A stretch of DNA of 64,000 bases from Cephalotus follicularis (Eukaryota; Streptophyta; Magnoliopsida; Oxalidales; Cephalotaceae): positions 18,946 through 82,945 of the forward strand of contig BDDD01002029.1 of the NCBI GenBank assembly GCA_001972305.1, written 5' to 3'. The notes beneath the pieces were generated by a model. It saw only the letters and a program-made list of their open reading frames with translations, was not told where the DNA came from and did not search any database. Positions 1 through 64,000 of the stretch are shown one piece after another; the stretch's first letter is position 1, and every line of letters starts with the position of its first letter. The position numbers and the translations under genes are program-made.

Positions 1-53
1 CTCTATACTGGGAGGAAGATGCTTTCCTTGCGGTTAATTCTGTTATGAAAGGA

Positions 54-79
54 GTCGATGCTTTAGGAAAGGAGTCGAC
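54..79. repeat. Pair of GTCGAY palindrome cores, 20 bp apart
   Basis: Two cores (GTCGAT at 54, GTCGAC at 74) sit 20 bp apart, each preceded by AAAGGA. This matches the paired, about 21-bp spaced GTCGAC motifs found in LTRs elsewhere in the window, so the left edge may be the tail of another LTR. No LTR end is visible here, so this is inference. Confidence 0.4.
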
Positions 80-510
80 TTCTTTTTCTGCAGATGGCAT
101 TTAGACTTTGATATTCAACTTGTAATTCCTTGCACATAAATCAACTTAGTTAGATGCAAATATGTTATCATCAAAACAAGGATTGAGACTTAAACGTCAA
201 CATACTTAAAAATCAGAACTTGCATAAAGGAAACTCAAAGCCAGCCTTGCAATTCTGTATAGCCAGAAGCATCCAAACAGAGATGACAAACACTCAAAAG
301 GAATTTACCTCGTGTATTAAAACTATAAGCAGAACTTGCATAAAGTATATATTAACAGTTTAAGATACAAGTTCGGGTTTACATATTATATACTTCAGCA
401 ACTTATATACAAGTATATATACATCCTCCAAGAGGAGCATGATTGCCTATTAAGCTTATTGCAGTTAAGGGAGTCATAGTGAGGGTGGTGACTACAGATC
501 GAAACTATGA

Positions 511-653
511 CTAATAAAATGGAAGATTGGATGATTGCATTCTCTGTTTATATTCCTTGACCTGATTTCTTGTGCGACGCTTGACTGAAGAGCTGGAGGA
601 CCACACAATGACACCCACATTAACATGGCCATAGTTCATGGATCCAAAGATTT
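511..653 (-). CDS. Candidate terminal coding exon of an unidentified host gene
   Basis: Read on the minus strand, a pyrimidine-rich tract ending in TTGCAG (3' splice-site type) leads into an open frame of about 47 codons that ends at a TAG (511-513). The peptide includes [20 protein letters not shown], then a basic stretch [13 protein letters not shown], and looks like real protein rather than random translation. I do not recognise the family. Three further exon-like segments lie upstream on the same strand (1261-1427, 1565-1689, 2215-2450), which suggests one minus-strand gene or gene relic with its 5' end near 2.4 kb. The segment between 654 and 1260 shows no further exon I could support. 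The splice sites are predictions by eye. Confidence 0.35.
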
Positions 654-1260
654 CTGCAACCAGGAAACAATAAATGGTGTCGAGATTACAACTAAAGAAC
701 AAGTAAGGCTTTAATATTGCAAACTATCATCTCAAAACTTTCTTGTGCTGAAAGCCTCATTATTCATATATTCAATTCATGCTCCCTCTCATGATGATGG
801 CTATTCAAAACAAACAGATAAAACCATCCATCTCAGATTCAACTTCTTTACAACCAAAACTCTGTTCGCCATATAGGTAACAAACCATTTCTTTTTGTAA
901 ATAAAAAAAGGGCTTAACTAAAAAGAAAAATGCTCTCTTCAAGTTCCACCTAATTCTTAATTAGTCCTTATAATTTCAAATCGACAGTTTACATTCACCC
1001 AATTTCCCCTTAAAAAGTTTTGAAACAACAACACTAACATTTTAAACTTTATTGACATAAACTATCCGAATTGAAACTGCATAAAGCACAATGAGAATTA
1101 GGTGAAACTTGAAGCATATATTTGTAGTTAAGCATAAAAAATGTGAATTTAATAGAGGTATTCCATTTCCCAAATATTATGGGTATTCGTCCATAACTTC
1201 TAAATATCTTCCAGAGTGAAGTTTGAGTGAATATAATATAAATTTTTTTTTGGAACATAC

Positions 1261-1427
1261 TTCCAGTTTCTACTGTAGTTCTATTATGATCACAAAGCTT
1301 AAGTATATCTCTCCAACAAAGATTAACCAAAAAAGAAAGTAATGCTGCTACTTGCTCACAATTGCTATATTCATAGACATTTGTCAATCTTCTTTATAAA
1401 CAGTAGCACAATCATTGAACCAGGCAT
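1261..1427 (-). pseudogene. Candidate internal exon with a probable frameshift
   Basis: On the minus strand, TTATTTTTTATGTTCAG is a good 3' splice site and GGAA|GTATGT a good 5' splice site. One frame reads SDAWFNDCATVYKED and then meets a stop. A second frame takes over at once with TNVYEYSNCEQVAALLSFLV and continues to the donor. The simplest reading is one exon that lost a single base near 1386. This would make the gene a pseudogene, unless the frame change reflects an unseen splice. The product is not recognised. Confidence 0.3.
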
Positions 1428-1564
1428 CTGAACATAAAAAATAACGGTAGGTGTCCAATAACCATGGAAACAGTAGCAGCTCATACATACCAATTTAATT
1501 GCACGTTTGCATATGTACGTATAATTCTTAAAATAAAGAAAGTGACATTTTTATGGAGACATAC

Positions 1565-1689
1565 CTTTGAAGTCTGGTCCTGAACTATACTGAATATTGG
1601 TTGAACTTGCAAACAAATCTTTTTGAGCCATGCTTTCTTTATGCTCTGCCATTTTTTTTCAACAACTAGCCCAATTGAGCATCTCTCCT
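1565..1689 (-). CDS. Candidate internal coding exon of the same unidentified gene
   Basis: A 125-bp segment is bounded on the minus strand by TTCCTCACTGCAG (acceptor) and TTCAAAG|GTATGT (donor), both close to plant consensus. It is open throughout, reading ERCSIGLVVEKKWQSIKKAW onward, a lysine- and tryptophan-bearing helical-looking stretch. Entering at codon position 2 it ends exactly on a codon boundary. I cannot make its phase join cleanly to the candidate exon at 1261-1427, so an exon may be missing or the gene is degraded. Confidence 0.35.
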
Positions 1690-2214
1690 CTGCAGTGAGG
1701 AAAATAAATTGTACAATTAAAAGCAAGACAAAAACTGAACATGGAAACAAACCCACTTTTTAAAAGCTAAAAGGAAAAAGATAATATAGTCAATGAACAT
1801 GGATGAATTGATGAAATACGACACACAAAAAACAAAAGGCGGAGAAACACATGTAATTTTTCAAGGAGTTAGTTACTGAAATTGTGGTAGTACAAGAGCA
1901 CAACAGAGATGGCAGTGGCGATGCTATGTGAATGGTTGTGCTGCTATCGGCACCCATCCAATTAACAAAGGTAATCGATCAAGAAAGCCTTTCCAATCAT
2001 GAAGAGGAATAGGTCACAATCAGCAACAATTAATTCCATCAGTATTCATGCATCAGTTCCATGGCATAACATATTCTAAACAATATAAAATTTCATACTT
2101 TGTTTATGATTATCAATTTTATCAAAACATCGGCTTCTAGTAAACAACAAAACCCTCACTGAATCAACAAAGAAATTAAATAAAATAAAAAACAAAAAAG
2201 AAGAGACCACACAC

Positions 2215-2450
2215 CTGGATAATGAAGGAGAGAGGTTGGAAACGCACTTGTTAGCGGACTGGCGGTGAGGGGCTTGAGAGGCAGAGGCTTGCCGCGAAGA
2301 GAGAGAGGGTGAGAGTCGTGCTTAAGCAGATGAAGCGTGAGGGAGAGAGGGACGAAGCATGAGAGAGAGGAGAATGCACTACAGCTCGAGAAAGGTTTGA
2401 AACGGCGTTTTGAAGAACTGCGTTTTAATTTTTTTACCAAACGAGTCAAA
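2215..2450 (-). other. Possible 5' exon of the minus-strand gene
   Basis: On the minus strand, sequence rich in CTCTC and TCTCC runs into ATCCAG|GTGTGT, a good 5' splice site, followed by a T-rich intron-like stretch. The upstream limit is not visible. It could be untranslated leader. The upstream 2400-2500 stretch is rich in CGTTTTG/CAAAACG motifs in both orientations. Confidence 0.2.
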
Positions 2451-2510
2451 ACAGCGTTTTGTAAAAAAAAACTTTCCCACAACTGCGTTTGGTAACGCAA
2501 AACACAGGCG

Positions 2511-2840
2511 AGCTTACTGGTTGATGGTCTGATGAGGAGTCAAGCCGCCGCCGAAAGAGAGAAAGCAAAGAGAGGCGTTGCCAGTCGTTGGAGTTTGCAG
2601 AGAGAGGGTGAGATGTGCCATGCTGTAACCGGTGGTTCAATCCTAGTCTATCGGAGCTGAGGTGCTGTGGCTCTGGTTTGCGTCTTGAGATATTGGAGTA
2701 AAGAGCTATGACAGAGGAAGTTGAAGACTTGTTAGGTGTCATTTACTGGCACTTATAGAAAATAAAAAAATATGGGTTATTTTATTCGAATAACTCTAAT
2801 TTAATTGGTTTATTGTCTAGTAATCAAAGGATATAATATA
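2511..2840. repeat. Diverged direct repeat, copy 1
   Basis: This about 330-bp unit matches 3328-3640 over its full length, with shared landmarks such as TTGGAGTTTGCAGAGAGAG, GGTTTGCGTCTTGAGA and TTAGGTGTCATTT and an AT-rich tail ending GGATATAATATA. The two copies are separated by 487 bp of unrelated AT-rich sequence (2841-3327) in which I see nothing. It is probably a local segmental duplication next to the possible gene 5' end. I could not define terminal repeats or a TSD. Confidence 0.75.
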
Positions 2841-3327
2841 AATGAATGATGATGTCATTTCTACGCATTGGCGGGTTAGAAACTATTCTCTACAAAATTA
2901 GTAGACACAATTCAAGTTAAGCTATATGTGCATTATCCAAAATACGAAACTACCATCGTTACCAATGTCTATAAAATACCATATATTGGCAAAAAAATTA
3001 TTAAATAGACAAATAATCATTACAAAAAATCAAACATATAGGAGTACTAATATCAATACTTATCTAACAAAAAGACATGATGATTAGTTTATAAAGAAAT
3101 GGATTACCTGGAGAACTTTTTGAATCAATGGCTATCATCAATGGACCCATCGAGGTCCAATTACTAATAGAATATAAAATGCTTCAAATAAGGGTAAATA
3201 TATTTATTTTCAAAATGCAACATAAAATTTGAAAAATAAAAATATTAATAATCAAAATTCTAGTTATCGTAAAAGAATTTTGCAGATGGTCACACAGATC
3301 AGAGAGAGAGAGAGAGAGACTAAGAGG

Positions 3328-3640
3328 TAGTTTACTGGCTGATGGTCTAATGCGGAGATGAGCCACTGCCGAAAAAGAGAGAGAGCAAGAGAGGCGCTGG
3401 CCATTGTTGGAGTTTGCAGAGAGAGAGTCGATGGTTCAATCCCAATCTACCGGAGCTGAGGTGATGGTGGCTCGGGTTTGCGTCTTGAGAGAGTGGAAGA
3501 AAGAGGTGCGACAGAGGAAGTTGAAAACTTGTTAGGTGTCATTTGTTTGCACTTATAAAAAATAAAAATTATCGGTTATTTTATTCGAGTAACTCTAATT
3601 TAATTGGTTTATTGTTTAGCAATTAAAGGATATAATATAG
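3328..3640. repeat. Diverged direct repeat, copy 2
   Basis: Second copy of the 2511-2840 unit, colinear with scattered substitutions and small indels. It is preceded at 3301-3319 by an (AG)n microsatellite. Both copies end with the same GGATATAATATA tail. Confidence 0.75.
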
Positions 3641-4429
3641 GGCTGGCGGTATTTCCACAATAGAAACCATCTAGCCACAATTATTATTTTGCCACAATTA
3701 TTATTTTTAGTTCTAAAATGACAATTTTGAACATTATTAGTGTTGGTTTCATTACAAAGGGGCTAGATTAACACTTAATCTAACCCTAACTAGTAAACCC
3801 TAAAACGGAATGGATTTACTATAAACAAAACCTAATGTCAATATCACTTTGATCATCACTTTGATGTATTAACAAAAACCAAAAGATCAAAAAAAGGAGA
3901 AAACAAAGATGAATAACACTTACTCTTAAAGTTCTTTACTCCTCCATATCTTTTGAAAACCTATCTTACTTTAAGGAACTTTGATGAGTGACAAAGCTAT
4001 GTCACCTCCAAGAGGATCCATACCAAAAGAGAAGCAAAATAGTGCATGGAAGAGAGGCCAAAATTTTTGGCCAAAAGCATGTAAGAACCAAGGTTGGAGA
4101 TGCTAGTCTCACACTTAGTTTCTATTATGCTTTTGTGAAATGAAAGGCCTTAGCCATTCACCCATTCAACGTAGTATATATACTAAGTCACAAAGTGTGT
4201 TGCTAGCTTTAACTATATGAAGTCAAAGGTAGATAACTTAAGTGAATGTCACATGTAATTAATCACATAATCTTACCTGATAAGTTTATTCAATTAAACT
4301 AATCACAGTAGTATAATTTATTAATTCTCTAATTAATTATTTCTCTCAAATTCTTTTGCATTCTCACACTTGTATTGTATGTGACTCTATGAGTTCATAG
4401 TTACGCTGGACATAGGATTAATCATAACG
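3641..4429. other. AT-rich host DNA, possible relic LTR in antisense
   Basis: No coding frame of note. Read on the minus strand and joined to 61575-62206 across the insertion site of element A, the text resembles a Ty1/copia-type LTR (AT-rich, runs of short introns-like T/G sequence), but I cannot show both ends or a partner. It is the pre-insertion target sequence of the whole nest. Confidence 0.25.
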
Positions 4430-5256
4430 CTTATTGTAAGCCCCGAAATTATATGTAATTGTTGTAATATATATACTATATTGGATAATGACAATTATGG
4501 GCTTGATGAATATTCTCCCTTCCTTGGGCCGAACTTGGACCTTAGGAAATGAATGTTTGGGCCGACCATTGTGAAGGAGGATAACATGTGAGACAACTCT
4601 CTAGATTCTTCTGCCCAAGGTGTGAGATATTTTGTGGCATCGTGTTTCATGCTGCAAGAAAGACTAAAAGAAAAGCCTTTGTCTAGAGAGTTCGACACTT
4701 TATGCTCTCATTTTTTATCTTCTCACCTCCTGATATATAGAGAGATAACGAGATAGAGAGAGATAGAAAGGGAGAATGGTCGGATTGGAGCAAAGAAGGG
4801 GTCAATGGGCTCGTAGTAGCGTATAGATCTTAAAGGAAGAATTGAATCGAAATTCCAGCAGCAGATTCCTCTAGAACTGCAAGCAATTTTAGCAGCAAGT
4901 TCTTCCAGAGCTAAAGCTTGACATCTATTGAGGTAGGCTTTACCTATATGCTTTGATTTCAGGCATATTTCTGCTTGGAATGATGTGTGTTATGATAGCT
5001 GATAGATTGTGCCGCTATGAACTGTTAGATCAGGATTAGATGTATGGATTAAGGTTTTATTAAGCTGTTTGAGTTGGAACTGACCATTGGAGCTTATGAC
5101 TCCCTTGGATCGAGCGATTATTTGCGTGAATTGGACTTGTGTTGTGATGAGCTATTTAACAACCATATGCAATCGTCCTCGTAAGTCATTAGACTATTCA
5201 CGCTTCCAATTAGAGCGTTGGCGCTTTGTCTGAAGGTAGACCTCATACCGAGAGTA

Positions 5257-5580
5257 GACCAGCGCCAAGGCTGCATAGCAGACTGTCTATAAGGTTGTAG
5301 GACAGACCGTACATAAGGCTGCAAAGCAGACTGGTGCCAAGGCTGAAGAGCAGACCGTCCATAAGGCTACAGAGCAAACCAGCGCCAAGGCTGCAAAGTA
5401 GACCAGCGCCAAGGCCACAGAGCAGACTGTCCATAAGGCTGTAGAGCAGACCAATGCCAAGGTTGCAGAGCAGACCATCCATAAGGCTGCAGAACAGACC
5501 AACGCCAAGGCTGCAGAGCAGACTTGCGCCCAAAGACCTCAAAGCAGACCTGTTCCAAAGATTGTAGAGTAGACTTGTCC
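5257..5580. repeat. 24-bp minisatellite in A's 5' LTR, 11 units
   Basis: Eleven consecutive 24-bp units of the type GACCNNNNCCAAGGCTGCAG fill 5257-5520, followed by degenerate 25-26-bp units to about 5580. Two subtypes alternate irregularly: one with AGCGCCAAGG, one with GTCCATAAGG. Because 24 is a multiple of three, several frames on both strands stay open and give low-complexity Leu/Cys/Ala pseudo-proteins. The 3' LTR has only eight units at 49668-49859. Confidence 0.9.
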
Positions 5581-5663
5581 CAATAGTGCTTTGAATGACA
5601 GAGTCGGTGTTTAGCGCCTTGTTCTCTGCCAAACAGGCTGGTTCCAACATCCCTTTATATATC

Positions 5664-5670
5664 TATAAAA
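5664..5670 (+). promoter_or_regulatory. Putative TATA box of A's LTR
   Basis: TATAAAA lies within CTATAAAAGGGAC, just before the 28-bp repeat array. The 3' LTR has the degraded form CATAAAG at the corresponding place near 60482. Position is inferred from motif only. Confidence 0.4.
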
Positions 5671-5735
5671 GGGACTTTCATACCAATCTTTTAAAGGAAT
5701 TGAGTAGTTTAAGAACCCTATGGGACACCGATTGA

Positions 5736-5905
5736 GATGATCGTAAATGTCACCACCGACTGAGATAACCTTACAGGTCACCAGTAATGGAGATGACCGT
5801 GAAGGTCACCACCGATTGAGATGATTGTACATGTCACCACTAACTGAGATGACCGCATAGGTCACCAACTTAGATGACCGTAAGGGCCACCAATTTAGAT
5901 GAATC
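5736..5905. repeat. About 28-bp array with internal mini-hairpins, A 5' LTR
   Basis: Seven units begin with GATGA at 5736, 5763, 5792, 5820, 5848, 5873 and 5898 (spacing 25-29). The better units read TGACC-5 nt-GGTCA, a 5-bp inverted repeat around a 5-nt loop, followed by CACCGATTGA. The 3' LTR has the matching array at 60553-60720. Confidence 0.85.
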
Positions 5906-6771
5906 ATAGGGATCAATGATTGTGATTGTAACCAAGAGACTAGCATTAGAGAAGGTCTGACTAGGCTAATAATCACCTTTTCTTCTCTCCATTGCTCTAC
6001 TTATAACTGTTACCCTAGTCTGCCCAATATGACTAGGCTAGTTCTATCTCGGCTTCTTTTCCTATGGCACCAAGAGAGCTTAGTCTGCTCTACCTCGACA
6101 GAGGAGAGGAGAGTTATATGTGTCCAAGATGATTTTGAATGGCTATGGTCTGCCACCTCGACAGAGGAGGCCGAGGTGAACTTATATGTGCTCCGAGATG
6201 GTTTGGAGTATTACAGATGGTGATTGATAATGGAATGGTATTGTTATGGTTATGGATTGCTGTGGATGATCACTTCTACGATTATACTAATTGTTGGCTT
6301 TATGCATCTTGCATGTCATGCATTTTCATACTCTGCATAAAGTATAGCCTACACAACCAAGGGTTGCTGACCCATTCTTGAAATGGGTCAGGTTCAGGTG
6401 ATGCAGCACAGTGACCAGTTGGGTGAGATCATAGAGTAAGGCTTCTTCTTCAATGTAGTTCTGTTCGACTTACCTTATATAAGAGTGTAATATGTAAGGA
6501 ATGTTATAAAGCAGTTATATTTTGTAAGGAATGTTATAAAGAAGTTATATTTGACCTGCTGGCTTGTGGCAGAGCTTAATTTATAAGACAAGGATGTATG
6601 CTTTTGGGTTTATCCATGCATGATATTTAATGGTTATTTCTGTATGCATAATTCTGATTTAAAACTTTAAATTTATTGCATATTTTGGATGATGTAAATG
6701 GATTGTATGGACCGCATGCCACGTGTCAGACAGTGGGGTCCTCCTCATGGTTCAGGGTGTGACAGATGAGG

Positions 6772-6784
6772 TGGTATCAGAGCC
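6772..6784 (+). other. Primer binding site of A
   Basis: TGGTATCAGAGCC, 7 bp after the LTR end, is complementary to the 3' end of plant initiator tRNA-Met, the usual primer of Tekay-type and many copia elements. Confidence 0.85.
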
Positions 6785-6925
6785 ACGCTATGTTGGCTAT
6801 GCCAGGATAGGATCCTCGGCTTTGGAATCGAGTGATTTGAATGAGATTATTAATTGCATCTATTATTTGGAGTTGCGGATATGATAAGTGGATATTAACC
6901 CTTCTTCTCTTATACAAGGTAGATA

Positions 6926-8210
6926 TGGATGGTCGTCGAAGAGGAACTGTAAGAAGAGCTTAGGCAAGGCCGTCGACTAGATGTACTCGAGCCAGTAGAG
7001 ATGTTGAAGAACAAGAGGGACAGAATGTGGGCCAAGAAACAAAATGTATCGCTCTTGGCCGAGAGGAACCCAGAGGTTATCTGAGGAAGATGTATGACAT
7101 GATGACCCGAATGAATGAATTTATACAGCGACAAGCAGCTGCAGTAGAGCAACCCTCAGCTGCAAGGCCGGTTGGACGTGCAGCGAAGGCACCAGAGCAA
7201 ACCTCAGCTGTAAGACCTGCTAGGCGTGCAGAAGCAGCAAGGAAATCAGTTGATCAGTTTGCACGCAGAAGGATCACTTGATTAGATTTTTGAAGTTAAA
7301 TCCTCTAGTTTTTACAGGGGACCCTGATGCTGTTACTACTGAGAGATGGCTGATGCAAATAGAGAAAATCTTCAGAGTCTTGGGATGATCAGACTCTAAG
7401 AAAGTTGTCTTCACCACTTATATGCTACAGGGCGAAGCAGAACATTGGTGGAGAATGGTTGCTGCCTCCTTGGAAGAATCAAGGATACCCAATTCATGGG
7501 ACATGTTTAGAACAGAGTTCAATGAGCAATATTATCCCAAGGCTGAAGTTGATAAGAGGGAGGATGAATTTCTTGGCTTAACCTAAGGCACCATGACAGT
7601 GGCCCAATATGAGGCCAAGTTTATTGAATTGTCAAGGATAGCTCCTCCTATGGTTGGCACTGAAGCAAGGAAGGCCAAGAGGTTTCTTGGAGGGCTTAGA
7701 CCTGATATCAGACAAAAGCTTGTGCCTTTACGATTGAGATCCTTTGTTGAGCTGGCTAGCAGGGCCAGAGATATTGAGGTGGTGGCTGAGGAGCTACACA
7801 ACTTGAGGATTCAGGCTAACAATAGGAGACCAGTTTCTGCAGGAAGGAGTTGTGAGAGCAGTAATAAATCCCAGAGGTCGGAGAACATAAGCAACCCGAG
7901 TTAGGGAGGATCTCCTCAGAGCATCGGTAGTCCATCCGGGTTCTCAAGGCAAGGAGGACAGTTTCGTAGTTCTCAGCAGAGGAGACGAGGTCATGGCTCT
8001 CGGCTGAGGCGCCAGGGGAGATTGTCGCCTCAGGGAGGTCATTTTAGGCTTCTCGTTCCCTTTTGACCCGTGCATATATTGTCAGCGCACCAATCATGCT
8101 TCAGATGATTGTTGGTGGAAGACCGGTAAATGCATGGTTTGTGGAACTATGGATCATATGGCTGCGGAGTGTCCTTGTAATAGGTATGGTTCAAGGAATC
8201 AACTAGGATA
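6926..8210 (+). pseudogene. gag: gag of element A (broken)
   Basis: The start ATG at 6926 opens a short basic N-terminus that meets TAG at codon 13. Beyond it are an Ala/Arg-rich linker (about 7130-7280) and the retrotransposon gag core (about 7290-7800, with WRMV, FNEQYYP and YEAKFIELSR landmarks). At 8071-8172 follow two CCHC zinc knuckles (C-x2-C-x4-H-x4-C twice), which bind the genomic RNA during particle assembly. Several in-frame stops and frame changes break it. The stops I checked fit CAG, CAA or CGA to stop transitions. It is followed directly by the protease region. Confidence 0.85.
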
Positions 8211-8328
8211 GAGTTAGGCTCACTCGCAGGGCGGTTCACAGTAGAGTCATGGTTCTGGATAGCAATACCATGGTTGTCCTCGAGCCAGTTCACCTTTAAT
8301 AGGGAGAGGAGATTGGGGTAAGCAACCC

Positions 8329-8910
8329 ATGAGATCGACACCTACCGTACAGGGTAGAGTTTATGCCATGGATCAGAGAACCGCAGCGGGATCGGCCTCA
8401 GTTATTGGAGGTACCATTTATATGTCTCAGCATATGACACGGACTCTCATAGATCCGGGCTCATCCCATTCATATATTGCATCACATTTTAGATGTTACT
8501 TGGATGTGGAGCCAAAGCCCTTACCTTTTATGATGGAAGTTAGCACACCTGTAGGAGAGTCTGTTATTTTTAAATGGATGTGTAAGTCTTGGTCCATCGA
8601 GATCGCCGATTGTGTTTTATTGGCAGATCTTATAGTGTTACCAATGGGTGAGCTTGATGTAATCCTTGCAATGGATTGGTTGGCGGCACACTATGCTTTT
8701 GTGGATTGCAATAGAAATGTCGTAACCTTCAGTATGCCAGACCAATTTCAGTTCCAATTTGTTGGAACCTTAGAGCATCAGTCAGTTCAGATGATTTCTA
8801 CTATGCATGCTGACAGGCTTCTGAGACAAGGTTGTAATGGTTACCTGGCACATGTGACAGATTGCAGGAAATCGGTGCCGAAGTTGGAGGATGTCCCTGT
8901 GAGTTCCTAG
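8329..8910 (+). pseudogene. Aspartic protease region of element A
   Basis: An open stretch of 193 codons. The active-site loop reads LIDPGSSHSYIAS (Asp codon at 8452), so the usual D-S/T-G is D-P-G; element D has the same change. The C-terminal landmark near 8650-8700 reads GELDVILAMDWL, where the family normally has GMDWL. This domain would cut the Gag-Pol polyprotein in the particle. Its 3' end overlaps the start of the RT-bearing frame at 8862, which implies a frameshift. Confidence 0.8.
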
Positions 8911-9779
8911 ACGTGTTTCAGGAGGAATTAACATCCTTACCTCCTGAGAGAGATGTGGAGTTTGTTATAGATCTCTTGTCAGGGACAACACCGATATCGA
9001 GAGCTCCTTATCGCATGGCCCCTCATGAATTGAAAGAATTGAAATTGCAATTGCAGGAGTTACTCGATAAAGGTTTCATCAGACAGAGTGTTTCCCAGTG
9101 GGGAGAACATGTCTTATTTGTTAAAAAGAAGGATGGATCCTTGAGGATGTGTATCGATTATCGGCAGCTCAATAAAGTTACTATCAAGAATAAGTACCCG
9201 CTGCCGCACATTGACGAGTTTTTTGATCAGTTGCGAGGATCTTTAGTATTCTCCAAGTTGGATTTAAGATCAGGGTATCATCAGCTTAGAGTTAGAGCAC
9301 AAGACATTCTGAAGATAGCTTTTAGGTCACGGTATGGACATTATGAGTTCATGGTGATGCCGTTTGGGGTAACCAATGCCCCTGCTGCATTCATGAGCCC
9401 GTTGAAAATGATATTTAGTCCATATATAGGACAAGTCTATAGAGGAGCATGGAGAGCATTTGTGCTTGGCGTTACAGATTTTGAGAGAGCATCGGTTATA
9501 TGCCAAGTTTAACAAATATGAATTTTGGTTATCAGAGGTGGCTTTTATGGGTCACATTATTTCTAGTGCCGGATTATCTGTAGATCCAACGAAGATAGAA
9601 GCAGCCAGAGACTGAAAACGGCCGACAAACGTGACAGAAGTCCGGAGTTTCTTAGGCTTGGTGGGTATTACCACCGTTTTGTAGAGGGATTTTCACGGAT
9701 TGCCACACCTCTGACTTGGTTGACGTAGAAACAGACAATGTTTGTCTGGGATGATGATTGTGAATGGAGTTTCTAAGAA
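8862..9779 (+). pseudogene. Reverse transcriptase of element A, catalytic block deleted
   Basis: The N-terminal and middle parts are clear: [68 protein letters not shown]. After 9432 the frame breaks. Aligned in concept to element E, the segment coding for the F-I-D-D catalytic loop is missing (roughly 40 bp), and homology resumes at once in another frame ([10 protein letters not shown], then [15 protein letters not shown] at about 9486-9528). Two catalytic aspartates are therefore gone. Downstream the connection region continues with further stops (9615, 9727, 9775 areas) up to RNase H. Confidence 0.88.
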
Positions 9780-10033
9780 TTGAAGCACCGTTTGATTTTT
9801 GCGCAGATTTTGGCCTTGCCGGAAGGCAATGAAGGCTTTATTGTATATAGTGATGCATCAGGGAATGGTTTGGGATGTGTTCTGATGAAGAATGGAAAGG
9901 TGATCGCGTATGCCTCAATGAAGTTAAAGCCTCATGAGGAGAATTATCCAACTCATGATCTCGAGTTGGCAGCGATAGTTTTCGCACTACGTAAATCGAG
10001 ACACTACTTGTATAACACTAAGTTCGATGTGTA
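9780..10033 (+). pseudogene. RNase H of element A, 5' part (split by element B)
   Basis: The frame reads [13 protein letters not shown], then [20 protein letters not shown] and ends at [12 protein letters not shown]. This is gypsy RNase H, which removes the RNA strand during reverse transcription. It stops mid-domain where B inserted. The rest ([12 protein letters not shown] onward) resumes at 44288, past the second copy of the GTGTA duplication, 34 kb away. Confidence 0.9.
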
Positions 10034-11302
10034 TATTAGATGTAGTGACCCGACAAGCCATTGGATGGGCTTTCGTATTATATCTTTTCTTTTATGTAAA
10101 TAAATCTTATTCCCTATATATATGACATGTGCTAATTTGTTATGGAAATATCATTTGTGTTCTATCACTTAATTGAAGTAGTTTATTATTTACGTACTTA
10201 CGCTTGTGATGCCCTAACATAAGGTTGGATGCCTAGCATGGAGGCTGTGAGATTGGTTACCTTATTCCTTATGTCGAGTTAGTTCCAAGTCATAGGTTCA
10301 CTTTGTGGGAATTAGTGAACCGGATAGACTTGTGCGTATGTTGCCTGCTCATGGAATTGGAGGATGGATTTTCTCACTACCATCTGTGTTGGACACTAGG
10401 GCAAATACGGGGTGCGTGTTGGGAGCATGTACACTGAACTGGATCCACATAGGAGACACTGTTTGTATAGTCGCTATTCTCGTGTCAGTAGTAACTCCTT
10501 CTTGTTGCGGTTGTGTATAAGTGTTAGTCACTTAGCGAGTGCTCAAACTCGTCTGATCCTTAGACCTAAGCGACTGCTGTATATTTTATTGAGACGGTAT
10601 TGATTTGATCTCCACCTTACCCAGTTCTTGCACATGACTAGCAATCGGGTGGTCTTTGGGTATGATCGAATCTATACGAATATAAGCGAGTGTGCAATAA
10701 GGGATTGTCACACCTGAGCGAAGGTGATCGACCCTATCATGGTATGATTGTACTTTGGACTTATGAAATCCTTGGCCAAGGTTGTGGTGGACTAGAAATA
10801 AGATTTCCAGAGAATCTACCAAAGGTCCTAGTAATAATCAGATATTTTAGGTATTGAGATATTATCTAGGGTTGACACACCTCAATCGGGGTCAAGTATG
10901 ACAAGCGATTAAAGTACACGTGAACCGACAACTTAGAAAATCTAGGGTCACAATGGTTTGTAATAAATTATGGGAAAATTAATTAGATTAATTTTTCCAT
11001 CCATATAATATTAGATATTATTCTGAGAGCATTTAAATTGATCTAGAATCATTTAGAATGGCTAAACCGAACCCTAGGGGTATTTCGATAATTTATGAAC
11101 ACCTCTGATTTTAACCAAGATTTTATAGGGTCCCTGTCCAATTATGATTAGTTCTTTAATATGTTGAACATATTAAGTCTTGGTGTTAAATATCCGTTAA
11201 GTGGATCCTACATTTTATGGAAACATATATGTTTGATCTTACTTAATCAATATTTGAAGGGTACATGAAATGACTATATTTACTTCACCTGCCAGACAAA
11301 GC

Positions 11303-11471
11303 GTCGACATCTTCTGGGAAAGCGTCGACGCATTTCTTTAGACAAAGCATCGACGCCTTCTGGGAAGTGTCAACGCTTAACACATGGACATATGTCGATG
11401 TCTTTTAGCAAGACATCGATGTTTTTAGCGCATTATTCTATAAGCGTTGACCCTTTCTTTTAAGCATCGAC
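11303..11471. repeat. Phased GTCGAC palindrome cluster, B 5' LTR
   Basis: Cores of the type GTCGAC (variants by C/T or G/A change) start at 11303, 11324, 11349, 11369, 11394, 11415, 11446 and 11466. Spacings are 21, 25, 20, 25, 21, 31, 20: four pairs, each 20-21 bp apart. The best copies extend to the 12-bp palindrome AGCGTCGACGCT. Spacers between motifs vary in sequence. Confidence 0.85.
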
Positions 11472-12198
11472 GCTTTATGCGCGACATGCAATCTGTGGAC
11501 GAACTTACATCATGGGCATGTTTTCGCTCTCATCTCCAACCGTTTTCTCTCATTCATGCACGTTATGGAAATGAGGGGATCATGGCTTCAGACTCCCTAG
11601 GAGTGAGGACCATGATTCTATGTGTATGGGAGAGTGGGAGAGAGGTAATGGGGTTGGTGAAAGTGTATTTCTGCAGAATATTGATTAGTTGCCAGATAGA
11701 GGTTTTTGGCTGGGCAAAACGAGTGAAACTTCTCTCTGCACTTGGATGATTCCTTTCACTGATATACACCAAGCATATTGCTTGTTTAGGGTGGATTGAT
11801 TTTGGCTAAGTCTTGTCAACATCAATTTACTCTTCTCAAGCTTAGAGAGAAAGTGAGAACACATTGTCTTTGTTCTTGTCGATTGGAGTAGATTCTGTAC
11901 CAGGGACTTTGGGAGCAACTAGTTTGGTGTCTTCCCAAGCATGTAGTGGCAGAGAAAGAAGGAGCCATAACTCGTTGGTATATCTTCTTGTCTCCCTCTC
12001 TTGTTGCCATGCTTGTGTGTCACCTTTGCTTGCCATTGGTGACCCTAATTCAATTAAGTTGGTGATGCGGTGATCCTTATGGCTTGTGGTCTTGACACAA
12101 TGGACTATTTTGTTTATGCTAAGGGTGGTTTTCCGCTGCATATTATGTTTTAAATGTTTTATTCTACACCTGTTATAGCTAAGTCCAATTGTGGCATT

Positions 12199-12219
12199 GG
12201 AAATGGTTTTTCCGTTTCC
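12199..12219 (+). other. Terminal LTR hairpin, B 5' LTR
   Basis: GGAAATGG-TTTTT-CCGTTTCC forms an 8-bp stem (one G-T pair) with a 5-nt loop, ending 4 bp before the LTR terminus. The 3' LTR has it at 44263-44283 and the related solo LTR G has it with compensatory changes. Confidence 0.7.
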
Positions 12220-12224
12220 ATCAG

Positions 12225-12236
12225 TGGTATTAGAGA
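12225..12236 (+). other. Primer binding site of B
   Basis: TGGTATTAGAGA directly follows the LTR. It differs from the plant initiator tRNA-Met site (TGGTATCAGAGC) at two bases, one of them a C-to-T change. Confidence 0.75.
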
Positions 12237-12766
12237 GTCCCATATCAACCCTAGTTGAATTTTTGCTATGAATGATGTACTGATTAAATGTTTAATTAAA
12301 TGATGTGTTTTTGGGTTAAACTTGATGTTCGAAGTGCCTTAATGAATTTTTGTATGAAATTGGATTTCATTGTTTTTAATCTTGGAGATTATGTTAAAAT
12401 GGGTTTTTGAACATGTTTTGGAAACTTACATGGTGTATTTTAAGGCGGTAAATTGTCTGGTTATGACTGTTATGCTTTATGCCTTATGTTCAAAACAATT
12501 TTCTTGTAATTTTTGAACTGCAGAAACTGTCAAGGGGACTTAAGCGTCGACGCTTTTGTCTTAAGCCTCGACTCTTGTCTCACTGGCATGTTGATGCGTT
12601 GACGCCCTGGCATACCGTCAACGCGTATTTGAGTTTTACGTTTTTGCGCCATAGACGTAAGAGTCGACGCCTTCTGGGGAAGCGTCGACGCCTTAGTCTA
12701 TTATAAAAAAAATCGGTTTCTAATAAAATTGGATTTTATGCATTATGGAACTTAGAAAATCAAAAT
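12237..12766 (+). other. B leader, part 1, with a second GTCGAC cluster
   Basis: Untranslated internal leader of B, T-rich, no long frame. From 12546 to 12689 it carries seven GTCGAC-type cores (12546, 12567, 12590, 12598, 12617, 12663, 12684), including pairs 21 bp apart. The leader is cut at 12766 by C and resumes at 25309. Confidence 0.7.
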
Positions 12767-13416
12767 TGATATGGGGAAAAATCCCTTATAAGCCTAATCA
12801 CACGTGTCAGGAGAGGAGGACAACAGCTGTCCTCCCAGGGAATGAGAGCATGGAGTATATGTCTTGTCATCAATCAAGGAAAAGGTCTCCCCAAATAGTC
12901 TGACACGCCACATAGGCTAGGAAGCCAGTCTCGCACGCCCGCGCAGCCACACAGATAGGCTGACACCCCGTCACATCAGTGTGAGGAAAGAGACTGACAA
13001 GCCGCCACAACCCTCCAATCCATTAATGGGCTTGCGGCTATGGACACCAAATGGAGATGAGACCAAGGGAAATGTCAGGGCCACTGACGTCCTCTCCCTA
13101 GGGGCAGCCAACTCCCGATTGGACGCTCATCAATCACAGACGTTCCTATAAATACCAGTGCAACAGTCAATACGAAGGTCAGCCATTTTTTTCTAGCACA
13201 TAAAGAACCTGATTACTCTCTGTACAACTGCTAACTTGAGCGTCGGAGTGTCCCCGGGAGTACCACCTCCTGGACCTTCTACCTTTCTCTCTTGCTTGTG
13301 CAGAGATCATCAGCTATCACTAAACACCCTTTCTCGGACAGATTCCCGCGTCTCCTCTAAACAAATTAAGCCCTTACACATGGGGTACTGTTGATGGAAG
13401 GATTTATGCATCAACA
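12767..13416 (+). repeat. 5' LTR of element C
   Basis: 650 bp, TGATATGGGG to GCATCAACA, same length as the 3' LTR. A TATA box lies at 13147. The last 28 bp form an inverted repeat, TGTTGATG (13389-13396) with CATCAACA (13409-13416), so the LTR terminus is one arm of a hairpin. Confidence 0.93.
13147..13154 (+). promoter_or_regulatory. TATA box of C's LTR
   Basis: TATAAATA in CCTATAAATACCAG, conserved in the 3' LTR at 25039-25046. The start of transcription would lie about 30 bp downstream, near 13180. Confidence 0.7.
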
Positions 13417-13418
13417 GT

Positions 13419-13434
13419 TGGCGCCGTTTGTGGG
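13419..13434 (+). other. Primer binding site of C
   Basis: TGGCGCCGTTTGTGGG begins 2 bp after the LTR end. The TGGCGCC start is common in Tat-lineage elements and differs from the tRNA-Met site of the other elements here. I do not assign the tRNA. Confidence 0.7.
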
Positions 13435-13461
13435 AAACGCAGCGAAAAGTCATCTAGAATC

Positions 13462-15148
13462 ATGCCTCCGAGGAAGAACGCTAACAACTACTCCATAGCA
13501 GGTGGAAGCCAAAGTACAGCTGGGAACGACCCAGCCCAAATCAGTCAAGTTGCCATGGACGTCGAGTAGGTTCCGGTTACGGGGGAGCAGCTCAATCGTC
13601 TGCTCCAAGGGGTGGAGCGTATTACCGATTTGTTGGTCACTACTTTGGCCAACCAACAGCAGCCAGCCGGGCCTGTCCAGTAAGTGGTCCGAGGAGTTTC
13701 TGGTCCCAGAAGACCAGAGGTGGAGACATGGCACCCACAAGGTGCCAGGCGAAACCCGCTGAGGGGAGACGAGCTTCCCCTTAGGCGGTCAGGGGGCCAT
13801 GTTCCCCTGGGGAGGAGACCTGAGATCAACGCATATCAGCGGGCAGAGTCCTCGACCGCCCTGGATCAACCTAACAATCCCAGGAGAGCGCATCCTGAGC
13901 GCCAGCCAATGGAGGTGGACCCCCAAGGGGAGGCCAGAGGCGTAGAGCAGGCGCCAGCGCGCACCAACGCTTCGCGCAGAGTAGGAGTGGAGCAGGGGAG
14001 CAGACACGACCACACAGCCGCTGTGGCTGGGGGGTCGCGTGTTTCTAGCAGGGTTAGGAAAATCGAAGATGTGGAGCAAGAAATGAACAGAAGGCTTACG
14101 GAGGTGGAGAAAAGGCTCCAAGGAGCCGAGAAGCCGAAGGGATACCTGGCGGAGGTGCACAGCCTCAGCGCCCATCCGTTCACGACAGAGATCGTGGCGG
14201 AGCGCATCCCTAGTGGGTTACGGCTCCCCAGCCTTGACAAATATGACGGGTCCACGGACCCCCTCCAGCATGTCCGCACCTACATCCAAACTATGTTGGT
14301 GCACCAGGCTTCAGACGCCATGCTCTACCGAGGGCTCCCGTCCACACTAACTGGAGCCGCCCAGTCTTGGTTCTCAACCCTGGCCCAGAAGTCAGTAGAG
14401 GACTTTGATCAACTCACGGACCTGTTCGTCACCAAATTCCTCAACAGCACCACGCAGAGGAGGAATGCCACCCATCTGATCAACGTGGTGCAAGGAAGGG
14501 ATGAGTCATTAAGGGACTACCTAACCAGGTTCAACAAGGAGTCTCTCACGGTGAAGGACCTGAAGCCATCTTTCGCCATGGCAGCATTAAGCAACGGCCT
14601 GAGGAAAAACTCCTCTTTCAACTTCTCCCTTCTGAAGAGACCCGCCTTGGACATGGAAAACCTGCTGAGGAGGGCAGAGAGATACGTCAACAAAAAAGAA
14701 GAGATGGCGGCCAGAAAACAAAAAGCCCCATGGTAGGGCCATCAGGAGGAGAGAGAAGACCATTTACGAAATGCTCCTGGAAAGAAAGAGAAGAGAAGGG
14801 AGAGAACGGACCTGACCAAGGACGACCTCAGACACAAGCTCTCTAGGAGGGAGGGCCCAACTCAGGGAGGGTCACCGATCACATCCTACAACCACTACGC
14901 CCCCCTCTTAGACACCCGTACTAGGATACTAGCCGTGGAGCAGGATAAGGTCCCCATCCAGTGGCCCGAGAAGTTGAGGTCCCCAGCAGAGAGAAGGTAC
15001 GTGGAGAAATACTGCCGATACCATCGTGACCATGGACTATATACCGAGGAATGCAGGCAACTGAAGAATTAGATTGAGGATCTGATCCGAAGAGGGCATT
15101 TACGCAAGTATGTAGATAGAGACGCTCCCTCGGGAAGAAGGGAGCAAA
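13462..15148 (+). pseudogene. gag: gag of element C (broken)
   Basis: The ATG at 13462 starts MPPRKNANNY. Stops fall at 13567 (TAG), 13681 (TAA) and 14734 (TAG), each one transition from CAG, CAA, CAG/TGG. The longest open stretch (13684-14736) holds an acidic/basic linker, a short coiled-coil-like piece (EVEKRLQGAEK), then the gag core with LPSLDKYDGSTDPLQHV, AAQSWF and FVTKFLNSTTQRR. The 3' part reads YCRYHRDHGLYTEECRQLKN near 15013-15070, the Cys/His motif typical of Tat Gag. F inserted just after, at 15149-15153, between gag and protease. Confidence 0.88.
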
Positions 15149-15257
15149 GGAGATGTTGACTTTTTAGTCTCAATCATAAGTTTTAATGATTACAAATTTG
15201 CATTTAACATGTTTACTTAATTTGCAAGATATTAGAAAGCTTCACATAAGGCAAAAC

Positions 15258-15619
15258 ATCAACTGCAAGCAAAAGACATCGACCTCTATTGCAAAAGACA
15301 TCGACGCCTTTGATCCAGCAAAGTTACAGGCCACTTTTTGTGAAAGACATCGATCCCTTTCAACAAAGACATCGACGTCTTTAGTGCCCAAAGTTACAGG
15401 TCAAATTTTAGTGAAGACATCGATCCTTACAAGAAGAATTCGATGTGATGATCATATATTCAAATGCCTGAACAGATTCCCATCAAAGACATCGACGCCT
15501 ATAAAAAGACATCGACGTCTTTTTAAATGATTGACCCGGGAAACACGGAACGGCTAGTTAACGCACTTACAACGGCTAGTAACAGTCAAAGACATCGACG
15601 CCTTTATGAAGACATCGAC
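15258..15619. repeat. Phased GACATCGACGTC cluster in solo LTR F
   Basis: Cores ATCGAC or variants start at 15258, 15278, 15300; 15349, 15371; 15419, 15439; 15491, 15511; 15594, 15614. Within groups the spacing is 20-22 bp; groups are about 70 bp apart, once about 100. The extended motif approaches AAAGACRTCGACGTCTTT, an 18-bp palindrome. Some intergroup spacers share AAAGTTACAGG, so part of this array arose by tandem duplication. Confidence 0.82.
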
Positions 15620-15737
15620 GTCTTTCTGCCAGCAGAGACAAAAACAAAGCTGCATCAACACATTTTTATATCCAAAAACTTCCAACACTTCTCCAACGGC
15701 TATATTTCTTCACCAACGGCTAGAATCTAAATGAAGC

Positions 15738-15745
15738 TATATATA
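15738..15745 (+). promoter_or_regulatory. TATA box of solo LTR F
   Basis: TATATATA followed by GAGGTCAAG; it lies just downstream of the phased motif cluster, the arrangement of an upstream element plus core promoter. Confidence 0.5.
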
Positions 15746-16275
15746 GAGGTCAAGAAACAAGATTTAAGAGACTTGAAAGGACTTTTGATCATCTAACATC
15801 CAAGCAAAACTTGCACATCTACAAGGAGAAGAACATCAAGCCTTTGTTTACACTTTCATATCCAACCTTTGAGTGGTTACTTGTAAACACAAACTATCTT
15901 TACAAATCCTTCTTTGTAAAAAGGGTGTTAAAACCCTTGGTGAGAATTTAGAGGGGAGTAAACCCTAGTAAGGTGTTTGATTGATTTGCACTCAGAACCC
16001 AAAATCAAGTGTAAGGTGGTTTGCTTTGATTTGTACCCGTAAGCCGAAAATCAAAGGTTGCTAGTGGTATCTAGTGGAATCTCAAGGGGTTCTTGAGAAA
16101 GTGGACGTAGGCACGGATTTTGTCGAACCACTATAAATCGTTTGCACACTCTCTATCCCTTATCTCCTTACTTACAATTGTATTATTTGTTCTTGTGTGA
16201 TTGTTTATATTCATAGTTTAATTTGTTAATTCCGCAAACAAATTCTTATTAAAGGTTGCCATACAATTCCCAACA

Positions 16276-17472
16276 GGAGAGACCATCTCTGGGGGGGTCG
16301 CTTCCGGCGGCGACCACAAGAATGGTAGGAAAGCCTACGAGAGGTAGTCCCTGGCGGTAAAGCAGGTCCATCACAGCAAGAGGTTGAGGACTGGCGGAGT
16401 TGAGGAGGTCATATCCTTCTCCGAGGCAGACTATGAGGGAGTACGTCTCCCTCACGACGATCCAATGGTGGTGACTCTCATGGTGGAACTTTTCACCATG
16501 AAAAGGATTTTGATTGACAGCGGTAGCTCAGTCGATCTTCTATACAAACATGCTTTTCATCAACTCAGGATACCGGTCGAACAGTTGAAGCCCGTGAAGA
16601 CCCCGCTGGTCGGCTTTGCAGGGGAGATAGTCCATCCTCTAGGATCCGTCGACCTTTCGGTGGTTGCAGGCACAACTCCACGCCAAACCCAGGTGCAGAT
16701 GACTTTCCTGGTGGTTGATACGCCAAGCCCATACAACGCACTAATCGGGCGACCAGGGCTGAACCTGATGGAAGCGATAGTGTACACAAGGCACTTGCTC
16801 ATGAAGTTCCCCACGAGGTTTGGTGTGGGAGAAGCCAGAGGAGACCAACAGGCAGCCCGACAGTGCTACAAGACATCCATCGCAGACCGAGGGAAGGACA
16901 AGGTATTTGTGGTAGCGAGCATGGAGCTCCGCGGGGACATGGAACCCGAGCGGCCACAGCCTGCTGAAGACGTGGTCCAGGTGCCCCTGGAAGCGGGAAA
17001 CTCCGAGAGAGCCTTCCAAGTCAGCTCACAGCTCGGAGAGGCGGAGAAGGGGGAATTAATAACAATCCTCCGGGATAATAGAGATGTGTTCGCCTGGACG
17101 GCGGAGGAAGTTCCTAGCATCAGCCCAAACGTCATGGTTCATAGACTAAGCGTGGATCCGGCCAGGACTCCGACCAGGCAGAAGAAGAGAAACTTTGCTC
17201 CTGAGCGTGAGCTAGCGATAGCCGAGGAGGTGAGCGAGCTGATGCGGGCGGGGTTCATAAGGGAGGTGCACTACTCAGACTGGCTGGCGAACCCAGTCCT
17301 AGTCAAAAAGGCGAATGGCAAGTGGAGGATGTGCATTGACTTCACCGACCTCAACAAAGCCTGTCCGAAGGATCACTTCCCCCTTCCAAAGATAGACCAG
17401 TTGGTGGATGCAACCTCGGGCTACAGAATGTTGAGCTTCCTGGATGCTTACTCGGGGTATAACTAGATTCCT
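16276..17472 (+). pseudogene. pol: Protease and N-terminal RT of element C
   Basis: Just after F the frame reads GGVASGGD, the usual Tat lead-in, then the long open part begins. ILIDSGSSVDLLY (about 16509-16547) is an intact aspartic protease active site, with the second landmark YNALIGRPGLN near 16735. RT begins around 17200: NPVLVKKANGKWRMCIDFTD, CPKDHFPLPKIDQLVD, MLSFLDAYSGYN, then TAG (17464-17466), which fits CAG to TAG. The same frame continues past this stop to 20172 with only two more stops. Confidence 0.9.
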
Positions 17473-18954
17473 ATGCATGAACCCGATGAAAACAAGATAG
17501 CTTTTGTCATGGACCGGGGAATATATTGCTACAAGGTCATGCCCTTCGGTTTAAAGAACGCAGGGGCCACCTACCAACGGCTGGTCAACAAGATCTTTGA
17601 GCCCCATATTGGAAGGAACATGGAGGTCTATATTGATGACATGCTCGTCAAAACTCCGGCCAGGAGCCCCCACGTCAAAGACCTAGAGGAAACGTTCGAG
17701 GTGTTGAGAAGATATCAAATGAAACTCAACCCTTCTAAGTGCACTTTTGGGGTCACCTCAGGAAAGTTCCTGGGGTTCATGGTTTCGGGCAGAGGAATAG
17801 AGGCCAACCCAGTGAAGATCTCGGCGGTCCAAGATCTAAGGCCTCCCCAAACCATCAGGGATGTGCAAAAGCTGAGTGGAAGGATAGCGGCCCTGAGTAG
17901 GTTTGTTTCGAAGTCAGCAGAAAAATACCTCCCATTCTTTAGGGTACTGAGGGACCCCAAGGGGTTTTCCTGGTCAGATGAATGCCAAGCAGCCTTCGAC
18001 AAGTTGAAGGAGTACCTGGCTTCCCCGCCCCTGATCTCAAAGCCTAAGGACGGGGAAGACTTGTATTTGTACCTTGCGGCCACCCCGGGCGCAGTGAGTG
18101 CAGTGCTGGTCAGAGAGGAAGAGAAGGTTCAAAGGCCAGTGTACTATGTGAGCAAGGCATTAAATGATGCTAAGGGGAGGTACCCGGAGGTGGAGAAGTT
18201 CACCTACGCTTTGATCATCGCAGCCCGGAAGTTAAGGTCGTACTTTGAATCCTATACAATCAAAGTTCTGACTGACAAGCCCCTCAAGCAAGTTCTCGCG
18301 AAGCCTGACACCTCGGGCAGACTAATTAAGTGGTCAGTCGTGCTAGGCGAGTATGATGTGAAGTTCGAAGCCAGACCAACGATCAAGTCACAGGTCCTGG
18401 ATGACTTTGTTGGAGATAATACACCTACGGAGTGTATGGAGGAGGACCCCTCCGAGAGCGAGAGGGAGAGCTGGAAGTTATCCGTGGATGGCTCTTCCTG
18501 CATCACGGGCAGTGGTGCAGGGGTGCTACTGGTGAGTCCAAGTGGGTGGACATTGGAGTATGCTCTGAGGTTTGGCTTCAAAGCCACAAACAACGAAGCT
18601 GAATGGGAAGCTCTTATAGTCGGGCTGACAATTGCGAAGCATTTAGAGGTGCAGAGGATAGAAGCCTCTAGTGATTCTCAGCTAGTGGTTGGTCTGGCCT
18701 GCGGAGAGTACGAGCCCCGAGAGGATTCAATGGAAAAGTACTTATCACACTTCCAGAATTTGAAGCCAACTTTCGAAGTTCTCAGAGTTACGAAGATACC
18801 CAGGGCAGAAAACGCCCGGGCAGACCAGGTGTCGAAACTAGCCACTGGAGGAGAGTTAAAGAAGAACCAGACCGTGCTGATAGATTACCTGGACAGGCCC
18901 ACCATCTCTGGGGTAGATGTGATGGACATTGACTTACCCCAGGAGCCAAACTAG
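17473..18954 (+). pseudogene. pol: C-terminal RT, RNase H and second (archaeal-type) RNase H of element C
   Basis: 493 codons open. The RT catalytic Y-I-D-D lies at 17629-17640 and is intact. The connection and first RNase H follow (LYLAATPGAVSAVLV, YPEVEKFTYALI, about 18058-18360). A second RNase H starts near 18475 with SVDGSSCITGSGAGVLL, then NNEAEWEALIVGL and ASSDSQLVVG. This extra domain, resembling archaeal/plant-type RNase HI, is a known hallmark of the Tat lineage. The frame ends at TAG 18952-18954 and integrase continues in the same frame. Confidence 0.92.
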
Positions 18955-20172
18955 ATGACACCGTTTCTTAACTGGCTAAGGGATGGGAATTTACCCGAGG
19001 ACCCTGTAGAGGCAAGAAAACTGGTGTACAGGGCAAACAGATTTCAGCTCCGTGATGGGATCCTTTACAAAAGGTCCTTTTCGTTCCCCTGGCAGAGATG
19101 CCTACCTCCCCTAACGGCCGATTATGCTCTAAGGGAGGTCCATGAAGGAGTGTGCGACAACCATACAGGGGGCAGGACGTTGTCCCACAAGTTGCTAAGG
19201 CAAGGCTATTATTGGCCAACTTTGCACCAAGATGCCGTCGATTTGGTGAGGAGATACGACAAGTGTCAGAGGAATGCGAACATAAGCAGAAGACCTTCTC
19301 AACCTCTGACATCTATAACAGCCCCCTGGCCCTTCGCACAATAGGGGATGGATTTTGTAGGACCACTTCCAATGGCCACAGGCCAGAGGAAGTTCCTCAT
19401 TGTAGAAGTGGATTATTTTACCAAGTGGGTGGCCACTATCACAGAGAAGAACACCGAAAGCTTCGTGCGGAAGTCCATCATCTGCAGGTTCGGAGTCCCC
19501 AGGATAATAGTTTCAGATAATGGGAAACAGTTTGATTGCCAGGCTTTCCGCGACTTTTGCCAAGAGTGGAGAATAGAGCATAGGGTCGCCTCCGTGGCCT
19601 ACCCCAAGAGAAATGGCCAAGCAGAGGTAATAAACAGAGAAATAATCTCGGGCTTGAAGAAGCTCCTTGAAGGCAGCAAAGGAAGATGGACGGAGGAGCT
19701 ACCAAGTGTTTTATGGGCGTATAGAACTACTCCTCGGATCACCACCGGGGAGTCCCCATTCAGTCTTTGCTTCGGAGTGGAGGCCATGATACCGGTGGAG
19801 ATTGGTGTCCAGTCACCAAGGGTTGTTCACTTCACAGAGAAAAATAACGAAGAAGGGCTCAGATGCCTCCTCGATCTGGTAGGAGAGCTTAGAGACAAGG
19901 CTGCCATCAGAGTCGCAGCTTACCAACAAAGGGTGAGCCGTTACTACAACAAGAGGGTGAGCCCCAGACCACTAAGGCAAGGAGACCTGGTCCTGCGTAA
20001 CTCAGCAATTTCAGACCCCACCGGGACTAGAGGAAAGCTAGCCCCTGCCTGGGAGGGGCCATACAAGATCAAAAGAGTACTCCGACCAGGAATATTCAAA
20101 CTTGAAACTCTGGGGGGTAGGGAGATTGCCAGAGCTTGGAATGCCGAGCATCTGACGAAATACTACCAATAG
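18955..20172 (+). pseudogene. pol: Integrase of element C
   Basis: The zinc-binding part includes HEGVCDNHTGGRTL and, downstream, CQRNANISRRP. The catalytic core starts MDFVGPLPMATGQRKFLIVEVDYFTKW (first Asp), then RIIVSDNGKQFDC (second Asp) and NGQAEVINREI (Glu), so the DDE triad is readable. One TAG at 19342-19344 sits where the family has Trp (TGG to TAG). There is no chromodomain, as expected for Tat. The frame ends at TAG 20170-20172. Confidence 0.9.
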
Positions 20173-21398
20173 TTGCACAAACTCAGGAAATAAAAGAATT
20201 TTTTCTCAACTCTTCCTCCAAAAATTATATTCAAGACTATAGTTCCAAGTTCACAAGGGGCCGGAGGTCCAATGTTCATGTTCTTCAACCCCTGAACAGC
20301 CGTCGACCAACTCTAACGAAGCCTCCCTGCCAGGGAAGCACCAAAAAGACCCCCAGGAGGGCGGACCTAACAACGCTAAGCAGGGGGAACAACCCCCACC
20401 CCCAAACGCTCAACCGACGTCAAAGGGATGGGGTCTCACCCCGGTGGCATGCCTAAGGGTTTCGCCGGTGCACCCCTGACAAAACATCTCCAGGGGCCGG
20501 GCTGAACTGAGGACGGGAGCACGAGCAAAACTAGGCCAAGCCTCTTACTCATGCGTAAAGCCCGCACCTGGACCCGGGCACCGACGCCCGAGGGCTCCAC
20601 CAAACCCCATCTTATGGCTGACCGACCCGAGCTCCCCAGCGGAGCACCCAACAAAAAGCCTCCCCCGGGGGATCACGTGAAGACTTCCAAATAAACAATA
20701 AGACCCCCCGGGGAGCATCCCCCGATCGGCAATCCCATAGGAACTTGCGCGACCGGACTTGAAGTCGTGTCTTGAGAGGCGAATCCATGGGAACTCACAA
20801 TGATCAAGGTCGTTGTACTGAGTGCTTTAATACAAGTGTCCCTGCGCAGACTGCGAGCTCAGACAACCTGGCTCACGACTTGCTGAGCCAGACGACAACC
20901 TGCGCGGCAAACCCATAGGAACTTGTCCGGGTAGAGCGAAAGCTGAGTCTATGAACGCAGCAGAGCTTGCACAGGCCAAGTCTTTTTTGCCTAAGCACCT
21001 TTAAAATGAGGTGTCCCAAGGGGACTACCAAGCTAGGGCGATCAAAGTTCAGAGACAGTTGTACTATTTACACTTCATCATCCTAAGAGGACGGAAAAAC
21101 CTAAGCGATTGAGCGTGTCAAGTTATAGGATTGTGGTGTTGTTTGCATTCAACTGCCCTAAGGGGACAGTGCAGGCCTGGGAGGAGCGCAAGCGCCGCGC
21201 GCAAGGCTGGCAGAGCCCGGGGCCAGGGAGCGCGATGCTCCCTAAGTGCCTTGTGAATTGTTAAAAGCAAATAAATGAAATAGACAAGTTAAATGTAAAA
21301 ACACTTCATTGTATTAATAACTCGAAATTACAAGGCAAAAAAAGGAAAAAGTTACAAAGTGAAACTAAAAACAAAAAAGAAAAAAGCTACTCTAGGCC
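20173..21398. other. Non-coding 3' region of C, between pol and antisense gene
   Basis: About 1.2 kb, GC-rich in its first half (many CCCC/GGGG runs), with no domain I recognise on either strand. The antisense gene ends at 21399, so this stretch may include its 3' end. Confidence 0.5.
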
Positions 21399-23687
21399 TC
21401 ATCCCCCGAGGGTATGTCCACTGTTGAAGTCCTCAGAGGCTTTGTAGAGCTCCACGGCCTGGTCCATTGAGTCCCAGTACTCCGCTGAGGCTTTGAAGTC
21501 CAGGATAGCCCTCTCCGCAGCGGCCCTGACCCTGGCGTCTCTAAGCTCTTGACACTTGGCTAGATGGCTGCTCAGAGCCTCCACCCTCCCGTCGAGCCCA
21601 TCCACCCACTCTGCCATGGCAATTTTGAGCCCCCTTTCCCTCCGGGCCTCCTGCACGGCCTCCTCCTTCTCAGCCGCCAGCTTTTCCTGGGCCCCCAGTA
21701 CCTCCTCCAGCTGGGTGCAAGCCGCGGCCAGAGATCTGCCCAGCTCGGCCCCCAGCTGCTCGTTCAGGCTGGACTCCTGGTCGGTCTTCTCCATCAAGAG
21801 ATGGGCGGTGACCATAGTCTGTGAAAAAGAGAACGCGTCAATGCAGGTTCCATAAAAAGATTCAAGTCCAAAGAAGAAGGTCGAAGACAGGTGGGCTTAC
21901 CCGTTCGCAGCACTGGAAGAGGTTGGTCGAAAGCTAGCCGACCGTCCACTCCTCCCTCAGCCCCTCCTCGTAAGGGAACATGTCTGCCCGGCCCAGCTCC
22001 GCAGCGAACCCCGATGTCCTCAGGCACACCCCAACACGCCCAAACTCTCCCAGAATATCCCTCACCTGCACGAGCTCTGCAGTGGGATAGGGATTGTCGG
22101 GATCGTACAGGCGCCATTAGACGGCCTCGCCCTCGGGGGCCTTCCCTTTCTCTGTCCGTGGCCTCTTCGTGGGACGGCCTAGCTCCCCGTCAGACATGGG
22201 CTCCCTGGAGGAGGCGTCCGGGACTTCTCGGACAGCTACGGCCCCTTCAGCAACTCTCGCCTCAGCGTTCCGCACCGCCTCAGCTGCACGCGCCTCCTCG
22301 GCTGCCCAGGCCCTCGCAGCCCTGGCCTCCCTTTCCTTCGCAGCCAAGGCCACCGTGGCCCTGACCTCCCTGGCCGTCGCCGCCCTTGCTTCCCTAGCCT
22401 TCCTCTCCTCAGCATCACTGGCCGCCCTGGCCTCCGCGGATATGGTTTGGGGCAACTCCTCTAGCCTTGCCCTAGCCTCGGCCTACCTGTCCGCCCTCCT
22501 CTCTGCCGCCCTCCGCGACTTCTCCAGGGCCCTTTGCCTCCGTTCGGCGTCCCTCCTCTGCGACTCGGGGTCCTCAGAGCGGTCCTGCTTATACCCAGCC
22601 CTGAGCAGGTCTATAGCAGAGTCCTGGCGTGCCATCCCTGCGCAGACGAAGAAAGAAATAGTTAGAGACGGTGAAAGAGAAAGGGTTAGCACATACGTAA
22701 AAATAAACTAGCCCTAGAGAATGCATAGTACGGCTCTCTCCTTGCGGGGCCGCGGAGGAAGCAGCTCCGCCATGACCGTCCCGCTCTCTCTCTCCCTGCG
22801 CCCCCACGAGTCCTTCCTTGTCCTCCAGCTCCAGCCTAACCCTGCGGCCCACAGACATGCTCAGCCCATGCCTCTGCAGATGGTCCTCGGATACGACCTT
22901 CAGCACGTCCTCCGGCTCAAGGGCCGAGAGCCTCCTCAAGTTCGCTGCCTCCTCCCTGGTCAGGAAAGACCTCTGGTTCAGGCGCCCGATGTCCAGTGAG
23001 TCTGCCCAAGGGCAGGGCGTGAAGCAAGGGAGGTTCTTGACCAGGAAGTACTTCTCCCTCCAGCGCTTGACTGACTTGGTGTTCTCTGCCAGTAGTTTAG
23101 GGTGGCTCACACGTGACTCGAAGTGGAAGCCGTGCTTCTTCGGAGTAGGAGCCACAATATGGAACTCCTTGAACAATCCAATGGTGGGCACCACCCCTGC
23201 TTCAAGGCACCGCACGAGGAACCCCACGATAAACCCCCAGCATGGAGGGGTGGATCTGGTAATGCCTAAGGACAGTGATAGCGAACGGAGGTAGGGGGAG
23301 CCTCAGTCCGTGCTCCAAGGCGTCCTAGAACACCACGAAATGCCCCGGCTGGCTCACGGTAAAGGATCGGGGGTCAGCTGGGATCTCCAAGTCCAGCCCG
23401 CCAGGGATGGCGTACTCCTTGGCCAGCTGCGCCAGTTTGTGTAGGTGCATGGTGGACTCTTCAAAGTCCGCTCAGAAGACCTGGACTCCGGCCCCGGTGG
23501 CCTCAACGTTGGGATTCCCAGCGGCGGAGGCCCCCATCTCTGCCTTCATATCTAGGGGGTGGACAGCCACTGTTACTCCCGTGGACGCACGGGCGACCGC
23601 TTCAGGGCCCCTGAGGAGTCTTTTTGTTTGCTTCGTTCTCGCCATAGGGTTGCCAAAGAGAGAGGACGGTGAGGATGAGGTGGTCAT
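21399..23687 (-). pseudogene. Spliced antisense gene of element C (putative gypsy-type transposon protein family)
   Basis: On the strand opposite to gag-pol. It starts MTTSSSPSSLFG at 23687. The N-terminal domain (about 23420-23100) includes LEHGLRLPLPPF, then after a frame change GFIVGFLVRCLEAG and PKKHGFHFESR. These are landmarks of the plant protein family Pfam calls putative gypsy-type transposon (Transposase_28), recalled and not searched. The middle part is Ala/Glu/Arg-rich and coiled-coil-like; the tail is LDFKASAEYWDSMD. Two introns are visible: 22638-22696 (phase join unresolved) and 21819-21900 (GTAAGC...CACAG, phase 0 on both sides). Several stops fit single transitions. Antisense ORFs here are known in Tat/Retand elements; their role is unknown. 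Confidence 0.75.
21819..21900 (-). other. Predicted intron in the antisense gene
   Basis: On the minus strand the segment starts GTAAGCCC and ends CTTTTTCACAG. Both flanking exons are in phase 0 (CCER before; TMVTAHLL after), so removal joins the frames exactly. It is 82 bp, a plausible plant intron. Confidence 0.65.
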
Positions 23688-23854
23688 GGATAGTTTAAAC
23701 AGGAGAAGGGGTGAACAGAGATGGGCTCACCTTAGTTCTTGCATTAGAGGGAAGATGAAGGTTGAAGGTTCGAAGGTCAAAAGCTTTTTCTTTCTCTCTC
23801 TATAGCTCTTAGGGTTTGAGAATGTGTAAAGGGAACCCTTGGAGAAGGAAGGGG

Positions 23855-23862
23855 TATTTAAA
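23855..23862 (-). promoter_or_regulatory. Putative TATA box of the antisense gene
   Basis: TTTAAATA on the minus strand lies about 170 bp before the antisense start codon. It is followed by a CT-rich leader. A 45-bp tandem repeat stands directly upstream (23951-24075). Confidence 0.45.
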
Positions 23863-23950
23863 GGCCTGCAGGGTGAATCTGGACTGTGGATCCCATGGAC
23901 CATCAAGGGTGGAGATCCCCCTGTCAGTTCGGTGGTGGTTAACGAGGGGT

Positions 23951-24075
23951 CATGCGCTGGCATCGAAACGTCAAGCATTTAAGATCTTGAAGGGACACGC
24001 GCAGGCATCGAGACGTCAAGCATTTAAGGTCTTGAAGGGACTTGCGCAGGCATTGAAGCGTCAGGCATCCAAACT
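23951..24075. repeat. 45-bp tandem repeat upstream of the antisense gene
   Basis: Units start at 23951, 23996 and 24041, so the period is 45 bp with about 2.8 copies. Each holds GCGCAGGCATCGAGACGTC followed by AAGCATTTAAGGTCTTGAAG in the better copies. It lies in the promoter region of the antisense gene. Confidence 0.85.
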
Positions 24076-24212
24076 TAACGGCGTGATGATGAGCATTAAG
24101 TGAAGAGGGGTGGCTCGAGGCGACACCTGTCACACCTTACCTCATTGACGGTTGGGGTGGTTTGCTAGACTTGGACCTAGTTCATCCAACACAGGAACCT
24201 AGCAAGGTCCCA

Positions 24213-24549
24213 CACGCCAGCCCAAGAGGGGTCCCCAGCCCGGTCTCTCTCCTTCACCTGGTCAGCCCAGGCAGGCTCAGCACGCCAGCCCAGGAGGGGT
24301 CCTCAGCCTGGTCTGTCCCCTAACCTGGTCAGCCCAGGCAGGTTCTGCACGCCAGCCCAGGAGGGGTCCTCAGCCTGGTCCACTCCCCTCACCTGGTCAG
24401 CCCAGGCAGGCTCATCACGCCAGCCCAGAGGGGTCCTCAGCCCGGTCTGTCCCCTTACCTGGTCAACCCAGGCAGGTTCTGCACGCCAGCCCTGGAAGGG
24501 TCCCCAGCCCAGTCTCTTCCCTTCACCTGGTCAGCCCAGGCAAGTCCTG
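24213..24549. repeat. 67-bp tandem repeat before C's 3' LTR, 5 units
   Basis: Units start at 24213, 24281, 24348, 24416 and 24482 with CACGCCAGCCC. Each includes CCTGG-TCAGC-CCAGG, a short inverted repeat. The array is GC-rich and ends about 110 bp before the 3' LTR. Confidence 0.88.
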
Positions 24550-24645
24550 TTAGCTGACCCACGGGAGATCTTCCCCCAGGGAACACTCCAGGTCCCGTTT
24601 CTTCAACTCTGCTCCCCCTCCTCTGCCACGGCCAGAGAAGCAGGA

Positions 24646-24658
24646 CCAGTGGGGTGTA
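24646..24658 (+). other. Polypurine-like tract of C
   Basis: ACCAGTGGGGTGTA-type sequence abuts the 3' LTR. It is a weak polypurine tract, recognised by position. Confidence 0.5.
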
Positions 24659-25308
24659 TGATATGGGGAAAAATCCCTTATAAGCCTAATCACACATGTC
24701 AGGAGAGGAGGACAACAGTTGTCCTCCCAGGGAATGAGAGCATGGAGTATATGTCTTGTCATCAATCAAGGAAAAGGTCTCCCCAAACAGTCTGACACAC
24801 CACACAAGCCAGGAAGCCAGTCTCGCACGCCCGCGCAGCCACACAGATAGGCTGACACCCCGTCACATTAGTGAGAGGAAAGAGACTGACAAGCCGCCAC
24901 AGCCCTCTAATCCATTAATGGGCTTGCGGCTATGGACACCAAATGGGGAGGAGACCAAGGGAAATGTCAGGGCCGCTGATGTCCTCTCCCTAGGGGCAGC
25001 CAACTCTCGATTGGAAGGTCATGAATCACAGACGTTCCTATAAATACCAGTTCAACAGTCAATACAAAGGTCAGCCATTTTTTTCTAGCACATAAAGAAC
25101 CTGATTACTCTCTGTACAATTGCTAACTTGAGCGTCGGAGTGTCCCCGGGAGTACCACCTCCTGGACCTTCTACCTTTCTCTCTTGCTTGTCCAGGGATC
25201 ATCAGCTATCACTAAACACCCTTTCTCGGACAGATTCCCACATCTCCTCTAAACAAATTAAGCCCTTACACGTGGGGTACTGTTGACGGAAGGATTTTTG
25301 CATCAACA
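24659..25308 (+). repeat. 3' LTR of element C
   Basis: 650 bp, matching 12767-13416 with about 30 differences by eye. The TATA box at 25039-25046 is kept. The terminal inverted repeat has one mismatch here (TGTTGACG against CATCAACA). Confidence 0.93.
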
Positions 25309-25602
25309 AAAATCATTGCTTGATTTGGTGGGAGTTTAACCGATATTAACAATCCTTAAATTAAATTGTGTAATTGGTTATTATTTATTACATTTGTTAT
25401 TGTATGTTTAATTATATTCGATATAATTTAAGTCTTATGCACAATGGATGGCTCAAAAAGGACATAGACGTAGTTCATGGTTTTCTTTGTGTGGATGGAT
25501 TTTATTTATTATCTTTAATGATCTGTAATAAGGTGCCAACGTGCAGTATTTATTTTTCCTCACTTTTGTAAATCTCTCCTTGTAAATCTTAAATGTAATT
25601 TT
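25309..25602 (+). other. B leader, part 2 (between C and D)
   Basis: AT-rich untranslated sequence of B between two insertions; starts with the second AAAAT duplication copy. I see no gene. Confidence 0.75.
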
Positions 25603-25751
25603 TGTAATAACCGCAATTTCAATTAATGTATATTGTACACTTGATGAATAAAATATGCATTATATTGAGATTTAATGTCCAATTGTTATATGAATTGTGG
25701 TTATTGATTTAATTGGGGGAATAGACTTAAGTAACCAAAATCAGCACCCAA

Positions 25752-25878
25752 CACCCGACTGTCACAGGTTAACAGTCGACTGGCTGGTTTATGGAAGAGC
25801 AGCCGACTGTCACAGGGTAACAGTCGACTGGTTAGTTTATGTAATGATAGGCGACTGTCACAGGGTAACAGTTGACTG
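25752..25878. repeat. Phased CAGTCGACTG cluster 1, D 5' LTR
   Basis: Motif copies start at 25752, 25773, 25800, 25821, 25848 and 25869: spacings 21, 27, 21, 27, 21. This gives three pairs with a 48-bp period. The best copies are exact CAGTCGACTG, a perfect 10-bp palindrome. The 3' LTR keeps two pairs (33356, 33377, 33404, 33425; spacing 21, 27, 21). Confidence 0.88.
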
Positions 25879-26796
25879 GTCTGGCCTAGACAGGTGTTTG
25901 TGCATAGCGTGTGAAACAGGACAGTGGCAACCAAAATGTGCCATGCAGAGCAGATGCGTGCCGCCAGCTATGTAACATGCAAGAGAGGTATCTTGCATGA
26001 GCTCTGTTCCTTCTGCAAAGCTGCAACCTGCAAAAATCATGGAAGAAGAAAACAAGAGAAAAAAGGCATGCATGAGTGAGAGAGAAAAGAAAATACTGGG
26101 AAATGGACCAACGAATTCCTAGACATTTAAACTTCTATATCAACTGTTGAGAGATAGAATTAAGTGTTAGAAAACACTGAGAAGTGGAGGAACAAATCTG
26201 GACAGTTGTTGGAGGAATTGCTGGAGATTGCATATTGATGTTGGAGAGTTCCAGTGGAAATTAAAGCTTGATTCCTCTTGGTAAGTCACCAATCCGAGTT
26301 CATTACTGATATTAAGGTTGTTAATGATGTAAACATACTGATGTTAGGTATATATATCCACTGTCAACATGAACATGGAATGATAAAGCCTGGAGTTGAG
26401 GATTGAATTAAGTAAATTGGCAAAGAAGAGTTTGAAGCTTAGGAAGATTACTATAAGCTACTGATTTGGATAATAGTTGTTATCATGGTTAGATAACAAT
26501 ATAACTTACTGGTTTTAATGTATATACTTGTAAACATGCAACAATATAGATTAATTGATGGAAATTGGGAGATTCAATTGGTGTGAAGAGCATTGGGCAT
26601 AAAGAGAGAAATCAATTCAAATTGAGTTCAGGATAGCAATTGAGGTAGGGGTATTGACATGTTTTTAAAGATATAAAATGTATAGCATGTTTGGATGATT
26701 TCTCTGTGATTGCATGTTATTAATCGGTTTGAATTGGAATTTGAACATGCATACTCTGTTCTGTTAAACTGTTGCCTGACGTTTTCTGGGCAAAAA

Positions 26797-26909
26797 CAGT
26801 CGACTGTTGAGCCTAACAGTCGACTGCTCAATGAAAACAGCCGACTGTTAAGGACAAACAGTCGACTGCTCAATATAAACAGCCGGCTATTCTTATGAAC
26901 AATCGACTG
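26797..26909. repeat. Phased CAGTCGACTG cluster 2, D 5' LTR
   Basis: Six copies start at 26797, 26817, 26838, 26859, 26880 and 26900: spacings 20, 21, 21, 21, 20. Spacers differ in sequence. The 3' LTR repeats the same series at 34352-34464 with identical spacings. Confidence 0.9.
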
Positions 26910-28214
26910 TTAAGAGATAAATTACTGATATTAGCTACTGTTTAGGCTTAAATGATATGTAATTACCCTGGCCTCCACATGGGATGAGTGCAACATTCAA
27001 TCCTAGCCATATGTAGTTACATTTTGGAATTAAACAACTTATGCATCCCTTTTGTGTTTGTGTAAGAATGACCTTGGATATGTTAATGAATCTTGTTGAA
27101 TCCTTGAATTGCTACTGTCTACGTTGTTAAGCTACTATATTACGCTGTTGTTATAGGTATTATATATCTATTAAGTGTTCATAAACATTGTTGTTTCACT
27201 AAATTTCAAGGATTGAACCAACTAGTGCTATATGCACAAATATGGATTTAACTATGGTTTTCAAAATACAAACATTCTGTCAAATGATTTACTGATTTTC
27301 CTCCCATGAGAGGTACCACTACTGTATTGAATACTGTTTCCTCCAAAAGAGAGGTACGGTCACTGAACTGTTAATGTTTCAAAAGAAAACTACTACTATA
27401 CTGCATATTATAGATATATGCAATATTACTATTGAATTGATTGAATTGTTTGTCTATGTTTATTGTCGTTAGTCGAGTGATAGGAGAAATCACTGGCTAC
27501 GGGGTGGTCCTATGTGCCATGAGTTGGCTAGAGCTTCCACCAAACTTATCTGCAATACAGATCTTGATTGTTACCTGCCTGCTAAATGCCAACAAAATTG
27601 TTACCTGACCATCATCTTCGGAGTGTAGGGTGATAGTTAGGTGGTGCGCAGTTGGTGCTAGGAGTTAGCGACATGTGACATCCAAACCACTGTATTGATT
27701 GATTTTAGCCTTGTGCAATATTCTTGAATTGTATTGTCTATGACTTGGCATGATTGCTCAAAGATATTGGAATACTTAATTATATATGTTATTTCAAATA
27801 GACTGTCATACATGTTTACAATTATATATTCTTTCTCATGCTTTATTCCTACTTAGCCGAGTGAGGACAAAGGCTAACCCCTACAATTTCAGATTTAGTG
27901 AAGGTGTTGGGACAAGTGCTACTGAAGCTTCTTGAGGAGAGCTTCTGTTTTGTTTAAGGTTGTTATTTATTATGTCTTTGTGTTGTAATAACGATCATAC
28001 TCCGTTTGTTATTTTTACATCTCCAATATGTGAAAGATAACTTGTTTTGTACTGTGTAAGCACGCAGTATGGGCTGCGTGCGGATATTTTTTTATAATCT
28101 GGCAATGTTATGCTTCCGCTTTTGTTTTATGAAATTTGATTAATGTTGAATGTTGGATTATTTTTAACTGATATCTTCTTATATGTTGTCTTTGGAAAAC
28201 GGGGTATGACAACA

Positions 28215-28226
28215 TGGTATCAGAGC
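28215..28226 (+). other. Primer binding site of D
   Basis: TGGTATCAGAGC, an exact match to the plant initiator tRNA-Met primer site, 3 bp after the LTR. Confidence 0.9.
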
Positions 28227-28317
28227 TTATTTTTAAATAAGCTATCACTGGGATAAGTTTCTCGGTAATTAAGTGTATTGTTTCTTGATGATTATGTCAT
28301 TCCATATAGGAAACAGA

Positions 28318-29720
28318 ATGGATCTACGAAGAGGTAGGAGGGGAAGGCGTAGAGCCGACGAAGGAGTCAATGCACTGCCAGTTCATGGGAACGACCCGCC
28401 ATTGAATGAAGGAATAAACATTCCTCCAGTCCAAGACGAGAGGAGTAATTTTGACCGCATGGCTGACCTCTTCCAACAACAGATTCAAGCCAATGCGGCG
28501 AATATGGAACAGATTTGACAGATGTACGAGGCTAACTGAGCCTATCAGCATGCTCTTGAAGCTTGTCATACCGGTGGATTTGGCAGAGATTTGGAGCGGT
28601 TCATGAGACAGAATCCTCTGATATTCAATGGTGAGTTGAATGCTACTGTGGCCGAGCAGTGGATTAGAGACCTGGAGAAAATATTTGCTGGTTTGGAGTG
28701 TACCGATGAGCAGAAGCTCAACTTTGCTATATACCGCTTATGGGGCGAGGCTACCTATTGGTAGGAGATGACTAAAGCAAAGTGAGAATCTCAAGGACTT
28801 GATAGGACTTGGGACAGATTTCAGTTTGAGTTCACTGCAGCTTATGTTCCACAGATGGAGCGTGACCGGAGGGAGACCGAGCTGATGGAGTTACGTCAAG
28901 GGGATATGATGGTAGTTCAGTACCAGACTAGGTTTGTGGAGTTGGCAAGGCATACACCGTATCTTGTGGAGGGTGAATCGAGGAAGATCCAAAGGTTTCT
29001 GAAAGGCCTTCAATCTGACATCAGATCTAAACTGAAGCAAAGTGAGAATCTCGAGGACTTGACAGGACTTGGGACAGATTTCAGTTTCAGTTCGCTGCAG
29101 CTTATGTTCCACAGATGGAGCGTGACCGGAGGGAGACCGAGCTGATGGAGTTACGTCAAGGGGATATGACGGTAGTTCAGTACCAGACTAGGTTTGTGGA
29201 GTTGGCAAGGCATACACCTTATCTTGTGGAGGGTGAATCGAGGAAGATCCAAAGGTTTCTGAAAGGCCTTCAATCTTACATCAGATCTAAACTGTTAATG
29301 TTGCAGCTAACTTTATTTGTAGATATTGCTGAATGGGTGAGAATTCCGGAGGCCGATGCTAATGAAAGGAGAGTGGAGTGGTCTCGTACTAATCAATCGA
29401 GGCCTGCGCAATCACAAGGGCAGGGAAGTAATAATCCTGCTAAATCGACAAAGTCTGATAACCGGGGTCAAGGAGGTTCTCGACGTAGTAATTCACGATC
29501 AATGACTCCTAACCAAAGTGGTCAACAAAATTCGGGTGGATGTACTTTCTGTGGTCGCCAAAACCATGATGAGAATGATTGCTGGAAAAAGATGGGTAAA
29601 TGCTTGAGGTGTGGCTCACGAGAACATATGCTGAATGGTTGTCCAATGATGAGGGATCAAGCACGTGGCCAACAGGGAGGTGCCGGTGCTAGTGGTAGTG
29701 TTGTGGCTGCTCAACCGTGA
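28318..29720 (+). pseudogene. gag: gag of element D, with internal tandem duplication
   Basis: The ATG at 28318 starts MDLRRGRRGRRRADEGVN. Stops at 28516 and 28537 (CGA to TGA type), then the gag core (LERFMRQNPLIFNGE, then YQTRFVELARHTPYL). A 260-bp segment is duplicated in tandem (28775-29034, 29035-29294); 260 is not a multiple of three, so the second copy shifts the frame. The C-terminus has a Ser/Gln/Asn-rich linker and two knuckles, CTFCGRQNHDENDC and CLRCGSREHMLNGC (29541-29645). It ends with TGA near 29718. Confidence 0.9.
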
Positions 29721-29741
29721 AGGGATACCGGAAAAGGGTTT

Positions 29742-30200
29742 GTGAAAGGTAGGGTCTACACCTTATCTAAAGATGATGTGCCAGAATCTACTTCTGTCGT
29801 GGGAGGTACCATTTTCATATCTGGCATATTAGCTCATGTATTGATTGATCCAGGTGCTACACATTCATTCATTGCATCTGATTTTGCTTGCAACTTGCAT
29901 GGTGTGTCTTCTAGTTTACCTTATGTATTGGAGGTGAGTACTCCAGCTGGTACTTGTCTTCTGTCTGATACTATAATGAATAATTGTGAGATCACGGTAG
30001 CTGGAGTTCAGTTATCTGCTGATTTAATAGTGTTGCCTATCCGGGATTTTGATGTGATCTTGGGGATGGACTGGCTGTACGTTCATCATGCTTGTGTTGA
30101 TTGCTATAACAAGATGATGACCTTTTATCTTCGGGATGGGACTGAGTGCAAGTTTATCGGAGAGAAGAATGTTTCTGCTCTGATCATTTTGTATACTTGA
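29742..30200 (+). pseudogene. Aspartic protease region of element D
   Basis: The active-site loop reads VLIDPGATHSFIAS, D-P-G instead of D-S/T-G as in element A. The landmark DFDVILGMDWL is intact near 30048-30080. Spacing to gag is 24 bp. The open stretch ends at a TGA at 30198-30200. Confidence 0.85.
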
Positions 30201-30249
30201 GCACAAAAGTATCTCAAGCAAGGATGCGAAGGCTATTTGGCATATGTGA

Positions 30250-30890
30250 TTGATCATACGAAAGGTATGCCTAGTATTGAGAAAGTTCCTATTGTATGTG
30301 ATTTTCCTGACGTATTTTCGGATGATCTTGTTTCTTTGCCGCCGGAGAGAGATATGGAGTTCAGTATTGAACTTGTGCCTGGGACTGCTCCGATATCTAA
30401 AGCTCCGTACTGAATGGCTCCTGCTGAATTGAAGGAGTCAAAGACTCAATTATAGGATTATCTTGATAAGGGCTTCATCAGACCGAGTGTGTTACCGTGG
30501 GGGGCACCGGTCTTGTTTGTAAAAAAGAAGGATGGATCGATGCAGCTATGCATTGATTATAGACTGCTGAATCAGGTAACTATGAAGAACAAGTATCATC
30601 TGCCACATATTGAGGAGTTGTTAGACCAATTGCAAGGCTCAACTATATTCTCCAAACTTGACCTGAGAAAAGGTTACCATCAGTTGAGGATCCGAGAAGG
30701 TGATGTGGAGAAGACTGCATTTTGAACCAAATATGGGCATTATGAATTTCTAATACTGCTGTTTGGTTTGACGAATGCTCCTGTAGCCTTTATGTGTTTG
30801 ATGAATAGAGTATTCCAGCCTTATCTTGACTAGTTTGTTATTATATTCTTAGACGACATCCTGATTTATTCGAGGAGTATTGAGGAACAC
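30250..30890 (+). pseudogene. Reverse transcriptase of element D (broken)
   Basis: Readable landmarks: [62 protein letters not shown] and the catalytic F-L-D-D at 30846-30857. In-frame stops at about 30410 (CGA to TGA), 30453 (CAG to TAG), 30723 (CGA to TGA) and 30831 (CAG to TAG). Here the catalytic block remains, unlike in A. Confidence 0.88.
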
Positions 30891-31736
30891 ATGCAGGTTT
30901 TGAGGATTGTGTTGCAGACATTGCGGAAGGAACAGTTATTCGCCAAATTCAGCAAGTGCGAGTTTTCGCTGGATCATGTGACTTTCCTAGGTCACATTGT
31001 GTCGAGTGAAGGATTGTTGGTGGATCCTTCGAAGATAGAGAGTGTTGTTCATTTGCCCCAACCGAGGAGCGTTACTGAGGTTTGTAGCTTCTTGGGATTG
31101 GCTGGCTACTACCGAAGGTTCATCAAAGGGTTTTCGAAGCTTGCTACACCATTGACACGGTTGACTCAGAAGAAGTCAAGCTTTGTGTGGGATGATTCTT
31201 GTGAGGCAAGTTTCCAAGAGTTGAAGAGTCGGTTGATTTTGGCTCCAGTGTTGGCATTACCGGAGGGTAGTGAGGGTTTTACTGTGTATACTGATGCTTC
31301 TGGGAAAGGATTGGGATGCGTCCTTATGCAACATGGTAGGGTGATTGCATACGCCTTGAGAAAGTTGAAGCCGTACGAAGAAAATTATCCCGTACACGAT
31401 CTTGAATTGGCAACCATAGTATTCGCTCTGCAGAAATGGAGACACTATCTCTATGACGCTCAATTTGAGATCTTCACGGACCATAAAAGATTAAAGTATT
31501 TATTTTCCCAGAAGGAGCTCAACATGAGACAGAGACGATGGGTGGAGTTCTTTAATGATTATAACTGCAACATTCAATACCACCTAGGAAAGGCGAATGT
31601 AGTGGATGATGCACTGAGTCGCAGGGCAATGATTGCTGGTGCAATGGTTTCACAATGGAAGCTATTGGAGGAATTTCAGAGATGGAATCCGTTCATGGTT
31701 TCCCGAGGAGTTATTGTGGAAAATCTTAGAGCATAA
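30891..31736 (+). pseudogene. RT connection and RNase H of element D
   Basis: An open stretch of 281 codons: [38 protein letters not shown], then RNase H with [33 protein letters not shown] and [20 protein letters not shown], and the domain end [13 protein letters not shown]. All domain landmarks are present. Confidence 0.9.
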
Positions 31737-32930
31737 CCGAAACTTCTGGAGCGTATTCTGACTGCTCATTTCAGTGACACTGAGTTATGGAGTATTCGTG
31801 AGAACCTAGACACTGATTCTGAATTCTCCATCCATACTGATGGTGTATTGAGGTTCCAAGGAAGGGTATGTGTTCTGGATGACGAGAGCATTAAAGGTGA
31901 GCTACTGCAGCAAGCCCACAAGTCAAATTACAGTGTTCATCTGGGAAGTTCTAATATGTGGCATGAGCTGAAAAGGAACTACTGGTGGAGTGGTATGAAA
32001 AGAGAAATTGCTGAATATGTAGCCATATGTTTGACCTGTTAGAGAGTGAAGGCTGAACATCAGAAACCTGCGGGACTGCTACAATCGTTACCAGTGGTTG
32101 AGTGGAAATGGGAGCATGAGACCATGGACTTCGTGTCGGGGTTGCTGAGGTCACGGAATCAACATGAAGCAGTGTGGGTTGTAGTGGACAGACTCACTAA
32201 GTCTGCTCAGTTTCTTCCAATGAACATGATGTATTCTATCGAGAAGTTGGCTCGATTGTATATCCGGGAGATAGTGAGATTGCATGGAGTGTCGGTCAGT
32301 ATTGTGTGTGATCGTAATGAGAGATTCACTTCAAGATTCCGGAAGAAGTTCCAAGCAACGAAGGGAACGGCCTTGAATTTCAGTACTGCATTCCACCCTA
32401 GATCGACAGACAGTCTGAGCGTACCATTCAGACCCTTGAAGATATGCTGCGGGCTTGTATGATTGATTTCACTGGGAGTTGGGAGGATCATCTGTCACTG
32501 ATTGAGTTCTCTTACAACAACAGCTATCATACCAGCATTGGGATGGCTCCTTATGAAGCCTTGTATGGGAAAAAGTGCAGATCTCCTATTTGCTGGGACG
32601 AGGTGGGTGAGAAAGAAGTGTTGGGACCAGACTTGGTGCAAAAGACTACTAATAAAGTGGAGGTGATCAAGAAGAGGTTACTAGCTGCGCAGAGTCGGCA
32701 AAAGAGTTACGCCGACATAAAGAGGAAGAAGCTAGAATTCGAGAAGGGGGATCATGTTTTTCTGAAGATCTCGCCTTCGAAAGGGATACACCGTTTTGGC
32801 CTCAAGGGGAAGTTGGTTCCAAGGTACATTGGACCTTATGAGATACTGGAGAGAGTGCGGGAAGTGCATATCAGATTGCACTACCGCCTAGTTTGTCGAA
32901 TATGCATAACGTATTTCATGTTTCCATGTT
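31737..32930 (+). pseudogene. Integrase of element D (broken)
   Basis: The HHCC zinc part runs about 31890-32040 (QAHKSNYSVHLG, CLTC) with a TAG for Gln at 32040. The catalytic core has MDFVSGLL, WVVVDRLTKSAQF and VCDRNERFTSRF. The Glu-bearing stretch lies in another frame: a small deletion near 32405 breaks the frame between FHPRSTD and the segment at 32444. The C-terminal part (32470-32880) reads WDEVGEKEVLGPDL, SRQKSYADIKRKKLEFEKGD and GLKGKLVPRYIGPYEI. Confidence 0.88.
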
Positions 32931-33165
32931 AAGGAAATATGTACCCGACCCATCTCACATATTGAGCTATGACCCTGGATTCATCAGTGATAACTTATCT
33001 TATGAAGAGAGGCCGAAGAGGATTGTGGATCGGATGGAGAAAGTACTGAGGAATAAGACTATTCCTATGGTAAAGGTATTATGGCGGTTTCACGGGGTCG
33101 AGGAAGCAACCTGGGAACTTGAAGCTGATATGATGCAAACATTTCCTCATTTGTTCGGAATGTAA
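32893..33165 (+). pseudogene. Chromodomain-like C-terminus of element D
   Basis: The frame reads [19 protein letters not shown] and ends VKVLWRFHGVEEATWELEAD before the stop at 33163-33165. This tail is the integrase-linked chromodomain of Tekay/Del chromoviruses, thought to steer insertion toward particular chromatin. The frame differs from the integrase part upstream. Confidence 0.85.
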
Positions 33166-33193
33166 AAGCTAAATTTGGGGACGAATTTTCTTT

Positions 33194-33206
33194 AAGGAGG
33201 GGGGAA
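33194..33206 (+). other. Polypurine tract of D
   Basis: AAGGAGGGGGGAA directly before the 3' LTR start TGTAATAACCG; primer for plus-strand synthesis. Confidence 0.9.
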
Positions 33207-35527
33207 TGTAATAACCGTAATTTCAATTAATGTATATTGTACACTTGATGAATAAAATATGCATTATATTGAGATTTAATGTCCAATTGTTATATGAATT
33301 TTGGTTATTGATTTAATTGGGGGAATAAACTAAAGTAACCAAAATCAGCACCCAACAGCCGACTGTCATAGGGTAACAGTCGATTGGTTGGTTTATGTAA
33401 GGATAGGCGACTGTCACAGGGTAACAGTCGACTGGTCTAGCCCAGACAGGTGTCTGTGCATGGCGTGTGAAATAGGGTAGTGGCAGCCTAAATGTGTCAT
33501 GCAGGACAGATGCGTGCCGCCAGCTGTGTAACATGCAAGAGAGGTATCTTGCATGAGCTCTGTTCCATCTGCAAAGCTGCAACCTGCAAAAATCATGGAA
33601 GAAGAAAACACGAGAAAGAAGGCATGCATGAGTGAGAGAGAAAAGAAAATACTGGGAAATGGACCAACAAATTCCTAGACATTTAAACCTCTATATCAGC
33701 TGTTGAGAGATAGAATTAAGTGTTAGAAAACACTGAGAAGTGGAGGAACAAATCTGGACAGTTGTTGGAGGAATTGCTGGAGATTGCATATTGATGTTGG
33801 AGAGTTCAAGTGGAAATTAAAGCTTGATTCCTCCTGGTAAGTCACCAATACGAGTTCATTACTGATATTAAGGTTGTTAATGATGTAAACATACTGATGT
33901 TAGGTATATATATCCACTGTCAACATGAACATGGAATGATAAATCCTGGAGTTGAGGATTGAATTAAGTAAATTGGCAAAGAAGAGTTTGAAGCTTAGGA
34001 AGATTACTATAAGCTACTAATTTGGATAATAGTTGTTATCATGGTTAGATAACAATGTAACTTACTGGTTTTAATGTATATACTTGTAAACATGCAACAA
34101 TATAGATTAATTACTGGAAATTGGGAGATTCGATTGGTGTGAAGAGCATTGGACATAAAGAGAGAAATCAATTCAAATTGATTTCGGGATAGCAATTGAG
34201 GTAGTGGTATTGACATGTTTTTGAAGATATAATATGTATAGCATGTATGGATAATTTCTTTGTGATTGCATGTTATTAATTGGTTTGAATTGGAATTTGA
34301 ACATGCATACTCTGTTCTATTAAACTGTTGCTGACGTTTTCTGGGCAAAAACAGTTGACTGTTGAGCCTAACAGTCGACAGCTCAATGAAAACAGCCGAC
34401 TGTTAAGGACAAACAGTCGACTGCTCAATATAAACAGCCGGCTATTCTTATGAACAGTCGACTGTTAAGAGATAAATTACTGATATTAGCTGCTGTTTAG
34501 GCTTAAATGATATGTAATTACCCTGGCCTCCACATGGGATGAGTGCAACATTCAATCCTGGCCGTATGTAGTTACATTTCGGAATTAAACAACTTATGCA
34601 TCCCTTTGGTGATTTGTGTAAGAATGACCTTGGATATGTTAATGAATCTTGTTGAATCCTTGAATCGCTACTTTCTATGTTGTTAAGTTGCTATATTACG
34701 CTGCTGTTATAGGTATTATATATCTATTAAGTGTCCATAAACATTGTTCTTTCACTAAATTTCAAGGATTGAACCAACTAGTGCTATAAGCACAAATATG
34801 GATTTAACTATGGTTTTCAAAATGCAAACTTACTGTCAAATGATTTACTGATTTTCCTCCCATGAGAGGTACTACTACTGTATTGAATACTGTTTCCTCC
34901 AAAAGAGAGGTACGGTCACTGAATTGTTAAATGTTTTAAAAGAAAACTACTACTATATTGCATATTATAGGTATATGTAATATTGCTATTGAATTGATTG
35001 AATTGTTTATCTATGTTTATTGCCGTTAGTCAAGTGATAGGAGAAATCACTGGCTACAGGGTGGTCCTATGTGCCAGGAGTTGGCTAGAGCTTCCACCAA
35101 ACTTATCTGCAATGCAGATCTTGATTGTTACCTGCCCACTAAACGCAGGCAGAATTGTTACCTGACGTATCATTTTCGGAGTGTAGGGTGATAGTTAGGT
35201 GGTGCGCAGTTGGTGCAAGGAGTTAGCGACATGTGACACCCAAACCACTGTATTGATTGATTTTACCCTTGTGCGGTATTCTTGAATTGTATTGTCTATC
35301 GCCACTTGGCATGATTACTTACAGATATTGGAATACTTAATTATATATGTTATTTCAAATAAACTATCATACATGTTTACATCTATATATTCTTTCTCAT
35401 GCTTTATTCCTACTTAGCCGAGTGAGGACAAAGTCTAACCCCTACAATTTCAGATTAAGTGAAGGTGTTGGGACAAGTGCCGCTGAAGCTTCTTGAGGAC
35501 AACTTCTGTTTTGTTTAAGGTTGTTAT
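33207..35527 (+). repeat. 3' LTR of element D, 5' part
   Basis: Colinear with the 5' LTR of D until 35527, where G interrupts it. Cluster 1 of the palindromes (33356-33434) has lost one pair relative to the 5' LTR; cluster 2 (34352-34464) keeps all six. Confidence 0.92.
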
Positions 35528-35531
35528 TGAT

Positions 35532-35552
35532 GGAGTCGGATAAACCGACTCC
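35532..35552 (-). other. Terminal LTR hairpin in G
   Basis: GGAGTCGG-5 nt-CCGACTCC, a perfect 8-bp stem next to the LTR end. It occupies the same place as GGAAATGG/CCGTTTCC in B; two stem pairs have changed on both sides. Confidence 0.75.
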
Positions 35553-36274
35553 GGTGCCAAAATGGACATAGGGTGTAAGAGTGTAGAATAAATATTTTAA
35601 CAAACAATCATGCAGTGGAAGAACACCCAATATAACTAAAACAAGTCCATAAAGGCACGTCCACAGATCCCATGGATCTCCACAACATCAACAGAATTGA
35701 ATAGGTGTCACCATTGCATCCAATGGTGACACACAAACATGGCAAGAAGAAGAGGGGCCAAAGCTTATACCAGTGGGTGAAGGCTCCTTCTTTCTTTGCC
35801 ACTACAAGCTTAAGTAGATTCTCTTTGATCTTCTCTAAGCCTCAGGAACAACAAGCAATCCTTCCAGCAAACACCAAGAGCTAGAACTCACTCACTCTCT
35901 CACTTAGCTTAGAAAAGGTGTATTGATTATGACCAATGAAGTCAGTAATCAATCCACCCTAGATAAGCCTTTGCTTAGTGTTTATCAGGTGAAGTATCAC
36001 TCACAATCTACAGAGGAATACGAGCTCTCAATTGCCCAGCAAAATGTCTCAACCTCTCTTTTCCATTTTCTGCAGAAATGCTTATAACTAGTATCCAATC
36101 CTCTCTCCCAATCTCCCATTCACTTAGGATCATGGCCTTCACTCCCTGGGAGTCCCAAGCCATGATTCCCACATTTGTAAAACGTGAAAAATCGAGAGAA
36201 ACCAGCTAAGGATGTGAGAGAAGTAGTGCCCACGATTTGAGGTCGTGGATTGGTTGCACGTTCTGCTCAAAGAC

Positions 36275-36398
36275 GTCGATGCCTTCCAAAAGACGTCGAC
36301 GCCTTTGCAACATGGCACTAAAGCACATCGATGCTTTCTAAAAGATATCGACGTCTTTATCAGAGAAAAGCATCGACGTCTTTCTAAAAGACATCGAC
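36275..36398. repeat. Phased GACGTCGACGTC cluster in G
   Basis: Cores start at 36275, 36295, 36327, 36347, 36372 and 36393 (spacings 20, 32, 20, 25, 21): three pairs 20-21 bp apart. The arms lean to AAAGACGTCGACG, like F, although the LTR belongs to B's family. Confidence 0.83.
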
Positions 36399-36829
36399 AC
36401 CTTCTTTCCAGTCAAGCATAAAGAGTCTAACTCTTCTAGTGATATCATATAACTTTCAAATATTGGTTAAGTCAGATTAAGCATATGTGTTTCCACAAAA
36501 TGTAAAATCCACACAACCGATATTTGACACCAAGACTTAATATGTCTAACACATTAAAGATCTAATCATTATAAGGCAGGGACCCTTTAAAATCTTGGTT
36601 AGATCGAGAGGTGTTCACAAATTACCGAAATACCCCTCGGGTCCGGTTTAGCCATTCTAAATGGTCCTCGACCAATAATTAAACTACTTCAATTATGTGA
36701 TAAAATTCAAGTGATATAGCCATAACAATTTTAGCACGCATCATATATATAAGAATAAGATTGTTCTATACATGGTAAGATATAATGTGACAACCCATCT
36801 GCTGGCTTGTCGGGTCACTATATCTAACA

Positions 36830-37079
36830 GTTATTTATTATGTCTTTGTATTGTAATAACGATCATACTCCGTTGGTTTTTTTTACATCTCCAATATGTA
36901 AAAGATAACTTGTTTTGTACTGTGTAAGCACGTTGTATGGGCTGCGTGCGGATATTTTTTTATAGTCTGGCAATGGAATGCTTCCGTTTTTGTCTTATGA
37001 AATTTGATTAATGTTGAATGCTAGATTATTTTTAACAGATATCTCCTTATATGTTGTCTTTGGAAAATGGGGTGTGACA
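36830..37079 (+). repeat. 3' LTR of element D, 3' part
   Basis: Resumes with TTATTTATTATGTCTTTG after G and ends GGTGTGACA, matching the end of D's 5' LTR. Confidence 0.92.
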
Positions 37080-38013
37080 ATTATCTTTTCAAAATGTATT
37101 GTACAATTTTATAAATGAAGACCTTGCAAGGAGAGATGGAGCAAAGGAGAAATGGAGGACAAGATTTTTTTGAAGGCCATGTATGCATGGTTATTGTTGT
37201 AATAGACAAATTTAAATCTTTACACCTAGGAATGCCTAGTAGTGCCTTTGGGCTCAAGTCACTACTTATTATGTCCTTGCCAATCCATTGATATATTTTA
37301 GAAATATGTCCAAGGTGCATAAGATACATGTCATGCGTGCTAAGCCGTAATTAATTGGGAGTGGCTAATACAACCAATGAATTCATTAATGGCTCGGTAA
37401 TTAAAATTTGAAACCACAAATTTCCTCAACTTAAATAATAAGTCTGATCGTAGGAACCAATGGAGTGGTTCCCCATGGCCTTGCACAATTTTTGTTGAGT
37501 AGTGTTCCTGAGTTATTGGTTTGTCATGCCCTAGCTGAGGCTGATAACTTTGGGATACCATGTCAAAGTCGGTGTTGGGCATTGCAAAGGGTGGATACGT
37601 TTTAGCACTTGGACACGCCTACATGTGGGTGTTAAAACTAGTGCATTCCAATGAAAATTGTGGGTGTTTAACTTATCAAGATTCTGATGGTTTGTGATGC
37701 CCTAGCTGAGGCCATATTGAATCTAAGGCCGAATTCTATGATTGGATCTTGTATTGGATACAAATTGGCAAGAAAGCCTACCCATTAGATATATTATGGT
37801 TTGTCATGCCGTAGCTGAGGCCATAATATGATTGCGATTGATTCCAATCCCCACTAGGAAGTTGGACTTCTCAAATTCCATATGGGGGTATGGGATACGA
37901 TTAGAATAGTGGGAGGAACCATGAACACTAAAGACCAAGTGTTATGGTTGTCATATATTAAAATTGGAATAAATGCTAACTCATGTTTATATTTCCTTAT
38001 CTAGGTTGCTAAA
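37080..38013 (+). other. B leader, part 3, with a thrice-repeated motif
   Basis: Untranslated leader between D and B's gag. A 24-bp motif containing GCCCTAGCTGAGGC and starting GGTTTGT occurs at 37518-37541, 37689-37712 and 37798-37821, each time in near-identical form (one-base changes) at irregular spacing. No gene is visible in this stretch. Confidence 0.7.
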
Positions 38014-38880
38014 ATGACTTTATCAAATGCAATGTCCCGTATACATGACACAAACAAACTTGAAGGGCCCAACTTCAACGATTGGCATCGAAACCTCAAA
38101 ATCGTCCTTACGGCCAATAAAATGGGCTATGTGATGACTGGGGGGGCCTCCTTCACTAGGTGAAGATCCTACGCCAGATGAGAGTGGGCGTCTAGCCAAG
38201 TGGCTAAAGGATGATGAGCAAGCTCGATGTCTTGCCCTTCTTGGGATGACACTGGAGCTTCAGCGTCAGAATGAGAAGATTAAGACCTTATATGCTATAC
38301 TACTCCACCTTCAGGAGATGCATGGGGATGAGTCTAGGACTCAAAGGTTCAATCTCTCATGCAAACTCTCTAAGGCGTAGATACAAGAGGGAGCTTCAGT
38401 CCATGAGCATGGATTGAAGATGATAGACATGATTTAGCAGCTGGCTCAAATAGGGTTTGTCATGGACCATGATATGTATGTGGATCTTATTTTGACGTCC
38501 CTTCCTAGGTCGTTCTCACAGTTCTTGGTGAATTTTCACATGAACAAGATAGAGGTGTCTCTATCTGAGCTGATTGCCATGCTGAGGACAACTTAGGCCG
38601 ATTTTGACTCTGGGAAGTCAAAGACCCAGTCCCTGCTTCTTCCTTCTTCTTCTAGGTCTGCCCAAGGAAAGGGCAGTGCCGTCTTCCTCTAAAGGGAAGG
38701 GCGTGCTCATGCCTATCAACAAAAAAGGCAAGGGTGAGAAGAAGCAGCAGAAGAAGAAGGGTAAGCTTGGAGCTAGTGGAAATGTTGCCAAAGATCGGAT
38801 GAAGAAGTTAGCTGTTGAAGGTGCTTGTTTCCAGTGCCCCCGGGCACTGGAAAAAGGATTATTGTGTTGCTGTTGCTGGA
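38014..38880 (+). pseudogene. gag: gag of element B (broken)
   Basis: The ATG at 38014 starts MTLSNAMSRIHDTNKLEG, then FNDWHRNLKIVLTANK, the typical copia Gag opening. A frame change near 38150 and stops follow. Further landmarks lie in several frames (LAQIGFVMDHDMYVDLIL near 38440). A Lys-rich linker precedes the zinc knuckle: CFQC (38826) continues in another frame as GHWKKDYC (about 38843-38868), an apparent 1-bp frameshift. Confidence 0.82.
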
Positions 38881-39324
38881 GTCTCTGCTGATAACCCGCA
38901 TGGTGCGAGTACATCAGGTATGTTCATGATTGAACTTAATCTAGCTTTGAATAATAGTTCTTCATGGGTATTACATACTGGATGTGGAACTAATCTTTGC
39001 AATTCATTGCAGGGACTACAAAAAGTTAGAATGCTTGGAGCTGGAGAACTGGACTTGAGGCTTGGCGATGGATCTAGGATCATTGCTCAAGCTGTTGGTG
39101 TTTATGATATTTGTTTGTGTAATAATTTTATTTTGACATTGGATCCTTGTTATTTTGTTATGAATATTGTAAGGAATATTATAAGTGTTTCTCACTTATG
39201 TGTTATGAGCTTGGAGCTTAGATTCTGAGTCATTGGATGTTTTATATATTCAAACAATGTTTGTGTTGGTAATGGTGTTATCGACAATGGATTATATGTC
39301 TTCAATACTTCACAATCAAATATA
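38881..39324 (+). pseudogene. Protease region of element B
   Basis: The frame open from 38815 reads SSSWVLHTGCGTNLCNSLQG near 38955-39015. Copia proteases have D-T-G here; the active Asp is His (CAT), which would abolish activity. The region runs on through DGSRIIAQAVGVYDI and ISVSHL to a TGA near 39226-39228. Confidence 0.8.
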
Positions 39325-40208
39325 TTGTCCATTGAGCAAAGTAATAATAAGAAAAGACAAAGAGAAATCGAGTTAAATAAAACCTACACTTGGCATTGTA
39401 GACTTGGTCATCTTAGTGATGCTAGACTATCACAGCTGGTTAAGGATGATCTTCTTGATATCCAGGACTTAGAGTCCTATACAACTTGTGAATCCTGTTT
39501 ACCAGGAAAGATGACCAAATCTCCCTTCTCTGGTCAAGGAGAAAGGGCTGTGGACTTACTGGGTTTAGTCCATACTGACGTATGTGGTCCTATGTCAGTC
39601 AGTGCTCGAGGAGGTTATGTCTACTTCATAACCTTTACCGATGATTTATCTAGGTATGGTTATGTGTATCTGATGAAGCACAAGTCAGAATCCTTTGAGA
39701 AATTTAAGTAGTTCAGACTTGAAGTAGAAAAACAAATAGGTAAACCAATAAAACACTTCTGTCAGACCAAGGTGGTGAATACCTGTCAGTTGAATTCTTA
39801 GGTTATCTTAGAGATAACAGAATTCTATCTCAGTGGACACCTCTTGGAACACCACAGCATAATAGTGTGTCTGAGAGGAGGAATCGGACCTTGTTGGACA
39901 TGGTTCGACCCATGATGTCTTTTACTAACCTTCCTACCTATCTCTGGGGTTATGCCCTAGATACAGTTGTTTATATCTTGAATCAGATTCCTTCAAAATA
40001 TGTACATTCCACTCCATACCAGGTATGGTTAGCGAGGAAACCCAGCCCAAGCCATTTAAAGGTTTGGGGCTGTCTGGCTTATGTCAAGAGGCTTGACGTA
40101 GATAAGCTGGAAGCGTGGTCAGACCGTTGCAGGTTTGTGGGGTATCCAAAAGAAACTAAAGGATACTACTTCTACCACCCTAGCGAACAAAGAATGTTAG
40201 TTTTGTGA
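39325..40208 (+). pseudogene. Integrase of element B (broken)
   Basis: The GAG-pre-integrase zinc part reads WHCRLGHLSDARLSQL and CESCLPGKMTKSPF. The core has HTDVCGPMSV (first Asp) and TFTDDLSRYGYVYLMK; a TAG follows at 39709-39711. After a 1-bp frame change near 39758, SDQGGEYLSVEF (second Asp) and QHNSVSERRNRTLLDMVR (Glu) complete the triad. Downstream LKVWGCLAYVKR and VGYPKETKGYYFY are the copia integrase C-terminal landmarks. It ends at 40206-40208 (TGA). Confidence 0.88.
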
Positions 40209-40392
40209 AATGCTATGTTCCTAGAGAAGGAATACCTTCTTGAAGGAAACAGTGGGAGTCAAGTGGAACTCAAGGAGTTGCCACAGGTAGAAATCACATA
40301 GCAAATGGAGGAGTTGGAGGTTGGACCTTAAAAAAGACACAACTGAGATTGGATCTCAGACTGAGAATAGTTCTTAGTCAGGCAGAGCTCCT

Positions 40393-41475
40393 TTGAGGAG
40401 ATCAGGTAGGGTCCCATTAGCACCTGAAATGTATGGTTTCCTCATTGATGGTACTGATGAGATCAACGTCATTGAAGATGACAAGCCTACCAGCTATCAG
40501 GAAGCAGTGCAGGGCACTGAATCTGAAGCATGGCTAAGAGCCATGAAATCTGAGATGAATTCCATGTACTCCAACCAAGTTTGGAATTTGGTTGAAGCAC
40601 CTGAAGGCATAGTGCCTATTGGCTGCAAATGGATCTTCAAGAAGAAGATGAATGCAGATGGGAAAATCGAGACTTATAAAACTCGATTAGTGGCGAAAGG
40701 GTATAAGCAATGACATGGAGATGACTATACTGAGACTTTCTCACCTGTCTCCATGCTTAAAACCATTAGGATTTTGCTTGCTATTGCCGCTCATTATGAT
40801 TATGAGATATGGAAAATGGATGTCGAGACGACATTCTTAAATGGGCGTCTTGAAGAGGACATTTATATGTCCCAACCCGAGGGATTTACATCTGCCGAGC
40901 ATCCGCACATGGTGTGCAAGCTCGAACGGTCCATCTATGGAGTAAAGCAAGCATCATGTAACTGGAATCTACGTTTTGATTAAGCAGTCAAAGCTTTTGA
41001 CTTCATCAAAAATGTACATGAGCCATGTGTTTATCAAAAGCAAGAGGGACCTAGTATCACTTTCTTAGTACTATATGTAGATGACATCCTACTCATTGGG
41101 AATGATGTAGGGATGTTGTAGTCTGCAAAGATATGGCTAACTAAGAACTTTTCCATCAAGGATTCGGGAGAAGCCACCTATATACTGGGTATTAGGATCT
41201 TTAGGGATAGATCCAATAGGTTTCTTGGGCTTTCCCAAAGCCAGTACATCAGCAAGGTGCTGAAGAGATTTAGCATGGAGAATTCCAAGGGAGGCCTATT
41301 GCCTATAGGCGAAGGAATTCATCTTTCTCAAAAGATATCTCCACAGACATCTGAAGAGAGAGCACGCATGAGTCGGATACCTTATGCTTTGGCAGTGGGG
41401 TCGATCATGTATGCCATGTTATGTACTAGGCCTGATGTCGCATTTGCCATGGGTATGACAAGTCGTTTTTAGTCT
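40393..41475 (+). pseudogene. Reverse transcriptase of element B
   Basis: Landmarks in order: RRSGRVPLAPEMYGF, WNLVEAPEGIVPIGCKWIFK, TRLVAKGYKQ then TGA (40711-40713), FSPVSMLKTIRILLAIAAH, WKMDVETTFLNGRLEEDIYM, SIYGVKQASCNWNLRFD then TAA, and the catalytic Y-V-D-D at 41074-41085. Further on a TAG (41119), then SQSQYISKVLKRF and MYAMLCTRPDVAFAMG. All in one frame broken by stops, mostly C-to-T type. Confidence 0.9.
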
Positions 41476-42057
41476 GATCCCGGTGAGAAACACTGAGAAG
41501 TGGTCAAGGGAATCCTAAAGTACCTTAGGAGGACTCATGTTCTGTTCTTGATCTATGGAAAGGATAATGAGCTGAAATTGGAGGGCTTTACAGACTCCAG
41601 TTTTGACAGTGATCCAAATGATCACAAATCTGTCTCTGGGTACGTCCTTGTACTTAATGGTGGAGCGGTGAGTTGGCGCAGTTCAAAGCAAGGGACTATT
41701 GTAGATTCTACCACAGAAGCTGAGTACATAGCAACCTTAGACGCCGCCAAGGATGCGCAAGTTCATTACTGAACTAGGAGTTGTTCCTTCCATTAGTAGT
41801 CTAGTTGTCATATACTGTGACAATAATGGCGTTGTAGCATAAGCCAAGGAACCTTGGTCTCACCAGCTATCCAAACACATCAAGCGGCACTATCATTTGA
41901 ACCGGGAGATTATTGGTATAGGAGATATACAGCTTGAGAGGGTCACCTCAGAGGAGAACACAGCAGATCCACTGACCAAGGCAATAGGCACCAAGGCTTT
42001 GGAGCATCATCGTGGGACAATGGGTCTAGGCTATAGGAGTTCATGGCTTGAGGGTTA
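41476..42057 (+). pseudogene. RNase H of element B
   Basis: KGILKYLRRTHVLFLIYG, GFTDSSFDSDPNDHKSVSGYV and STTEAEYIATLDAAKDA mark copia RNase H. After a frame change near 41755 the C-terminal part reads RHYHLNREIIGIGD and TADPLTKAI. It ends at TAA (42056-42058), right before the polypurine tract. Confidence 0.87.
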
Positions 42058-42067
42058 AGTAGGAGAT
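42057..42067 (+). other. Polypurine tract of B
   Basis: AAGTAGGAGAT immediately precedes the 3' LTR start TGTTAGATG, the usual copia arrangement. Confidence 0.8.
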
Positions 42068-44287
42068 TGTTAGATGTAGTAACCGAACAAGCCATTGGAT
42101 GGGCTGTCGTATTATATCTTTTCTTGTATGTAAACAGTCTTATTCCTTATATATATGACATGTGCTAATTTTTTATGGCAATATCATTTGTGTTTTATCA
42201 CTTAATTGAAGTAGTTTATTATTTACCTACTTATGCTTGTGATGCCCTGACATAAGGTTGGATGCCTAGCATGGAGGCTGTGAGATTGGTTACCTTATTC
42301 CTTATGTCGAGTTAGTTCCAAGTCTTAGGTTCACTTTGTGAGCATTAGTGAACCAGATAGACTTGCGCATATGTTGCATGCTCATGAAATTGGGGGATGG
42401 ATTCTCTTACTACCATCTATGTTGGACACTAGGGCAAATATGGGGTGCGTGCTGGGAGCATGTACACTGAACTGGATCCGCGTAGGAGACACTTTTTGGA
42501 TAGTCTCTATTCTCGTGTCAGTAGTAACTGCTACTTGTTGTGGTTGTGTATAAGTGTTAGTCACTTAGCGAGTGCTCAAACTCGTCTGATCCTTAGACCT
42601 GAGCGACTGCTTTATATTGTATTGAGATGGTCATGCTTTGATCTCCAACTTACCCAGTTCTTGGGCAGGACTGGCAATCGGGTGATATTTGTGTATGATC
42701 GAATCTATACGAATATAAGCGAGTACGCAATAAGAGATTCTCACATCTGAGCGAAGGTGATCGACCCTATCATGGTTTGATTGTACTTTGGACTTATGAA
42801 ATCCTTGGCCAAGGTTGTGGTGGACTAGAAATTAGATTTCTGGACAGTCTACCAAAGGTCCTAGTAATAATCAGATATTTTAGGTATTGATGTATTATCT
42901 AGGGTTGACATATATCCTTACCCTAGACCTCAATCGGGGTCATGTATGACAAGGGATTAAAGTACATGTGAACCGACAACTTAGAAAATCTAGGGTCACA
43001 GTGGTGTGTAATAAATTATGAGAAAATTAATTAGATTAATTTTTCCATCCATATAATATTAGATATTATTCCGAGAGCATTTAAATTGATCTACGATCAT
43101 TTAGAATGGCTAAACCGAACCCTAGGGGTATTTATGTAATTTATGAACACCTCTGATTTTAACCAAGATTTTATAGGGTCCCTGCCCAATTATGATTAGT
43201 TCTTTAATATGTTGGACATATTAAGTCTTGGTGTTAAATATCGGTTAAGTGTATCCTACATTTTATGGAAACATATTTTTTTGATGTTACTTAATCAATA
43301 TTTGAAGGGTACATGAAATCACTAAAAAGAGTTAGACTCTATTTACTTCACCTACTAGACAAAGCGTCGACGTCTTCAGGGAAAGCATCGACGCATTTCC
43401 TTAGACAAAGAGTTGACGGCTTCTGGGAAGCGTCAACGCTTAACACATGGACATGTGTCGATGTCTTTTAGGAAGACGTCGACGTTTTTAGCGCATGATT
43501 GTATAAGCGTTGACGCTTTCTTTGAAAGCGTCGATGCTTTATGCGCGGCATGGAATCTGTGCACAAACTTACATCGTGGGCACGTTTTCTCTCTCATCTC
43601 CAGCCATTTTCTCTCATTCATGCACGTTATGGAAACGTGGGGATCATGGCTTCAGACTCCCTAGGAGTGATGACCATGATTATGTGGGTATGGGAGAGTG
43701 GGAGAGAGGGAATGGGGCTGGTGAAAGTGTATTTCTGCAGAATATTGATTAGTTGCCAGATAGAGGTTTTTGGTTAGGCAAACCGAGTGAAACTTCTCTC
43801 TGCACTTGGATGATTCCTTTCACTGATATACACCAAGCATACTGGTTGTCTAGGGTGGATTGATTTTGGCTAAGTCTTGTCAACATCAATTTACTCTTCT
43901 TAAGCTTAGAGAGAAAGTGAGAACACATTGTCTTTGTTCTTGTCGATTGGAGTAGCTTCTGTACCAGGGACTTTGGGAGCAACTAGTTTGGTGTCTTCCC
44001 AAGAGTGTAGCTGCACAGAAAGAAGGAGCTATCACTCGTTGGTATATGTTCTTGTCTCCCTCTCTTGTTGCCATGCCTGTGTGTCACCTTTGCTTGCTAT
44101 TGGTGAACCTAATTCAATTAAGTTGATGATGTGGTAATCCTTATGGCTTGTGGTCTTGCCATAATGGACTGTTTTGTTTATGCTAAGGGTGGTTTTCCAC
44201 TGCATATTATGTTTTAAATGTTTTTTTCGACACCCGTTATAGCTAAGTCCAATTGTGTCATTGGAAATGGTTTTTTCGTTTCCATCA
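42068..44287 (+). repeat. 3' LTR of element B
   Basis: 2220 bp, TGTTAGATGT to TTTCCATCA, colinear with the 5' LTR. The GTCGAC-type cluster lies at 43366-43535 and the terminal hairpin at 44263-44283. Confidence 0.93.
43366..43535. repeat. Phased GTCGAC palindrome cluster, B 3' LTR
   Basis: Cores start at 43366, 43387, 43412, 43432, 43457, 43478, 43509 and 43530: spacings 21, 25, 20, 25, 21, 31, 21, nearly the same series as in the 5' LTR. Confidence 0.85.
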
Positions 44288-45909
44288 GTGTATACCGATC
44301 ACAAAAGTTTGAAGTATCTATTCTCCCAGAAAAACCTGAATATGAGGCAACGAAGATGGATGGAATTGCTAAATGATTATAATTTTGAGATACCGTACCA
44401 TCCAGGCAAAGCTAATGTGGTTGTAGACGCTTTGAGTCACCGATTAGCTTGCTTAACGGTTAGCCAGCTTCAGGCGCATCCATGGTTGTTGGACAGAATT
44501 AGAGAAGCCCAATGTATGGATGAAAGCTTGCTTAAGATGGCATTGGATGGTCAAGAAGGATTGAAACCCGAATTCTCCATTCAGGGTGATGGATTGATCA
44601 GATATCGGGGCAGAGTTTATGTCCCCAGTAATAAAGAATTGTAGGATGAACTTTTGTCACAGGCCCATCGTTCCAGTTTCTCAGTGCATCCGGGGAGTAC
44701 CAAGATGTACCGAGACTTGAAGCTTAACTACCAGTGGAGTAACATAAAAAGGGAGATAGCTGAATATGTTGCTTCCTGCCTAACATGTCAGCAAACCAAG
44801 GTAGAACACTAGAGACCAGTTGGATTGCTTCAACCGTTGCCTGTGGCACAATGGAAATGGGAACACATTACCATGGATTTTGTGACAGGGTTTCCAAGAA
44901 CAAGGACTAACCGTGACGCCATATGGGTGATCGCCGATCGCTTTACCAAATCTGCACATTTTCTAGCGATCAAGACGACTTATTTTCTTGAACGGTTAGC
45001 AACCTTGTATGTTGGAGATATTGTTAGGCTCCATGGAGTACCAATCATCATGGTGTCTGACTGGGACCCCGATTTACATCTCGGTTTTGGAAGAAACTGC
45101 AAGCGGCTTTTGGTACCCAATTGAGTTTCCCCAAAACTTTTCATCCCTAGACTGATGGTCAGTCTGAGAGGACTATCCAGACTCTGGAAGACATGCTTCG
45201 GGCATGCGTGATGGATTAGGGTGAAAGTTGGGATGAGCATATGCCATTAGTAGAGTTCTCATACAACAATAGTTATCATTCCAGCATCAGAATGGCACCA
45301 TTTGAGGCTCTCTATGGTCAAAAATGTAGAATCCCAATTTGTTGGTTTGAAGTTGGCAAGCGGAGTCTATTGGGACCAAAGCTGGTACAAGATACAATGG
45401 AGAAGGCTAAAGTCATCAATGAAAGGCTTCTGACAGCCCAAAGTAGACAAAAGAGTGATGTTGATCATTGCAGGTGGGAGTTATAGTTCGTCGTGGGAGA
45501 TAATGTATTCCTCAAAGTCTCACCGACCAAAGGAATCATGAGGTTCTTCAAGAAAGGGAAATTGGCCCCTCGATTTATAGGACCTTTTGAGATCCTTGAG
45601 AGAGTAGGTGCAGTTGCCTACAGACTTGCCTTACCGCCTAGTTTATCAGGTGTGCATAATGTCTTCCATGTCTCAATGTTGAGGAAGTACCATTTAGATC
45701 CTTCTTACGTGTTACAGTATGAGCCGTTGGAGTTGAGGACGGACATGAGTTATGAAGAGGCACCTATCCAAATCCTTGACCGCCGAATTAAACAGTTAAG
45801 AAGCAAGACCATCCCATTGGTGAAAGTTCTATGGCAGTACCATGGACTCGAAAAAGCTACCTGGGGGCATGAGGAAGAAATGAAAGCATTGTACCCTCAC
45901 TTGTTTTAA
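44288..45909 (+). pseudogene. Element A: rest of RNase H, integrase and chromodomain-like tail
   Basis: Past B, RNase H resumes ([33 protein letters not shown]), then the integrase zinc part (QAHRSSFSVHPGST, CLTCQQTKVEH, with TAG near 44812 for Gln). The core shows MDFVTGFPRTRTNRDAIWV and IADRFTKSAHF; the second Asp region is frame-shifted (VSDWDPDLH near 45055-45070). The C-terminal part is [35 protein letters not shown] and [20 protein letters not shown], ending at TAA 45907-45909. The tail marks a chromovirus. Confidence 0.9.
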
Positions 45910-45939
45910 CCTTAGAGAATCTCGTGACGATATTTCTTT

Positions 45940-45949
45940 GAGGGGAGGA
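45940..45949 (+). other. Polypurine tract of A
   Basis: GAGGGGAGGA immediately precedes the 3' LTR start TGAAAGCCC. Confidence 0.85.
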
Positions 45950-46251
45950 TGAAAGCCCTGAAATTATATGTAATTATTGTAATATATATATACTATATTG
46001 GATAATGACAATTTTGGGCTTGATGAATATTCTCCCTTCCTTGGGTCGAACTTGGACCTTAGGAAATGAATGTTTGCGCCGGCCATTGTGAAGGAGGATA
46101 ACATGTGAGGCAACTCTCTAGATTCTTTGTCCAAGGTATGAGATATTTTGTGGCATCGTGTTTCATGCCGCAAGAAAGACAAAAAGAAAAGCCTTTATCT
46201 AGAGAGTTTGACACTCTTTACTCTTATTTTTTATCTTCTTGCCTCCTAATC

Positions 46252-46295
<44 letters not shown>

Positions 46296-46360
46296 TCGGA
46301 TTGGAGCAAAGAAGGGGTCGCTGGGCTCGTAGCAATGTATAGAGCTTAAAGGAAGAATCA
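45950..46360 (+). repeat. 3' LTR of element A, part 1
   Basis: Matches 4435-4845 of the 5' LTR, with an expanded (AG)n tract at about 46257-46291. It is interrupted by H. Confidence 0.92.
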
Positions 46361-46525
46361 TGTAATGACCAGAAATTCTATTTGCTGTACTGTTGTAATT
46401 CTCAATGTAATTTTCTCATGAATTGATAAGAATTATGAATTTTCAGTTTGATGTTGAAATTTAAATGGAAGAGTTAAAGAGTGTAGTATTAAATTGGAAA
46501 AAACCAAGGGAAAAGATGCTTGAGC

Positions 46526-46738
46526 GTCGACACCAAGAGATAACATTGACGCCAAGGAACAATGAGGCGGCTTGAGGCTTCTTGCCTTAAGGCGTTGATG
46601 CCAAGTGATGGCGTCGATGCCTATTGATGGAGAACAAAAGAGGTAGGAGTTAACACGGTTTGTGGAACCTATTAGCACCAAGGAAGAGAGTCAACGCGTC
46701 GACGCGCATCGTGAACGTTGACGGCTAAAACTGTCGAT
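46526..46738. repeat. GTCGAC-type cluster 1 in H
   Basis: Cores at 46526 and 46545 (19 apart), 46594 and 46613 (19), then 46690, 46698, 46717, 46733. The extended motif is GCGTCGAYGCC. Looser than in D and E but still paired. Confidence 0.7.
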
Positions 46739-46862
46739 GGAATAAGACAAAACGCTGACAGGAGAGGGTGATGGACAAGTGTGGAATGCTTTATCTCTTC
46801 CCCATGTGTTGAAATGATAGAGAGAAAAGAAAGAAAGGACAGTGGCATGCCATACCTGCAAT

Positions 46863-46896
<34 letters not shown>

Positions 46897-47381
46897 CTAG
46901 GCGCCATGAAAGTGGGTGAGAGGAGAGAGGGAAACTCCTCCATAAAACACTCTTTTTTCTCCTTCTTCGACCATTACCTGATAGAGAGAAGTAGAGAGAA
47001 AGAGAGAGAGAAAATAGGAGAGAAACGGAATAGAGAGGAACCATATTTCCTCCATTGTTGAACTGGTGTAAAAGCTTAGAAGCTTGGGAGTTGGGAGCTT
47101 GGACTTGGAGCTGCTATGCCGGACCTGGGAGCGCAAAGCTACTGGTTGGTGGAACTCAAAGAGGTGGACTTCGATTCCTAACTTGGAATCTAAGGTAGGG
47201 ATTATATACATGCAATTTTGAGTTCAAAAATAGTAAATGATCATTGATGATTGCATGTCTTGGTGGATTTTGGATTGAATGACTGATGCATAGTGTTTTG
47301 GAGTGATTTCGGATTGTGTTGCATGGTATCATGCTTGATTTTACTAGTATTGGTATGGTTCCGGTGGGGAATTATATACAC

Positions 47382-47945
47382 GTTGACGCCTATAAGGATA
47401 AACGTTGACGCCATAGATTTGTTGTACAGGGAAGAAGACACTTTAAGCGTCAACGCCATGAGGTAACGTTGACACTTAGAGATGTGGCACTGGCGCTTAA
47501 GGTTCCTACCTTATAGCATCGACTCCAAATAGAGGGAAGACGTTAACGCCTAAGGTCCTGCCTTAGAGCGTCGACGCAAAGGAACGAGGTACTGACGCTT
47601 AAGGGACTGGTATACACGTTAACGCCTAGGTCGCGCGTTGACGCCCAGAAGGAGTGTTATACGCATGATGCATAAGTTGGACGTTGATGCCTAAGATGAC
47701 TGATATACGCGTTGATGCACAGAGGGAACCCGTTGATGCCTGGGACATGTATTGACTCCTAGAGCGAGTGTTGGTTCCTGAGGAGGTTTTCAGGCACGTC
47801 GATGCCTAGAATAGATGTCGACGCCTAAGAAAACTGCTTACACATTGACGCGTATAGGGTATGCGTCGACGCCAAAAGAGACTGGTTACGTTGGAGCACA
47901 AGGTGCAGTACACGTTGACGCCTAGAGTTAGGTGTTGACGCCAAA
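47382..47945. repeat. GTCGAC-type cluster 2 in H
   Basis: More than twenty CGTYGACGCC-like motifs over about 560 bp. Early ones are paired (47382/47404, 22 apart; 47449/47468, 19 apart); later spacing is irregular. Many show TTGAC or TCAAC, the deaminated forms of TCGAC. Confidence 0.7.
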
Positions 47946-48295
47946 AGGGTCTGTTTTGCAATTGAGCATACGTTTGCTGCATAATTGATATGGATTGAAT
48001 TATGGATTGAAATGTGATTGATTTCTAAAGTGTTTTATTCATTTTAGAAATGTATACATGATTTTAAACATATCTTTATTTTATATGGAAATGTATATTT
48101 TCCAAAGGATTGTAAATTGTTTCAAACAATTGAGATATTGTATACGAAAATGAGTATTTTCGAAGGATTGATTGTTGTACGAATGACTGGTTATACATTT
48201 AAATAAATGTATTATTTTCAAGTATTTTATAACTTATAATCTACTTGGAAAAGGATTGACTGAATTGATTGATGGATTGTGATGGGAATTCCACA

Positions 48296-48540
48296 TTAGT
48301 TACTAAACATAGAGTGGAAGTAACTAGGAATTTCACATGTGTGGCTGCTAAACACAGAGGGGAAGTAGTTCCGTACAATGGTTACTAAACACACAGTGGA
48401 AGTAACTGGGCTACTAAACACAGAGTGGAAGTAGCTAGGGACTCCCACATTTGGCGGTTACTAAACGCAGAGAAAAAGTAGCCGGGTTGCTAAACACAGA
48501 GTGGAACTGACCGAGTGCTAAACATAGAGTGGAAGCACCC
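48296..48540. repeat. Tandem CTAAACACAGAGTGGAAGTA repeats in H
   Basis: About eight imperfect copies of a unit containing CTAAACACAGAGTGGAAGTA, variably spaced. Directly after it (48546-48690) lies a second array with GACATGATTGACTGGAT-type units of about 45 bp. Confidence 0.75.
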
Positions 48541-49251
48541 TTGGATGGATTGTTGTTCTATGTGACATGATTGACTGGATTTGGATTGTTTTCCTCTGTG
48601 ACATGATTGACTGGATTGGATTGTTGTCCTCATGACATGATGGATTGGATCGCTTGTCCTTGAGACATGATTGATGATTACATGGTTGTAGCCACTTGGC
48701 ATGGTTGCTTACCTATTGGCACGTATACATATACATATATATGTATTGTGATATAGTATGTATTGTATCATGAATGGATTCATTACATGACATTCATTAT
48801 AGTTGACCCCAAAGTGTATTTATATTTGCTCTACTTAGCCAGTGGATTCGGCTAACCTTATCAATTTCAGATTGATGCAGCAGATTGACAGCGTGGAGAT
48901 TGGGAAAAAGCGAAGAGGAGTTTTAAGTTGTATTTCTCTTAAGAAATGTTAAATTGGATATTGCATAATGGATTATGTATTCAGTTATTTGTTATATGGA
49001 TTACTGTATTGGAGAGACTATGTCTTGATGAGTATTGTTCACGCTCCGTTTGAGGGCAGTTAACTATGATGATGTTTATTGTTGTAACATGTAGTATGGG
49101 ATGCATGTTACGTTTTAATTCGGCTTATATTAATGCTTCTGTAAATGGGTATACATGATTAGAAGTTTTAAATTTTTCTGCGTTTTTATATAAGTCGAAT
49201 ATTATGTTAATTGTCATGACCTAAGTGTTGTTATAGAAGCGGGGTGTGACA

Positions 49252-49889
49252 AATCGAATCAAAATTCCTGTAGCAATTCCTCTAGATCTGCAAGTGGTTT
49301 TAGCAGCAAGTTCTTCCAGAGCTAAAGCCTGACATCTATCGATGTAGGCTTGACTTATATGCTTTGATTTCAGGCATATTTCTACTTTGAATGATGTGTG
49401 TTATTATAGCTGATAGATTGTGCTACTATGAACTATTAGATCAAGATTAGATGTATGGATTAAAGTTTTATTAAGCTGTTTGAGTTGGAACCGACAACTG
49501 GAGCTTATGGCTCCCTTGGATCGAGTGATTGTTTGCGTCAATTGGACTTGTGTTGTGATAAGCTGTTTAACAGCCATATGCTATCGTCCTTGTAAGTCCT
49601 TAGACTGTTGACGCTTCCAATTAGAGCGTTGGCGCTTTGTCTGAAGGTAGACCTCGTACCGAGAGCAGACCAGCGCCAAGGCTGCATAGCAGGCCGTCAA
49701 TAAGGCTGTAGAGCAGACCAGCGCCAAGGATGCAGAACAGACTGTCCATAAGGCTGCAGAGCATACCAGTGCCAAGGCCGTAGAGCAGACCAATGCCAAG
49801 GCTACAGAGCAGACCGTCCATAAGGCTGAAGAGCAAACCAGCGCCAAGGCTGAAGAGCAGACCTGCGCCCAAAGACCTCAGAGCAGACC
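49252..49889 (+). repeat. 3' LTR of element A, part 2, with 24-bp array
   Basis: Resumes at AATCGAATCAAAATTCC, matching 4851 onward in the 5' LTR. The 24-bp minisatellite has eight units at 49668-49859. It is interrupted by E after GAGCAGACC. Confidence 0.92.
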
Positions 49890-50071
49890 TGTAATACCCT
49901 GCTTGCCTGTACGTATTTTCTTACGGGTTTTATCTGTTTCGTTTAAGTATTTGTTTGTTTTACGTTGGGTTTATGTTTTCGGGCTGACTGGTACCAGCCT
50001 TGGTTTTGGGCATGTTAGTATGAACATTATGTTTGGTAAGTTGGTCATATTATTATTATTACAAACCAATT

Positions 50072-50079
50072 TATAAATA
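50072..50079 (+). promoter_or_regulatory. TATA box of E's LTR
   Basis: TATAAATA in AATTTATAAATACATAA, conserved at 57706-57713 in the 3' LTR. A CT-rich leader follows, as in many plant promoters. Confidence 0.6.
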
Positions 50080-50996
50080 CATAATTATAATCTTTTAAAA
50101 CAAATTATTTTTAAAATCCCTATTTCTTTTAATTTCCTATATCCTTTTTAATCTCTTTTCTCTCCCTCCCTTATCTCTCCCGTCACCTTCTCCGCTCAAT
50201 CTTTTTCTATCCATAATCTTCTCCCACTTTCCTTCTTCTCTTCCTGGGAATCTGCCTATATTCCTTATCCAAAATATTGGTTTTTCCTTTTTGCTCTTCT
50301 TTCCCGTTTTGCTTCCTTTTTGCTATTTATGTGAGACAATGCCATGGAAACGGCTATCTCTTTCTGTGTGTTGCTGCTGCCGAACTTGCTGTGTCATTGA
50401 GGATGTGATTTATGTGTCTTATTACTCCATTAGTAAGGTTAGTTTCATAAAGGTTCAATTCAATAATTGTTTTAATGTTAATGGTATGGCACAATCAAAA
50501 CTTTGAGTGTATGTTTCTCTCCTTTGATTATGTCGAACAACTGTGATCTTCTTCAGTTAGTGTCGCCATTGCAGGTTAGTTGATGCTTATTTGTGATGGT
50601 TATGCTATTAAATTTATACAAAAATTATTTTAGCATGTATAAGATTCTAGAGAAGGAGTTGTCTAAAATTCTGCCTTCTTGTTTTTCTATCAAATAAATC
50701 CTGTGTTAGCAGCCATCTGTAGACATCTAGGGAGTGTTATATAATCTAGTTTTGATGCATGTGAGTGTGATAAGTGGACTGAATTGGGTTATGCAATGGT
50801 ATGCTATGGTTTAAGTCCCTGACACCTTTAAATAATTCGATGTCAAGATGTTCCTGTCAAATTCTGTGTTATAACATCGTTTTACATGCCATATAAAGTT
50901 GTTTTTAATATCGGTAATCTTCTAGTGTCAAAAAAACTGAGTTTTGGCAACTAAATTGAACAAAACTGCACAAAACTGCTGTTTTGTCACCCAGAG

Positions 50997-51203
50997 CAGT
51001 CGACTGCCCATATGAACAGTCGGCTGTTTGGTTTGAGTAGTCGGCTGTCTTGTGCGAACAGTCGACTGTTTTGTGTTGGGTAGTCGGCTGGACCCCTGAT
51101 TCAGTCGACTGCCTGCAGTCCAGGTTGAGTAGTCGACTGGCCCTATTGTGTAGTCGACTGCCACTCCTTGAACAGTCGACTGGATCCCTGAAACAGTCGG
51201 CTG
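50997..51203. repeat. Ten phased CAGTCGACTG palindromes, E 5' LTR
   Basis: Copies start at 50997, 51017, 51038, 51059, 51081, 51102, 51130, 51151, 51173 and 51194: spacings 20, 21, 21, 22, 21, 28, 21, 22, 21. Each is YAGTCGRCTG; the exact form is a perfect palindrome. The 10-12-bp spacers are unrelated to each other, so this is not a simple tandem repeat. The array is also present in the 3' LTR at 58631-58837. Confidence 0.95.
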
Positions 51204-52729
51204 GTTTGTCCTGTAACTTTTTGTTTTCATCCGTTTACTCTTCCGATGAATCAGGGTCTGTTTTAAACATCATTATTATTCTGTTTTATGACCGAAATGA
51301 ATTTTAGACCCTTATTTGAATATGGTTATGTTGTATAGATTATTGTGCTTCGCGAGGCTATTAAGTTTACCGGATATTCGTAAGTTAGTCTGTGATCGCA
51401 TAAGGTACGGATCTTCGTTCCTTGATACACTCTTACTGATTTTATTAGAGTACAAATTCAGTTCTGTTTTGAGAATAAAATACGGATTCTTTGTTCGGTT
51501 TTATCTGAATTGAATCTGTTTTGTTTTAATGGGATGTACGGATATTCTGCTCTTTGCTACTATCTTCGATTTTAGCAAAATAAAATCAGTTTTGGACTTC
51601 TGAAATATTTGAAATGAATTCAGTTTTATGATATGTTTTATTTGGCTTTATGAACGAAGTATATTTTGCATGCCTCAAATGAAGTCAGTTTGATATTTTG
51701 CGAAAACGAATATTTCTGACTTTATGAATTCAGCTGTGATATGCCTCTTTATTGTGGAAATAAAAGAGTTGCTTTTTATTATGAAAAGTATAAATTATGT
51801 GAAACTATATCGTTTGAGAAGGATTTATGATTATGTTTGGGAAACCTTTCCATGTATTTTAAATTGATTTGATGAAATCAAGTTTTTGAAATGGTGAAAT
51901 ACTAAGCTTTTATAACCACCTATGGGGGTACCATAGGCATGCTGTGGGCCTGGCACGGGGGCATGACACTTTCCGTAACAGTGTGATTAGTTTACGGCGT
52001 CTCTCTGGGATATCCTTGGATAAGATTTGTGATAGAGGCGTATGGATCGATCCTAGTTATATGTTTTGGGATATGTTATGATATGGGAATTGTATGTGTA
52101 GTGCCGTACACTGCAATTCTATTTGGCAAAGTGGGTGTCGCGAACCCCTTGCTACTATGTGTTTCTGATATGTTATGGGTTTTGGTGCTCAGTTATGGAA
52201 CCTATGTTTTGGAAAGGTATACTTTATGGTTTCAAGTTATGAACTTTGTTTACATGTTTTGCCGTGGGCATTTACAAACTATGTTTAAACTATTTTATCG
52301 CTTAAGATTTCAGTTTTAAGGTACTTTTTGAAATCTTCCTGCTTTAAAATATTGTTTACTATTTTACATTCTATATTCGTACTGAGGTTTGCTCAGCCGC
52401 GTTTTTGTTTCCATACGGCAGGTTATCAGAAGCGACGGGGCAATGTGTGATGAGAGTGACTCCCTTATGTCTGAGGATCATCTAGGAGCTGATCCCTTTG
52501 TGTTTATGTGGTCATAGTGGACTCGTTTAATAAACAATATGTTAAATTCAGTTATGACTTTTGGATTATGAATAAGTTTCAGTTTATGATAAGTTTCAGT
52601 ATGTTTTTGGATATGCTTTAAACCATCACGTATTTAATAAAGATGAGCTTTTCTAGTATGTTTAGTTATGATTAAGTTTTTTTATGGGCACCTGTAGCGA
52701 CTCCCACTGCTCGGGGGTATTATAGTTTA

Positions 52730-52741
52730 TGGTATCAGAGA
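52730..52741 (+). other. Primer binding site of E
   Basis: TGGTATCAGAGA, one base off the plant initiator tRNA-Met site, 5 bp after the LTR. Confidence 0.85.
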
Positions 52742-52895
52742 ATAGGATTTGTTCCTTAGAAGACCTAACTAGGTTTGACCTGTGAGATTGGGTAGACTTG
52801 GGTTAGGTCTGTTATGTTATGGCCTTTCTGATATGTTTTCTGTTTTGATTTTTTGTATTTCGGTTTGATATCTCGTGTTTCGGTTTCCTTCGTAG

Positions 52896-54110
52896 ATGGT
52901 ACGTACAAGAAACACTCCTTAGAGAACTGCACCAGCTGGGGCTCAAAATGAAGTCAGAAACGAGCCTTCTGTGGAAGAGTTGGTTCATCAGGCGGTTGCT
53001 CAAGAGGTGAGTCGTGTAATGCAACAACAGAATCGGGAACAAGTTGTTGAGGAGAATGCTCCGGCAGAGGTTCAGAGGGATATGGGAACTGGGGATAGGC
53101 TTGGCAGACCTACTCATGTTTGGCTTGAGCGGTTTCAGAAACAGAGGCCGCAGTCCTTCAGTTCGGCTATGACACCCGTGGAAGCCGAACACTGGATAGC
53201 ACATATGGAAAAGATCTTTAGTGTTCTGAGGTGTGATGATCAACAGAAGGTAAGGTTAGCGGCTTACAAACTCGAAGGAGACACTCAGAGGTGGTGGAAT
53301 ACTTTGAATTTGGCTAAGGGTGGAGGTTATGATGATGCTCTGTTATGGTATGAGTTCCGGGAAGTTTTCTATCAGCAGTATTTCCCCACTGCTGATAAGG
53401 AGGCCTATGCTAGGGAATTCGTTAACACCAGGCAGAAGGATGGAGAAACAGTTTCGGAGTTCTTGGCCCGTTTCACTAGATTGGCTGGGTTTGCTGGATC
53501 CGTGACGGGGTCAGCATCGGAGCAAGCTGAGAAGTTCAAGTGGAAGTTGTATTACCAGTTGAGCGGAAAGCTGATAAACTCCAAGTTTGCGGATGTAGCT
53601 GAAGTTGCAAATGCTGCAAAAAACATAGAGTTGGAGAGATTGGACTTCCAGGCAGCACGTCAAGAGGGAGATAAAAAGCGGAATAAGAATGAACAAGATT
53701 CTGGACAGCAGAGCAAGGGTCAAGGCAGTTGATGGAACAGGGGCAGAGGAGGTGAACAACGTAAGAAAGATCACAAGCAGAATAATGATGGTGATCAACA
53801 GCGTCAGCAAGGAAATGATCAGAAGAATGCACAGGGAGTTGGTGGGGGTAACCCCAATGTTCAGATTACTAAATGTGATACTTGTGGTAGGTATCATCCA
53901 GTCGGTACCTGTTATAAAGTCAGTGGGGCCTGTTTTGTGCGTGGACAGATGGGACACTTCGCGAAGGATTGTCAGGATCCTCGTGCTAAGGAAAGGAAGG
54001 GTAATGGTGCGGATGCTGGGCAACGCAACATGGGAGGCCGAGTCTTTGCAATTACGACTCATCAGGCAGCTAATGCTCCAGGTACGGTTTCGGGTTTTAT
54101 TTCTGTTGGT
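52896..54110 (+). pseudogene. gag: gag of element E
   Basis: The ATG at 52896 starts MVRTRNTP, then TAG at codon 9 (52920-52922). The frame stays the same to the end of pol. The gag core follows: FQKQRPQSFSSAMTPVEAEH, LAAYKLEGDTQRWW, FREVFYQQYFP, FVNTRQKDGETVSEFLARF. A charged linker (RQEGDKKRNKNEQD) precedes TGA at 53730-53732. The Cys/His region reads CDTCGRYHPVGTC and CFVRGQMGHFAKDC (about 53879-53975); in the second knuckle the second Cys is Arg (TGT to CGT). Upstream 52742-52895 is leader. Confidence 0.92.
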
Positions 54111-54581
54111 AACCGTAGAGCTTATGTGTTATATGATACTGGATCGACACACTCGGTTGTAGCGAGATCTTTTGTTCGGCATCTTGGGATGCCTTAGCAG
54201 TTGTTTCATCCAACTTTGGTTGTTTCTACCCCTATGGGGACATCTGTTGTGATATCTGAGTGTTTTTATGCTTGCCCACTTGTTTTCGATGATCGGATTC
54301 GTGATACGGATCTTTTTCCTATGGATATGTATGATTTCGATATGATTCTGGGTATGGATTGGTTGGATCGCCATAGGGCTACGATTGATTGTCATACTCG
54401 GAGGGTTTTGTTTTGAGATGTGGGTCGACCTGATTTTATTTATCAGGGTACACGGCCTATGAAAGATGTTGAGATCATATATGTTATGAAAGCTCAGAAG
54501 TTAGTAGCTAAGGGTGCCGAAGGGTTTCTAGCGGTTGTGAAGGATGTCTAAAGGGTCGAGCCTCGCGTTGAAGACTATCCT
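54111..54581 (+). pseudogene. Protease region of element E
   Basis: VLYDTGSTHSVVARSF has an intact D-T-G (Asp codon 54135-54137). MYDFDMILGMDWLDRHRATI is the second landmark (about 54333-54390). Three stops fall here: TAG 54195-54197, TGA 54414-54416 and TAA 54549-54551; the sense codons they replace would be CAG, CGA and CAA, each one C-to-T away. Confidence 0.9.
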
Positions 54582-56291
54582 GTGGTTAGGGAGTTTTCTG
54601 ATGTGTTTCTGGAGGAGTTACCGGGTTTGCCACCGCAACGGGAAGTGGAGTTTACCATTGAGCTCATTCCTGGGGCGGCACCTATATCTAAAGCACCTTA
54701 TAGGATGGCACCGCTTGAGTTGCAAGAGCTGAATGAGCAGTTGCAAGAGTTGTTAGATCGGGGTTTTATTTGGCCTAGTGTTTCGCCGTGGGGAGCTCCA
54801 GTTTTGTTTGTGAAGAAGAAAGACGGATCTATGAGACTGTGTATTGACTATAGAGAACTAAATCGGATCACTATTCGTAATAAATACCCTTTGCCTAGGA
54901 TTGATGACCTATTTGATCAACTCCAAGGTGCGCAGTATTTTTCTAAGATCGATTTGAGATCTGGATATCATCAGTTGCAGATAAAAGATGAAGATGTGCC
55001 TAAGACCGCTTTTCGCACACGGTATGGGCATTATGAATTTCTGGTGATGCCGTTTGGGCTTACGAATGCACCGGCAGTTTTCATGGACCTTATGAATCAG
55101 GTTTTTCATGAGTTTTTGGATCGGTTTGTGATTGTGTTCATCGATGATATCCTCGTGTATTCGAAATCGAAGGAAGAACATGAAGATCAACTTCGTATAG
55201 TGCTTGGTATTCTGAGGAAGAATCAGCTATATGCAAAGTTCTCGAAATGTGAGTTCTGGTTGGAACAGGTGGCGTTTTTAGGCCATGTGGTTACAGCGGA
55301 AGGGATTACTGTGGATCCTGCTAAGGTTGAAGCTATTACTAAATGGCCGAGACCTACTACAGTATCGGAGGTTCAGAGCTTTTTGGGTTTAGCTGGTTAC
55401 TATAGGCGGTTCGTGGAAGGCTTCTCCTCCATAGCCTTGCCACTGACTCAGCTTATGAGGAAGGGAACGAAGTTTGTGTGGAATGATGAACGGGAGGCAA
55501 GCTTCGAGAAAATGAAGAACGGTCTTGTGTCTGCACCGATTCTTCGTTTACCATCTGGGTCGGGAGGATACCATGTTTATAGTGATGCTTCTAAAAAGGG
55601 TTTGGGTTGTGTTCTGATGCAGCATGGTCATGTGATAGCATACGCTTCAAGACAGTTGAAGCCTTACGAGTTGAATTACCCTACACATGATCTCGAGTTG
55701 GCGGCAGTTGTGTTTTCATTGAAGATTTGGAGGCACTACTTGTATGGAGAAACTGGTGATGTCTTTACCGATCATAAGAGTCTCAAGTACATCTTCACGC
55801 AAAAGGAGTTGAATATGCATCATAGGCGTTGGTTAGGGCTTTTGAAGGATTACGATCTGAATATTCAGTACCACCTTGGTAAAGCAAACGTGGTAGCTGA
55901 TGCTCTGAGTAGGAAGAGTTCTGGGAGTGTGGCGACTTTGGTTACTCAGTCACAATTGATAGCAGATATGGAGCGATTGGATTTGAATCTGTTTGTTCGA
56001 GGTTCAGATGGATATATGTCTAGCATGAGTATGGAGCCTACCCTTATATCTCGAATTAAGGCAGCTCAGAGTGATGATGGCGAGCTTTGGGCCTTGGTTC
56101 AGAATGTTGAAAAGGGTAAACAGTCAGATTTTTGTGTGGATAAGCATGGAGTGATCTGGTTGGGTAGTCGATTGTGTGTTCCGGCAGATACTTCTATCAG
56201 AGATGTTGTCTTGTCTGAAGCGCATAGCTCTCCATTCTCTATACATACAGGTTCTACAAAAATGTACAGAGACTTGAAGGAAAATTTCTAG
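54582..56291 (+). pseudogene. pol: Reverse transcriptase, RNase H and start of integrase, element E
   Basis: 569 codons without a stop. [69 protein letters not shown], catalytic F-I-D-D at 55137-55148. Connection: [16 protein letters not shown]. RNase [63 protein letters not shown]. The integrase zinc region begins ([20 protein letters not shown]). The stop TAG at 56289-56291 stands where Trp (TGG) is expected. All RT and RNase H landmarks are intact. Confidence 0.95.
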
Positions 56292-57470
56292 TGGAGCGGA
56301 ATGAAAAGGGATGTAGCGGAGTTTGTCGGGAAGTGTTTGGTCTGTCAGCAGGTCAAGATCGAACACCAGCGTGCAAATGGTTTGTTACAGCCCTTGGAAG
56401 TTCCGGTATGGAAATGGGAGAGTATTGCGATGGATTTTGTTACTGGCTTGCTGAGAACTTACAGGAGAAACGATGCTATTTGGGTTGTGGTAGATCGGTT
56501 GACCAAATCAGCTCACTTCTTGGCAATCCGAGAGGACTTTTCTGTGGACAGTTTGGTGGAGGTTTTCCAGCGGGAGATTGTGAGACTGCATGGGACTCCC
56601 GTATCTATTGTTTCGGATAGGGATCCCCGTTTCACATCACGGTTTTGGAAGGGGTTTCAGAAAGCTTGGGGTACGAGGCTAAATTTTAGTACAGCTTTCC
56701 ATCCACAGGCAGATGGGCAGACAGAGAGGACCATTTAGACCTTAGAAGATATGTTGAGGTCTTGTGCTTTGGAGTGGACTGGGAGCTGGGACGAGTATCT
56801 GAGCCTTGTAGAGTTCGCCTACAATAACAGTTGGCATGCTAGTATTCGTATGGATCCGTTTGAAGCTCTTTATGGGAGGAAATGTCGAGCTTCGACATGC
56901 TGGGATGAAGTTGGAGAAAGAGTTATCGAGGGGCCAGAGCTAGTACGAATCACTACTGAGAAAGTGGCTATAGCAAGGGTGAGGTTGAAGGCAGCTCAAT
57001 CTCGACAGAAAAGATATGCAGACAGACACCGGAATGACTTAGAGTTCAAAGTAGGTGAACATGTGTTCTTAAAAGTTTCACCTTGGAAAGGCGTCCGACG
57101 GTTCGGACTGAAGGGAAAGTTGAGTCCTCGGTTTATAGGACCGTTTGAAGTTCTGGAGAGGGTTGGCACAGTTGCGTATCGGTTAGCTTTGCCTCCACAG
57201 TTAGTACATGTTCATAATGTGTTCCATGTGTCCTTGTTAAGGGGCTATCAGTATCATCCCCTACACGTGGTCCACTATCCTCTGGACAGCATTCGGGAGG
57301 ATCTATCTTGTGATGAGGAGGCGGATGCAATTCTGGATCGAAAGCAACGGGTTACACGTAGCAAGACCGTTTCGTTTGTAAAGGTGTTGTGGAGGAACCA
57401 TCCCGAACGTGAGGCTACTTGGGAGATGGAGGAGCAACTTTGGGAACGATACCCTCGTTTGTTCGTTTAA
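56292..57470 (+). pseudogene. pol: Integrase and chromodomain-like tail of element E
   Basis: The zinc part ends CLVCQQVKIEHQ. Catalytic core: MDFVTGLLRTYRRNDAIWVV and VDRLTKSAHF (first Asp), SIVSDRDPRFTSRFW (second Asp), QADGQTERTI then TAG at 56736-56738 in place of Gln. The C-terminal part has [35 protein letters not shown] and [13 protein letters not shown]. The chromodomain-like end reads VKVLWRNHPEREATWEMEEQ before TAA (57468-57470). The DDE triad is present. Confidence 0.93.
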
Positions 57471-57510
57471 GGTATGTGTATGTTAAAATTTCGGGACGAA
57501 ATCTTCTTTT

Positions 57511-57523
57511 TAGGGGGGGTGGA
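57511..57523 (+). other. Polypurine tract of E
   Basis: TAGGGGGGGTGGA directly before the 3' LTR. Confidence 0.9.
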
Positions 57524-60358
57524 TGTAATACCCTGCTTGCCTGTACGTATTTTCTTACGGGTTTTATCTGTTTCGTTTAAGTATTTGTTTGTTTTACGTT
57601 GGGTTTATGTTTTCGGGCTGACTCGTACCAGCCTTGGTTTTGGGCATGTTAGTATGAACATTATGTTTGGTAAGTTGGTCATATTATTATTATTACAAAC
57701 CAATTTATAAATACATAATTATAATCTTTTAAAACAAATTATTTTTAAAATCCCTATTTCTTTTAATTTCCTAAATCCTTTTTAATCTCTTTTCTCTACC
57801 TCCCTTATCTCTCCCGTCACCTTCTCCACTCAATCTTTTTCTATCCATAATCTTCTCCCACTTTCCTTCTTCTCTTCCTGGGAATCTGCCTATATTCCTT
57901 ATCCAAAATATTGGTTTTTCCTTTTTGCTCTTCTTTCCCGTTTTGCTTCCTTTTTGCTATTTATGTGAGACAATGCCATGGAAACGGCTATCTCTTTCTG
58001 TGTGTTGCTGCTGCCGAACTTGCTGTGTCATTGAGGATGTGATTTATGTGTCTTATTACTCCATTAGTAAGGTTAGTTTCATAAAGGTTCAATTCAATAA
58101 TTGTTTTAATGTTAATGGTATGGCACAATCAAAACTTTGAGTGTATGTTTCTCTCCTTTGATTATGTCGAACAACTGTGATCTTCTTCAGTTAGTGTCGC
58201 CATTGCAGGTTAGTTGATGCTTATTTGTGATGGTTATGCTATTAAATTTATTCATAAATTATTTTAGCATGTATAAGTTTCTAGAGAAGGAGTTGTCTAA
58301 AATTCTGCCTTCTTGTTTTTCTATCAAATAAATCCTGTGTTAGCAGCCATCTGTAGACATCTAGGGAGTGTTATATAATCTAGTTTTGATGCATGTGAGT
58401 GTGATAAGTGGACTGAATTGGGTTATGCAATGGTATGCTATGGTTTAAGTCCCTGACACCTTTAAATAATTCGATGTCAAGATGTTCCTGTCAAATTCTG
58501 TGTTATAACATCGTTTTACATGCCATATAAAGTTGTTTTTAATATCGGTAATCTTCTAGTGTCAAAAAAACTGAGTTTTGGCAACTAAATTGAACAAAAC
58601 TGCACAAAACTGCTGTTTTGTCACCCAGAGCAGTCGACTGCCCATATGAACAGTCGGCTGTTTGGTTTGAGTAGTCGGCTGTCTTGTGCGAACAGTCGAC
58701 TGTTTTGTGTTGGGTAGTCGGCTGGACCCCTGATTCAGTCGACTGCCTGCAGTCCAGGTTGAGTAGTCGACTGGCCCTATTGTGTAGTCGACTGCCACTC
58801 CTTGAACAGTCGACTGGATCCCTGAAACAGTCGGCTGGTTTGTCCTGTAACTTTTTGTTTTCATCCGTTTACTCTTCCGATGAATCAGGGTCTGTTTTAA
58901 ACATCATTATTATTCTGTTTTATGACCGAAATGAATTTTAGACCCTTATTTGAATATGGTTATGTTGTATAGATTATTGTGCTTCGCGAGGCTATTAAGT
59001 TTACCGGATATTCGTAAGTTAGTCTGTGATCGCATAACGTACGGACCTTCGTTCCTTGATACACTCTTACTGATTTTATTAGAGTACAAATTCAGTTCTG
59101 TTTTGAGAATAAAATACGGATTCTTTGTTCGGTTTTATCTGAATTGAATCTGTTTTGTTTTAATGGGATGTACGGATATTCTGCTCTTTGCTACTATCTT
59201 CGATTTTAGCGAAATAAAATCAGTTTTGGACTTCTGAAATATTTGAAATGAATTCAGTTTTATGATATGTTTTATTTGGCTTTATGAACTAAGTATATTT
59301 TGCATGCCTCAAATGAAGTCAGTTTGATATTTTGCGAAAACGAATATTTCTGACTTTATGAATTCAGCTGTGATATGCCTCTTTATTGTGGAAATAAAAG
59401 AGTTGCTTTTTATTATGAAAAGTATAGGTTATGTGAAACTATATCGTTTGAGAAGGATTTATGATTATGTTTGGGAAACCTTTCCATGTATTTTAAATTG
59501 ATTTGATGAAATCAAGTTTTTGAAATGGTGAAATACTAAGCTTTTATAACCACCTATGGGGGTACCATAGGCATGCTGTGGGCCTGGCACGGGGGCATGA
59601 CACTTTCCGTAACAGTGTGATTAGTTTACGGCGTCTCTCTGGGATATCCTTGGATAAGATTTGTGATAGAGGCGTATGGATCGATCCTAGTTATATGTTT
59701 TCGGATATGTTATGATATGGGAATTGTATGTGTAGTGCCGTACACTGCAATTCTTTTTGGCAAAGTGGGTGTCACGAACCCCTTGCTACTATGTGTTTCT
59801 GATATGTTATGGGTTTTGGTGCTGAGTTATGGAACCTATGTTTTGTAAAGGTATACATTATGGTTTCAAGTTATGAACTTGGTTTACATGTTTTGCCGTG
59901 GGCATTTACAAAGTATGTTTAAACTATTTTATCGCTTAAGATTTCAGCTTTAAGGTACTTTTGGAAATCTTCCAGCTTTAAAATATTGTTTACTGTTTTA
60001 CATTCTATATTCGTACTGAGGTTTGCTCAGCCGCATTTTTGTTTCCATGCGGCAGGTTATCAGGAGCGACGGGGCAATGTGTGATGAGAGTGACTCCCTT
60101 ATGTCTGAGGATCATCCAGGAGCTGATCCCTTTGTGTTTATGTGGTCATAGTGGACCCGTTTAATAAACAATATGTTAAATTCAGTTATGACTTTTGGAT
60201 TATGAATAAGTTACAGTTTATGATCAGTTTCAGTATGTTTTTGGATATGCTTTAAACCATCACGTATTTAATAAAGATGAGCTTTTCTAGTATGTTTAGT
60301 TATGATTAAGTTTTGTTATGGGCACCTGTAGCGACTCCCACTGCTCGGGGGTGTTACA
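57524..60358 (+). repeat. 3' LTR of element E
   Basis: 2835 bp, about 35 differences from the 5' LTR by eye. TATA box 57706-57713; palindrome array 58631-58837; hairpin 59553-59571; ends GGTGTTACA. Confidence 0.95.
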
Positions 60359-61569
60359 GGACCTGTTCCAAAGATTGTAGAGCATACTTGTCCCAATAGT
60401 GCTTTGAATAACAGAGTCAGCGTTTAGCGCCTTGTTCTCTGCCAAACAGGTTGGTTCCAACCCTGCATCCCTTTTTATATCCATAAAGGGAATTTCATAC
60501 CAATCTTTTAAAGGAATTGAGTAGTTTAAGAACCCTATGGGTCACCGATTGAGATGACCGTAAAGTTCACCCCCGACTGAGATGACCGTACAGGTCACTA
60601 CTAATTGAGATGACCGTGAAGGTCACCACCGATTGAGATGACCGTATAAGTCACCACGAAATGAGATGACCGCAGAGATCACCAACTGAGATGACCGCGA
60701 GGGCCACCAATTTAGATGAATCATAAGGATCAATGATTGTGATGGTAACCACAAGGTCGCTGTTCTAAACACACTAGCGTTAGAGAAGGTCTAACAAGGC
60801 TAATAATCACCTTCTCTTTTCTCCACTGCTCTACTTATAATTGTTACCCTAGTCTGCCCAATATGACTACGCCAGTTCTATCTCGGCTTCTTTGCCTATG
60901 GCACCAAGAGTGCCTAGTCTACTCTAGCTCGCCAGAGGAGGCCAAGGAGAGTTATATGTGTCCCAAGATGATTTTGAATGGCTGTGGTCTACCACCTCGG
61001 CAGAGGAGGCTGAGGTGAACTTATATGTTCTCCGAGATGGTTTGGAGTATTATAGATGGTGATTGATAATGGAATGGTTTTGTTATGGTTATGGATTGTT
61101 GTTGATGATCACTTCTATTATTAGATTAATTGTTGGCTTTATGCATCTTGCATGTCATGCATTCTCATACGCTTATAAAGTATAGCCTACACAACCAAGG
61201 GTTGACCCATTCTTGAAATGGGTCAGGTTCAGGTGATGCAGCATAGTGACTAGTTGGGCTAGATCGCAGAGTAAGGCTTCTTCTTTAGTGCATTTCCGTT
61301 CGACTTACCTTGTATAAGAGTTTAATATGTAAGGAATGTTATAAAGCAGTTATATTTGACCTGCCAGCTTGTGGCAGAGCTTAAGTTATAAGACAAGGAT
61401 GTATGCTTTTGGGTTTATCCACGCATGATATTTAATGGTTATTTCCGTATGCATAATTCTGATTTAAAGCTTTAAATGTATTGCATATTTTGGATGATGT
61501 AAATGAATTGTATGGACGACATGCCACATGTCGGACCATGGGGTCCTCCTCATGGTTCGGGGCGTGACA
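60359..61569 (+). repeat. 3' LTR of element A, part 3
   Basis: Resumes with GGACCTGTTCCAAAG, matching about 5543-6764. It contains the about 28-bp hairpin array at 60553-60720 (unit starts 60553, 60581, 60609, 60637, 60664, 60690, 60715) and ends GCGTGACA before the TSD CTTAT. Confidence 0.92.
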
Positions 61570-62206
61570 CTTATGATTGTCCAATTATTCATTCCTAATC
61601 GCATTAGAAATTTATAATCGAAATAAAAGAATTAAACCCTGATTTTAATTCTTTATTACATGAGATTATTAATCAATTAATCTCGGTTATCCTAATGATC
61701 AACATCGACATCTAACAAGGCATATTGACCCCTAGGTAATATGAATATAACCTTGAACCTCGAACTACAGTTACGTGCTCATATAATCCCTCTACCGACA
61801 TGCTCGAATTAAACCTAGGACAAGGAACATGTTAGGCCCTAACAGTTCATTCATTAAAATGATATTATTGGTAATTAGCTATTAGAAACCCTTTCTAATT
61901 AACTGATCTCTGATATTGGAATCAATATTCCAATACCTTTTCATCTCGGCCAGGAAATCTTATAGCTAATAACCCTAAGCATAAACTCCATTCACTGGGA
62001 GTAGTAGATTCTATCTTGCTCACTCACATATCTTCATGCATAATCTACCATATCCAACTAATACTTGTATACTCCTCATGGTTAGAACATGTACTTAAAT
62101 ATCATCAAAGTATGATATCATATACACAAGGCATATAGTGGTGGCTCAGGTCTAAGGACCACATACTCTACTACAATACAGGAAGCCTGTCTGACATGTA
62201 AGTAAA
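61570..62206. other. Host flank right of element A
   Basis: Begins with the second CTTAT copy. AT-rich, no gene seen. Together with 3641-4429 it is the pre-insertion locus and may be part of an old antisense copia-type LTR, a guess from sequence style. Confidence 0.35.
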
Positions 62207-64000
62207 TGTAACGACCTAGATCCAATTTGGCATTGGGACTTTGTGTTTTGGGCCTTTGGAATTTTTTTTCCTTTTCTTTTGGATAAAAGAAGTTGGGCCT
62301 TAAGTCCTTGGTTGTTGGGCTGGTTGCTTGGTGGTTGGTGTGGTCTGATTCTAGATGATGCATTTTGGGGGGATAGTGAAGTATGTGTGCACGTGGGTGT
62401 GGAAAATGTGTAAGAGTTGCAGTGTTCCATCTTTTCAAGCACACAACTATCACGTCAAGGAGCCGTTGTGCCTGTTGGGAACGCCAAAACTGGGTAGTTA
62501 AGTATGAGTTTTCTGTACTTCTTTCTTCTTCTTCATCTTCAGCGTTTTCTACATTGTTGAAGGCAAGTTTTGCTGTGAAGTTGCTCCCTTGTGTTTGTAG
62601 AGGTGAACTCTTCCTTTCTTCGTCTTCTTTCCTCTGTTTGTTTGGCAAGGTGCGTGCTAAACCTCCCCTTTCGTGGCAAAGGCAGAGATGACAATGGTTT
62701 TTGTGATGCTCCATGGTGGAATGTTGAGCTTGGGATGGTCAGGGTGACGATCCGAGGAGTCGATTATTCATTGTAGGCTTCATGCATGTTTTCCTCTGTT
62801 TTCGGTTACTGACTGTGCTAAGTTTGTCTTTCTTTGTTCTTGTAGCTGAGGAGCCGTGCGTGGATCCTGAGCTATAGGAAGAGGTGTGGAGGTGCAGTTA
62901 AGTGGTGAGTGGGACATTCCTTCTTTTATCTTGAAACAGTTGAGAGTCTTAAGCTATTTTGTATCCTCTGGTTTTTGTTATTTCCATCCATGGTGTCTTT
63001 GTTCTGGGAGTTCTCTCTTCCTTGTTTGACATATTTCCCTTCGGTTGATATTGATTTTCGAGCTGGTGAGCTCGAGGTTCAGGGTGATATTTCCCCTTGT
63101 TTATCCTGTTTATATATGTCATAACTTTTGTTGATACCATGTGTTGTTGAGAATGAATTATGGATACTGGTTACTGGGAAATGCGAGGACCGATGTGATG
63201 CTCTTCTATGGGATTCCCGAAGAAGGATGGCCTTGGACGGTGATTCGCCAACCTCCTAGTTGATGTTCTCATACACAATTGCCGATGAGGGTGGTGCCTT
63301 AGCGGTAATTCACTGGCCCCTCAGTCGATGTTCGTGATCTGCTATGCCTCCCAGGGGCTGGGTTTAACAATGATCAGTCGGCACCTCTGGTGGAAGGCCA
63401 AGACTTGTGGCTCTCTGTATCGATACATGGCAGGCGGTGCACTCCCTGCAAGCCTATGATCTTCTTCTCTAGTCAGGGACTATTGAGATATGCTGTCATG
63501 AAACTCGGTGCCAGCAGATGTTTGGATATGGCCGAGGTGAAAGGCTGAGGTGGGTTTGGTAATGTGGCAGGTACCAGTGTTCCTCTGATCAATTGATCCC
63601 TGGAATTCTAGATCCTTTTTATTGGGTCCTCGGGAAATTGGTTTGGATACTTTGCTTTACTTTTGTCTCTCTTTTAATTGTTTCTCGGCATTATTGATTT
63701 TATAAATCTCTTGCTTTATTTATATTTCAAGTAGTCTTTTGATTCTTGTTGAGTGTCCTCGGACGGTTGGCCGAGGTGAGCTTGTTGGCCAGTTAGGCAT
63801 AACCTTCTGTTCAGTGTCCAGTGTCGTCGGACGCTTATGGAATGCTTTCTTTCCCCTCTCACTAGTCTTTGGACTAATCCCCTCCCAGGTTGTTTTGCAG
63901 TTGAGGAACAGGTGAAGTTCTTCTTGTCGTCGGACCACTAAGGATATTTTAGCAAGGTAGACCGAGGAGTAGACACCTCCCCTGGCCTTTGGGCTAGTTC
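62207..64000 (+). mobile_element. Probable LTR of a further Tekay-type element, cut by the window end
   Basis: TGTAACGACCTAGATCC at 62207 is the kind of start seen in A, D, E and H (TGTAAKRACC). The rest is typical long-LTR sequence: G/T-rich, CT-rich leader, no coding domain, and diverged internal repeats near 63225-63345 and 63750-63850 with CGGACGGTTGG/GTCGGACG motifs. There is no LTR end, primer site or partner in the window. Confidence 0.45.

Follow-up and report, generated by a model that had tools for sequence, protein, structure and literature searches.

Palindromic repeats in plant LTR elements

The tobacco copia elements Tnt1 and Tto1 have repeated, partly palindromic activator boxes in their LTR enhancers, which have been tested experimentally; these boxes differ in sequence from the arrays described here, and each set is confined to one element. 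In Sireviruses, palindromic repeated motifs (RMs) are clustered upstream of the TATA box of the LTR (Bousios et al. 2010, PMC2829016). That article, in which box I of Tnt1 is also mentioned, terms the RM Sirevirus-specific and gives a CGG-CCG signature for 12 of 13 Sirevirus RMs. The RM of the Vitis Sirevirus is CGGTCGACCG, with a GTCGAC core, and that of Tnd-1, the published exception to the signature, is ACAATCGATTGT, with a TCGA centre. In the same source, the LTR/PBS junction reads CA-ATTGG-TATCAGAGC and the PPT side AGGGGGAG-AT-TG.

Six LTR types in the window, i.e., the whole 64,000-nucleotide stretch of Cephalotus follicularis DNA analysed, carry arrays of dyads: the copia-type B, F, and G, the gypsy D and E, and the solo LTR H, with three arm classes among them. 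Similar to Sirevirus RMs (PMC2829016), these dyads are short CpG-containing palindromes with family-specific arms, clustered in the upstream part of the LTR and presumably before the promoter. Sirevirus RMs number at least eight per element; with degenerate sites included, there are 10 dyads in E, 10 in D, 8 in the LTR of B plus 5 in its leader, 8 in G, and 16 in H, whereas F has only 5, i.e., below eight. On the other hand, the consensus arms across the six families are CAG-CTG, GCG-CGC, and GAC-GTC rather than CGG-CCG, and the arrays are also found in gypsy LTRs, unlike those of the Sireviruses, which are copia elements. Of the elements here, B has a copia pol (RVT_2), F, G, and H have no pol, E has a gypsy RT/RNaseH and a weak chromodomain, and D has a gypsy-type RT/RNaseH. 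B differs from Sireviruses in its LTR/PBS junction, CA-GTGG-TATTAGAGA, and its PPT side, AGTAGGAG-AT-TG; B is an old copy, so both may have decayed.

The doublet spacing of 19-22 bp reported below does not appear in the accessible part of the Sirevirus RM description (PMC2829016), and our searches of open-licence literature turned up neither this rule nor gypsy LTRs with motifs of the GTCGAC class. An earlier note on this DNA had regarded the cross-family motif as undescribed, which was too strong in view of the Sirevirus RMs, that of Vitis included. A docking code common to unrelated families, if real, would carry over to gypsy elements a design of palindromic repeats that has been reported as a trait of Sireviruses.

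Elements and arrays in the window

The copia-type features are as follows.

10034..12223, forward strand: 5' LTR of the copia element B; TSD GTGTA at both element ends
11303..11471, forward strand: array in the B 5' LTR; 8 dyads, spacings 21, 25, 20, 25, 21, 31, 20
12546..12689, forward strand: dyads in the B leader, internal, behind the PBS and outside the LTR; 5 sites, spacings 52, 19, 46, 21
42068..44287, forward strand: 3' LTR of B, with the array copy at 43366-43535
15154..16275, forward strand: solo LTR G, probably copia-type, TGTTGAC...CCCAACA, TSD GGAGA; inside element A
15278..15619, forward strand: G array of four doublets, 15278/15300, 15349/15371, 15491/15511, 15594/15614
35528..36829, reverse strand: solo LTR F, copia, related to B, TSD GTTAT; in the 3' LTR of D
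36275..36398, reverse strand: F array; 5 dyads, spacings 20, 52, 25, 21

The internal region of B has Pol_BBD, gag_pre-integrs, and RVT_2 domains before the 3' LTR. The sites at 12546-12689, previously placed inside the LTR, belong to the internal leader behind the 5' LTR. F is 69-85% identical to B, depending on the stretch. G is assigned to copia on the basis of its LTR ends, and its start presumably resembles that of Sirevirus LTRs. The arms of F and G contain GACGTC.

The gypsy elements and the solo LTR H have the following features.

25603..28211, forward strand: 5' LTR of D, an element with gypsy-type pol and chromovirus-like ends
25775..25876, forward strand: upstream cluster of D (D1); 4 dyads, spacings 27, 21, 48
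26799..26907, forward strand: main array of D (D2); 6 dyads AACAGTCGACTGTT, spacings 20, 21, 21, 21, 20
33427..34462, forward strand: dyad copies in the D 3' LTR
49890..52724, forward strand: 5' LTR of E, with gypsy pol and a chromodomain match just below the Pfam cut-off
50999..51201, forward strand: E array; ten dyads CAGTCGRCTG/TAGTCGRCTG, spacings 20, 21, 21, 22, 21, 28, 21, 22, 21, with diverged spacers
58633..58835, forward strand: array copy in the E 3' LTR, identical to the 5' copy
46361..49251, forward strand: solo LTR H, TGTAATGACC...GTGTGACA, TSD AATCA/AATCG; in the 3' LTR of C
46526..47939, forward strand: H dyads in clusters 46526-46722, 47382-47642, and 47798-47939; intact TCGA centre in 7 of 16

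H is more likely a gypsy element, since its termini (TGTAAT...GTGTGACA) are like those of D. The pol of E has no relative in a collection of viral contigs, and its DNA has no match in a plasmid collection; the doublet pattern occurs in 11 stretches of the viral contigs, with one match each, which we take as chance.

The clusters are located mid-LTR, within the first two thirds. With simple TATA patterns, TATATATA is found approximately 120 bp behind the G array and TATTATATAT approximately 250 bp behind that of D; behind the B, E, and F arrays they match nowhere, and in H they match only approximately 800 bp on. In G, TATATATAG lies approximately 120 bp behind the last dyad.

Core motif and symmetric arms

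The LTR set used for counting comprises the eight LTR types in the window, each taken once and including the array-free A and C (15,929 bp in total), and the comparison set is the remaining 37,535 bp, with the B leader counted outside the LTRs. Hit and pair counts from an earlier LTR set are biased because that set consisted of the array-bearing LTRs and the B leader only. In counts before the eight-type comparison, the B 5' LTR was taken as 10031-12224, refined later to the bounds listed above.

The pattern described earlier proves genuine, subject to several corrections. The window contains 39 exact GTCGAC (both LTR copies counted), and base composition predicts 10.7. Together with its six single-transition variants, the core occurs 64 times in the LTRs (4.02/kb) versus 40 times elsewhere (1.07/kb); the biased set gave 68 (5.04/kb) versus 39 (0.91/kb). 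A and C are without arrays, as had been claimed: hits number 0 in the left LTR of A and 1 in that of C. As a bare hexamer, GTCGAC (19 in LTRs versus 8 outside) ranks second of 64, behind GTTAAC (6 versus 2) and ahead of TTTAAA (21 versus 10), which is nearly as enriched; we therefore dropped its position as the top hexamer, which it holds only in the biased set (22 versus 5).

The strong part of the pattern is the symmetry of the arms together with the spacing, rather than the bare hexamer. When at least four of five arm positions around a self-complementary tetranucleotide are required to be symmetric, 15 of 67 TCGA centres qualify in the LTRs versus 6 of 116 elsewhere, two of these six being in the B leader (17 of 66 versus 4 of 123 in the biased set). 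Among the 16 self-complementary tetranucleotides, TCGA alone is clearly symmetric-armed in the LTRs; the other 15 have 0-5 symmetric cases each, with the highest rates for GGCC (1 of 14) and CCGG (1 of 10). When palindromes were tallied irrespective of their core, with both LTR copies counted, TCGA was the centre of 24 of 73 G+C-containing imperfect palindromes, and the runner-up of 5. The earlier account of a common core needs correction: GTCGAC is intact in 21 of the 62 array sites (in none of the 8 in G), and the TCGA centre in 41.

Spacing of the dyads

Core pairs 19-23 bp apart number 25 in the LTRs versus 3 elsewhere (27 versus 1 in the biased set), and Markov nulls of single LTRs gave at most one such pair in 200 trials each. 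In a list curated by hand (of 68 hits, 9 outside clusters were removed and 3 degenerate in-register sites were added, a selection that works in favour of the spacing result), intervals of 19-22 bp make up 30 of the 52 between adjacent sites; random placement gives 6.7, with a maximum of 17 in 20,000 placements. Individually, spacing reaches p < 0.02 in E, D2, G, and B, and does not reach p = 0.05 in the B leader, D1, F, or the three H clusters.

The commonest unit is a doublet approximately 21 bp apart, without uniform phase. A ladder is confined to E and the main array of D, whereas the arrays of B, F, G, and H combine doublets at 19-22 bp with some single sites and with gaps of 25-120 bp; the H1 cluster has no doublet. 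G keeps its four doublets, which are 49, 120, and 83 bp apart. Circular statistics on adjacent intervals did not reveal a period of 10.5 bp outside 19-23 bp (R = 0.29, n = 20), so a uniform helical phase was rejected as a general rule and retained for doublets only. Phasing by 21-nt small RNAs is without support here because the spacing varies. If the doublets do mark regulatory modules, their spacing would be a simple sequence rule for locating LTR enhancers.

Tandem Repeats Finder (TRF) units of approximately 21 bp over D, E, and F, and also of 42-48 bp in D, are what functionless, neutral tandem slippage of a palindromic unit within each LTR family would leave. We regard this origin as distinctly unlikely: the dyad was kept while the spacers lost most of their likeness, the doublets of G and H are far apart, and independent events would not predict three arm classes with one centre. 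The motif is conserved over the spacers, with 1.81 bits per motif column versus 0.45 per flank column in E, 1.72 versus 0.64 in D, and 1.19 versus 0.67 in G.

Between the two LTRs of an element, substitutions per base in the array and in the rest of the LTR are 0 and 0.013 in E, 0.023 and 0.051 in D, and 0.105 and 0.068 in B. The array of B is thus more diverged than the remainder of its LTR, which counts against a binding-site model. CpG decay, array versus rest, is 8/22 versus 20/52 in B, 1/6 versus 14/38 in D, and 0/11 versus 4/58 in E; the array counts (22, 6, and 11) are too small to decide on methylation or protection, and this sign was set aside.

Relationship between the arrays

No likeness beyond the core was found between copia-type and gypsy arrays (B-E, B-D2, G-E, G-D2, F-D2, and F-E) or in B-H and G-H. 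For F-H, p was 0.03 when 10 bp of the motif were held and 0.6 when 16 bp were. A single repeat family spread into all these LTRs by insertion or recombination is accordingly highly improbable, even though B and F are homologous, with likeness detected at every motif length held, and some other pairs are alike under short held motifs: F-G with 10-16 bp (p 0 to 0.005), B-G with 10 bp (p = 0.01), and D-E with 10 bp (0/200 and 0/300 shuffles). These likenesses fall within chance when more is held, at 18 bp in F-G (p = 0.11) and at 14 bp in D-E (p = 0.12) and B-G (p = 0.08).

Insertion hot spots were also rejected: by their coordinates, all six nested insertions (A, D, E, F, G, and H) start outside the GTCGAC-class arrays, and plant LTR elements have no more than a slight preference for palindromes at insertion (PMC6911290).

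Folding of transcripts and anti-silencing proteins

Palindromes in the transcribed LTR could form RNA stems and so serve as a source of small RNAs, a scenario put forward for the LTRs of maize Sireviruses (Bousios 2016, according to the summary in PMC10760457). In all seven arrays folded, stability exceeds that of 60 dinucleotide shuffles per array (z -3.7 to -8.3), and the spacers contribute to the folding of B, F, and G when a 10-bp motif is held (z -3.3 to -3.7). With 16 bp held, however, spacer shuffling alters folding little in five arrays (z -0.97 to +1.95; F, z -0.42), and random spacer lengths on top of shuffling shift the mean energy by at most approximately 1 kcal/mol in D2, B, F, and G and by 4.7 in E. 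The folding seems to be a by-product of the palindromes, one that leaves the spacing unexplained. Selection for stems in the spacers is not favoured, and hairpins are an unlikely reason for the arrays.

The earlier note also drew an analogy to VANC, the element-encoded anti-silencing protein of VANDAL transposons. Dense, short, family-specific motifs in non-coding transposon DNA are common to both systems. The analogy is weakened by the form of the motifs: according to PMC5735166, VANC targets are asymmetric motifs of 8-9 bases in DNA transposons with an element-encoded reader, in a single orientation for VANC21, whereas those here are dyads in LTRs. The 157-aa extra ORF of E, the single one tested, has no Pfam match, and a core common to copia and gypsy elements points to a reader that they share. 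Targets of a VANC-like protein are thus very unlikely.

A predicted dimeric reader

The arrays are probably mid-LTR cis-regulatory modules whose two-fold symmetric sites would be read by a DNA-binding protein of the host, acting as a dimer. Convergent capture of such sites, one of the possibilities raised earlier, fits best because of the dyad arms, the motif kept over diverged spacers, the 19-22 bp spacing, and the lack of copia-gypsy likeness beyond the core. Against the claim of at least five families from both superfamilies, the independent cases are nearer three than five; B and F are relatives, and D and E share one arm class.

Binding by a protein is a prediction, as are the dimeric state, the host origin, and the activating role of that protein. 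The predicted dimer would read an RTCGAY centre, and the different arms would reflect related factors or family-specific optima. In the commonest unit, the centres of the paired dyads lie 19-22 bp apart, approximately two turns of B-DNA, so two dimers could share one helix face, with cooperative binding. Such modules may have been gained convergently by unrelated copia and gypsy elements, whose transcription would then follow the activity of the factor.

More tentatively, several copia and gypsy families of this one genome may have independently recruited a single host dimeric factor, or a few paralogues, that would read RTCGAY dyads in doublets bound cooperatively at 19-22 bp. It would then act as a common switch for much of the retrotransposon load, and the arms would have diverged by family to tune or partition binding. 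Should unrelated families share such a docking code, many of them could be awakened or silenced at once by one host factor, for which three probe sequences would suffice as direct bait.

The most concrete candidate for the reader is an FD-like bZIP, since FD binds GTCGAC as well as the C-box GACGTC in vivo at the FT promoter (PMC13360168), and GACGTC is contained in the F and G arms. The likeness is one of motif only: the FD sites described there are single, repressive, and in a gene promoter, with no transposon arrays, unlike the LTR arrays here. An AP2/ERF factor reading RYCGAC is a second candidate. The RYCGAC pattern (CBF/DREB, CBFHV), a loose one that does not predict symmetric arms, is present on either strand in 45 of the 62 sites. 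AP2 factors would need no symmetric arms.

Nested elements that carry the arrays

Nested LTR retrotransposons crowd the window, and their order of nesting was read from self-comparison and LTR ends. The elements and solo LTRs are as follows; borders are a few bases off those listed in all analyses other than the comparison of all eight LTR types.

B: LTRs at 10034-12223 and 42068-44287; copia element with copia domains, TSD GTGTA
A: 12767-25308; gypsy element with an RVT_3 RNase H-like domain, within B
D: 25603-37079; gypsy-type pol, within B
G: 15154-16275; solo LTR within A, TSD GGAGA
F: 35528-36829, minus strand; solo LTR within the 3' LTR of D, TSD GTTAT
C: LTR pair at 4435-6764 and 45950-61569; older, right copy split by H and E
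H: 46361-49251; solo LTR, probably gypsy, interrupting the right C LTR
E: 49890-60358; gypsy pol, interrupting the right C LTR

F and B are 69-85% identical, depending on the stretch. With 23.3 bits, the chromodomain match of E falls below the cut-off of 25.1. The pol of E has 7974 protein matches, of which 120 were listed; within this list, most of the matches with the highest identities (76-82%) are from Asteraceae (Tanacetum, Mikania, and Helianthus), while Cucumis and Solanum proteins are on top by score. D contains a 260-bp tandem duplication (28771-29294, copies 97% identical), and A has 68-bp tandem repeats (24213-24549) between pol and the 3' LTR, the place at which repeats are reported in Retand elements (excerpt of PMC11963269).

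The C LTRs are without GTCGAC arrays. They have a dyad repeat of their own (5726-5911 and 60543-60719; period of 25-28 bp and consensus containing TGACC-GTAAA-GGTCA in TRF), and dyad arrays may be more general than the GTCGAC core. Both also carry the 24-bp repeat AGAGCAGACCAGCGCCAAGGCTGC (5251-5530, 11.7 copies; 49662-49889, 9.4 copies), at the end of which E is inserted.

Symmetry and conservation of the motif

Exact GTCGAC occurs 39 times in the window, both LTR copies included, compared with 10.7 expected from base composition. Comparisons limited to array-bearing LTRs and the internal leader of B are biased by that choice; all eight LTR types were therefore taken once each, with the B leader placed outside. 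The core and its single-transition variants then reach 4.02/kb in LTRs versus 1.07/kb outside, and core pairs 19-23 bp apart number 25 versus 3. When the 64 palindromic hexamers are ranked by ratio, plain GTCGAC (19 versus 8) comes second and TTTAAA (21 versus 10) is close to it, so the bare hexamer is not exceptional. The symmetry of the arms is: at least four of five arm positions are symmetric around 15 of 67 TCGA in LTRs and 6 of 116 elsewhere, two of these six being in the B leader, whereas for each of the other 15 tetranucleotides the LTR cases number between 0 and 5 (top rates, 1/10 and 1/14). A core-blind palindrome census points the same way, with TCGA at the center of 24 of 73 palindromes, 5 for the next center, and 42 expected by chance overall. 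The common GTCGAC design proposed in the earlier note thus holds best for symmetric arms around TCGA, the hexamer by itself being enriched but not unique. The B-class dyads in the leader (12546-12689) lie 3' of the PBS and would enter genomic RNA; a lone dyad, AAAGGAGTCGACTTCTTT, at 74-79, in the first bases of the window, is perhaps the edge of a further LTR.

The motif exceeds its flanks in information per column in the ten units of E (1.81 versus 0.45 bits), in D (1.72 versus 0.64 bits), and in G (1.19 versus 0.67 bits, from a site list that includes two poor sites). In the E array (50999-51201), GTCGGC on the plus strand is present at 4 of 10 sites and CpG decay at none, suggesting that the variant is tolerated and not a product of wear. 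The mirror form, GCCGAC, is present in D.

Spacing of the dyads

From the 68 matches in array-bearing LTRs and the B leader, 9 that lay apart from the clusters were removed (B, four; D and G, one each; H, three) and 3 degenerate in-register sites were added, which gave 62 sites in 10 clusters. Adjacent intervals of 19-22 bp account for 30 of 52, compared with a mean of 6.7 and a maximum of 17 under random within-cluster placement (20,000 trials). Such intervals make the clusters of E (8/9), D main (5/5), G (4/7), and B (4/7) unlikely by themselves; the B leader, upstream D, F, and three H clusters were not individually unlikely in this test. The remaining intervals group loosely at 25-31 and 45-52 bp, apart from a few that are longer, and a 10.5-bp period is not seen among them. 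The spacing rule is therefore a doublet, i.e., two dyads about two helical turns apart; the previously suggested 21-bp phase survives as this interval and forms a uniform ladder only in D and E. The clearest case is G, in which four doublets are separated by unrelated sequence.

RNA hairpins offer a less likely reading, in which the palindromic arrays fold into stems. They form easily in seven arrays (z of -3.7 to -8.3), and the folding of B, F, and G appears to be aided by the spacers when 10 bp of motif are kept fixed. Once 16 bp are kept, the spacers give no help, so the long dyads account for the folding; randomizing spacer lengths changes little further, save 4.7 kcal/mol in E.

Origin of the arrays

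Around one common center, the arms fall into three classes: AAAGRCRTCGAYGYCTTT in B, F, and G; AACAGTCGACTGTT in D and E; and GCGTCGACGC in H. Array pairs were aligned and scored against versions with the motif held and the spacers shuffled. The true homologues B and F are alike at every held length, F and G through 16 bp but not at 18 (p = 0.11), D and E at 10 bp but not at 14 (p = 0.12), and B and G at 10 bp only (p = 0.01). No likeness was detected by this alignment in B-E, B-D main, G-E, G-D main, F-D main, F-E, B-H, G-H, D main-H, or E-H, and F-H gave p = 0.03 at 10 bp and 0.6 at 16 bp. A single repeat family inserted in all these LTRs is made less likely by the cross-class pairs. The arms vary by family around a shared core as had been claimed; the number of independent cases comes closer to three than to five or six.

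Putative function

We infer binding and activation from sequence: the arrays are most likely binding sites for a dimeric protein that would activate transcription. The mid-LTR dyad clusters resemble binding sites of dimers, and the 19-22-bp doublets would place two dimers on the same helix face. Targets of VANC-type anti-silencing proteins, suggested in the earlier note, fit poorly, because the VANC motifs described in an excerpt of PMC5735166 are asymmetric and uniform in orientation, whereas the arrays consist of dyads.

Palindromic repeated motifs that form clusters within the upper LTR half are known from 13 Sireviruses, e.g., CGGTCGACCG in Vitis and ACAATCGATTGT in Tnd-1; 12 of the 13 have a CGG-CCG signature, and the motifs are termed Sirevirus-specific (excerpt of PMC2829016; Bousios et al. 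2010). The window arrays look alike and, by analogy, probably work as these do, but they are without the signature and are also present in gypsy elements (D, E, and probably H). The claim that no such motif had been described therefore narrows to the GTCGAC class in gypsy LTRs and the doublet rule, neither of which turned up in searches of open-licence papers.

As candidate readers, AP2/ERF factors, for which RYCGAC is listed (excerpt of PMC4886440), fit 45 of the 62 array sites by this motif; they would not need symmetric arms. The bZIP protein FD, the most concrete candidate, binds the C-box, the A-box, and a GTCGAC motif of the FT promoter, where mutated GTCGAC lowers its ChIP signal (excerpt of PMC13360168). 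In the F dyad, GACGTCGACGTC, GTCGAC is flanked by two C-boxes.
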